Positions 1 to 64,000 of a DNA stretch of 64,000 nt are shown in pieces (the first letter of the stretch is position 1; each line of letters begins with the position of its first letter). Where the stretch lies: NCBI GenBank assembly GCA_032622095.1, contig CP136061.1, forward strand, positions 5,342,734-5,406,733, in the 5' to 3' direction. This DNA comes from Siphonodentalium dalli. Its lineage: Eukaryota > Mollusca > Scaphopoda > Gadilida > Siphonodentaliidae. The notes below the pieces were generated by a model. The model saw only the letters and a list, made by a program, of their open reading frames with translations, did not search any database and was not told the origin of the DNA. Position numbers and translations under genes: made by a program.

Positions 1-3000
1 GAGCATCGAAAATTGGACCGTATGCACACCTCGATATGCCCTACTGCCCACGGGCATCAAAACTTGTGTCCGCGCTTTCCCTGAGGAGTTACCGCCCATA
101 GTTGGCAAACCTCTATTTGATTGTACTCTGTTGTCCTCTTGTATCATTCCAGATAACTGCATGTGGTTTTCATAGTCGTGTTGACAGTTGTCAGTTTAGT
201 CAGAGAAGGAAAATTTGACAGGGTCGGACATATATTTTGACACTGGGGTGGGGGGCAACATTTTCGCAAAATAAAATTTTGATTGACATTCATCTATTTA
301 AGTTTATGTATTTCCCGAACGAAAACAAACCCATACCGGAAAGGATTTTTGAAATCCGAGAAGAAATGCAAGAGTTACGGGCCCTCAAAGTTTGCAATTT
401 GGGCCCATGTGCTTGTGTACACATCTCCTCCGAAGATATCGAACATAGGATGACATCTGATACGCCAACGTGTGCGGACGGAAGAGGGCACGCGGTGGGC
501 CAAATTTTGCCAGTGTCTGTTCATTATTGTGGGTCTGGGGAGGGGTGGTCCGTGGTACCAATTTTTAATTCTTCTCCGAATCAGATGAAACTTGGAATAT
601 AACATCTGCAACATGAGCCGATCTAGAAATTGAAAGAATTTCGAAAATCCATCAAAAACTGACGGAATTGCGGGCCCTCAAACTTTGCGATTTTGGACCC
701 ATGTGCTTGTGTACACATCTCCTCCGAAGATATCGAACATAGGATGTCATCTGATACGAAAATACGTACGGACTGAAGAGGGCACGCGGTGGGTGTAATT
801 TTGCCAGTGTCGGTTTAGTATTGTGGGTCAGGGGAGGGGTAGTCCGCGGTACCATTTTTTTATTCTTCTCCGAATCAGATGAAACTTGGAATGTAACATC
901 TACCATGTACGTTGATCACGATGCTGAAAACAGATCGTAAATCCGTGTGAAAATGGCGGAGATTTTGGCCATCCAATTTTGAATTTGGGCCCATATGCTT
1001 TCCAATAACCAAAGTGTTATTCGGGTCCGAATCAGATGAAACTTGTGTTATGCAATCTATGTCAGCGGCAGATCGCAAAACTGGAAACAATTTTTAAATC
1101 CGTTGGAAACTAACGGAGTTACGGGCCCTCAAACTTCGCATTTTGTGCCAGGGTTGATGTTTTCCCAATCCCGTCACCCAATTTCGAGGCAGGGGTGGGG
1201 TCACGTCCAAACACTTGAGATCAACCTACACATGTTAGGACAACATATACTCACCATACTTCATATTTTCCGTCCCTAAACTGTGATTCTTTCCACTCAT
1301 GATTTTCCCTATTATTATACTTCCATGGTGTAACCAAGGAAGTATATTGTTTTTCTACTGCGGCCGTTTTCTGTTTAATTGGAAATACTTAGAAACTAAT
1401 GGGAGGAGGACCGCGAAATCTCTAGCGAATATAGGCATCTAAGGTCTACTAAAAATAATGGTATCCGGATGTTGGTCCAATATCTTTTGACAGAGTTATG
1501 GCCCTTTTTCGATAATTTTTCATTGTTATTATTATTCTTATACTGGACACTTTTGCAACCCTTATTACTCGAAAAGTACCAGGAGTAGCATATTAAAACT
1601 TGGCACGTATCTTGGGGTCAAAGAGTTGTATGCCATCGTCGCATAAAGAATATTGTCCGCGTTTTCCCCGAGGAGTTATCTCCCTTTATCTGAAAAAATG
1701 TCATTTTATTATCTCGGAAATTATAAGGAGCAGAGCATCGAAAATTGGACCGTATGCACACCTCGATATGCCCTACTGCCCACGGGCATCAAAACTTGTG
1801 TCCGCGCTTTCCCTGAGGAGTTACCGCCCATAGTTGGCAAACCTCTATTTGATTGTACTCTGTTGTCCTCTTGTATCATTCCAGATAACTGCATGTGGTT
1901 TTCATAGTCGTGTTGACAGTTGTCAGTTTAGTCAGAGAAGGAAAATTTGACAGGGTCGGACATATATTTTGACACTGGGGTGGGGGGCAACATTTTCGCA
2001 AAATAAAATTTTGATTGACATTCATCTATTTAAGTTTATGTATTTCCCGAACGAAAACAAACCCATACCGGAAAGGATTTTTGAAATCCGAGAAGAAATG
2101 CAAGAGTTACGGGCCCTCAAAGTTTGCAATTTGGGCCCATGTGCTTGTGTACACATCTCCTCCGAAGATATCGAACATAGGATGACATCTGATACGCCAA
2201 CGTGTGCGGACGGAAGAGGGCACGCGGTGGGCCAAATTTTGCCAGTGTCTGTTCATTATTGTGGGTCTGGGGAGGGGTGGTCCGTGGTACCAATTTTTAA
2301 TTCTTCTCCGAATCAGATGAAACTTGGAATATAACATCTGCAACATGAGCCGATCTAGAAATTGAAAGAATTTCGAAAATCCATCTAAAACTGACGGAAT
2401 TGCGGGCCCTCAAACTTTGCGATTTTGGACCCATGTGCTTGTGTACACATCTCCTCCGAAGATATCGAACATAGGATGTCATCTGATACGAAAATACGTA
2501 CGGACTGAAGAGGGCACGCGGTGGGTGTAATTTTGCCAGTGTCGGTTTAGTATTGTGGGTCAGGGGAGGGGTAGTCCGCGGTACCATTTTTTTATTCTTC
2601 TCCGAATCAGATGAAACTTGGAATGTAACATCTACCATATACGTTGATCACGATGCTGAAAACAGATCGTAAATCCGTGTGAAAATGGCGGAGATTTTGG
2701 CCATCCAATTTTGAATTTGGGCCCATATGCTTTCCAATAACCAAAGTGTTATTCGGGTCCGAATCAGATGAAACTTGTGTTATGCAATCTATGTCAGCGG
2801 CAGATAGCAAAACTGGAAACAATTTTTAAATCCGTTGGAAACTAACGGAGTTACGGGCCCTCAAACTTCGCATTTTGTGCCAGGGTTGATGTTTTCCCAA
2901 TCCCGTCACCCAATTTCGAGGCAGGGGTGGGGTCACGTCCAAACACTTGAGATCAACCTACACATGTTAGGACAACATATACTCACCATACTTCATATTT

Positions 3001-6000
3001 TCCGTCCCTAAACTGTGATTCTTTCCACTCATGATTTTCCCTATTATTATACTTCCATGGTGTAACCAAGGAAGTATATTGTTTTTCTACTGCGGCCGTT
3101 TTCTGTTTAATTGGAAATACTTAGAAACTAATGGGAGGAGGACCGCGAAATCTCTAGCGAATATAGGCATCTAAGGTCTACTAAAAATAATGGTATCCGG
3201 ATGTTGGTCCAATATCTTTTGACAGAGTTATGGCCCTTTTTCGATAATTTTTCATTGTTATTATTATTCTTATACTGGACACTTTTGCAACCCTTATTAC
3301 TCGAAAAGTACCAGGAGTAGCATATTAAAACTTGGCACGTATCTTGGGGTCAAAGAGTTGTATGCCATCGTCGCATAAAGAATATTGTCCGCGTTTTCCC
3401 CGAGGAGTTATCTCCCTTTATCTGAAAAAATGTCATTTTATTATCTCGGAAATAATAAGGAGCAGAGCATCGAAAATTGGACCGTATGCACACCTCGATA
3501 TGCCCTACTGCCCACGGGCATCAAAACTTGTGTCCGCGCTTTCCCTGAGGAGTTACCGCCCATAGTTGGCAAACCTCTATTTGATTGTACTCTGTTGTCC
3601 TCTTGTATCATTCCAGATAACTGCATGTGGTTTTCATAGTCGTGTTGACAGTTGTCAGTTTAGTCAGAGAAGGAAAATTTGACAGGGTCGGACATATATT
3701 TTGACACTGGGGTGGGGGGCAACATTTTCGCAAAATAAAATTTTGATTGACATTCATCTATTTAAGTTTATGTATTTCCCGAACGAAAACAAACCCATAC
3801 CGGAAAGGATTTTTGAAATCCGAGAAGAAATGCAAGAGTTACGGGCCCTCAAAGTTTGCAATTTGGGCCCATGTGCTTGTGTACACATCTCCTCCGAAGA
3901 TATCGAACATAGGATGACATCTGATACGCCAACGTGTGCGGACGGAAGAGGGCACGCGGTGGGCCAAATTTTGCCAGTGTCTGTTCATTATTGTGGGTCT
4001 GGGGAGGGGTGGTCCGTGGTACCAATTTTTAATTCTTCTCCGAATCAGATGAAACTTGGAATATAACATCTGCAACATGAGCCGATCTAGAAATTGAAAG
4101 AATTTCGAAAATCCATCTAAAACTGACGGAATAGCGGGCCCTCAAACTTTGCGATTTTGGACCCATGTGCTTGTGTACACATCTCCTCCGAAGATATCGA
4201 ACATAGGATGTCATCTGATACGAAAATACGTACGGACTGAAGAGGGCACGCGGTGGGTGTAATTTTGCCAGTGTCGGTTTAGTATTGTGGGTCAGGGGAG
4301 GGGTAGTCCGCGGTACCATTTTTTTATTCTTCTCCGAATCAGATGAAACTTGGAATGTAACATCTACCATATACGTTGATCACGATGCTGAAACAGATCG
4401 TAAATCCGTGTGAAAATGGCGGAGATTTTGGCCATCCAATTTTGAATTTGGGCCCATATGCTTTCCAATAACCAAAGTGTTATTCGGGTCCGAATCAGAT
4501 GAAACTTGTGTTATGCAATCTATGTCAGCGGCAGATCGCAAAACTGGAAACAATTTTTAAATCCGTTGGAAACTAACGGAGTTACGGGCCCTCAAACTTC
4601 GCATTTTGTGCCAGGGTTGATGTTTTCCCAATCCCGTCACCCAATTTCGAGGCAGGGGTGGGGTCACGTCCAAACACTTGAGATCAACCTACACATGTTA
4701 GGACAACATATACTCACCATACTTCATATTTTCCGTCCCTAAACTGTGATTCTTTCCACTCATGATTTTCCCTATTATTATACTTCCATGGTGTAACCAA
4801 GGAAGTATATTGTTTTTCTACTGCGGCCGTTTTCTGTTTAATTGGAAATACTTAGAAACTAATGGGAGGAGGACCGCGAAATCTCTAGCGAATATAGGCA
4901 TCTAAGGTCTACTAAAAATAATGGTATCCGGATGTTGGTCCAATATCTTTTGACAGAGTTATGGCCCTTTTTCGATAATTTTTCATTGTTATTATTATTC
5001 TTATACTGGACACTTTTGCAACCCTTATTACTCGAAAAGTACCAGGAGTAGCATATTAAAACTTGGCACGTATCTTGGGGTCAAAGAGTTGTATGCCATC
5101 GTCGCATAAAGAATATTGTCCGCGTTTTCCCCGAGGAGTTATCTCCCTTTATCTGAAAAAATGTCATTTTATTATCTCGGAAATAATAAGGAGCAGAGCA
5201 TCGAAAATTGGACCGTATGCACACCTCGATATGCCCTACTGCCCACGGGCATCAAAACTTGTGTCCGCGCTTTCCCTGAGGAGTTACCGCCCATAGTTGG
5301 CAAACCTCTATTTGATTGTACTCTGTTGTCCTCTTGTATCATTCCAGATAACTGCATGTGGTTTTCATAGTCGTGTTGACAGTTGTCAGTTTAGTCAGAG
5401 AAGGAAAATTTGACAGGGTCGGACATATATTTTGACACTGGGGTGGGGGGCAACATTTTCGCAAAATAAAATTTTGATTGACATTCATCTATTTAAGTTT
5501 ATGTATTTCCCGAACGAAAACAAACCCATACCGGAAAGGATTTTTGAAATCCGAGAAGAAATGCAAGAGTTACGGGCCCTCAAAGTTTGCAATTTGGGCC
5601 CATGTGCTTGTGTACACATCTCCTCCGAAGATATCGAACATAGGATGACATCTGATACGCCAACGTGTGCGGACGGAAGAGGGCACGCGGTGGGCCAAAT
5701 TTTGCCAGTGTCTGTTCATTATTGTGGGTCTGGGGAGGGGTGGTCCGTGGTACCAATTTTTAATTCTTCTCCGAATCAGATGAAACTTGGAATATAACAT
5801 CTGCAACATGAGCCGATCTAGAAATTGAAAGAATTTCGAAAATCCATCTAAAACTGACGGAATTGCGGGCCCTCAAACTTTGCGATTTTGGACCCATGTG
5901 CTTGTGTACACATCTCCTCCGAAGATATCGAACATAGGATGTCATCTGATACGAAAATACGTACGGACTGAAGAGGGCACGCGGTGGGTGTAATTTTGCC

Positions 6001-9000
6001 AGTGTCGGTTTAGTATTGTGGGTCAGGGGAGGGGTAGTCCGCGGTACCATTTTTTTATTCTTCTCCGAATCAGATGAAACTTGGAATGTAACATCTACCA
6101 TATACGTTGATCACGATGCTGAAACAGATCGTAAATCCGTGTGAAAATGGCGGAGATTTTGGCCATCCAATTTTGAATTTGGGCCCATATGCTTTCCAAT
6201 AACCAAAGTGTTATTCGGGTCCGAATCAGATGAAACTTGTGTTATGCAATCTATGTCAGCGGCAGATCGCAAAACTGGAAACAATTTTTAAATCCGTTGG
6301 AAACTAACGGAGTTACGGGCCCTCAAACTTCGCATTTTGTGCCAGGGTTGATGTTTTCCCAATCCCGTCACCCAATTTCGAGGCAGGGGTGGGGTCACGT
6401 CCAAACACTTGAGATCAACCTACACATGTTAGGACAACATATACTCACCATACTTCATATTTTCCGTCCCTAAACTGTGATTCTTTCCACTCATGATTTT
6501 CCCTATTATTATACTTCCATGGTGTAACCAAGGAAGTATATTGTTTTTCTACTGCGGCCGTTTTCTGTTTAATTGGAAATACTTAGAAACTAATGGGAGG
6601 AGGACCGCGAAATCTCTAGCGAATATAGGCATCTAAGGTCTACTAAAAATAATGGTATCCGGATGTTGGTCCAATATCTTTTGACAGAGTTATGGCCCTT
6701 TTTCGATAATTTTTCATTGTTATTATTATTCTTATACTGGACACTTTTGCAACCCTTATTACTCGAAAAGTACCAGGAGTAGCATATTAAAACTTGGCAC
6801 GTATCTTGGGGTCAAAGAGTTGTATGCCATCGTCGCATAAAGAATATTGTCCGCGTTTTCCCCGAGGAGTTATCTCCCTTTATCTGAAAAAATGTCATTT
6901 TATTATCTCGGAAATAATAAGGAGCAGAGCATCGAAAATTGGACCGTATGCACACCTCGATATGCCCTACTGCCCACGGGCATCAAAACTTGTGTCCGCG
7001 CTTTCCCTGAGGAGTTACCGCCCATAGTTGGCAAACCTCTATTTGATTGTACTCTGTTGTCCTCTTGTATCATTCCAGATAACTGCATGTGGTTTTCATA
7101 GTCGTGTTGACAGTTGTCAGTTTAGTCAGAGAAGGAAAATTTGACAGGGTCGGACATATATTTTGACACTGGGGTGGGGGGCAACATTTTCGCAAAATAA
7201 AATTTTGATTGACATTCATCTATTTAAGTTTATGTATTTCCCGAACGAAAACAAACCCATACCGGAAAGGATTTTTGAAATCCGAGAAGAAATGCAAGAG
7301 TTACGGGCCCTCAAAGTTTGCAATTTGGGCCCATGTGCTTGTGTACACATCTCCTCCGAAGATATCGAACATAGGATGACATCTGATACGCCAACGTGTG
7401 CGGACGGAAGAGGGCACGCGGTGGGCCAAATTTTGCCAGTGTCTGTTCATTATTGTGGGTCTGGGGAGGGGTGGTCCGTGGTACCAATTTTTAATTCTTC
7501 TCCGAATCAGATGAAACTTGGAATATAACATCTGCAACATGAGCCGATCTAGAAATTGAAAGAATTTCGAAAATCCATCTAAAACTGACGGAATTGCGGG
7601 CCCTCAAACTTTGCGATTTTGGACCCATGTGCTTGTGTACACATCTCCTCCGAAGATATCGAACATAGGATGTCATCTGATACGAAAATACGTACGGACT
7701 GAAGAGGGCACGCGGTGGGTGTAATTTTGCCAGTGTCGGTTTAGTATTGTGGGTCAGGGGAGGGGTAGTCCGCGGTACCATTTTTTTATTCTTCTCCGAA
7801 TCAGATGAAACTTGGAATGTAACATCTACCATATACGTTGATCACGATGCTGAAACAGATCGTAAATCCGTGTGAAAATGGCGGAGATTTTGGCCATCCA
7901 ATTTTGAATTTGGGCCCATATGCTTTCCAATAACCAAAGTGTTATTCGGGTCCGAATCAGATGAAACTTGTGTTATGCAATCTATGTCAGCGGCAGATCG
8001 CAAAACTGGAAACAATTTTTAAATCCGTTGGAAACTAACGGAGTTACGGGCCCTCAAACTTCGCATTTTGTGCCAGGGTTGATGTTTTCCCAATCCCGTC
8101 ACCCAATTTCGAGGCAGGGGTGGGGTCACGTCCAAACACTTGAGATCAACCTACACATGTTAGGACAACATATACTCACCATACTTCATATTTTCCGTCC
8201 CTAAACTGTGATTCTTTCCACTCATGATTTTCCCTATTATTATACTTCCATGGTGTAACCAAGGAAGTATATTGTTTTTCTACTGCGGCCGTTTTCTGTT
8301 TAATTGGAAATACTTAGAAACTAATGGGAGGAGGACCGCGAAATCTCTAGCGAATATAGGCATCTAAGGTCTACTAAAAATAATGGTATCCGGATGTTGG
8401 TCCAATATCTTTTGACAGAGTTATGGCCCTTTTTCGATAATTTTTCATTGTTATTATTATTCTTATACTGGACACTTTTGCAACCCTTATTACTCGAAAA
8501 GTACCAGGAGTAGCATATTAAAACTTGGCACGTATCTTGGGGTCAAAGAGTTGTATGCCATCGTCGCATAAAGAATATTGTCCGCGTTTTCCCCGAGGAG
8601 TTATCTCCCTTTATCTGAAAAAATGTCATTTTATTATCTCGGAAATAATAAGGAGCAGAGCATCGAAAATTGGACCGTATGCACACCTCGATATGCCCTA
8701 CTGCCCACGGGCATCAAAACTTGTGTCCGCGCTTTCCCTGAGGAGTTACCGCCCATAGTTGGCAAACCTCTATTTGATTGTACTCTGTTGTCCTCTTGTA
8801 TCATTCCAGATAACTGCATGTGGTTTTCATAGTCGTGTTGACAGTTGTCAGTTTAGTCAGAGAAGGAAAATTTGACAGGGTCGGACATATATTTTGACAC
8901 TGGGGTGGGGGGCAACATTTTCGCAAAATAAAATTTTGATTGACATTCATCTATTTAAGTTTATGTATTTCCCGAACGAAAACAAACCCATACCGGAAAG

Positions 9001-11702
9001 GATTTTTGAAATCCGAGAAGAAATGCAAGAGTTACGGGCCCTCAAAGTTTGCAATTTGGGCCCATGTGCTTGTGTACACATCTCCTCCGAAGATATCGAA
9101 CATAGGATGACATCTGATACGCCAACGTGTGCGGACGGAAGAGGGCACGCGGTGGGCCAAATTTTGCCAGTGTCTGTTCATTATTGTGGGTCTGGGGAGG
9201 GGTGGTCCGTGGTACCAATTTTTAATTCTTCTCCGAATCAGATGAAACTTGGAATATAACATCTGCAACATGAGCCGATCTAGAAATTGAAAGAATTTCG
9301 AAAATCCATCTAAAACTGACGGAATTGCGGGCCCTCAAACTTTGCGATTTTGGACCCATGTGCTTGTGTACACATCTCCTCCGAAGATATCGAACATAGG
9401 ATGTCATCTGATACGAAAATACGTACGGACTGAAGAGGGCACGCGGTGGGTGTAATTTTGCCAGTGTCGGTTTAGTATTGTGGGTCAGGGGAGGGGTAGT
9501 CCGCGGTACCATTTTTTTATTCTTCTCCGAATCAGATGAAACTTGGAATGTAACATCTACCATATACGTTGATCACGATGCTGAAACAGATCGTAAATCC
9601 GTGTGAAAATGGCGGAGATTTTGGCCATCCAATTTTGAATTTGGGCCCATATGCTTTCCAATAACCAAAGTGTTATTCGGGTCCGAATCAGATGAAACTT
9701 GTGTTATGCAATCTATGTCAGCGGCAGATCGCAAAACTGGAAACAATTTTTAAATCCGTTGGAAACTAACCGAGTTACGGGCCCTCAAACTTCGCATTTT
9801 GTGCCAGGGTTGATGTTTTCCCAATCCCGTCACCCAATTTCGAGGCAGGGGTGGGGTCACGTCCAAACACTTGAGATCAACCTACACATGTTAGGACAAC
9901 ATATACTCACCATACTTCATATTTTCCGTCCCTAAACTGTGATTCTTTCCACTCATGATTTTCCCTATTATTATACTTCCATGGTGTAACCAAGGAAGTA
10001 TATTGTTTTTCTACTGCGGCCGTTTTCTGTTTAATTGGAAATACTTAGAAACTAATGGGAGGAGGACCGCGAAATCTCTAGCGAATATAGGCATCTAAGG
10101 TCTACTAAAAATAATGGTATCCGGATGTTGGTCCAATATCTTTTGACAGAGTTATGGCCCTTTTTCGATAATTTTTCATTGTTATTATTATTCTTATACT
10201 GGACACTTTTGCAACCCTTATTACTCGAAAAGTACCAGGAGTAGCATATTAAAACTTGGCACGTATCTTGGGGTCAAAGAGTTGTATGCCATCGTCGCAT
10301 AAAGAATATTGTCCGCGTTTTCCCCGAGGAGTTATCTCCCTTTATCTGAAAAAATGTCATTTTATTATCTCGGAAATAATAAGGAGCAGAGCATCGAAAA
10401 TTGGACCGTATGCACACCTCGATATGCCCTACTGCCCACGGGCATCAAAACTTGTGTCCGCGCTTTCCCTGAGGAGTTACCGCCCATAGTTGGCAAACCT
10501 CTATTTGATTGTACTCTGTTGTCCTCTTGTATCATTCCAGATAACTGCATGTGGTTTTCATAGTCGTGTTGACAGTTGTCAGTTTAGTCAGAGAAGGAAA
10601 ATTTGACAGGGTCGGACATATATTTTGACACTGGGGTGGGGGGCAACATTTTCGCAAAATAAAATTTTGATTGACATTCATCTATTTAAGTTTATGTATT
10701 TCCCGAACGAAAACAAACCCATACCGGAAAGGATTTTTGAAATCCGAGAAGAAATGCAAGAGTTACGGGCCCTCAAAGTTTGCAATTTGGGCCCATGTGC
10801 TTGTGTACACATCTCCTCCGAAGATATCGAACATAGGATGACATCTGATACGCCAACGTGTGCGGACGGAAGAGGGCACGCGGTGGGCCAAATTTTGCCA
10901 GTGTCTGTTCATTATTGTGGGTCTGGGGAGGGGTGGTCCGTGGTACCAATTTTTAATTCTTCTCCGAATCAGATGAAACTTGGAATATAACATCTGCAAC
11001 ATGAGCCGATCTAGAAATTGAAAGAATTTCGAAAATCCATCTAAAACTGACGGAATTGCGGGCCCTCAAACTTTGCGATTTTGGACCCATGTGCTTGTGT
11101 ACACATCTCCTCCGAAGATATCGAACATAGGATGTCATCTGATACGAAAATACGTACGGACTGAAGAGGGCACGCGGTGGGTGTAATTTTGCCAGTGTCG
11201 GTTTAGTATTGTGGGTCAGGGGAGGGGTAGTCCGCGGTACCATTTTTTTATTCTTCTCCGAATCAGATGAAACTTGGAATGTAACATCTACCATATACGT
11301 TGATCACGATGCTGAAACAGATCGTAAATCCGTGTGAAAATGGCGGAGATTTTGGCCATCCAATTTTGAATTTGGGCCCATATGCTTTCCAATAACCAAA
11401 GTGTTATTCGGGTCCGAATCAGATGAAACTTGTGTTATGCAATCTATGTCAGCGGCAGATCGCAAAACTGGAAACAATTTTTAAATCCGTTGGAAACTAA
11501 CGGAGTTACGGGCCCTCAAACTTCGCATTTTGTGCCAGGGTTGATGTTTTCCCAATCCCGTCACCCAATTTCGAGGCAGGGGTGGGGTCACGTCCAAACA
11601 CTTGAGATCAACCTACACATGTTAGGACAACATATACTCACCATACTTCATATTTTCCGTCCCTAAACTGTGATTCTTTCCACTCATGATTTTCCCTATT
11701 AT
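1..11702 (+). repeat. Satellite array A, left block
   Basis: Head-to-tail array of a 1,731-bp monomer: one partial copy (1-1315) and six full copies starting at 1316, 3048, 4779, 6510, 8241 and 9972. The copy at 1316 is 1,732 bp because of one extra A near 2656. Each monomer opens with an imperfect 31-nt palindrome (TATACTTCCATGG, loop TGTAA, then CCAAGGAAGTATA) and closes with CTATTAT. Inside are two clear copies and one decayed copy of a roughly 294-bp subrepeat, for example the GGGCCCTCAAA motif at 379 and 672. The copies differ at only a few positions, so the array was homogenised recently. The partial copy and the copy at 1316 carry small variants not seen further right. I regard this as non-coding satellite formed from the 5' part of a Helentron-like element whose own start lies left of the window. 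Confidence 0.95.
531..548 (+). other. G-rich box in the satellite subrepeat (representative)
   Basis: The stretch GGGTCTGGGGAGGGGTGG could form a G-quadruplex. A variant occurs once per roughly 294-bp subrepeat (824-840 in the same monomer). Further G-runs lie at 245-255 and 1192-1200, so each monomer A holds four G-rich sites, all on the + strand. The GGGGAGGGG core also survives in monomer D, for example at 56839-56847. Folding is inferred from composition only. Confidence 0.5.
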
Positions 11703-11903
11703 TATACTTCCATGGTGTAACCAAGGAAGTATATTGTTTTTCTACTGCGGCCGTTTTCTGTTTAATTGGAAATACTTAGAAACTAATGGGAGGAGGACCG
11801 CGAAATCTCTAGCGAATATAGGCATCTAAGGTCTACTAAAAATAATGGTATCCGGATGTTGGTCCAATATCTTTTGACAGAGTTATGGCCCTTTTTCGAT
11901 AAT
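11703..11903 (+). repeat. Satellite A monomer, 5' half, split by H1
   Basis: This is the first 201 bp of a monomer A. It stops inside the T-rich stretch that follows CGATAAT and precedes the TTATTATTATT tract. Its missing 1,531 bp lie at 19872-21402. The halves total 1,732 bp, which is the 1,731-bp monomer plus one T, so H1 inserted here between T residues without loss of host sequence. Confidence 0.93.
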
Positions 11904-11934
11904 TATACTTCCATGGTGTAACCAAGGAAGTATA
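11904..11934 (+). repeat. H1 5'-terminal palindrome
   Basis: The arms TATACTTCCATGG and CCAAGGAAGTATA pair with one mismatch around a 5-nt loop. The same palindrome starts every A, B and C monomer. Its left arm is the reverse complement of the sequence at 19832-19844 near the 3' end. It probably marks the element terminus recognised during rolling-circle transposition, which is an inference. Confidence 0.85.
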
Positions 11935-12110
11935 TTGTTTTTCTACTGAGGTCGTTTTCCGTTTATTTCGAAATACTCAGAAACTGATTGCAGTAGGAAC
12001 GCGAAATCTCTAGCGAATGTAGGCATCGAAGGTTTACTAGATATAATGGTATCCGGATTTCCGCCCAATGTTTCTTGGTGGAGTTATGGCCCTTTTGCGA
12101 TTATTTTTCA

Positions 12111-12113
<3 letters not shown>

Positions 12114-12144
<31 letters not shown>
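12114..12144 (+). repeat. TTA microsatellites inside B and B' monomers
   Basis: A TTA/ATT run lies at monomer offset about 210-240. Equivalent runs occur at 13873-13917, 15634-15668, 15871-15903 and 17617-17649 with differing lengths. In monomer A the tract is only three or four triplets. All nested insertions in this window start within or beside this tract. Confidence 0.9.
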
Positions 12145-12146
<2 letters not shown>

Positions 12147-13869
12147 TTATTATTATACTTGACACTTTTGTAATCACTATTACTCGAAAAGTACAAGAAG
12201 TAGGACACTAAAACTTGGTAGGTAGGTTGGGGTACATGAGTTCTATGCCTATGGCCCATAACGATTTTGTCCGCGCTTTCACCGAGGAGTTATCTCCCTT
12301 TATTTGAAAAAATGTCATTTTATTATCTCGGAAATTATAAGAAGCAGAGCATCGAAAATTAGACCGTATGCACATCTCGATATGCACTACTGCCCACGGG
12401 CATAAAAACTTGTGTCCGCGCTTTCCCTGAAGAGTTACCGCCCATAGTTGGCAAACCTCTATTTTATTGTACTCTGTTGTCCTCCCGTATCATTCCAGAT
12501 AACTGTATTTGTTTTTTGTAGTCGTGTTGACCGTTGTCAGCTTAGTCCGAAGAAGAAAATTTGACAGGGTTGGCCATATAATTTTACACTGGGGTGGGGG
12601 CAAAATTTTCGCAATTTTTTTTTTTTATTGACATTCATCTATTTAAGTATGTAGATTCCATGAACGAAAACAAACCCATACCGGAAAGGATTTTTGTAAT
12701 CCGAGAAGAAATGCAAGAGTTACGGGCCCTCAAAGTTTGCAATTTGGTCCCATGTGCTTGTGCTCACATCTCCTCCGAAGATATCGAACTTAGGATGTCA
12801 TCTGATATCCCAGTGCGTGCGGTCCGAAGAGAGCACGCGATGTGCCAAATTTTGCCAGTGTCGGTTAAGTGTTGTGGATCAGGGGAGGGGCGGTCCGGGG
12901 TACCAATTTTTTATTCTTCTCCGAATCAGATGAAACTTGGAGTGTAACATCTACACCGCCAACCGATCTAGAAACTGAAACAATTTAGAAAATCCATTGA
13001 AAAATGACGGAGTTGCGGTCCTTCAAACAATGCAAATTTGGGCCCATGTGCCTGTGACCTCTTTTCCTCCGAAGATCTCAAACTTAGGATGTCATCTGAT
13101 ATCGCAGTGCGCGCGGTCTGAAGAGAGCACGCGATGTGCCAAATTTTGCAAGTGTCGGTTCAGTGTTGTGGGTCAGGGGAGGGGTGGTCCGAGGTACCAA
13201 AATTTAGTTCGTCTCCGAATCATATGAAACTTGGTATATAACATCTACCTTATACGTTGATCATAAAACTGAAAACAGATCGTAAATCCGTTAAAAAATG
13301 GCGGAGATTTGGGCCCTCAAACTTTGAATGTGGGCCCGTATTCTTTCAAATAAACAAAATGTTATTCGTCTCTGAATGAGACAAAATTTATAAAAAAATA
13401 ATCAATGTAACTAGCTGATCACAATACTCAAAACAATTTTAAAATCCATTGGAAAATAACGGAGTTACGGGCTCTCAAAATTCGCATTTTGGGCCGGGTT
13501 TGACTATTTCCCAATCCCGTCACCCAATTTCGAGGCAGGGGTGGGGTCACTTCCAAAGACTTGAGATCAACCCACACATGTTAAGGGAAAGATATAATCA
13601 TCCTACTTCATATTTTCCGTCCCTTAACTGCGATTTATTGAGCTCATGATTTGGCCTATTATTATACTTCCATGGTGTAACCAAGGAAGTATATTGTTTT
13701 TCTACTGAGGTCGTTTTACGTTTATTTCGAAATAATCAGAAACTGATTGCAGTAGGAACGCGAAATCTCTAGCGAATGTAGGCATCGAAGGTTTACTACA
13801 TATAATGGTATCCGGATTTCCGCCCAATGTTTCTTGGCGGAGTTATGGCCCTTTTGCGATTATTTTTCA

Positions 13870-13908
<39 letters not shown>

Positions 13909-15630
13909 TTATTATTATACTTGACACTTTTGTAATCACTATTACTCGAAAAATACAAGAAGTAGGACACTAAAACTTGGTAAGTAGGTTGGGGTACATG
14001 AGTTCTATGCCTATGGCCCATAACGATTTTGTCCGCGCTTTCACCGAGGAGTTATCTCCCTTTATTTGAAAAAATGTCAGTTTATTATCTCGGAAATTAT
14101 AAGAAGCAGAGCATCGAAAATTAGACCGTATGCACATCTCGATATGCACTACTGCCCACGGGCATAAAAACTTGTGTCCGCGCTTTCCCTGAAGAGTTAC
14201 CGCCCATAGTTGGCAAACCTCTATTTTATTGTACTCTGTTGTCCTCCCGTATCATTCCAGATAACTGTATTTGGTTTTTGTAGTCGTGTTGACCGTTGTC
14301 AGCTTAGTCCGAAGAAGAAAATTTGACAGGGTTGGCCATATATTTTTACACTGGGGTGGGGGCAAAATTTTCGCAATTTTTTTTTTGTATTGACATTCAT
14401 CTATTTAAGTATGTAGATTCCATGAACGAAAACAAACCCATACCGGAAAGGATTTTTGTAATCCGAGAAGAAATGCAAGAGTTACGGGCCCTCAAAGTTT
14501 GCAATTTGGTCCCATGTGCTTGTGCTCACATCTCCTCCGAAGATATCGAACTTAGGATGTCATCTGATATCCCAGTGCGTGCGGTCCGAAGAGAGCACGC
14601 GATGTGCCAAATTTTGCCAGTGTCGGTTAAGTGTTGTGGATCAGGGGAGGGGCGGTCCGGGGTACCAATTTTTTATTCTTCTCCGAATCAGATGAAACTT
14701 GGAATGTAACATCTACACCGCCAACCGATCTAGAAACTGAAACAATTTCGAAAATCCATTGAAAAATGACGGAGTTGCGGTCCTTCAAACAATGCAAATT
14801 TGGGCCCATGTGCCTGTGACCTCATCTCCTCCGAAGATCACAAACTTAGGATGTCATCTGATATCGCAGTGCGCGCGGTCTGAAGAGAGCACTCGATGTG
14901 CCAAATTTCGCAAGTGTCGGTTCAGTGTTGTGGGTCAGGGGAGGGGTGGTCCGAGGTACTAAAATTTAGTTCGTCTCCGAATCATATGAAACTTGGTATA
15001 TAACATCTACCTTATACGTTGATCATAAAACTGAAAACAGATCGTAAATCCGTTAAAAAATGGCGGAGATGTGGGCCCTCAAACTTTGAATGTGGGCCCG
15101 TATTCTTTCTAATAAACAAAATGTTATTCGTCTCTGAATGAGACAAAATTTATAACAAATAATCAATGTAACTAGCTGATCACAATACTCAAAACAATTT
15201 TAAAATCCATTGGAAAATAACGGAGTTACGGGCTCTCAAAATTCGCATTTTGGGCCGGGTTTGACTATTTCCCAATCCCGTCACCCAATTTCGAGGCAGG
15301 GGTGGGGTCACTTCCAAAGACTTGAGATCAACCCACACATGTTAAGGGAAAGATATAATCATCCTACTTCATATTTTCCGTCCCTTAACTGCGATTTATT
15401 GAGCTCATGATTTGGCCTATTATTATACTTCCATGGTGTAACCAAGGAAGTATATTGTTTTTCTACTGAGGTCGTTTTACGTTTATTTCGAAATAATCAG
15501 AAACTGATTGCAGTAGGAACGCGAAATCTCTAGCGAATGTAGGCATCGAAGGTTTACTACATATAATGGTATCCGGATTTCCGCCCAATGTTTCTTGGCG
15601 GAGTTATGGCCCTTTTGCGATTATTTTTCA

Positions 15631-15664
<34 letters not shown>

Positions 15665-15668
<4 letters not shown>

Positions 15669-15868
15669 CTTCCATGGTGTAACCAAGGAAGTATATTGTT
15701 TTTCTACTGCGGCCGTTTTCTGTTTAATTGGAAATACTCAGAAACTAATGGGAGGAGGACCGCGAAATCTCTAGCGAATGTAGGCATCTAAGGTCTACTA
15801 AAAATAATGCTATCCGGATGTTGGTCCAATATATTTTGACAGAGTTATGGCCCTTTTTCGATTATTTT

Positions 15869-15903
<35 letters not shown>

Positions 15904-17614
15904 CTGGACACTTTTGCAACCCTTATTACTCGAAAAGTACCAGGAGTAGCACACTAAAACTTGGTACGTATCTTGGGATCAAAGAGTTGTATGCCATCGT
16001 CGCATAACGAATATTGTCCGCGTTTTCCCCGAGGAGTTATCTCCCTTTATTTGAAAAAATGTCATTTTATTATCTCGGAAATTATAAGAAGCAGAGCATC
16101 GAAAATTAGACCGTATGCACATCTCGATATGCACTACTGCCCACGGGCATAAAAACTTGGGTCCGCCCTTTCCCTGAAGAGTTACCGCCCATAGTTGGCA
16201 AACCTCTATTTTATTGTACTCTGTTGTCCTCCCGTATCATTCCAGATAACTGTATTTGGTTTTTGTAGTCGTGTTGACCGTTGTCAGCTTAGTCCGAGGA
16301 AGAAAATTTGACAGGGTTGGACATATATTTTTACACTGGGGTGGGGGCAATATTTTCGCAATTTTTTTTTATTATTGACATTCATCTATTTAAGTATGTA
16401 GATTCCCTGAACGAAAACAAACCCATACCGGAAAGGATTTTTGTAATCCGAGAAGAAATGCAAGAGTTACGGGCCCTCAAAGTTTGCAAGTGTCGGTCCC
16501 ATGTGCTTGTGACCCTATCTCCTCCGAAGATGTCGAACTTTGGATGTCGTCTGATATCCCAGTGCGTGCGGTCTGAAGAGAGCACGCGATGGGCCAAATT
16601 TTGCCAGTGTCGGTTCAGTGTTGTGGGTCAGGGGAGTGGTGGTCCGGGGTACCAATTTTGTATTCTTCTCCGAATCGGATGAAACTTGGAATATAACATC
16701 CATACCGCCAACCGATCTAGAAACTGAAAGAATTTCGAAAATCCATTGAAAAATGTCAGAGTTGTGGGCCTTCAAACAATGCAAATTTGGCCCCATATGC
16801 TTGTGATCACATCTCCTCCAAAGATGTCAAACTTTGGATGTCAACTGATACGCCAATGCGTGCGGTCTGAAGAGAGCACGCGATGAGCCAAATTTTGCCA
16901 GTGTCGGTTCAGTGTTGTGGGTCAGGGGAGGGGTGGTCCGGGGTACCAAAATTTATTTCGTCTCCGAATCATATGAAACTTGATATATAACATATACCAT
17001 ACACGTTGATCATAAAACTGAAAACAGATTGTAAATCCGTTAAAAAATGGCGGAGATTTGGGCCCTCAAACTTTGAATGTGGGCCCGTATTCTTTCCAAT
17101 AAACAAAATGTTATTCGTCTCTGAATCAGACAAAATTTATAACAAATAATCAATGTAAGTAGCTGATCACAATACTCAAAACAATTTTTAAATCCATTGG
17201 AAAATAACGGAGTTACGGGCTCTCAAAATTCGCATTTTGGGCCGGGTTTGACTATTTCCCAATCCCGTCACCCAATTTCGAGGCAGGGGTGGGGTCACTC
17301 CCAAACACTTGAGATCAACCCACACATGTTAAGGGAAAGATATAATCATCCTAATTCATATTTTCCGTCCCTTAACTGCGATTTATTGAGCTCATGATTT
17401 GCCCTATTATTATACTTCCATGGTGTAACCAAGGAAGTATATTGTTTTTCTACTGCGGCCGTTTTCTGTTTAATTGGAAATACTCAGAAACTAATGGGAG
17501 GAGGACCGCGAAATCTCTAGCGAATGTAGGCATCTAAGGTCTACTAAAAATAATGCTATCCGGATGTTGGTCCAATATATTTTGACAGAGTTATGGCCCT
17601 TTTTCGATTATTTT

Positions 17615-17649
<35 letters not shown>

Positions 17650-17795
17650 CTGGACACTTTTGCAACCCTTATTACTCGAAAAGTACCAGGAGTAGCACAC
17701 TAAAACTTGGTACGTATCTTGGGATCAAAGAGTTGTATGCCATCGTCGCATAACGAATATTGTCCGCGTTTTCCCCGAGGAGTTATCTCCCTTAT
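15665..17795 (+). repeat. Satellite B': chimeric monomer plus broken terminal monomer
   Basis: The full monomer is 15665-17410 (1,746 bp), followed by a 385-bp piece (17411-17795). The first 380-400 bp read like monomer C (GGAGGAGGACCGCG, GTCGCATAACGAATA). From about 16050 the sequence reads like B (TTTATTTGAAAAAATG, AAGAAGCAGAGC). B' is therefore a recombinant. It shares the variant AATGCTATCCGG with the last monomer of H2, which suggests the monomer beside the single-copy domain is an older type. The array ends abruptly at about 17795. Confidence 0.85.
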
Positions 17796-17796
17796 C

Positions 17797-18008
17797 TCGA
17801 TTATTCCGTTTGCGATAACAACGATAAACACATAGAAACATGCAAACATCATCAGTTTCGTAAGATCAATTTGTATATTGTTATAAACCGTAGTATACTG
17901 CTGATAGACATTCAATTCTTTCCGTGAGTATATGTCTGCCGAATTGGAAATGACTCCTTTTATACTTTCGCAAACTAAAACACCACTGATAGTTTCGTAC
18001 TCCGTCAT
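17797..18008 (-). CDS. Small open frame with one predicted membrane segment (unassigned)
   Basis: Reading leftward from an ATG at 18008, about 70 codons are open before the frame runs into satellite sequence; it stays open by chance to 17700. The peptide starts MTEYETISGVLVCESIKG and has one hydrophobic stretch (about residues 52-68, LMMFACFYVFIVVIANG) that could span a membrane. The H2 copy (33262-33495) is similar but has an internal stop. Between the copies most substitutions change the amino acid, so there is no sign of purifying selection. It may be a captured exon fragment or a chance frame. Function unknown. Confidence 0.2.
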
Positions 18009-18328
18009 TTAAGTCTTGTCAAAAAAGCAAACGTGAAACAACCGCTCATTATTCCTACCATAAAGGAATCTACTTATAGAGAACGCTCTTTTCTGTTCGA
18101 TTACGTTCAAACTATTTGTGTGTTGTTGTTAATCACTCATTATATTCTTCGGACCGAACGTTCATTAAGCGCGCTTCATGTTATATATGCGAAAACCGAC
18201 CCACGTGTTTATTGTTTTATATCCGATTCAATAACACATTTTACATTATCTTTAGTTTGGTATTATTCGTATTTGATGATTAAAATACACCAAAACATGT
18301 TAAAAATAAAAAATACAAAAAGATAATT

Positions 18329-18406
18329 TGACGGGATTCGAACTCACGTCGCAATAAAACACAAACTGAAGGTTTGACGCTCTCACCTCTGGGCTACGCA
18401 CTGCGC
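18329..18406 (-). pseudogene. tRNA-like sequence, copy 1
   Basis: On the minus strand it reads a box-A-like TAGCCCAGAGG, an anticodon-arm-like CAAA/TTTG stem and a box-B-like AGTTCGAATCC, followed by T-runs that could terminate RNA polymerase III. No acceptor stem can be drawn from the flanks and the T-stem has mismatches, so it is a tRNA-derived relic or SINE head, not a working tRNA. The anticodon cannot be assigned safely. Confidence 0.6.
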
Positions 18407-18600
18407 TGTTAATTTATAAGAAAATATATTAGTATTAAATATATAGGCATATAACTGTGTATATTTAAACTTTATATTCAAATTGATTGAAATCGAATAT
18501 AAAAAGCATCTTTACATTATCTTTAGTTTGGTATTATTCGTATTTGATGATTAAAATACACCAAAACATGTTAAAAAATAAAAAATAAAAAAAGATAATT

Positions 18601-18678
18601 TGACGGGATTCGAACTCACGTCGCAATAAAACACAAACTGAGGGTTTGACGCTCTCACCACTGGTCTACGGACTGCGC
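18601..18678 (-). pseudogene. tRNA-like sequence, copy 2
   Basis: Second copy within the 271-bp duplication. It has the same box B and anticodon arm and differs at several bases in the D arm (GGTCTACGGACTGCG on the + strand). It again lacks an acceptor stem and is followed on the minus strand by T-runs. Confidence 0.6.
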
Positions 18679-19548
18679 TGTTAATTTATAAGAAAATATA
18701 TTAGTATTAAATATATAGGCATATAACTGTGTATATTTAAACTGTATATCCAAACTGATTGAAATGCGTGACTATATATATATACCCCTTTCCGCTATAC
18801 GGGGAACAGGAAAATGCACCTATTCTTCCCACCAAATCCAAAAGGGCTAATTAAAGAGCAAGGTAATGTAGCAGGTACATTTGGATATTCTATTCACGCC
18901 CCCCCCCCAAATCTTGACCGCTATACTTCAAATTCAAACATCGAGATAATTTTTTTTGACGAGTACATCTGATAGCTAGTGTTCACGCGCATCTAGAGCG
19001 CAATTTTCTAATTTTCAGATGGAACGGTTTACTCGTGACAACGCTATATATCATAAATATGTATACTTCTGTAGTCTATCACTAGCCGATTTTTAGCCCC
19101 AAATCCAAACGGGCCGATGTAGGAGCGAGTTTAATGCGGTGGTACATAAGCCGGTATACTGTAGGTATGACTCTAAAATTTGACCTCTCTAATATAAACG
19201 CAACCTGCTCAAGGGAGTGTTTGTGTCGGGTGGGTTCAGATTTGGAAAATTCCACCGAAGATCAAATGGGCAAAATTACTCCGAAAATCATATATTGAGA
19301 TAAAAACTTTTCGATGAGTGGATGTGATAAGTAGTATATATACGCAAGATTAGTACACTTTTTAATAATTTATATTGAACGGTTTAACCCTGGTAGCGTA
19401 TAACGTTGTGACGGGTGATATATATTACTCAAATTCAAACCCTCTCTTCATGACGCAAATTCAAACGGACTTAGCAAGAAGCAAGGCAAATGCATGAATA
19501 TGCTCACCGATATACTATATAGGTATGTCCGCTCTACTGTAAAAGTAA

Positions 19549-19805
19549 CCTATTGTCACGATTTGACCTGTCCAAAACACTCCCCGGACAAAAGTTTTCC
19601 TAGGTATAAAATTTCGTCGAAATCCGATCGTTTTACTCGATTTGACCTTGAACTTACCATTTCGAATGTCAATGTCAGGTCGGGGTCACGACTTGACCCG
19701 CCCAAAAGACTCCCCGGACAAAAGTACCCCTAGGTATCAAATTTCGTGGAAATCCGCATGTTTTACCCGATTTGACCTTCGATTGACCATTTTGAAGGTC
19801 AGGTC
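19549..19805 (-). repeat. Inverted fragment related to the Helitron internal repeats
   Basis: Two tandem copies, 130 bp apart, contain TCCCCGGACAAAAG (19581 and 19711), TAGGTAT and AAATTTCGT motifs. They are the reverse complement of the tandem repeats inside the Helitron at 34313-34764. Neither Helitron terminus is present, so this is a fragment in the opposite orientation. It lies in the part of the H1 3' domain that differs from H2. Confidence 0.7.
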
Positions 19806-19831
19806 GGGACGGGATGGGATGGGATGGAATA

Positions 19832-19871
19832 CCATGGAAGTATATCTGATTCCATGGAATCTGACCTCTAG
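19832..19871 (+). terminator. H1 3' terminus: subterminal inverted repeat, hairpin and CTAG
   Basis: CCATGGAAGTATA (19832-19844) is the reverse complement of the element's 5' tip. CCATGGAA (19832-19839) pairs with TTCCATGG (19850-19857) across a 10-nt loop. Ten nucleotides later comes CTAG (19868-19871), followed by the host T-tract. In Helitrons a 3' hairpin just before CTRR acts as the transposition terminator. H2 has the same terminus. Confidence 0.87.
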
Positions 19872-21402
19872 TTTTTCATTGTTATTATTATTCTTATACT
19901 GGACACTTTTGCAACCCTTATTACTCGAAAAGTACCAGGAGTAGCATATTAAAACTTGGCACGTATCTTGGGGTCAAAGAGTTGTATGCCATCGTCGCAT
20001 AAAGAATATTGTCCGCGTTTTCCCCGAGGAGTTATCTCCCTTTATCTGAAAAAATGTCATTTTATTATCTCGGAAATAATAAGGAGCAGAGCATCGAAAA
20101 TTGGACCGTATGCACACCTCGATATGCCCTACTGCCCACGGGCATCAAAACTTGTGTCCGCGCTTTCCCTGAGGAGTTACCGCCCATAGTTGGCAAACCT
20201 CTATTTGATTGTACTCTGTTGTCCTCTTGTATCATTCCAGATAACTGCATGTGGTTTTCATAGTCGTGTTGACAGTTGTCAGTTTAGTCAGAGAAGGAAA
20301 ATTTGACAGGGTCGGACATATATTTTGACACTGGGGTGGGGGGCAACATTTTCGCAAAATAAAATTTTGATTGACATTCATCTATTTAAGTTTATGTATT
20401 TCCCGAACGAAAACAAACCCATACCGGAAAGGATTTTTGAAATCCGAGAAGAAATGCAAGAGTTACGGGCCCTCAAAGTTTGCAATTTGGGCCCATGTGC
20501 TTGTGTACACATCTCCTCCGAAGATATCGAACATAGGATGACATCTGATACGCCAACGTGTGCGGACGGAAGAGGGCACGCGGTGGGCCAAATTTTGCCA
20601 GTGTCTGTTCATTATTGTGGGTCTGGGGAGGGGTGGTCCGTGGTACCAATTTTTAATTCTTCTCCGAATCAGATGAAACTTGGAATATAACATCTGCAAC
20701 ATGAGCCGATCTAGAAATTGAAAGAATTTCGAAAATCCATCTAAAACTGACGGAATTGCGGGCCCTCAAACTTTGCGATTTTGGACCCATGTGCTTGTGT
20801 ACACATCTCCTCCGAAGATATCGAACATAGGATGTCATCTGATACGAAAATACGTACGGACTGAAGAGGGCACGCGGTGGGTGTAATTTTGCCAGTGTCG
20901 GTTTAGTATTGTGGGTCAGGGGAGGGGTAGTCCGCGGTACCATTTTTTTATTCTTCTCCGAATCAGATGAAACTTGGAATGTAACATCTACCATATACGT
21001 TGATCACGATGCTGAAACAGATCGTAAATCCGTGTGAAAATGGCGGAGATTTTGGCCATCCAATTTTGAATTTGGGCCCATATGCTTTCCAATAACCAAA
21101 GTGTTATTCGGGTCCGAATCAGATGAAACTTGTGTTATGCAATCTATGTCAGCGGCAGATAGCAAAACTGGAAACAATTTTTAAATCCGTTGGAAACTAA
21201 CGGAGTTACGGGCCCTCAAACTTCGCATTTTGTGCCAGGGTTGATGTTTTCCCAATCCCGTCACCCAATTTCGAGGCAGGGGTGGGGTCACGTCCAAACA
21301 CTTGAGATCAACCTACACATGTTAGGACAACATATACTCACCATACTTCATATTTTCCGTCCCTAAACTGTGATTCTTTCCACTCATGATTTTCCCTATT
21401 AT
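19872..21402 (+). repeat. Satellite A monomer, 3' part, split by H1
   Basis: It resumes monomer A at the T-tract where 11703-11903 stopped and runs to the next palindrome. It carries the AGATAGC variant (21161) that also occurs at the same offset in the monomer at 1316. Confidence 0.93.
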
Positions 21403-21613
21403 TATACTTCCATGGTGTAACCAAGGAAGTATATTGTTTTTCTACTGCGGCCGTTTTCTGTTTAATTGGAAATACTTAGAAACTAATGGGAGGAGGACCG
21501 CGAAATCTCTAGCGAATATAGGCATCTAAGGTCTACTAAAAATAATGGTATCCGGATGTTGGTCCAATATCTTTTGACAGAGTTATGGCCCTTTTTCGAT
21601 AATTTTTCATTGT
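21403..21613 (+). repeat. Satellite A monomer, 5' half, split by H2
   Basis: First 211 bp of a monomer A, ending TTTTCATTGT just before the H2 palindrome. The rest is at 35504-37024 (1,521 bp). The total is 1,732 bp, again the monomer length plus one T. Confidence 0.93.
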
Positions 21614-21644
21614 TATACTTCCATGGTGTAACCAAGGAAGTATA
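21614..21644 (+). repeat. H2 5'-terminal palindrome
   Basis: Same sequence and pairing as at H1 11904-11934. It directly follows host TTTTCATTGT, so the boundary with the split monomer A is sharp. Confidence 0.85.
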
Positions 21645-24600
21645 TTGTTTTTCTACTGCGGCCGTTTTCTGTTTAATTGGAAATACTCAGAAACTAATGG
21701 GAGGAGGACCGCGAAATCTCTAGCGAATGAAGGCATCTAAGGTATACTAAAAATAATGGTATCCGGATGTTGGTCCAATATATTTTGACAGAGTTATGGC
21801 CCTTTTTCGATTATTTTTCATTATTATTATTATTATACTGGACACTTTTGCAACCCTTATTACTCGAAAAGTACCAGGAGTAGCACACTAAAACTTGGTA
21901 CGTATCTTGGGATCAAAGAGTTGTATGCCATCGTCGCATAACGAATATTGTCCGCGTTTTCCCCGAGGAGTTATCTCCCTTTATCTAAAAATATGTCATT
22001 TTATTATCTCGGAAATTATAAGGAGCAGAGCATCGAAAATTGGACTGTATGCACACCTCGATATGCCCTACTGCCCACGGGCATCAGAACTTGTGTCCGC
22101 GCTTTCCCTGAGGAGTTACCGCCCATAGTTGGCAAACCTCTATTTGATTGTACTCTGTTGTCCTCTTGTATCATTCCAGATAACTGCATGTGGTTTTCAT
22201 AGTCGTGTTGACCGTTGTCAGTTTAGTCAGAGAAGAAAAATTTGACAGGGTCGGACATATATTTTGACACTGGGGTGGGGGGCAAAATTTTTGCAAAATA
22301 AAATTTTGTTTGACATTCATCTATTTAAGTTTATGTATTTCTCGAACGATAACAAACCCATACCGGAAAGGATTTTTGAAATCCGAGAAGAAATGCAAGA
22401 GTTACGGGCCCTCAAAGTTTGCAATTTGGGCCGATGTGCTTGTGACCACATCTCCTCCGAAGGTATCGAACATAGGATATCATCTGATACGGCAACGTGT
22501 GCGGACGGAAGAGAGCACGCGATGGGCCAAATTTTGCCAGTGTCTGTTCATTATTGTGGGTCTGGGGAGGGGTGGTCCGTGGTACCAATTTTTAGTTCTT
22601 CTCCGAATCAGATGAAACTTGGAATATAACATCTGCAACATCAGTCGATCTCGAAATTGAAAGAATTTCGAAAATCCATCGAAAACTGACATAATTGCGG
22701 GCCCTCAAACTTTGCAATTTTGGACCCATGTGCTTGATAACACATTTCCTCCGAAGATATCGAACATAGGATGTCATCTGATACGACAATACGTACGGAT
22801 TGAAGAGGGCACGCGGTGGGCCAAATTTTGCCAGTGTCGGTTCAGTATTGTGGGTCTGGGGAGGGGTGGTCCATGGTACCAATTTTTAATTCTTTTTCGA
22901 ATCAGATGAAACTTGGAATATAACATCTGCAACCTCAGCCGATCTAGAAACTGAAAGAATTTCTAAAATCCATCGAAAACTGAAAGAATTGCGGGCCCTC
23001 AAACTTTGCAATTTTGGGCCCATGGATGTGCTTGATAACACATCTTTTCCGAAGATATCGAACCTAGGATGTAATCTGCTACTATAATCCGTACGGACTG
23101 AAGAGGGCACACGGTGGGTGTAATATTTCCAGTGTCGGTTCAGTATTGTGGGTCAGGGGAGGGGTAGTCCGTGGTACCATTTTTGTATTCATCTCCGAAT
23201 CAGATGAAACTTGGAATGTAACATCTACCATATACGTTGATCACGAAGCTGAAAACAGATCGTAAATCCGTGTAAAAATGGCGGAGATTTTGGCAATTCA
23301 ATTTTGAATTTGGGCCCATATGCTTTCCAATAACCAAAGTGTTATTCGGGTCCGAATCAGATGAAATTTATGTTGTGCAATCTAGGTCAGCGGCAGATCG
23401 CAAAACTGAAAACAATTTTTAAATCCGTTGGAAACTAACGGAGTTACGGGCCCTCAAACTTCGCATTTTGTGCCAGGGTTGATGTTTTCCCAATCCCGTC
23501 ACCCAATTTCGAGGTAGGGGTGGGGTCACGTCCAAACACTTGAGATCAACATACACATGTTAGGACAACATATACTCACCATACTTATATTTTCCGTCCC
23601 GAAACTGCGATTCTTTCCACTCATGATTTTCCCTATTATTATACTTCCATGGTGTAACCAAGGAAGTATATTGTTTTTCTACTGCGGCCGTTTTCTGTTT
23701 AATTGGAAATACTCAGAAACTAATGGGAGGAGGACCGCGAAATCTCTAGCGAATGAAGGCATCTAAGGTATACTAAAAATAATGGTATCCGGATGTTGGT
23801 CCAATATATTTTGACAGAGTTATGGCCCTTTTTCGATTATTTTTCATTATTATTATTATTATACTGGACACTTTTGCAACCCTTATTACTCGAAAAGTAC
23901 CAGGAGTAGCACACTAAAACTTGGTACGTATCTTGGGATCAAAGAGTTGTATGCCATCGTCGCATAACGAATATTGTCCGCGTTTTCCCCGAGGAGTTAT
24001 CTCCCTTTATCTAAAAATATGTCATTTTATTATCTCGGAAATTATAAGGAGCAGAGCATCGAAAATTGGACTGTATGCACACCTCGATATGCCCTACTGC
24101 CCACGGGCATCAGAACTTGTGTCCGCGCTTTCCCTGAGGAGTTACCGCCCATAGTTGGCAAACCTCTATTTGATTGTACTCTGTTGTCCTCTTGTATCAT
24201 TCCAGATAACTGCATGTGGTTTTCATAGTCGTGTTGACCGTTGTCAGTTTAGTCAGAGAAGAAAAATTTGACAGGGTCGGACATATATTTTGACACTGGG
24301 GTGGGGGGCAAAATTTTTGCAAAATAAAATTTTGTTTGACATTCATCTATTTAAGTTTATGTATTTCTCGAACGATAACAAACCCATACCGGAAAGGATT
24401 TTTGAAATCCGAGAAGAAATGCAAGAGTTACGGGCCCTCAAAGTTTGCAATTTGGGCCGATGTGCTTGTGACCACATCTCCTCCGAAGGTATCGAACATA
24501 GGATATCATCTGATACGGCAACGTGTGCGGACGGAAGAGAGCACGCGATGGGCCAAATTTTGCCAGTGTCTGTTCATTATTGTGGGTCTGGGGAGGGGTG

Positions 24601-27600
24601 GTCCGTGGTACCAATTTTTAGTTCTTCTCCGAATCAGATGAAACTTGGAATATAACATCTGCAACATCAGTCGATCTCGAAATTGAAAGAATTTCGAAAA
24701 TCCATCGAAAACTGACATAATTGCGGGCCCTCAAACTTTGCAATTTTGGACCCATGTGCTTGATAACACATTTCCTCCGAAGATATCGAACATAGGATGT
24801 CATCTGATACGACAATACGTACGGATTGAAGAGGGCACGCGGTGGGCCAAATTTTGCCAGTGTCGGTTCAGTATTGTGGGTCTGGGGAGGGGTGGTCCAT
24901 GGTACCAATTTTTAATTCTTTTTCGAATCAGATGAAACTTGGAATATAACATCTGCAACCTCAGCCGATCTAGAAACTGAAAGAATTTCTAAAATCCATC
25001 GAAAACTGAAAGAATTGCGGGCCCTCAAACTTTGCAATTTTGGGCCCATGGATGTGCTTGATAACACATCTTTTCCGAAGATATCGAACCTAGGATGTAA
25101 TCTGCTACTATAATCCGTACGGACTGAAGAGGGGACACGGTGGGTGTAATATTTCCAGTGTCGGTTCAGTATTGTGGGTCAGGGGAGGGGTAGTCCGTGG
25201 TACCATTTTTGTATTCATCTCCGAATCAGATGAAACTTGGAATGTAACATCTACCATATACGTTGATCACGAAGCTGAAAACAGATCGTAAATCCGTGTA
25301 AAAATGGCGGAGATTTTGGCAATTCAATTTTGAATTTGGGCCCATATGCTTTCCAATAACCAAAGTGTTATTCGGGTCCGAATCAGATGAAATTTATGTT
25401 GTGCAATCTAGGTCAGCGGCAGATCGCAAAACTGAAAACAATTTTTAAATCCGTTGGAAACTAACGGAGTTACGGGCCCTCAAACTTCGCATTTTGTGCC
25501 AGGGTTGATGTTTTCCCAATCCCGTCACCCAATTTCGAGGTAGGGGTGGGGTCACGTCCAAACACTTGAGATCAACATACACATGTTAGGACAACATATA
25601 CTCACCATACTTATATTTTCCGTCCCGAAACTGCGATTCTTTCCACTCATGATTTTCCCTATTATTATACTTCCATGGTGTAACCAAGGAAGTATATTGT
25701 TTTTCTACTGCGGCCGTTTTCTGTTTAATTGGAAATACTCAGAAACTAATGGGAGGAGGACCGCGAAATCTCTAGCGAATGAAGGCATCTAAGGTATACT
25801 AAAAATAATGGTATCCGGATGTTGGTCCAATATATTTTGACAGAGTTATGGCCCTTTTTCGATTATTTTTCATTATTATTATTATTATACTGGACACTTT
25901 TGCAACCCTTATTACTCGAAAAGTACCAGGAGTAGCACACTAAAACTTGGTACGTATCTTGGGATCAAAGAGTTGTATGCCATCGTCGCATAACGAATAT
26001 TGTCCGCGTTTTCCCCGAGGAGTTATCTCCCTTTATCTAAAAATATGTCATTTTATTATCTCGGAAATTATAAGGAGCAGAGCATCGAAAATTGGACTGT
26101 ATGCACACCTCGATATGCCCTACTGCCCACGGGCATCAGAACTTGTGTCCGCGCTTTCCCTGAGGAGTTACCGCCCATAGTTGGCAAACCTCTATTTGAT
26201 TGTACTCTGTTGTCCTCTTGTATCATTCCAGATAACTGCATGTGGTTTTCATAGTCGTGTTGACCGTTGTCAGTTTAGTCAGAGAAGAAAAATTTGACAG
26301 GGTCGGACATATATTTTGACACTGGGGTGGGGGGCAAAATTTTTGCAAAATAAAATTTTGTTTGACATTCATCTATTTAAGTTTATGTATTTCTCGAACG
26401 ATAACAAACCCATACCGGAAAGGATTTTTGAAATCCGAGAAGAAATGCAAGAGTTACGGGCCCTCAAAGTTTGCAATTTGGGCCGATGTGCTTGTGACCA
26501 CATCTCCTCCGAAGGTATCGAACATAGGATATCATCTGATACGGCAACGTGTGCGGACGGAAGAGAGCACGCGATGGGCCAAATTTTGCCAGTGTCTGTT
26601 CATTATTGTGGGTCTGGGGAGGGGTGGTCCGTGGTACCAATTTTTAGTTCTTCTCCGAATCAGATGAAACTTGGAATATAACATCTGCAACATCAGTCGA
26701 TCTCGAAATTGAAAGAATTTCGAAAATCCATCGAAAACTGACATAATTGCGGGCCCTCAAACTTTGCAATTTTGGACCCATGTGCTTGATAACACATTTC
26801 CTCCGAAGATATCGAACATAGGATGTCATCTGATACGACAATACGTACGGATTGAAGAGGGCACGCGGTGGGCCAAATTTTGCCAGTGTCGGTTCAGTAT
26901 TGTGGGTCTGGGGAGGGGTGGTCCATGGTACCAATTTTTAATTCTTTTTCGAATCAGATGAAACTTGGAATATAACATCTGCAACCTCAGCCGATCTAGA
27001 AACTGAAAGAATTTCTAAAATCCATCGAAAACTGAAAGAATTGCGGGCCCTCAAACTTTGCAATTTTGGGCCCATGGATGTGCTTGATAACACATCTTTT
27101 CCGAAGATATCGAACCTAGGATGTAATCTGCTACTATAATCCGTACGGACTGAAGAGGGCACACGGTGGGTGTAATATTTCCAGTGTCGGTTCAGTATTG
27201 TGGGTCAGGGGAGGGGTAGTCCGTGGTACCATTTTTGTATTCATCTCCGAATCAGATGAAACTTGGAATGTAACATCTACCATATACGTTGATCACGAAG
27301 CTGAAAACAGATCGTAAATCCGTGTAAAAATGGCGGAGATTTTGGCAATTCAATTTTGAATTTGGGCCCATATGCTTTCCAATAACCAAAGTGTTATTCG
27401 GGTCCGAATCAGATGAAATTTATGTTGTGCAATCTAGGTCAGCGGCAGATCGCAAAACTGAAAACAATTTTTAAATCCGTTGGAAACTAACGGAGTTACG
27501 GGCCCTCAAACTTCGCATTTTGTGCCAGGGTTGATGTTTTCCCAATCCCGTCACCCAATTTCGAGGTAGGGGTGGGGTCACGTCCAAACACTTGAGATCA

Positions 27601-30600
27601 ACATACACATGTTAGGACAACATATACTCACCATACTTATATTTTCCGTCCCGAAACTGCGATTCTTTCCACTCATGATTTTCCCTATTATTATACTTCC
27701 ATGGTGTAACCAAGGAAGTATATTGTTTTTCTACTGCGGCCGTTTTCTGTTTAATTGGAAATACTCAGAAACTAATGGGAGGAGGACCGCGAAATCTCTA
27801 GCGAATGAAGGCATCTAAGGTATACTAAAAATAATGGTATCCGGATGTTGGTCCAATATATTTTGACAGAGTTATGGCCCTTTTTCGATTATTTTTCATT
27901 ATTATTATTATTATACTGGACACTTTTGCAACCCTTATTACTCGAAAAGTACCAGGAGTAGCACACTAAAACTTGGTACGTATCTTGGGATCAAAGAGTT
28001 GTATGCCATCGTCGCATAACGAATATTGTCCGCGTTTTCCCCGAGGAGTTATCTCCCTTTATCTAAAAATATGTCATTTTATTATCTCGGAAATTATAAG
28101 GAGCAGAGCATCGAAAATTGGACTGTATGCACACCTCGATATGCCCTACTGCCCACGGGCATCAGAACTTGTGTCCGCGCTTTCCCTGAGGAGTTACCGC
28201 CCATAGTTGGCAAACCTCTATTTGATTGTACTCTGTTGTCCTCTTGTATCATTCCAGATAACTGCATGTGGTTTTCATAGTCGTGTTGACCGTTGTCAGT
28301 TTAGTCAGAGAAGAAAAATTTGACAGGGTCGGACATATATTTTGACACTGGGGTGGGGGGCAAAATTTTTGCAAAATAAAATTTTGTTTGACATTCATCT
28401 ATTTAAGTTTATGTATTTCTCGAACGATAACAAACCCATACCGGAAAGGATTTTTGAAATCCGAGAAGAAATGCAAGAGTTACGGGCCCTCAAAGTTTGC
28501 AATTTGGGCCGATGTGCTTGTGACCACATCTCCTCCGAAGGTATCGAACATAGGATATCATCTGATACGGCAACGTGTGCGGACGGAAGAGAGCACGCGA
28601 TGGGCCAAATTTTGCCAGTGTCTGTTCATTATTGTGGGTCTGGGGAGGGGTGGTCCGTGGTACCAATTTTTAGTTCTTCTCCGAATCAGATGAAACTTGG
28701 AATATAACATCTGCAACATCAGTCGATCTCGAAATTGAAAGAATTTCGAAAATCCATCGAAAACTGACATAATTGCGGGCCCTCAAACTTTGCAATTTTG
28801 GACCCATGTGCTTGATAACACATTTCCTCCGAAGATATCGAACATAGGATGTCATCTGATACGACAATACGTACGGATTGAAGAGGGCACGCGGTGGGCC
28901 AAATTTTGCCAGTGTCGGTTCAGTATTGTGGGTCTGGGGAGGGGTGGTCCATGGTACCAATTTTTAATTCTTTTTCGAATCAGATGAAACTTGGAATATA
29001 ACATCTGCAACCTCAGCCGATCTAGAAACTGAAAGAATTTCTAAAATCCATCGAAAACTGAAAGAATTGCGGGCCCTCAAACTTTGCAATTTTGGGCCCA
29101 TGGATGTGCTTGATAACACATCTTTTCCGAAGATATCGAACCTAGGATGTAATCTGCTACTATAATCCGTACGGACTGAAGAGGGCACACGGTGGGTGTA
29201 ATATTTCCAGTGTCGGTTCAGTATTGTGGGTCAGGGGAGGGGTAGTCCGTGGTACCATTTTTGTATTCATCTCCGAATCAGATGAAACTTGGAATGTAAC
29301 ATCTACCATATACGTTGATCACGAAGCTGAAAACAGATCGTAAATCCGTGTAAAAATGGCGGAGATTTTGGCAATTCAATTTTGAATTTGGGCCCATATG
29401 CTTTCCAATAACCAAAGTGTTATTCGGGTCCGAATCAGATGAAATTTATGTTGTGCAATCTAGGTCAGCGGCAGATCGCAAAACTGAAAACAATTTTTAA
29501 ATCCGTTGGAAACTAACGGAGTTACGGGCCCTCAAACTTCGCATTTTGTGCCAGGGTTGATGTTTTCCCAATCCCGTCACCCAATTTCGAGGTAGGGGTG
29601 GGGTCACGTCCAAACACTTGAGATCAACATACACATGTTAGGACAACATATACTCACCATACTTATATTTTCCGTCCCGAAACTGCGATTCTTTCCACTC
29701 ATGATTTTCCCTATTATTATACTTCCATGGTGTAACCAAGGAAGTATATTGTTTTTCTACTGCGGCCGTTTTCTGTTTAATTGGAAATACTCAGAAACTA
29801 ATGGGAGGAGGACCGCGAAATCTCTAGCGAATGAAGGCATCTAAGGTATACTAAAAATAATGGTATCCGGATGTTGGTCCAATATATTTTGACAGAGTTA
29901 TGGCCCTTTTTCGATTATTTTTCATTATTATTATTATTATACTGGACACTTTTGCAACCCTTATTACTCGAAAAGTACCAGGAGTAGCACACTAAAACTT
30001 GGTACGTATCTTGGGATCAAAGAGTTGTATGCCATCGTCGCATAACGAATATTGTCCGCGTTTTCCCCGAGGAGTTATCTCCCTTTATCTAAAAATATGT
30101 CATTTTATTATCTCGGAAATTATAAGGAGCAGAGCATCGAAAATTGGACTGTATGCACACCTCGATATGCCCTACTGCCCACGGGCATCAGAACTTGTGT
30201 CCGCGCTTTCCCTGAGGAGTTACCGCCCATAGTTGGCAAACCTCTATTTGATTGTACTCTGTTGTCCTCTTGTATCATTCCAGATAACTGCATGTGGTTT
30301 TCATAGTCGTGTTGACCGTTGTCAGTTTAGTCAGAGAAGAAAAATTTGACAGGGTCGGACATATATTTTGACACTGGGGTGGGGGGCAAAATTTTTGCAA
30401 AATAAAATTTTGTTTGACATTCATCTATTTAAGTTTATGTATTTCTCGAACGATAACAAACCCATACCGGAAAGGATTTTTGAAATCCGAGAAGAAATGC
30501 AAGAGTTACGGGCCCTCAAAGTTTGCAATTTGGGCCGATGTGCTTGTGACCACATCTCCTCCGAAGGTATCGAACATAGGATATCATCTGATACGGCAAC

Positions 30601-32594
30601 GTGTGCGGACGGAAGAGAGCACGCGATGGGCCAAATTTTGCCAGTGTCTGTTCATTATTGTGGGTCTGGGGAGGGGTGGTCCGTGGTACCAATTTTTAGT
30701 TCTTCTCCGAATCAGATGAAACTTGGAATATAACATCTGCAACATCAGTCGATCTCGAAATTGAAAGAATTTCGAAAATCCATCGAAAACTGACATAATT
30801 GCGGGCCCTCAAACTTTGCAATTTTGGACCCATGTGCTTGATAACACATTTCCTCCGAAGATATCGAACATAGGATGTCATCTGATACGACAATACGTAC
30901 GGATTGAAGAGGGCACGCGGTGGGCCAAATTTTGCCAGTGTCGGTTCAGTATTGTGGGTCTGGGGAGGGGTGGTCCATGGTACCAATTTTTAATTCTTTT
31001 TCGAATCAGATGAAACTTGGAATATAACATCTGCAACCTCAGCCGATCTAGAAACTGAAAGAATTTCTAAAATCCATCGAAAACTGAAAGAATTGCGGGC
31101 CCTCAAACTTTGCAATTTTGGGCCCATGGATGTGCTTGATAACACATCTTTTCCGAAGATATCGAACCTAGGATGTAATCTGCTACTATAATCCGTACGG
31201 ACTGAAGAGGGCACACGGTGGGTGTAATATTTCCAGTGTCGGTTCAGTATTGTGGGTCAGGGGAGGGGTAGTCCGTGGTACCATTTTTGTATTCATCTCC
31301 GAATCAGATGAAACTTGGAATGTAACATCTACCATATACGTTGATCCCGAAGCTGAAAACAGATCGTAAATCCGTGTAAAAATGGCGGAGATTTTGGCAA
31401 TTCAATTTTGAATTTGGGCCCATATGCTTTCCAATAACCAAAGTGTTATTCGGGTCCGAATCAGATGAAATTTATGTTGTGCAATCTAAGTCAGCGGCAG
31501 ATCGCAAAACTGAAAACAATTTTTAAATCCGTTGGAAACTAACGGAGTTACGGGCCCTCAAACTTCGCATTTTGTGCCAGGGTTGATGTTTTCGCAATCC
31601 CGTCACCCAATTTCGAGGTAGGGGTGGGGTCACGTCCAAACACTTGAGATCAACATACACATGTTAGGACAACATATACTCACCATACTTATATTTTCCG
31701 TCCCGAAACTGCGATTCTTTCCACTCATGATTTTCCCTATTATTATACTTCCATGGTGTAACCAAGGAAGTATATTGTTTTTCTACTGCGGCCGTTTTCT
31801 GTTTAATTGGAAATACTCAGAAACTAATAGGAGGAGGACCGCGAAATCTCTAGCGAATGTAGGCATCTAAGGTCTACTAAAAATAATGCTATCCGGATGT
31901 TGGTCCAATATATTTTGACAGAGTTATGGCCCTTTTTCGATTATTTTTCATTATTATTATTATTATACTGGACACTTTTGCAACCCTTATTACTCGAAAA
32001 GTACCAGGAGTAGCACACTAAAACTTGGTACGTATCTTGGGATCAAAGAGTTGTATGCCATCGTCGCATAACGAATATTGTCCGCGTTTTCCCCGAGGAG
32101 TTATCTCCTTTTATCTAAAAATATGTCATTTTATTATCTCGGAAATTATAAGGAGCAGAGCATCGAAAATTGGACTGTATGCACACCTCGATATGCCCTA
32201 CTGCCCACGGGCATCAGAACTTGTGTCCGCGCTTTCCCTGAGGAGTTACCGCCCATAGTTGGCAAACCTCTATTTGATTGTACTCTGTTGTCCTCTTGTA
32301 TCATTCCAGATAACTGCATGTGGTTTTCATAGTCGTGTTGACCGTTGTCAGTTTAGTCAGAGAAGGATAATTTGACAGGGTCGGACAAATATTTTGACAC
32401 TGGGGTGGGGGGCAAAATTTTTGCAAAATAATATTTTGTTTGACATTCATCTATTTAAGTTTATGTATTTCCCGAACGAAAACAAACTCATACCGGAAAG
32501 GATTTTTGAAATCCGAGAAGAAATGCAAGAGTTACGGGTCCTCAAAGTTTGCAATTTGGGCCCATGTGCTTGATAACACATCTCCTCCGAAGAT
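21614..32594 (+). repeat. Satellite array C (2,026 bp)
   Basis: Five full monomers start at 21614, 23640, 25666, 27692 and 29718, each 2,026 bp, followed by an 851-bp partial copy from 31744. The first five are nearly identical; one substitution is visible near 25133. The partial copy has more private changes, including AATGCTATCCGG, and ends within a subrepeat at about 32594. C is 295 bp longer than A and has three GGGCCCTCAAA subrepeats (22406, 22699, 22993) where A has two, so the length difference is one whole subrepeat. Confidence 0.94.
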
Positions 32595-32640
32595 TCAGAT
32601 TATGCTACACGCGAAACGGAGATGACTTTTGGGAAATCCA

Positions 32641-32705
32641 GAGTCCAAAACGGATCCAAATCGACCTGTCCCAGAAAAGTCGTTCATTTTGTTTTCACTT
32701 TTTGA
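32641..32705 (+). other. Post-satellite block shared by H2 and H4
   Basis: It begins GAGTCCAAAACG and reaches GTTTTCACTTTTT 50 bp later. H4 has the same two motifs 49 bp apart at 59770-59832. In both elements it lies shortly downstream of the broken last monomer. The elements otherwise share little single-copy sequence. Role unknown. Confidence 0.6.
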
Positions 32706-33261
32706 AAAAGGCTCCAATATTTCAACCAAAACTTTTGGACTTAGAACATTATTTTTTTCTCAGTCAAGTGAAAAGAGCTCTTCAAAATAATCCGCTTATA
32801 TATATAATATATATTATCTATATATACGCCAAAAATTTGTCACTCCCCTCCCTCCGGCTACCCCATTCCCCGTGGGATGGAACCTACCTCCGATTCGAAT
32901 ACACCCGTCTTGCCGCGGCCCAGTCTCAATCCTCTACCAGAGAACTGATAGAACGCCCGTCGAATTCCAACAATCATTTCCAGAGTGGTATATTGGTACG
33001 AGTTCATATCGGAGCCGTTATAAAGCAAATAACTTGGATTTTAATATAAACCCACCTATTCGTAAATTGTGTAGCCCATGGTGTGTGGTAAATTATCATT
33101 TTATCGTGTATAGTGTGTCATGAGCTATCTGCGTGCGTGCATTCCACTTTTGTATTTTCTTTCGCATCTTCAACGCATTGCATATCATATACAACGAAAC
33201 AAAATACAAGCATTACATTAATTTGATCAAACAAACCTTCGTTATGCGGTGTATATTTCTA

Positions 33262-33495
33262 CTAACGTAATGACGACGTATAGCCAATTATTCCATTTGC
33301 GATAACAACGATAAACACATAGAAACATGCAAACATCATCATTTTCGTAAGAACAATTTGTATATTGTTATAAACCGTAGTATACTGCTGATAGACATTT
33401 AATTCTTTCCGTTAGTATATGTCTGCTGAATTGGAAATGACTCCTTTTATACTTTCGCAAAATAAAACACCACTGATAGTTTCGTTCACCGTCAT
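33262..33495 (-). pseudogene. H2 counterpart of the small membrane-segment frame
   Basis: It runs leftward from an ATG at 33495 and matches the H1 frame 17797-18008 over about 70 codons, then ends IIGYTSSLR and a stop. An internal TAA occurs about one third of the way in, so the frame is broken here. This copy shows where the frame ends when no satellite is joined to it. Substitutions against H1 are mostly replacing. Family unknown. Confidence 0.25.
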
Positions 33496-33859
33496 TTAAG
33501 TCTTGTCAAAAAGCAAACGTGAAACAACCGCTCATTATTCCTACCATAAAGGAATCTACTTATAGAGAACGCTCTTTTCTGTTCGATTACGTTCAAACTC
33601 TTTGTGTGTTGTTGTTAATCACTCATTATATTCTTCGGACCGAACGTTCATTAAGCGCGCTTCATGTTATATATGCGAAAACCGACCCACGTGTTTATTG
33701 TTTTATATCCGATTCAATAACACATCGACGTTTATATTCTAGTTATTTATCGAATATAAAAAGCATCTTTACATTATCTTTAGTTTGGTATTATTCGTAT
33801 TTGATGATTAAAATACACCAAAGCATGTTAAAAAAAAAAAAGAAAAAAAAAAGATAATT

Positions 33860-33937
33860 TGACGGGATTCGAACTCACGTCGCAATAAAACACAAACTAA
33901 AGGTTTGACGCTCTCACCACTCGGCTACGCACTGCTC
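33860..33937 (-). pseudogene. tRNA-like sequence, copy 3
   Basis: The H2 copy of the tRNA-derived segment. Its box A (TAGCCGAGTGG) is the best preserved of the three and resembles the class II (Ser/Leu) type. Box B is AGTTCGAATCC. Long T-runs follow on the minus strand. No acceptor stem can be formed. Confidence 0.62.
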
Positions 33938-34312
33938 TGTTAATTTATAAGAAAATATATTGGTATTAAATATATAGGCATATAACTGTGTATATTTAAA
34001 CTTTATATCCAAACTGATTGAAATGAGTGACTATATATACCCCTTTCCGCTATACGGGGAACGGGAAAATGCACCTATTCTTCCCACCGAATCCAAACGG
34101 GCTAATTAAAGAGCAAGGTAATGCCGTAGCAGGTACATTTGAATATTCTATTCAAGCCCCCGCCCCCAAATCTTGACCGCTATACTTTAAAAGTAACCTA
34201 CCCAACGGAGAATGCAAGATGGTGTGGGTTGAGACTTTTGGTAAATTCCACCGAAAATCTAAAGTGCCATTTTCGAATTTTCAGATGGATCGGTTTACTC
34301 GTGACAACGCTA

Positions 34313-34764
34313 TCTACTACATATTTTGGGACTTCTGTCTGTTTGTCTGTTAGGTATGGCCGGGAAAAAAGCCGGACGGATTTCGACGAAATTTGATATC
34401 TAGGGATACTTTTGTCCGGGGAGTGTTTTTGACCCCGAACTGGTCATGACTTTAAAAATGGTCAATTCAATGTCAAATCGTGTAAAACGGATGGATTTCC
34501 ACGAAATTTGATACCTGACGGTACGTTTGTCCGGGGAGTGATTTGGACCGGTAAAACTGTGTCCCCGACCTGACATTGACCTTTAAAATGGTCAATTCAA
34601 GGTCAAATCGCGCCTTTCGACGGGATTTTGATGAAATTTATACCTAGGGGTAATTTTGTCGTGGGAATGTTTTACACGGGTCAAATCGAGACCCCGACCT
34701 GACCTTGACCTTCAAAATTGTCAATAGGGAAAACAGGACGGACGAAGTCTGGTCACCCTGCTAG
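34313..34764 (+). mobile_element. Canonical non-autonomous Helitron, 452 bp
   Basis: It begins TCTACTAC and ends CTGCTAG, sits between A (34312) and T (34765), and has no target duplication: the classical Helitron signature. H1 preserves the empty site (CGCTA joined to TATATC at 19046/19047). A small hairpin, GAC-GAA-GTC, lies 11 nt before CTAG. Internally there are three tandem copies of a 115-130-bp repeat, marked by TTTGTCC (GGGGAGT) near 34412, 34527 and, diverged, 34656. It has no coding capacity. It differs from H1 and H2 by its 5' TC end and A/T target, so two rolling-circle lineages meet here. Confidence 0.85.
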
Positions 34765-35463
34765 TATAATATAAATATTTATGCTTAAGTAGTCTATCAC
34801 TAACCTAATTGTAGCCCCAAATCCAAACGTGCTAATAAAGATCTAGTTTAATGCAGGAGCATGTACGTCGGTATACTGTAGTTACGCCTCCAAGATGTAT
34901 GCTCAGCGGAGAGCTTGCGTCGGGTGGGTTCAGACTTGGCAAATTCCACCGCAAACAAATGTGGAAAATTACTTAAAAAATAAAACTTTGAGACAAAAAT
35001 TTGTTGACGTGGTCAGAATATCCAGGTGCAACTTTCGAACGATTGTATAAGTTTTAGAGTGGACCGTTTAATCCTGGTAGCGCGTAACATTGTTAACGGG
35101 TGAAATATATTACTCAAATTAATATGATTTGCACCCTTTTGATATATATACATGCCGATTACTCTATAATCAGACACACCAAATTTCGTGACCGTTGAAC
35201 AGGATTTGGGCATCAAGGGGAGCGGTTAAAATGTATCCCTACTGAATACAAATGAACTAATTGCCTGGGTGAATGGTGACTCAGTTGGTCAGGACCATGA
35301 TGCATTAGACAGTCATTAATCATCATGACATAAACCTTTGGAGTATATTAGTATTTAGAAATGTCAATGCAAGTCCACCATCGGATCATTAAGCACCAAT
35401 ATGCATTCGAATGAAGAGGAATACACATATACGCATGACACTCACATGGGATGGGATGGGATA

Positions 35464-35503
35464 CCATGGAAGTATATCTGATTCCATGGAATCTGACCTC
35501 TAG
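35464..35503 (+). terminator. H2 3' terminus: subterminal inverted repeat, hairpin and CTAG
   Basis: CCATGGAA (35464-35471) pairs with TTCCATGG (35482-35489); CTAG is 35500-35503, then host TTATTATTATTC. It is identical in layout to the H1 terminus and is preceded by the same GGGATGGGATGGGAT run. Confidence 0.87.
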
Positions 35504-37024
35504 TTATTATTATTCTTATACTGGACACTTTTGCAACCCTTATTACTCGAAAAGTACCAGGAGTAGCATATTAAAACTTGGCACGTATCTTGGGGTCAAA
35601 GAGTTGTATGCCATCGTCGCATAAAGAATATTGTCCGCGTTTTCCCCGAGGAGTTATCTCCCTTTATCTGAAAAAATGTCATTTTATTATCTCGGAAATA
35701 ATAAGGAGCAGAGCATCGAAAATTGGACCGTATGCACACCTCGATATGCCCTACTGCCCACGGGCATCAAAACTTGTGTCCGCGCTTTCCCTGAGGAGTT
35801 ACCGCCCATAGTTGGCAAACCTCTATTTGATTGTACTCTGTTGTCCTCTTGTATCATTCCAGATAACTGCATGTGGTTGTCATAGTCGTGTTGACAGTTG
35901 TCAGTTTAGTCAGAGAAGGAAAATTTGACAGGGTCGGACATATATTTTGACACTGGGGTGGGGGGCAACATTTTCGCAAAATAAAATTTTGATTGACATT
36001 CATCTATTTAAGTTTATGTATTTCCCGAACGAAAACAAACCCATACCGGAAAGGATTTTTGAAATCCGAGAAGAAATGCAAGAGTTACGGGCCCTCAAAG
36101 TTTGCAATTTGGGCCCATGTGCTTGTGTACACATCTCCTCCGAAGATATCGAACATAGGATGACATCTGATACGCCAACGTGTGCGGACGGAAGAGGGCA
36201 CGCGGTGGGCCAAATTTTGCCAGTGTCTGTTCATTATTGTGGGTCTGGGGAGGGGTGGTCCGTGGTACCAATTTTTAATTCTTCTCCGAATCAGATGAAA
36301 CTTGGAATATAACATCTGCAACATGAGCCGATCTAGAAATTGAAAGAATTTCGAAAATCCATCTAAAACTGACGGAATTGCGGGCCCTCAAACTTTGCGA
36401 TTTTGGACCCATGTGCTTGTGTACACATCTCCTCCGAAGATATCGAACATAGGATGTCATCTGATACGAAAATACGTACGGACTGAAGAGGGCACGCGGT
36501 GGGTGTAATTTTGCCAGTGTCGGTTTAGTATTGTGGGTCAGGGGAGGGGTAGTCCGCGGTACCATTTTTTTATTCTTCTCCGAATCAGATGAAACTTGGA
36601 ATGTAACATCTACCATATACGTTGATCACGATGCTGAAACAGATCGTAAATCCGTGTGAAAATGGCGGAGATTTTGGCCATCCAATTTTGAATTTGGGCC
36701 CATATGCTTTCCAATAACCAAAGTGTTATTCGGGTCCGAATCAGATGAAACTTGTGTTATGCAATCTATGTCAGCGGCAGATCGCAAAACTGGAAACAAT
36801 TTTTAAATCCGTTGGAAACTAACGGAGTTACGGGCCCTCAAACTTCGCATTTTGTGCCAGGGTTGATGTTTTCCCAATCCCGTCACCCAATTTCGAGGCA
36901 GGGGTGGGGTCACGTCCAAACACTTGAGATCAACCTACACATGTTAGGACAACATATACTCACCATACTTCATATTTTCCGTCCCTAAACTGTGATTCTT
37001 TCCACTCATGATTTTCCCTATTAT
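35504..37024 (+). repeat. Satellite A monomer, 3' part, split by H2
   Basis: It resumes monomer A in the TTATTATTATTC tract directly after the H2 CTAG and runs to the palindrome at 37025. It completes the half at 21403-21613. Confidence 0.93.
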
Positions 37025-40000
37025 TATACTTCCATGGTGTAACCAAGGAAGTATATTGTTTTTCTACTGCGGCCGTTTTCTGTTTAATTGGAAATACTTA
37101 GAAACTAATGGGAGGAGGACCGCGAAATCTCTAGCGAATATAGGCATCTAAGGTCTACTAAAAATAATGGTATCCGGATGTTGGTCCAATATCTTTTGAC
37201 AGAGTTATGGCCCTTTTTCGATAATTTTTCATTGTTATTATTATTCTTATACTGGACACTTTTGCAACCCTTATTACTCGAAAAGTACCAGGAGTAGCAT
37301 ATTAAAACTTGGCACGTATCTTGGGGTCAAAGAGTTGTATGCCATCGTCGCATAAAGAATATTGTCCGCGTTTTCCCCGAGGAGTTATCTCCCTTTATCT
37401 GAAAAAATGTCATTTTATTATCTCGGAAATAATAAGGAGCAGAGCATCGAAAATTGGACCGTATGCACACCTCGATATGCCCTACTGCCCACGGGCATCA
37501 AAACTTGTGTCCGCGCTTTCCCTGAGGAGTTACCGCCCATAGTTGGCAAACCTCTATTTGATTGTACTCTGTTGTCCTCTTGTATCATTCCAGATAACTG
37601 CATGTGGTTTTCATAGTCGTGTTGACAGTTGTCAGTTTAGTCAGAGAAGGAAAATTTGACAGGGTCGGACATATATTTTGACACTGGGGTGGGGGGCAAC
37701 ATTTTCGCAAAATAAAATTTTGATTGACATTCATCTATTTAAGTTTATGTATTTCCCGAACGAAAACAAACCCATACCGGAAAGGATTTTTGAAATCCGA
37801 GAAGAAATGCAAGAGTTACGGGCCCTCAAAGTTTGCAATTTGGGCCCATGTGCTTGTGTACACATCTCCTCCGAAGATATCGAACATAGGATGACATCTG
37901 ATACGCCAACGTGTGCGGACGGAAGAGGGCACGCGGTGGGCCAAATTTTGCCAGTGTCTGTTCATTATTGTGGGTCTGGGTCCGTGGTACCAATTTTTAA
38001 TTCTTCTCCGAATCAGATGAAACTTGGAATATAACATCTGCAACATGAGCCGATCTAGAAATTGAAAGAATTTCGAAAATCCATCTAAAACTGACGGAAT
38101 TGCGGGCCCTCAAACTTTGCGATTTTGGACCCATGTGCTTGTGTACACATCTCCTCCGAAGATATCGAACATAGGATGTCATCTGATACGAAAATACGTA
38201 CGGACTGAAGAGGGCACGCGGTGGGTGTAATTTTGCCAGTGTCGGTTTAGTATTGTGGGTCAGGGGAGGGGTAGTCCGCGGTACCATTTTTTTATTCTTC
38301 TCCGAATCAGATGAAACTTGGAATGTAACATCTACCATATACGTTGATCACGATGCTGAAACAGATCGTAAATCCGTGTGAAAATGGCGGAGATTTTGGC
38401 CATCCAATTTTGAATTTGGGCCCATATGCTTTCCAATAACCAAAGTGTTATTCGGGTCCGAATCAGATGAAACTTGTGTTATGCAATCTATGTCAGCGGC
38501 AGATCGCAAAACTGGAAACAATTTTTAAATCCGTTGGAAACTAACGGAGTTACGGGCCCTCAAACTTCGCATTTTGTGCCAGGGTTGATGTTTTCCCAAT
38601 CCCGTCACCCAATTTCGAGGCAGGGGTGGGGTCACGTCCAAACACTTGAGATCAACCTACACATGTTAGGACAACATATACTCACCATACTTCATATTTT
38701 CCGTCCCTAAACTGTGATTCTTTCCACTCATGATTTTCCCTATTATTATACTTCCATGGTGTAACCAAGGAAGTATATTGTTTTTCTACTGCGGCCGTTT
38801 TCTGTTTAATTGGAAATACTTAGAAACTAATGGGAGGAGGACCGCGAAATCTCTAGCGAATATAGGCATCTAAGGTCTACTAAAAATAATGGTATCCGGA
38901 TGTTGGTCCAATATCTTTTGACAGAGTTATGGCCCTTTTTCGATAATTTTTCATTGTTATTATTATTCTTATACTGGACACTTTTGCAACCCTTATTACT
39001 CGAAAAGTACCAGGAGTAGCATATTAAAACTTGGCACGTATCTTGGGGTCAAAGAGTTGTATGCCATCGTCGCATAAAGAATATTGTCCGCGTTTTCCCC
39101 GAGGAGTTATCTCCCTTTATCTGAAAAAATGTCATTTTATTATCTCGGAAATAATAAGGAGCAGAGCATCGAAAATTGGACCGTATGCACACCTCGATAT
39201 GCCCTACTGCCCACGGGCATCAAAACTTGTGTCCGCGCTTTCCCTGAGGAGTTACCGCCCATAGTTGGCAAACCTCTATTTGATTGTACTCTGTTGTCCT
39301 CTTGTATCATTCCAGATAACTGCATGTGGTTTTCATAGTCGTGTTGACAGTTGTCAGTTTAGTCAGAGAAGGAAAATTTGACAGGGTCGGACATATATTT
39401 TGACACTGGGGTGGGGGGCAACATTTTCGCAAAATAAAATTTTGATTGACATTCATCTATTTAAGTTTATGTATTTCCCGAACGAAAACAAACCCATACC
39501 GGAAAGGATTTTTGAAATCCGAGAAGAAATGCAAGAGTTACGGGCCCTCAAAGTTTGCAATTTGGGCCCATGTGCTTGTGTACACATCTCCTCCGAAGAT
39601 ATCGAACATAGGATGACATCTGATACGCCAACGTGTGCGGACGGAAGAGGGCACGCGGTGGGCCAAATTTTGCCAGTGTCTGTTCATTATTGTGGGTCTG
39701 GGGAGGGGTGGTCCGTGGTACCAATTTTTAATTCTTCTCCGAATCAGATGAAACTTGGAATATAACATCTGCAACATGAGCCGATCTAGAAATTGAAAGA
39801 ATTTCGAAAATCCATCTAAAACTGACGGAATTGCGGGCCCTCAAACTTTGCGATTTTGGACCCATGTGCTTGTGTACACATCTCCTCCGAAGATATCGAA
39901 CATAGGATGTCATCTGATACGAAAATACGTACGGACTGAAGAGGGCACGCGGTGTGTGTAATTTTGCCAGTGTCGGTTTAGGATTGTGGGTCAGGGGAGG

Positions 40001-43000
40001 GGTAGTCCGCGGTACCATTTTTTTATTCTTCTCCGAATCAGATGAAACTTGGAATGTAACATCTACCATATACGTTGATCACGATGCTGAAACAGATCGT
40101 AAATCCGTGTGAAAATGGCGGAGATTTTGGCCATCCAATTTTGAATTTGGGCCCATATGCTTTCCAATAACCAAAGTGTTATTCGGGTCCGAATCAGATG
40201 AAACTTGTGTTATGCAATCTATGTCAGCGGCAGATCGCAAAACTGGAAACAATTTTTAAATCCGTTGGAAACTAACGGAGTTACGGGCCCTCAAACTTCG
40301 CATTTTGTGCCAGGGTTGATGTTTTCCCAATCCCGTCACCCAATTTCGAGGCAGGGGTGGGGTCACGTCCAAACACTTGAGATCAACCTACACATGTTAG
40401 GACAACATATACTCACCATACTTCATATTTTCCGTCCCTAAACTGTGATTCTTTCCACTCATGATTTTCCCTATTATTATACTTCCATGGTGTAACCAAG
40501 GAAGTATATTGTTTTTCTACTGCGGCCGTTTTCTGTTTAATTGGAAATACTTAGAAACTAATGGGAGGAGGACCGCGAAATCTCTAGCGAATATAGGCAT
40601 CTAAGGTCTACTAAAAATAATGGTATCCGGATGTTGGTCCAATATCTTTTGACAGAGTTATGGCCCTTTTTCGATAATTTTTCATTGTTATTATTATTCT
40701 TATACTGGACACTTTTGCAACCCTTATTACTCGAAAAGTACCAGGAGTAGCATATTAAAACTTGGCACGTATCTTGGGGTCAAAGAGTTGTATGCCATCG
40801 TCGCATAAAGAATATTGTCCGCGTTTTCCCCGAGGAGTTATCTCCCTTTATCTGAAAAAATGTCATTTTATTATCTCGGAAATAATAAGGAGCAGAGCAT
40901 CGAAAATTGGACCGTATGCACACCTCGATATGCCCTACTGCCCACGGGCATCAAAACTTGTGTCCGCGCTTTCCCTGAGGAGTTACCGCCCATAGTTGGC
41001 AAACCTCTATTTGATTGTACTCTGTTGTCCTCTTGTATCATTCCAGATAACTGCATGTGGTTTTCATAGTCGTGTTGACAGTTGTCAGTTTAGTCAGAGA
41101 AGGAAAATTTGACAGGGTCGGACATATATTTTGACACTGGGGTGGGGGGCAACATTTTCGCAAAATAAAATTTTGATTGACATTCATCTATTTAAGTTTA
41201 TGTATTTCCCGAACGAAAACAAACCCATACCGGAAAGGATTTTTGAAATCCGAGAAGAAATGCAAGAGTTACGGGCCCTCAAAGTTTGCAATTTGGGCCC
41301 ATGTGCTTGTGTACACATCTCCTCCGAAGATATCGAACATAGGATGACATCTGATACGCCAACGTGTGCGGACGGAAGAGGGCACGCGGTGGGCCAAATT
41401 TTGCCAGTGTCTGTTCATTATTGTGGGTCTGGGGAGGGGTGGTCCGTGGTACCAATTTTTAATTCTTCTCCGAATCAGATGAAACTTGGAATATAACATC
41501 TGCAACATGAGCCGATCTAGAAATTGAAAGAATTTCGAAAATCCATCTAAAACTGACGGAATTGCGGGCCCTCAAACTTTGCGATTTTGGACCCATGTGC
41601 TTGTGTACACATCTCCTCCGAAGATATCGAACATAGGATGTCATCTGATACGAAAATACGTACGGACTGAAGAGGGCACGCGGTGGGTGTAATTTTGCCA
41701 GTGTCGGTTTAGTATTGTGGGTCAGGGGAGGGGTAGTCCGCGGTACCATTTTTTTATTCTTCTCCGAATCAGATGAAACTTGGAATGTAACATCTACCAT
41801 ATACGTTGATCACGATGCTGAAACAGATCGTAAATCCGTGTGAAAATGGCGGAGATTTTGGCCATCCAATTTTGAATTTGGGCCCATATGTTTTCCAATA
41901 ACCAAAGTGTTATTCGGGTCCGAATCAGATGAAACTTGTGTTATGCAATCTATGTCAGCGGCAGATCGCAAAACTGGAAACAATTTTTAAATCCGTTGGA
42001 AACTAACGGAGTTACGGGCCCTCAAACTTCGCATTTTGTGCCAGGGTTGATGTTTTCCCAATCCCGTCACCCAATTTCGAGGCAGGGGTGGGGTCACGTC
42101 CAAACACTTGAGATCAACCTACACATGTTAGGACAACATATACTCACCATACTTCATATTTTCCGTCCCTAAACTGTGATTCTTTCCACTCATGATTTTC
42201 CCTATTATTATACTTCCATGGTGTAACCAAGGAAGTATATTGTTTTTCTACTGCGGCCGTTTTCTGTTTAATTGGAAATACTTAGAAACTAATGGGAGGA
42301 GGACCGCGAAATCTCTAGCGAATATAGGCATCTAAGGTCTACTAAAAATAATGGTATCCGGATGTTGGTCCAATATCTTTTGACAGAGTTATGGCCCTTT
42401 TTCGATAATTTTTCATTGTTATTATTATTCTTATACTGGACACTTTTGCAACCCTTATTACTCGAAAAGTACCAGGAGTAGCATATTAAAACTTGGCACG
42501 TATCTTGGGGTCAAAGAGTTGTATGCCATCGTCGCATAAAGAATATTGTCCGCGTTTTCCCCGAGGAGTTATCTCCCTTTATCTGAAAAAATGTCATTTT
42601 ATTATCTCGGAAATAATAAGGAGCAGAGCATCGAAAATTGGACCGTATGCACACCTCGATATGCCCTACTGCCCACGGGCATCAAAACTTGTGTCCGCGC
42701 TTTCCCTGAGGAGTTACCGCCCATAGTTGGCAAACCTCTATTTGATTGTACTCTGTTGTCCTCTTGTATCATTCCAGATAACTGCATGTGGTTTTCATAG
42801 TCGTGTTGACAGTTGTCAGTTTAGTCAGAGAAGGAAAATTTGACAGGGTCGGACATATATTTTGACACTGGGGTGGGGGGCAACATTTTCGCAAAATAAA
42901 ATTTTGATTGACATTCATCTATTTAAGTTTATGTATTTCCCGAACGAAAACAAACCCATACCGGAAAGGATTTTTGAAATCCGAGAAGAAATGCAAGAGT

Positions 43001-46000
43001 TACGGGCCCTCAAAGTTTGCAATTTGGGCCCATGTGCTTGTGTACACATCTCCTCCGAAGATATCGAACATAGGATGACATCTGATACGCCAACGTGTGC
43101 GGACGGAAGAGGGCACGCGGTGGGCCAAATTTTGCCAGTGTCTGTTCATTATTGTGGGTCTGGGTCCGTGGTACCAATTTTTAATTCTTCTCCGAATCAG
43201 ATGAAACTTGGAATATAACATCTGCAACATGAGCCGATCTAGAAATTGAAAGAATTTCGAAAATCCATCTAAAACTGACGGAATTGCGGGCCCTCAAACT
43301 TTGCGATTTTGGACCCATGTGCTTGTGTACACATCTCCTCCGAAGATATCGAACATAGGATGTCATCTGATACGAAAATACGTACGGACTGAAGAGGGCA
43401 CGCGGTGGGTGTAATTTTGCCAGTGTCGGTTTAGTATTGTGGGTCAGGGGAGGGGTAGTCCGCGGTACCATTTTTTTATTCTTCTCCGAATCAGATGAAA
43501 CTTGGAATGTAACATCTACCATATACGTTGATCACGATGCTGAAACAGATCGTAAATCCGTGTGAAAATGGCGGAGATTTTGGCCATCCAATTTTGAATT
43601 TGGGCCCATATGCTTTCCAATAACCAAAGTGTTATTCGGGTCCGAATCAGATGAAACTTGTGTTATGCAATCTATGTCAGCGGCAGATCGCAAAACTGGA
43701 AACAATTTTTAAATCCGTTGGAAACTAACGGAGTTACGGGCCCTCAAACTTCGCATTTTGTGCCAGGGTTGATGTTTTCCCAATCCCGTCACCCAATTTC
43801 GAGGCAGGGGTGGGGTCACGTCCAAACACTTGAGATCAACCTACACATGTTAGGACAACATATACTCACCATACTTCATATTTTCCGTCCCTAAACTGTG
43901 ATTCTTTCCACTCATGATTTTCCCTATTATTATACTTCCATGGTGTAACCAAGGAAGTATATTGTTTTTCTACTGCGGCCGTTTTCTGTTTAATTGGAAA
44001 TACTTAGAAACTAATGGGAGGAGGACCGCGAAATCTCTAGCGAATATAGGCATCTAAGGTCTACTAAAAATAATGGTATCCGGATGTTGGTCCAATATCT
44101 TTTGACAGAGTTATGGCCCTTTTTCGATAATTTTTCATTGTTATTATTATTCTTATACTGGACACTTTTGCAACCCTTATTACTCGAAAAGTACCAGGAG
44201 TAGCATATTAAAACTTGGCACGTATCTTGGGGTCAAAGAGTTGTATGCCATCGTCGCATAAAGAATATTGTCCGCGTTTTCCCCGAGGAGTTATCTCCCT
44301 TTATCTGAAAAAATGTCATTTTATTATCTCGGAAATAATAAGGAGCAGAGCATCGAAAATTGGACCGTATGCACACCTCGATATGCCCTACTGCCCACGG
44401 GCATCAAAACTTGTGTCCGCGCTTTCCCTGAGGAGTTACCGCCCATAGTTGGCAAACCTCTATTTGATTGTACTCTGTTGTCCTCTTGTATCATTCCAGA
44501 TAACTGCATGTGGTTTTCATAGTCGTGTTGACAGTTGTCAGTTTAGTCAGAGAAGGAAAATTTGACAGGGTCGGACATATATTTTGACACTGGGGTGGGG
44601 GGCAACATTTTCGCAAAATAAAATTTTGATTGACATTCATCTATTTAAGTTTATGTATTTCCCGAACGAAAACAAACCCATACCGGAAAGGATTTTTGAA
44701 ATCCGAGAAGAAATGCAAGAGTTACGGGCCCTCAAAGTTTGCAATTTGGGCCCATGTGCTTGTGTACACATCTCCTCCGAAGATATCGAACATAGGATGA
44801 CATCTGATACGCCAACGTGTGCGGACGGAAGAGGGCACGCGGTGGGCCAAATTTTGCCAGTGTCTGTTCATTATTGTGGGTCTGGGGAGGGGTGGTCCGT
44901 GGTACCAATTTTTAATTCTTCTCCGAATCAGATGAAACTTGGAATATAACATCTGCAACATGAGCCGATCTAGAAATTGAAAGAATTTCGAAAATCCATC
45001 TAAAACTGACGGAATTGCGGGCCCTCAAACTTTGCGATTTTGGACCCATGTGCTTGTGTACACATCTCCTCCGAAGATATCGAACATAGGATGTCATCTG
45101 ATACGAAAATACGTATGGACTGAAGAGGGCACGCGGTGTGTGTAATTTTGCCAGTGTCGGTTTAGTATTGTGGGTCAGGGGAGGGGTAGTCCGCGGTACC
45201 ATTTTTTTATTCTTCTCCGAATCAGATGAAACTTGGAATGTAACATCTACCATATACGTTGATCACGATGCTGAAACAGATCGTAAATCCGTGTGAAAAT
45301 GGCGGAGATTTTGGCCATCCAATTTTGAATTTGGGCCCATATGCTTTCCAATAACCAAAGTGTTATTCGGGTCCGAATCAGATGAAACTTGTGTTATGCA
45401 ATCTATGTCAGCGGCAGATCGCAAAACTGGAAACAATTTTTAAATCCGTTGGAAACTAACGGAGTTACGGGCCCTCAAACTTCGCATTTTGTGCCAGGGT
45501 TGATGTTTTCCCAATCCCGTCACCCAATTTCGAGGCAGGGGTGGGGTCACGTCCAAACACTTGAGATCAACCTACACATGTTAGGACAACATATACTCAC
45601 CATACTTCATATTTTCCGTCCCTAAACTGTGATTCTTTCCACTCATGATTTTCCCTATTATTATACTTCCATGGTGTAACCAAGGAAGTATATTGTTTTT
45701 CTACTGCGGCCGTTTTCTGTTTAATTGGAAATACTTAGAAACTAATGGGAGGAGGACCGCGAAATCTCTAGCGAATATAGGCATCTAAGGTCTACTAAAA
45801 ATAATGGTATCCGGATGTTGGTCCAATATCTTTTGACAGAGTTATGGCCCTTTTTCGATAATTTTTCATTGTTATTATTATTCTTATACTGGACACTTTT
45901 GCAACCCTTATTACTCGAAAAGTACCAGGAGTAGCATATTAAAACTTGGCACGTATCTTGGGGTCAAAGAGTTGTATGCCATCGTCGCATAAAGAATATT

Positions 46001-49000
46001 GTCCGCGTTTTCCCCGAGGAGTTATCTCCCTTTATCTGAAAAAATGTCATTTTATTATCTCGGAAATAATAAGGAGCAGAGCATCGAAAATTGGACCGTA
46101 TGCACACCTCGATATGCCCTACTGCCCACGGGCATCAAAACTTGTGTCCGCGCTTTCCCTGAGGAGTTACCGCCCATAGTTGGCAAACCTCTATTTGATT
46201 GTACTCTGTTGTCCTCTTGTATCATTCCAGATAACTGCATGTGGTTTTCATAGTCGTGTTGACAGTTGTCAGTTTAGTCAGAGAAGGAAAATTTGACAGG
46301 GTCGGACATATATTTTGACACTGGGGTGGGGGGCAACATTTTCGCAAAATAAAATTTTGATTGACATTCATCTATTTAAGTTTATGTATTTCCCGAACGA
46401 AAACAAACCCATACCGGAAAGGATTTTTGAAATCCGAGAAGAAATGCAAGAGTTACGGGCCCTCAAAGTTTGCAATTTGGGCCCATGTGCTTGTGTACAC
46501 ATCTCCTCCGAAGATATCGAACATAGGATGACATCTGATACGCCAACGTGTGCGGACGGAAGAGGGCACGCGGTGGGCCAAATTTTGCCAGTGTCTGTTC
46601 ATTATTGTGGGTCTGGGGAGGGGTGGTCCGTGGTACCAATTTTTAATTCTTCTCCGAATCAGATGAAACTTGGAATATAACATCTGCAACATGAGCCGAT
46701 CTAGAAATTGAAAGAATTTCGAAAATCCATCTAAAACTGACGGAATTGCGGGCCCTCAAACTTTGCGATTTTGGACCCATGTGCTTGTGTACACATCTCC
46801 TCCGAAGATATCGAACATAGGATGTCATCTGATACGAAAATACGTACGGACTGAAGAGGGCACGCGGTGGGTGTAATTTTGCCAGTGTCGGTTTAGTATT
46901 GTGGGTCAGGGGAGGGGTAGTCCGCGGTACCATTTTTTTATTCTTCTCCGAATCAGATGAAACTTGGAATGTAACATCTACCATATACGTTGATCACGAT
47001 GCTGAAACAGATCGTAAATCCGTGTGAAAATGGCGGAGATTTTGGCCATCCAATTTTGAATTTGGGCCCATATGTTTTCCAATAACCAAAGTGTTATTCG
47101 GGTCCGAATCAGATGAAACTTGTGTTATGCAATATATGTCAGCGGCAGATCGCAAAACTGGAAACAATTTTTAAATCCGTTGGAAACTAACGGAGTTACG
47201 GGCCCTCAAACTTCGCATTTTGTGCCAGGGTTGATGTTTTCCCAATCCCGTCACCCAATTTCGAGGCAGGGGTGGGGTCACGTCCAAACACTTGAGATCA
47301 ACCTACACATGTTAGGACAACATATACTCACCATACTTCATATTTTCCGTCCCTAAACTGTGATTCTTTCCACTCATGATTTTCCCTATTATTATACTTC
47401 CATGGTGTAACCAAGGAAGTATATTGTTTTTCTACTGCGGCCGTTTTCTGTTTAATTGGAAATACTTAGAAACTAATGGGAGGAGGACCGCGAAATCTCT
47501 AGCGAATATAGGCATCTAAGGTCTACTAAAAATAATGGTATCCGGATGTTGGTCCAATATCTTTTGACAGAGTTATGGCCCTTTTTCGATAATTTTTCAT
47601 TGTTATTATTATTCTTATACTGGACACTTTTGCAACCCTTATTACTCGAAAAGTACCAGGAGTAGCATATTAAAACTTGGCACGTATCTTGGGGTCAAAG
47701 AGTTGTATGCCATCGTCGCATAAAGAATATTGTCCGCGTTTTCCCCGAGGAGTTATCTCCCTTTATCTGAAAAAATGTCATTTTATTATCTCGGAAATAA
47801 TAAGGAGCAGAGCATCGAAAATTGGACCGTATGCACACCTCGATATGCCCTACTGCCCACGGGCATCAAAACTTGTGTCCGCGCTTTCCCTGAGGAGTTA
47901 CCGCCCATAGTTGGCAAACCTCTATTTGATTGTACTCTGTTGTCCTCTTGTATCATTCCAGATAACTGCATGTGGTTTTCATAGTCGTGTTGACAGTTGT
48001 CAGTTTAGTCAGAGAAGGAAAATTTGACAGGGTCGGACATATATTTTGACACTGGGGTGGGGGGCAACATTTTCGCAAAATAAAATTTTGATTGACATTC
48101 ATCTATTTAAGTTTATGTATTTCCCGAACGAAAACAAACCCATACCGGAAAGGATTTTTGAAATCCGAGAAGAAATGCAAGAGTTACGGGCCCTCAAAGT
48201 TTGCAATTTGGGCCCATGTGCTTGTGTACACATCTCCTCCGAAGATATCGAACATAGGATGACATCTGATACGCCAACGTGTGCGGACGGAAGAGGGCAC
48301 GCGGTGGGCCAAATTTTGCCAGTGTCTGTTCATTATTGTGGGTCTGGGGAGGGGTGGTCCGTGGTACCAATTTTTAATTCTTCTCCGAATCAGATGAAAC
48401 TTGGAATATAACATCTGCAACATGAGCCGATCTAGAAATTGAAAGAATTTCGAAAATCCATCTAAAACTGACGGAATTGCGGGCCCTCAAACTTTGCGAT
48501 TTTGGACCCATGTGCTTGTGTACACATCTCCTCCGAAGATATCGAACATAGGATGTCATCTGATACGAAAATACGTACGGACTGAAGAGGGCACGCGGTG
48601 GGTGTAATTTTGCCAGTGTCGGTTTAGTATTGTGGGTCAGGGGAGGGGTAGTCCGCGGTACCATTTTTTTATTCTTCTCCGAATCAGATGAAACTTGGAA
48701 TGTAACATCTACCATATACGTTGATCACGATGCTGAAACAGATCGTAAATCCGTGTGAAAATGGCGGAGATTTTGGCCATCCAATTTTGAATTTGGGCCC
48801 ATATGTTTTCCAATAACCAAAGTGTTATTCGGGTCCGAATCAGATGAAACTTGTGTTATGCAATCTATGTCAGCGGCAGATCGCAAAACTGGAAACAATT
48901 TTTAAATCCGTTGGAAACTAACGGAGTTACGGGCCCTCAAACTTCGCATTTTGTGCCAGGGTTGATGTTTTCCCAATCCCGTCACCCAATTTCGAGGCAG

Positions 49001-52000
49001 GGGTGGGGTCACGTCCAAACACTTGAGATCAACCTACACATGTTAGGACAACATATACTCACCATACTTCATATTTTCCGTCCCTAAACTGTGATTCTTT
49101 CCACTCATGATTTTCCCTATTATTATACTTCCATGGTGTAACCAAGGAAGTATATTGTTTTTCTACTGCGGCCGTTTTCTGTTTAATTGGAAATACTTAG
49201 AAACTAATGGGAGGAGGACCGCGAAATCTCTAGCGAATATAGGCATCTAAGGTCTACTAAAAATAATGGTATCCGGATGTTGGTCCAATATCTTTTGACA
49301 GAGTTATGGCCCTTTTTCGATAATTTTTCATTGTTATTATTATTCTTATACTGGACACTTTTGCAACCCTTATTACTCGAAAAGTACCAGGAGTAGCATA
49401 TTAAAACTTGGCACGTATCTTGGGGTCAAAGAGTTGTATGCCATCGTCGCATAAAGAATATTGTCCGCGTTTTCCCCGAGGAGTTATCTCCCTTTATCTG
49501 AAAAAATGTCATTTTATTATCTCGGAAATAATAAGGAGCAGAGCATCGAAAATTGGACCGTATGCACACCTCGATATGCCCTACTGCCCACGGGCATCAA
49601 AACTTGTGTCCGCGCTTTCCCTGAGGAGTTACCGCCCATAGTTGGCAAACCTCTATTTGATTGTACTCTGTTGTCCTCTTGTATCATTCCAGATAACTGC
49701 ATGTGGTTTTCATAGTCGTGTTGACAGTTGTCAGTTTAGTCAGAGAAGGAAAATTTGACAGGGTCGGACATATATTTTGACACTGGGGTGGGGGGCAACA
49801 TTTTCGCAAAATAAAATTTTGATTGACATTCATCTATTTAAGTTTATGTATTTCCCGAACGAAAACAAACCCATACCGGAAAGGATTTTTGAAATCCGAG
49901 AAGAAATGCAAGAGTTACGGGCCCTCAAAGTTTGCAATTTGGGCCCATGTGCTTGTGTACACATCTCCTCCGAAGATATCGAACATAGGATGACATCTGA
50001 TACGCCAACGTGTGCGGACGGAAGAGGGCACGCGGTGGGCCAAATTTTGCCAGTGTCTGTTCATTATTGTGGGTCTGGGGAGGGGTGGTCCGTGGTACCA
50101 ATTTTTAATTCTTCTCCGAATCAGATGAAACTTGGAATATAACATCTGCAACATGAGCCGATCTAGAAATTGAAAGAATTTCGAAAATCCATCTAAAACT
50201 GACGGAATTGCGGGCCCTCAAACTTTGCGATTTTACACCCATGTGCTTGTGTACACATCTCCTCCGAAGATATCGAACATAGGATGTCATCTGATACGAA
50301 AATACGTACGTACTGAAGAGGGCACGCGGTGGGTGTAATTTTGCCAGTGTCGGTTTAGTATTGTGGGTCAGGGGAGGGGTAGTCCGCGGTACCATTTTTT
50401 TATTCTTCTCCGAATCAGATGAAACTTGGAATGTAACATCTACCATATACGTTGATCACGATGCTGAAACAGATCGTAAATCCGTGTGAAAATGGCGGAG
50501 ATTTTGGCCATCCAATTTTGAATTTGGGCCCATATGTTTTCCAATAACCAAAGTGTTATTCGGGTCCGAATCAGATGAAACTTGTGTTATGCAATCTATG
50601 TCAGCGGCAGATCGCAAAACTGGAAACAATTTTTAAATCCGTTGGAAACTAACGGAGTTACGGGCCCTCAAACTTCGCATTTTGTGCCAGGGTTGATGTT
50701 TTCCCAATCCCGTCACCCAATTTCGAGGCAGGGGTGGGGTCACGTCCAAACACTTGAGATCAACCTACACATGTTAGGACAACATATACTCACCATACTT
50801 CATATTTTCCGTCCCTAAACTGTGATTCTTTCCACTCATGATTTTCCCTATTATTATACTTCCATGGTGTAACCAAGGAAGTATATTGTTTTTCTACTGC
50901 GGCCGTTTTCTGTTTAATTGGAAATACTTAGAAACTAATGGGAGGAGGACCGCGAAATCTCTAGCGAATATAGGCATCTAAGGTCTACTAAAAATAATGG
51001 TATCCGGATGTTGGTCCAATATCTTTTGACAGAGTTATGGCCCTTTTTCGATAATTTTTCATTGTTATTATTATTCTTATACTGGACACTTTTGCAACCC
51101 TTATTACTCGAAAAGTACCAGGAGTAGCATATTAAAACTTGGCACGTATCTTGGGGTCAAAGAGTTGTATGCCATCGTCGCATAAAGAATATTGTCCGCG
51201 TTTTCCCCGAGGAGTTATCTCCCTTTATCTGAAAAAATGTCATTTTATTATCTCGGAAATAATAAGGAGCAGAGCATCGAAAATTGGACCGTATGCACAC
51301 CTCGATATGCCCTACTGCCCACGGGCATCAAAACTTGTGTCCGCGCTTTCCCTGAGGAGTTACCGCCCATAGTTGGCAAACCTCTATTTGATTGTACTCT
51401 GTTGTCCTCTTGTATCATTCCAGATAACTGCATGTGGTTTTCATAGTCGTGTTGACAGTTGTCAGTTTAGTCAGAGAAGGAAAATTTGACAGGGTCGGAC
51501 ATATATTTTGACACTGGGGTGGGGGGCAACATTTTCGCAAAATAAAATTTTGATTGACATTCATCTATTTAAGTTTATGTATTTCCCGAACGAAAACAAA
51601 CCCATACCGGAAAGGATTTTTGAAATCCGAGAAGAAATGCAAGAGTTACGGGCCCTCAAAGTTTGCAATTTGGGCCCATGTGCTTGTGTACACATCTCCT
51701 CCGAAGATATCGAACATAGGATGACATCTGATACGCCAACGTGTGCGGACGGAAGAGGGCACGCGGTGGGCCAAATTTTGCCAGTGTCTGTTCATTATTG
51801 TGGGTCTGGGGAGGGGTGGTCCGTGGTACCAATTTTTAATTCTTCTCCGAATCAGATGAAACTTGGAATATAACATCTGCAACATGAGCCGATCTAGAAA
51901 TTGAAAGAATTTCGAAAATCCATCTAAAAATGACGGAATTGCGGGCCCTCAAACTTTGCGATTTTGGACCCATGTGCTTGTGTACACATCTCCTCCGAAG

Positions 52001-55000
52001 ATATCGAACATAGGATGTCATCTGATACGAAAATACGTACGGACTGAAGAGGGCACGCGGTGGGTGTAATTTTGCCAGTGTCGGTTTAGTATTGTGGGTC
52101 AGGGGAGGGGTAGTCCGCGGTACCATTTTTTTATTCTTCTCCGAATCAGATGAAACTTGGAATGTAACATCTACCATATACGTTGATCACGATGCTGAAA
52201 CAGATCGTAAATCCGTGTGAAAATGGCGGAGATTTTGGCCATCCAATTTTGAATTTGGGCCCATATGCTTTCCAATAACCAAAGTGTTATTCGGGTCCGA
52301 ATCAGATGAAACTTGTGTTATGCAATCTATGTCAGCGGCAGATCGCAAAACTGGAAACAATTTTTAAATCCGTTGGAAACTAACGGAGTTACGGGCCCTC
52401 AAACTTCGCATTTTGTGCCAGGGTTGATGTTTTCCCAATCCCGTCACCCAATTTCGAGGCAGGGGTGGGGTCACGTCCAAACACTTGAGATCAACCTACA
52501 CATGTTAGGACAACATATACTCACCATACTTCATATTTTCCGTCCCTAAACTGTGATTCTTTCCACTCATGATTTTCCCTATTATTATACTTCCATGGTG
52601 TAACCAAGGAAGTATATTGTTTTTCTACTGCGGCCGTTTTCTGTTTAATTGGAAATACTTAGAAACTAATGGGAGGAGGACCGCGAAATCTCTAGCGAAT
52701 ATAGGCATCTAAGGTCTACTAAAAATAATGGTATCCGGATGTTGGTCCAATATCTTTTGACAGAGTTATGGCCCTTTTTCGATAATTTTTCATTGTTATT
52801 ATTATTCTTATACTGGACACTTTTGCAACCCTTATTACTCGAAAAGTACCAGGAGTAGCATATTAAAACTTGGCACGTATCTTGGGGTCAAAGAGTTGTA
52901 TGCCATCGTCGCATAAAGAATATTGTCCGCGTTTTCCCCGAGGAGTTATCTCCCTTTATCTGAAAAAATGTCATTTTATTATCTCGGAAATAATAAGGAG
53001 CAGAGCATCGAAAATTGGACCGTATGCACACCTCGATATGCCCTACTGCCCACGGGCATCAAAACTTGTGTCCGCGCTTTCCCTGAGGAGTTACCGCCCA
53101 TAGTTGGCAAACCTCTATTTGATTGTACTCTGTTGTCCTCTTGTATCATTCCAGATAACTGCATGTGGTTTTCATAGTCGTGTTGACAGTTGTCAGTTTA
53201 GTCAGAGAAGGAAAATTTGACAGGGTCGGACATATATTTTGACACTGGGGTGGGGGGCAACATTTTCGCAAAATAAAATTTTGATTGACATTCATCTATT
53301 TAAGTTTATGTATTTCCCGAACGAAAACAAACCCATACCGGAAAGGATTTTTGAAATCCGAGAAGAAATGCAAGAGTTACGGGCCCTCAAAGTTTGCAAT
53401 TTGGGCCCATGTGCTTGTGTACACATCTCCTCCGAAGATATCGAACATAGGATGACATCTGATACGCCAACGTGTGCGGACGGAAGAGGGCACGCGGTGG
53501 GCCAAATTTTGCCAGTGTCTGTTCATTATTGTGGGTCTGGGGAGGGGTGGTCCGTGGTACCAATTTTTAATTCTTCTCCGAATCAGATGAAACTTGGAAT
53601 ATAACATCTGCAACATGAGCCGATCTAGAAATTGAAAGAATTTCGAAAATCCATCTAAAACTGACGGAATTGCGGGCCCTCAAATTTTGCGATTTTGGAC
53701 CCATGTGCTTGTGTACACATCTCCTCCGAAGATATCGAACATAGGATGTCATCTGATACGAAAATACGTACGTACTGAAGAGGGCACGCGGTGGGTGTAA
53801 TTTTGCCAGTGTCGGTTTAGTATTGTGGGTCAGGGGAGGGGTAGTCCGCGGTACCATTTTTTTATTCTTCTCCGAATCAGATGAAACTTGGAATGTAACA
53901 TCTACCATATACGTTGATCACGATGCTGAAACAGATCGTAAATCCGTGTGAAAATGGCGGAGATTTTGGCCATCCAATTTTGAATTTGGGCCCATATGTT
54001 TTCCAATAACCAAAGTGTTATTCGGGTCCGAATCAGATGAAACTTGTGTTATGCAATCTATGTCAGCGGCAGATCGCAAAACTGGAAACAATTTTTAAAT
54101 CCGTTGGAAACTAACGGAGTTACGGGCCCTCAAACTTCGCATTTTGTGCCAGGGTTGATGTTTTCCCAATCCCGTCACCCAATTTCGAGGCAGGGGTGGG
54201 GTCACGTCCAAACACTTGAGATCAACCTACACATGTTAGGACAACATATACTCACCATACTTCATATTTTCCGTCCCTAAACTGTGATTCTTTCCACTCA
54301 TGATTTTCCCTATTATTATACTTCCATGGTGTAACCAAGGAAGTATATTGTTTTTCTACTGCGGCCGTTTTCTGTTTAATTGGAAATACTTAGAAACTAA
54401 TGGGAGGAGGACCGCGAAATCTCTAGCGAATATAGGCATCTAAGGTCTACTAAAAATAATGGTATCCGGATGTTGGTCCAATATCTTTTGACAGAGTTAT
54501 GGCCCTTTTTCGATAATTTTTCATTGTTATTATTATTCTTATACTGGACACTTTTGCAACCCTTATTACTCGAAAAGTACCAGGAGTAGCATATTAAAAC
54601 TTGGCACGTATCTTGGGGTCAAAGAGTTGTATGCCATCGTCGCATAAAGAATATTGTCCGCGTTTTCCCCGAGGAGTTATCTCCCTTTATCTGAAAAAAT
54701 GTCATTTTATTATCTCGGAAATAATAAGGAGCAGAGCATCGAAAATTGGACCGTATGCACACCTCGATATGCCCTACTGCCCACGGGCATCAAAACTTGT
54801 GTCCGCGCTTTCCCTGAGGAGTTACCGCCCATAGTTGGCAAACCTCTATTTGATTGTACTCTGTTGTCCTCTTGTATCATTCCAGATAACTGCATGTGGT
54901 TTTCATAGTCGTGTTGACAGTTGTCAGTTTAGTCAGAGAAGGAAAATTTGACAGGGTCGGACATATATTTTGACACTGGGGTGGGGGGCAACATTTTCGC

Positions 55001-56047
55001 AAAATAAAATTTTGATTGACATTCATCTATTTAAGTTTATGTATTTCCCGAACGAAAACAAACCCATACCGGAAAGGATTTTTGAAATCCGAGAAGAAAT
55101 GCAAGAGTTACGGGCCCTCAAAGTTTGCAATTTGGGCCCATGTGCTTGTGTACACATCTCCTCCGAAGATATCGAACATAGGATGACATCTGATACGCCA
55201 ACGTGTGCGGACGGAAGAGGGCACGCGGTGGGCCAAATTTTGCCAGTGTCTGTTCATTATTGTGGGTCTGGGGAGGGGTGGTCCGTGGTACCAATTTTTA
55301 ATTCTTCTCCGAATCAGATGAAACTTGGAATATAACATCTGCAACATGAGCCGATCTAGAAATTGAAAGAATTTCGAAAATCCATCTAAAACTGACGGAA
55401 TTGCGGGCCCTCAAACTTTGCGATTTTGGACCCATGTGCTTGTGTACACATCTCCTCCGAAGATATCGAACATAGGATGTCATCTGATACGAAAATACGT
55501 ACGTACTGAAGAGGGCACGCGGTGGGTGTAATTTTGCCAGTGTCGGTTTAGTATTGTGGGTCAGGGGAGGGGTAGTCCGCGGTACCATTTTTTTATTCTT
55601 CTCCGAATCAGATGAAACTTGGAATGTAACATCTACCATATACGTTGATCACGATGCTGAAACAGATCGTAAATCCGTGTGAAAATGGCGGAGATTTTGG
55701 CCATCCAATTTTGAATTTGGGCCCATATGTTTTCCAATAACCAAAGTGTTATTCGGGTCCGAATCAGATGAAACTTGTGTTATGCAATCTATGTCAGCGG
55801 CAGATCGCAAAACTGGAAACAATTTTTAAATCCGTTGGAAACTAACGGAGTTACGGGCCCTCAAACTTCGCATTTTGTGCCAGGGTTGATGTTTTCCCAA
55901 TCCCGTCACCCAATTTCGAGGCAGGGGTGGGGTCACGTCCAAACACTTGAGATCAACCTACACATGTTAGGACAACATATACTCACCATACTTCATATTT
56001 TCCGTCCCTAAACTGTGATTCTTTCCACTCATGATTTTCCCTATTAT
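37025..56047 (+). repeat. Satellite array A, right block
   Basis: Eleven full monomers start at 37025, 38747, 40478, 42209, 43931, 45662, 47393, 49124, 50855, 52586 and 54317. Nine are 1,731 bp. Those at 37025 and 42209 are 1,722 bp because of the same 9-bp deletion in the G-rich box (about 37979 and 43163). Each is followed by a monomer with a shared GGTGTGTGTAATT variant (39955, 45139), then one with CATATGTTTTCC (41891, 47075). All three markers are spaced 5,184 bp, so a three-monomer block was duplicated. Later monomers share other variants two monomers apart (ACGTACGTACTG near 50304 and 53766). Confidence 0.95.
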
Positions 56048-56261
56048 TATACTTCCATGGTGTAACCAAGGAAGTATATTGTTTTTCTACTGCGGCCGTT
56101 TTCTGTTTAATTGGAAATACTTAGAAACTAATGGGAGGAGGACCGCGAAATCTCTAGCGAATATAGGCATCTAAGGTCTACTAAAAATAATGGTATCCGG
56201 ATGTTGGTCCAATATCTTTTGACAGAGTTATGGCCCTTTTTCGATAATTTTTCATTGTTAT
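56048..56261 (+). repeat. Satellite A monomer, 5' end only, cut by H3
   Basis: First 214 bp of a monomer A, ending CATTGTTAT immediately before a new palindrome. The remainder is not in the window and is expected to the right of it, after the H3 3' end. Confidence 0.9.
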
Positions 56262-56475
56262 TATACTTCCATGGTGTAACCAAGGAAGTATATTGTTTTT
56301 CTACTGCGGCCGTTTTCTGTTTAATTGGAAATACTCAGAAACTAATGGGAGGAGGACCGCGAAATCTCTAGCGAATGAAGGCATCTAATGTCTACTAAAA
56401 ATAATGGTATCCGGATGTTGGTCCAATATCTTTTAACAGAGTTATGGCCCTTTTTCGATTATTTTTCATTATTAT
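56262..56475 (+). mobile_element. H3: 5' end of a Helentron-like element, cut by H4
   Basis: It starts with the TATACTTCCATGG palindrome (56262-56292) and continues as a C-like monomer head (GCGAATGAAGGCATC). After 214 bp, at TTTTCATTATTAT, it is interrupted by H4. The monomer resumes at 63508. Its 3' terminus is beyond the window. Confidence 0.8.
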
Positions 56476-56505
56476 TATACTTCCATATTTTAATATGGAA
56501 GTATA
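56476..56505 (+). repeat. H4 5'-terminal palindrome
   Basis: A 30-nt palindrome with perfect 13-bp arms and a 4-nt centre (TTTA). Also present at 57716-57745 and 58954-58983, where D monomers start. It shares TATACTTCCAT with the H1/H2 palindrome and differs in the inner half. Confidence 0.88.
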
Positions 56506-59500
56506 TTGTTATTCAATTTTTTATTTTTCCTATTATTATTATGCTTCTTAATATATTTTGTAACTCTTATATCTCAGAAAGTTTAAAAGGTGGAACATTG
56601 AAATTTGGTAGGTTTACGTACCTTGCCAAGCTACATGGAATCGAAGCATTTAGGTTTATGTCCCAACTTGCTTTCCAGAGTTATGCCCCTTACAAATTTT
56701 TTTTGGAAAATGTTTGTGGCCAGATCTTCTCCTATAAAAAGCAAAGCAGCTGAATTCGGTTCTCGTAATCGTGTTAACTAACGAAAGGGTACAAATCGGG
56801 GAAATTTTCACCAAGGTCCGAAAACAATTTTTGACCTGGGGAGGGGTGCAAAATTTGTCAAATTTTTTCTTGTCACCGATTCCAACCATTTTTACTGTCG
56901 TGTATCTATACGACGTTCTGATGCTAATCGTGAAAGAATTTTGTAAATCGGTTGAGAAATGGCCAAGTTATAAAACATCAAAAAATGTACTAATAAAGTC
57001 CATGTGTAGAAAGTGCTTGTGCCCAGATCTTCTCCTAGACGAAGCGCAACAGCTGGATTTGGTCTATGTGAGCGCCTTAAACATAGACAGAAGACCAAAC
57101 CACGAAATTTTGACAAAGGTCCGCTCAAATTTTTCCGGGCTAGGGGAGGGGCAAAATTTGTCAATTTTTTTTTGTCGCCGATTTGAACCAAAATGGTTGT
57201 GAGGTATATATAAGATGTACTGAGTGTCATTATGAGTGAATTTTATGAATCGGTTGACAAATGTAGAAATTGTGGCCCCTTCCTTTTCTTCAAGTTTACA
57301 GAAAATGCACTATGAATTTAAATTCCTTCAACCAATCGTCACGTATTTGGTGTCATTCAGTGGGGAAATTTTAGTACTTCTAAACGATTACCCACTTGCC
57401 GTAGCATGTTGATGGAGGCCAGAGATATTCGAAAAGTATGTACTGAACAACATACATATTGGCCTACATAGTAAAATATCGCCACAATACCTCACCAAAA
57501 CCCTGCTAAATATTAAAGGGGCATCAAATACGAACACAATGACGCAAAAATTAGCTCGTTATCTCGAAAATTGGACGATATATGGCGAATTTTCTACCCG
57601 CGTCGTCAAATTTCGAGGCATGGGTGGGGGTCACAACAGAACGTTCCAACTGAACACAGAAATGTCAATAAACCATACTATCGACATTCCAATCAATTCC
57701 GCGCGATTCCCTTATTATACTTCCATATTTTAATATGGAAGTATATTGTTATTCAATTTTTTATTTTTCCTATTATTATTATGCTTCTTAATATATTTTG
57801 TAACTCTTATATCTCAGAAAGTTTAAAAGGTGGAACATTGAAATTTGGTAGGTTTACGTACCTTGCCAAGCTACATGGAATCGAAGCATTTAGGTTTATG
57901 TCCCAACTTGCTTTCCAGAGTTATGCCCCTTACAAATTTTTTTTGGAAAATGTTTGTGGCCAGATCTTCTCCTATAAAAAGCAAAGCAGCTGAATTATGT
58001 TCTCGTAATCGTGTTAACTAACGAAAGGGTACAAATCGGGGAAATTTTCACCAAGGTCCGAAAACAATTTTTGACCTGGGGAGGGGTGCAAAATTTGTCA
58101 AATTTTTTCTTGTCACCGATTCCAACCATTTTTACTGTCGTGTATCTATACGACGTTCTGATGCTAATCGTGAAAGAATTTTGTAAATCGGTTGAGAAAT
58201 GGCCAAGTTATAAAACATAAAAAAATGTACTAATAAAGTCCATGTGTAGAAAGTGCTTGTGCCCAGATCTTCTCCTAGACGAAGCGCAACAGCTGGATTT
58301 GGTCTATGTGAGCGCCTTAAACATAGACAGAAGACCAAACCACGAAATTTTGACAAAGGTCCGCTCAAATTTTTCCGGGCTAGGGGAGGGGCAAAATTTG
58401 TCAATTTTTTTTGTCGCCGATTTGAACCAAAATGGTTGTGAGGTATATATAAGATGTACTGAGTGTCATTATGAGTGAATTTTATGAATCGGTTGACAAA
58501 TGTAGAAATTGTGGCCCCTTCCTTTTCTTCAAGTTTACAGAAAATGCACTATGAATTTAAATTCCTTCAACCAATCGTCACGTATTTGGTGTCATTCAGT
58601 GGGGAAATTTTAGTACTTCTAAACGATTACCCACTTGCCGTAGCATGTTGATGGAGGCCAGAGATATTCGAAAAGTATGTACTGAACAACATACATATTG
58701 GCCTACATAGTAAAATATCGCCACAATACCTCACAAGAACCCTGCTAAATATTAAAGGGCATCAAATAAGAACACAATGACGCAATAATTAGCTCGTTAT
58801 CTCGAAAATTGGACGATATATGGCGAATTTGCTACCCGCGTCGTCAAATTTCGAGGCATGGGTGGGGGTCACAACAGAACGTTCCAACTGAACACAGAAA
58901 TGTCAATAAACCATACTATCGACATTCCAATCAATTCCGCGCGATTCCCTTATTATACTTCCATATTTTAATATGGAAGTATATTGTTATTCAATTTTTT
59001 ATTTTTCCTATTATTATTATGCTTCTTAATATATTTTGTAACTCTTATATCTCAGAAAGTTTAAAAGGTGGAACATTGAAATTTGGTAGGTTTACGTACC
59101 TTGCCAAGCTACATGGAATCGAAGCATTTAGGTTTATGTCCCAACTTGCTTTCCAGAGTTATGCCCCTTACAAATTTTTTTTGGAAAATGTTTGTGGCCA
59201 GATCTTCTCCTATAAAAAGCAAAGCAGCTGAATTCGGTTCTCGTAATCGTGTTAACTAACGAAAGGGTACAAATCGGGGAAATTTTCACCAAGGTCCGAA
59301 AACAATTTTTGACCTGGGGAGGGGTGCAAAATTTGTCAAATTTTTTCTTGTCACCGATTCCAACCATTTTTACTGTCGTGTATCTATACGACGTTCTGAT
59401 GCTAATCGTGAAAGAATTTTGTAAATCGGTTGAGAAATGGCCAAGTTATAAAACATCAAAAAATGTACTAATAAAGTCCATGTGTAGAAAGTGCTTGTGC

Positions 59501-59585
59501 CCAGATCTTCTCCTAGACGAAGCGCAACAGCTGGATTTGGTCTATGTGAGCGCCTTAAACATAGACAGAAGACCAAACCACGAAA
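56476..59585 (+). repeat. Satellite array D (1.24 kb)
   Basis: Monomers 56476-57715 (1,240 bp), 57716-58953 (1,238 bp) and a broken third, 58954-59585 (632 bp). D is a distant relative of A, B and C: it contains two subrepeats about 305 bp apart (CAGATCTTCTCCTA near 56720 and 57025), a GGGGAGGGG box per subrepeat, and a 3' box AATTTCGAGGCATGGGTGG matching that of A at one base difference. Several frames of 100-145 codons are open but shift between copies and show no domain, so I treat D as non-coding. Confidence 0.92.
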
Positions 59586-60679
59586 CTGCCAATGTCCAAA
59601 ATTACACCAATGACCACTGGCGATATATTTCAACATCCATTCCCGTTCGGCGCACTGCGTTAATTGTTATATTGGCTAATGGGTAATCACTCTATGTCGG
59701 CTGTCTGTCGTGTAAGTCGGCCGTGATTCTGCGGTTTTATCACGGTGCGGCTTAAAATTGACATATTTTGAGTCCAAAACGCTCAAAATTCATTAGTTTT
59801 AGAATAGTAGTTCGTTTTGTTTTCACTTTTTTTTAAACACCCATTTTTTACAAAAATAATTCTCGACTTTGACATTTGAGAATTAACAGAACTGTGGTGT
59901 CCGTCGTATATTGTTATAACACTTCTCTGCGTGGACCACGTTTTCATAAAGCACAATCCGTCTAATGCGCGGACTTTCGCTTGCAGTTCTCAATTTAATT
60001 GAAACTTATTTCTATCCGTTCACGCGCCCGTAAACCATTTTAATATATGATATATTCAAATTGAATGAATGGGAGTCAGCGTATCCCGTCCGACTCCCCA
60101 ACCTTGCCACCCGTTAGTCGCTAATTTTGATATCATAATTTCGGAAAGTGACACTTTGCGGTTTGGTATTGGTTTACCATCTGACATAGTGCATACTTTT
60201 GTTGAATTCAGATCTGACCATATAAAAACTGTCTATTTATCATCTGTATGTGTCACGAGTGAAAATATATGACTTTATTGTCCGACTGTTAAGACCGCCG
60301 ATTGCATATTTCGCATTAATTGGACGAGACGTAATGTAAAGTCTTATAACTTACGAATAGGCGACAACGTCGACGTCGTACATTCGTTCGCTACTCGGAA
60401 AATATACAATAAATGCCTTAAAGCGCCGACTAATTCACCACCTGCATGTATTCAAGAATATGAATCACACCAAAATTAAGCGAATTGCATATGGAATGTG
60501 TAGGTATAAGCTGCCATGTATATATCATTTCCAGAATGCTACCATTTCATGACAATCTATTTGTTAAAATAAAACGCCTTAAACTGTTGGGAACGTCGCG
60601 ATATAGGCAAGCGAGCAAAGAGAGTTTAATGTCATCATACCATACGCTATTTCGCTGTTCCGAAATGGGTGATCATTCG

Positions 60680-60935
60680 ATCGCTTCTCGGCCTTTTGGC
60701 TCGAGCCCGTGCTGTGAGATACGTCCCCGACGATGGCTGGCCATCGGACGGGACTTCCACGGTGTGGGTTCGCAGCCTGAGGAGGACGAGTGGTCGTGAC
60801 GGACTTCCGCTTTAGCGGGGACTGACCCCGAACGGCAATTTGACCATCTCGTAAGGGTGGGTCACCTCTTTCGGGGTGCTCCAGCCGATATGAGTGGTCC
60901 GCAATAGCCCCGGGTTAAAAAAATAATAAAATAAT
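60680..60935 (+). mobile_element. SINE-like element with a U2 snRNA-derived head
   Basis: Positions 60680-60701 equal the first 22 nt of metazoan U2 snRNA, from ATCGCTTCTCGG to TTTTGGCT. After that the sequence leaves U2 entirely: no branch-point-recognition region, Sm site or 3' stem-loops follow. The next 215 nt are GC-rich and able to form several hairpins (CCGC-TTTA-GCGG at 60807-60818; GGTG-GGT-CACC near 60856-60866). A box-B-like GGTTCGCAGCC lies at 60767-60777; no good box A is seen. The unit ends in an A-rich tail from 60917. Head, body and A-rich tail match the SINE plan; snRNA-headed SINEs (SINEU) are known from crocodilians. No clear target duplication was found. Confidence 0.6.
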
Positions 60936-61130
60936 TACATTGAACGACATATATACGTATGTTTTTGTGTGAATAATAACGATTGTTAACTTGGTATTAT
61001 GAGCTTATGCATGACTGTGAAGACTTGCAATAACATATTAAATGGTAAAATACGCGCATTCATATCCGTATATTCCCAAGAATATCCGTCTATTTTACAA
61101 GCTTGACATGCTATATCTGTTGATGGTATA

Positions 61131-61630
61131 CCAGGGGGGGGGGGTGAAAAAAAAATCCGGCACGTATGCCGGGGGTGGGTGATCAAAGCCACCAACAAGC
61201 AATTTTTTCCGCAACTAAAAAAAAAATTTCCTGCTTGTTTTTTAGTGTTTTGGCAACTGTAAACTGACTGCAGGCAGTTATCGTGTTGTATTTTGTTGCA
61301 AATTTTTAAATCCAAGATGGCCGCTGGCAGCCATGTTTTTTTGGCCGAATGACCTCAAAATGACCCATTCCTATTTACATGTCCATGTTAACATCCATGA
61401 TAAATAGTATGCACAGAAATTCATATACAGCTGTTTACAGAGAATTTCCCCCCGCAAATCTCTGTTTTAGTGTTAAAAATGGGGGTGGGTGTCAAAAAAT
61501 GGTCGGAAAAAACTGCCGAAAACGGAAAAAAAATTGGCGAAGGGGTGGGTGGGTGGGTACAAAAAATGATCGAAAGGGAAAAAATGCCATACGTGCTTGA
61601 AATTTTTTTCCGACCCCCCCCCCCCCTTGG
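61131..61630 (+). mobile_element. 500-bp TIR element (MITE) flanked by TATA
   Basis: The ends are imperfect inverted repeats of about 45 bp: CCAGGGGG, a G-run, an A-run and GCACGTATGCC on the left, mirrored by GCCATACGTGC, a T-run, a C-run and CCCTTGG on the right. TATA flanks both sides (61127-61130 and 61631-61634), giving a TA or TATA target duplication. The interior has an ATGGC/GCCAT hairpin around 61317-61334 and no coding capacity. TA duplication would suit Tc1/mariner; the superfamily is not certain. Confidence 0.75.
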
Positions 61631-61953
61631 TATACTACCGTTTCAACACATCGGCTATTTATCATTTTGCTGGTAATAAGGCGTATGTTCAGTTTGGTGC
61701 TAATTATGTACACAGAAAAGGCACCATTACTCGGGAAAGCAACATACCGAAATGCATATAGATGTACGCGAATCATGTTACGTTCTCACACAATGCAGCT
61801 TTCCCAAATCCGCGCTCTTTAAAATAGAATTGGCTGCATGACTGGCCTACTTCTGATGGCACAGTGTGTTACGCACCTGTCCGATTAAGTCACGGTCGCT
61901 TTGAACCAAAAATGTATACAAAATTCGCACAAGCTGTGGAAAAGTTCGCGATC

Positions 61954-61995
61954 TTGGACAGTCAGTACAATCGGTTGGACAGTCAGTACAATCGG
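61954..61995 (+). repeat. 21-bp direct tandem repeat
   Basis: Two perfect adjacent copies of a 21-bp unit starting TTGGACAGTCAGTAC (61954-61974 and 61975-61995). It looks like a recent slippage duplication. Confidence 0.9.
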
Positions 61996-62799
61996 TATAA
62001 ACGTTTGTAATGACATAACGTGTCTTGACAGCATTGCCTGTTATGCTATATTGATATGTTTCTAAATTATATTTAATGCTTGATTCCTGATACACATATA
62101 TAGTGACATTTCAGTGATCTTTCTAGAGCGTTCCCGAGCATGATAGAACTTCAAGTAAAACATATTCGCCTTTGTCCCATTCTGGTGATTTGGGCTCGTT
62201 TTTATCATGTTACTAATTTTATAATAAGACGTAATCAAGACATGTGTTATCAGTTGTGTGAGTGATTGCCATTCGCGCATAATTATTTCATAAATAAATA
62301 TATCCGCTGCACGTAGATATAACCGTCACTTATAGTACTGGCCGTTGAAATCACTGACCCGACAAACTGATAAACCAAGACTTAACACTTGGCAAATTAC
62401 AGATCGGCATTGATTTAAAACTTCGCACTTCATTGTGGACAGACTATAACTATCCGTATATTTCACGAGAATATACCATCCCATAGCAGTTATACTTTTT
62501 AACATCTCAAGTCTTTAATTTGGAATATAGGCACAAGAGATAGACACATGCGTGCATGTGGAACCCGTGCATGTTCTTTATTCCCGTTGCCAATTAAATA
62601 TATATATTGTACACATGTGGGTATGTATACTAATAAAACCGAACTGTGTGTGTGTTCATTTGTTTGTCGGTCTGACCTGCTATTGGTGCCTAACCGGTTG
62701 AGATGCCACGTGGAGTGTCATGGGATAGGTGCATCTGACGTCGTGTGATTTAATTTGGAATTCATTAATAATTTAATAACATGCTTACATCTATATCTA

Positions 62800-62968
62800 C
62801 AGTATGCCCTAAGTAATCGACTCCTTAAACATAGCAGAATTATGGGTAATATTTCAGGATTTAGTGGGACATATAGCCTGCTGACATTCATCCGAAAGCT
62901 CTCCTGAATCCCGAAAAGTTACCCATAATTCTGCTGTGTTAAGGGGTCGATTACATAGGGAATTACTG
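62800..62968 (+). mobile_element. 169-bp Tc1/mariner-type MITE
   Basis: Long inverted repeats start CAGTATGCCCTAAG on the left and end CCTATG-type sequence and ACTG on the right, pairing over about 65 bp with some mismatches; the best part is CAGAATTATGGGTAA and its complement. TA lies directly outside both ends (62798-62799 and 62969-62970). Terminal CAGT with TA duplication is typical of Tc1/mariner/pogo MITEs. The arms are separated by about 35-40 bp. Confidence 0.82.
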
Positions 62969-63463
62969 TATATTTGCGAATTTCTGTCTGTCTGCCTGTG
63001 TCTGTCGTCTACAAAAATTACAGGAGACCATCTAGATGATACCAAAGGGTCTACTAGGGGTCACTTTTTACGAGAAATATAATTTCAAAAGTTGCCTCAT
63101 TCTTAATCTTTTATTTTTGCGAACTGATGTGTTTATGATGTTCATGTATCATAATATAAGGTCTGAAGTATGCATGGTTGTAACTAAATAAATACTTCAA
63201 TAGTTGTGGAACGGATTAATCGAGATAAACAAAATTACGATCGAAAAGGTGAGCCACTACTTATATTCCATGACTTTTTAAAGTTATAGATATAGTTAGA
63301 ATTATTGTGGTTATGGTTACGGCTAGAACATGGTTATGCTTATAGAAACATTTAGTATTGGGACATGGTACGGGTTGCCGATAGGTATGGTTACGATTAA
63401 GATTTGGGCTATGGGAAAGGTAATGATTGAGAGGGGATTTGGATTGGAATATATATGATAATT

Positions 63464-63507
63464 ATATGGAAGTATCAAACTTCCAATAGGAAGTTTAAAA
63501 ATTCTAG
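63464..63507 (+). terminator. H4 3' terminus: subterminal inverted repeat, hairpin and CTAG
   Basis: ATATGGAAGTAT (63464-63475) is the inverted H4 5' tip. AAACTTCC (63477-63484) pairs with GGAAGTTT (63489-63496). CTAG follows 7 nt later at 63504-63507, then host TTATTATT. Here the inverted tip lies just outside the hairpin, whereas in H1/H2 it overlaps the hairpin's first arm. Confidence 0.8.
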
Positions 63508-64000
63508 TTATTATTATTATTATACTACAGTATTTTTCAACGCCCAAATCTCGGAATGTATTAGTACTAGAAAACACAAGTTTGGTAAGTATGTTGGGGT
63601 AAATGAGTTCTATGCCTTTGGCTCATAACGGATATTGTCCGCATTTACCCCGTGGAGTTATCTCCCTTTATATGAAAAAATGTCATTTTATTATCTCGGA
63701 AATTATAAGGAGCAGAGCATTGAAAATTGGACTGTATGCACATCTCGATATGCCCTACTGCCCACGGGCATCAGAACTTGTGTCCGCGCTTTCCCTGAGG
63801 AGTTACCGCCCATAGTTGGCAAACCTCTATTTGATTGTACTCTGTTGTCCTCTTGTATCATTCCAGATAACTGCATGTGGTTTTCATAGTCGTGTTGACC
63901 GTTGTCAGTTTAGTCAGAGAAGGAAATTTTGACAGGGTCGGACATATATTTTGACACTGGGGTGGGGGGCAAATTGTTTGCAAAATAAAATTTTGATTGA
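63508..64000 (+). mobile_element. H3 resumed: satellite monomer continuing past H4
   Basis: It starts in a TTATTATTATT tract, the same monomer offset at which H3 stopped at 56475. The first 160 bp are diverged and partly B-like (TTGGGGTAAATGAGTTCTATGCC). From about 63670 it closely follows monomer C (AAGGAGCAGAGCAT, GGGCATCAGAACTTG). It runs off the window within the first third of the monomer. Confidence 0.78.

Follow-up and report, generated by a model that had tools for sequence, protein, structure and literature searches.

Nested Helentron-like elements carrying kilobase-scale tandem arrays within a related satellite of the scaphopod Siphonodentalium dalli

The locus analyzed here is a stretch of 64,000 nucleotides from Siphonodentalium dalli (GenBank assembly GCA_032622095.1, contig CP136061.1, positions 5,342,734 to 5,406,733 of the forward strand), hereafter referred to as the window. 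It contains a satellite, A, that is interrupted by blocks bearing tandem repeats of their own; all of the features described below, and all of the element ends found in the window, lie on the + strand. The left part of A (1–11903) consists of 1,731-bp monomers, each of which begins with a Helentron-type 5′ end (monomer starts at 1316, 3048, 4779, 6510, 8241 and 9972, followed by a partial monomer at 11703–11903). The middle part (19872–21613) contains the remainder of the interrupted monomer and then 211 bp of the following one, and the right part (35504–56261) closes with a partial monomer of 214 bp (56048–56261). The window holds 17 intact A monomers, 14 of them 1,731 bp long, one 1,732 bp and two 1,722 bp, and their identity to the monomer at 4779–6509 ranges from 99.48 to 100%. 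Variants are shared locally within the array: the same 9-bp deletion is present in the monomers at 37025 and 42209, which are three monomers apart, and the substitution 1414C>T is found in six of the 17 monomers, all six in the right part of the array.

Two blocks, H1 (11904–19871; 7,968 bp) and H2 (21614–35503; 13,890 bp), interrupt A at monomer positions 201 and 211, respectively. When the flanks of H1 are rejoined, 11703–11903 (201 bp) and 19872–21402 (1,531 bp) add up to 1,732 bp, and the flanks of H2, 21403–21613 (211 bp) and 35504–37024 (1,521 bp), add up to the same length. Each rejoined monomer is 99.88% identical to the A monomer at 4779–6509, the differences being a single substitution and an inserted T, which the alignment places at position 200 for the H1 site and at position 210 for the H2 site. 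This extra T is either a base of the element itself or a 1-bp duplication; published Helentrons carry boundary Ts of their own, in varying number (PMC4067079). The termini of the two blocks match each other: all 32 A/B/D-type 5′ ends in the window share the same first 45 bp, and on the 3′ side H1 and H2 are 98.3% identical over their last 58 bp. An earlier, sequence-only reading had given the two totals of 1,732 bp as the monomer plus one T, together with the lengths of the blocks and their matching termini, and its coordinates proved to be exact. It had also held that the blocks are not neighbouring satellites, as borne out by the empty sites, which are restored exactly apart from one T and thereby rule out two adjoining satellites without transposition. 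The base-exact match of halves, blocks and termini is beyond chance. Near-identical long arrays are hard to assemble, and errors of assembly within a long satellite might be invoked as the source of the junctions; considering that three complete units have family-specific ends and that the monomer is recovered to within one base at the H1 and H2 sites, we reject this explanation as scarcely credible, while noting that the assembled lengths of the arrays may be wrong.

H2 opens with array B (21614–32594), in which five monomers of 2,026 bp are followed by an incomplete one of about 850 bp that stops at A position 854. It is followed by a tail (32595–35503) with a 3′ subTIR at 35463–35476, a palindrome at 35480–35493 and a CTAG end at 35503. 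H1 contains two different arrays, D1 and then D2, joined at a microsatellite. D1 (11904–15664) comprises two full monomers, 1,759 and 1,761 bp long, and a third, truncated one of 241 bp that ends in an (ATT)n microsatellite. Right after this microsatellite, with the junction at D1 position 241 and still within the repeat tract, a fresh 5′ end opens D2 (15665–17797), which has one full monomer of 1,746 bp and then a truncated copy that stops at A position 376. The H1 tail (17798–19871) has its 3′ subTIR at 19831–19844, its palindrome at 19848–19861 and its CTAG end at 19871. From 17800 onwards, it is 90.9% identical to the H2 tail over 739 aligned columns; in H2, the shared part begins at 33287 and is preceded by 692 bp of tail. 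The monomers break off at different points before tails of a shared type, and there is a single 3′ end per unit, against five 5′ ends in H1 and six in H2. No 3′ end was found within any monomer, and the matches to an A/B/D-type 3′ end in the window are two, at 19871 and 35503. The view that both blocks are complete transposition units, each with its own satellite, thus stands as regards the Helentron-type ends and the monomers that start with the element's own 5′ end, but it has to be amended for H1, which holds two arrays.

Besides the two arrays in H1, the earlier reading did not include an insertion at 56262, termed H3, and a complete element, C, at 56476–63507. The H3 5′ end module (56262–56475) lies at A position 214, and its 3′ end is beyond the window; among its 214 aligned columns, 207 are identical to A and 210 to B. 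Element C, a complete unit of 7,032 bp that belongs to a diverged family, lies at H3 position 214. Its array (56476–59585) is made of monomers of 1,240 and 1,238 bp, which begin with C's own 5′ end, and of a partial monomer of about 632 bp that stops at C position 632. Its tail (59586–63507) has a 3′ subTIR at 63464–63475, a palindrome at 63477–63496 and a CTAG end at 63507, so that C has three 5′ ends and one 3′ end. The right flank of C (63508–64000) is the rest of an H3-type monomer, which resumes near A position 211, is 89% identical to A 210–703 and runs off the window. Since A breaks at 56262 and a monomer resumes after C, we conclude that C lies inside H3 and that H3 lies inside A. The similarity of the H3 flank to B is uneven, with 97–98% identity in 1–200, 88.0% in 235–560 and 96.5% in 560–705.

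H1 and H2 open with TATACTTCCATGGTGTAACCAAGGAAGTATA, which is predicted to fold as a hairpin (z −4.87; 0 of 200 shuffles equally stable), and they close with ...ACCATGGAAGTATATCTGATTCCATGGAATCTGACCTCTAG. The corresponding hairpin of C (z −7.84; again none of 200 shuffles equally stable) and its 12-bp inverted repeat differ in sequence from their counterparts in H1 and H2. The subTIRs, which pair the 5′ end of a unit with its 3′ end, measure 14 bp in H1, 14 bp in H2 and 12 bp in C, and a 12-bp subTIR was reached in 0 of 400 shuffles for H2 and in 0 of 400 for C. Matches across families extend over 10–11 bp, and the 3′ repeat of each family fits its own 5′ end best. In H1 and H2, a 14-bp palindrome, GATTCCATGGAATC, is separated from the 3′ end by 10 bp; that of C, with an 8-bp stem, is separated from it by 11 bp. 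Folding of the last 59 bases gave z −0.92 for H1 (39 of 200 shuffles as stable) and z −1.37 for H2 (20 of 200), the predicted 3′ hairpin not being the minimum-energy fold in these units because the palindrome pairs with the subTIR. The 3′ end of C folded with the stem formed (z −3.10, for a stretch that stops 2 bases before the element end). H1, H2 and C all end in CTAG, a T lies upstream of all 35 of the 5′ ends in the window and downstream of all three 3′ ends, and ATT microsatellite tracts are found near monomer positions 196–250.

Judged against published descriptions (PMC4067079 and PMC7492417), this anatomy, with a 5′ hairpin, subTIRs, a 3′ palindrome, a CTAG end, T|T insertion and a microsatellite, gives H1 and H2 the features of non-autonomous Helentrons (HINEs). 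The longest open reading frame in the window encodes 179 aa; nine frames, taken from 38 of which many were copies, were searched against Pfam at E 0.01, and none of the nine matched a family or revealed a transposase. Rfam at gathering scores and ARAGORN each returned 0 matches in the window, and the end patterns had 0 matches in viral and general genome contig collections, neither of which is expected to hold a eukaryote repeat. Canonical Helitrons (Helitron1) start with TC, end in CTRR and insert between A and T (PMC5148889). The CTAG ends and the palindromes 10–11 bp from the end would fit such elements, but the 5′ end is TATAC rather than TC, insertion occurs at T|T rather than A|T, and inverted repeats link the two ends; we therefore reject membership of this group as very improbable.

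The host array is itself kin to the arrays it harbours. The sequence-only reading had treated A as another satellite, a description that does not hold: A shares 83.6% identity with D1, 87.2% with D2 and 93.0% with B (over positions 1–1410), an overall range of 84–93% for the repeats of H1 and H2, and it starts with the same 45 bp. On account of this identity and of the common first 45 bp, we regard A, H1 and H2 as related elements, one lying inside another. D1 and D2 are 91.8% identical, and identity from array to array is mosaic, D2 being A-like at 1–560 and D1-like beyond. The three left parts of D1 have no mismatch to A at positions 1–45, but 28, 29 and 29 mismatches at 46–200. This skew (p about 1e-4 under an even rate, for three copies that are not independent) suggests that the 5′ ends are either retained or recently spread. 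The 5′ run is not the sole invariant one, as a second 45-bp run at A position 770 is invariant among A, B, D1 and D2.

Self-comparison of A revealed diverged repeats at lags of 293, 450, 156 and 144 bp, and a profile of such segments found seven strong core repeats of about 130–157 bp each, which cover about 983 of the 1,731 bp. The profile was seeded from these same monomers, and its independent support is the lags of the self-comparison. A regular-expression anchor for the core repeats was weak: it matched A seven times, whereas shuffled sequence gave an expectation of 1.5 and, in one of 200 shuffles, as many as 6. Diverged core repeats are present in A, B, D1 and D2, and C has weak matches to the profile (best E 0.0011). 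Given the seven profile units and their size, which is that of the oyster HINE repeats (138–181 bp; PMC7492417), the 1.7–2.0-kb monomer is by its sequence a HINE left part followed by at least seven diverged repeats of about 130–157 bp. Between A and C, similarity of the body ends is weak (103 out of 196 aligned columns), and the same is true of B and C (63% over 112 columns); we therefore make no claim that the tandem junction predates the families.

The 35 5′ ends in the window, 32 of the A/B/D type and three of the C type, fall into 30 that come after a monomer body and five that are not in tandem. Measured from the start of the monomer concerned, the latter lie at 201 bp (H1), 241 bp (D2 in H1), 211 bp (H2), 214 bp (H3) and 214 bp (C), and all five are at or beside the ATT-rich microsatellite of the host monomer. 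The three insertions into A occupy sites among seven of its 182 TT dinucleotides, those at 199–214 (p about 6e-5, for an interval chosen post hoc). Among 30-bp windows of A, those highest in AT content begin at 190–200; because the landing stretch is thus the most AT-rich of the monomer, a plain preference for AT-rich DNA may be enough to explain the landing spot.

All of these units share one layout: 5′ parts without a 3′ end, each consisting of a hairpin, about 200 bp, an ATT microsatellite and diverged core repeats, are arrayed ahead of one tail, and the only 3′ end of the unit lies in that tail. We consider it highly probable that the window consists of nested HINEs, whose units moved by rolling circle in trans, landed at the ATT tracts of monomers and were amplified into arrays. 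According to this model, a Helentron transposase acting in trans would copy a unit by rolling circle, and the copy would be inserted between Ts. As every monomer has an ATT tract, the arrays would serve as landing pads for their own kind. Nesting of one element in another would leave a unit that offers several 5′ ends for use and a single 3′ end, and copying that starts from the outer 5′ end and halts at the first 3′ end would yield a composite such as H1, the structure of which fits such copying through the 3′ end of a nested element by analogy with composites produced by self-insertion, which are in print (PMC5148889). Where 5′ parts are directly repeated, the intervening unit could then be amplified into monomers of 1.2–2.0 kb, either by rolling circle on a template without a 3′ end or by unequal exchange; terminator-less arrays have also been described (PMC8268682, PMC12628747).

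Part of this structure might have arisen in another way: replication slippage or a recombination event at the ATT microsatellite would account for the composite H1 and for the change of array type at H3. The mosaic identities, with D2 first A-like and then D1-like and the H3 flank uneven against B, are in keeping with such events, and the end of the A monomer (...CTATTAT|TATAC) has a short ATTAT run in common with the microsatellite, ATTATTAT being found in A at 213 and 1727 only. Recombination of this kind does not produce the exact 3′ ends or the restoration of the empty sites of H1 and H2, however, and the join between D1 and D2 falls exactly where a 5′ end begins, like the four other insertion junctions, so that we regard it as rather unlikely. 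The mosaic identity does imply that exchange between arrays also occurs, and such exchange could have produced the join in H1.

A stronger contender, though still one to which we give somewhat less than even chances, is that rolling circle moved the units but built no arrays, which would have grown solely by chromosomal unequal crossing-over. The local sharing of the 9-bp deletion and of 1414C>T is what exchange within an array gives. In A, B, D1, D2 and C alike, the monomer boundary coincides with the 5′ terminus, a fact that crossing-over alone leaves unexplained; if the exchange took place between 5′ parts in direct repeat, however, that boundary would follow. Returning to nested HINEs amplified after landing, the process could in addition be self-seeding: each monomer would combine a usable 5′ origin with a landing microsatellite for its own kind, and a landing would add a 3′ end, so that monomers upstream can start transposition. 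We put this extension forward tentatively, as an outcome that we think improbable on balance. If it is true, the satellite would be a renewable source of mobile units that carry off parts of the array, and nested insertion would be a step that both moves the satellite and makes new monomers.

Much of this organization has precedents. Cg_HINE of Crassostrea gigas has central tandem repeats of 138–181 bp, with a maximum of 29.3 monomers, between single left and right flanks, in a survey that searched for monomers of 100–500 bp only (PMC7492417). Like Cg_HINE, the elements described here have a left part with a 5′ subTIR, a complementary inverted repeat and a microsatellite, a right part with a 3′ subTIR and a palindrome, and insertion at TT; some Cg_HINE copies also contain two different arrays per element, and insertions into repetitive regions are likewise reported (PMC7492417). 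By contrast, the central repeats alone are in tandem in Cg_HINE (PMC7492417), whereas every monomer here includes the left flank, hence the unit of 1.2–2.0 kb. The HINE and DINE-1 elements of mite and Drosophila share with our elements subTIRs of 12–15 bp, a palindrome whose distance from the 3′ end is 8–35 bp, insertion at TT or T-rich sites and a variable number of Ts at the boundary, and some of their copies have microsatellites or tandem repeats, although kilobase monomers each bearing a 5′ end do not figure in the available part of that description (PMC4067079).

In plants, Helitron arrays with several 5′ ends but only one 3′ end have been described (Xiong et al. 2016, cited via PMC12628747). 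As in the present arrays, copies of the 5′ end without a 3′ end are followed by one 3′ end, and the model proposed for them is rolling circle on a template that has lost its 3′ terminator (PMC12628747, PMC8268682). Compared with the plant centromeric arrays (PMC12628747), those of S. dalli differ in their Helentron-type ends, internal core repeats and nesting at a microsatellite. H1 resembles the FoHeli composites of Fusarium oxysporum, in which self-insertion results in multiple 5′ termini and one 3′ terminus and for which a nick at the leftmost 5′ end and a stop at the first 3′ end have been proposed; the duplicated 5′ part of FoHeli is typically <200 bp, however, and the available text describes no satellite (PMC5148889).

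The earlier reading had further regarded 1.7–2.0-kb monomers that start with the element's own 5′ end as unusual. Size by itself is not, since CgiSat04, CgiSat07 and CgiSat14 of C. gigas have monomers of 2,077, 2,091 and 1,144 bp with Helitron similarity (Table 1 in PMC8268682). The oyster Helitron-related monomers correspond to central repeats (PMC11136912, in the part available), so that the inclusion of the 5′ terminus in the monomer stays a difference. In the literature covered by our partial survey we found no monomer with a Helentron 5′ end, without claiming that none is in print. In summary, kilobase Helitron-related satellites, arrays in which multiple 5′ ends precede one 3′ end, and self-insertion composites are already known; what appears new relative to the literature surveyed, as far as its available text extends, is the presence of a 5′ end and a landing pad in every kilobase monomer, with units nested at that pad. 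A landing pad within the monomer would explain why such elements are nested at one place. HINEs with core repeats, many-5′/one-3′ arrays and self-insertion composites are thus united at one locus, so far in a single window, and if copies elsewhere agree, a Helentron origin of kilobase satellites becomes testable base by base.

The 3′ portions that follow the monomer arrays of H1 and H2, the two complete non-autonomous Helentron-type units inserted in the 1,731-bp satellite A, carry a repeat of about 272–285 bp, found at 18211–18493 and 18482–18765 in the H1 tail and at 33731–34024 in the H2 tail. On its minus strand this repeat contains a tRNA-like stretch with a B-box-like motif, GTTCGAATCCCGTC. 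ARAGORN predicted no tRNA in the window. The two tails also have in common repeats of about 130 bp (19555–19813 in H1 and 34373–34725 in H2), which lie in opposite orientations and are 76–80% identical. In H2, a further 692 bp (32595–33286) separate the last partial monomer from the tail portion shared with H1; comparison of this segment with 59770–59876, in the tail of C, a complete unit of a diverged family, gave 70.9% identity across 110 columns.

Within satellite A itself, an identical 9-bp deletion was observed in two monomers standing three apart (37025–38746 and 42209–43930), and the 1414C>T substitution occurred in 6 of the 17 intact monomers, every one in the right part of the array (35504–56261). 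The common deletion and the distribution of the substitution point to local exchange within the array.

The C tail contains an imperfect palindrome of 179 bp (62795–62973; 76.5%) that resembles a small inverted-repeat element, and by-eye inspection revealed a stretch rich in G and in C at 61130–61640, whose ends are inverted (GGTATACCA...TGGTATAC). An Rfam search of 60500–61100 returned no matches at an E-value of 0.1. Within that interval, the stretch at 60682–60930, A-rich at its end, begins with ATCGCTTCTCGGCCTTTTGGC, as U2 snRNA does; it is perhaps a short interspersed element.
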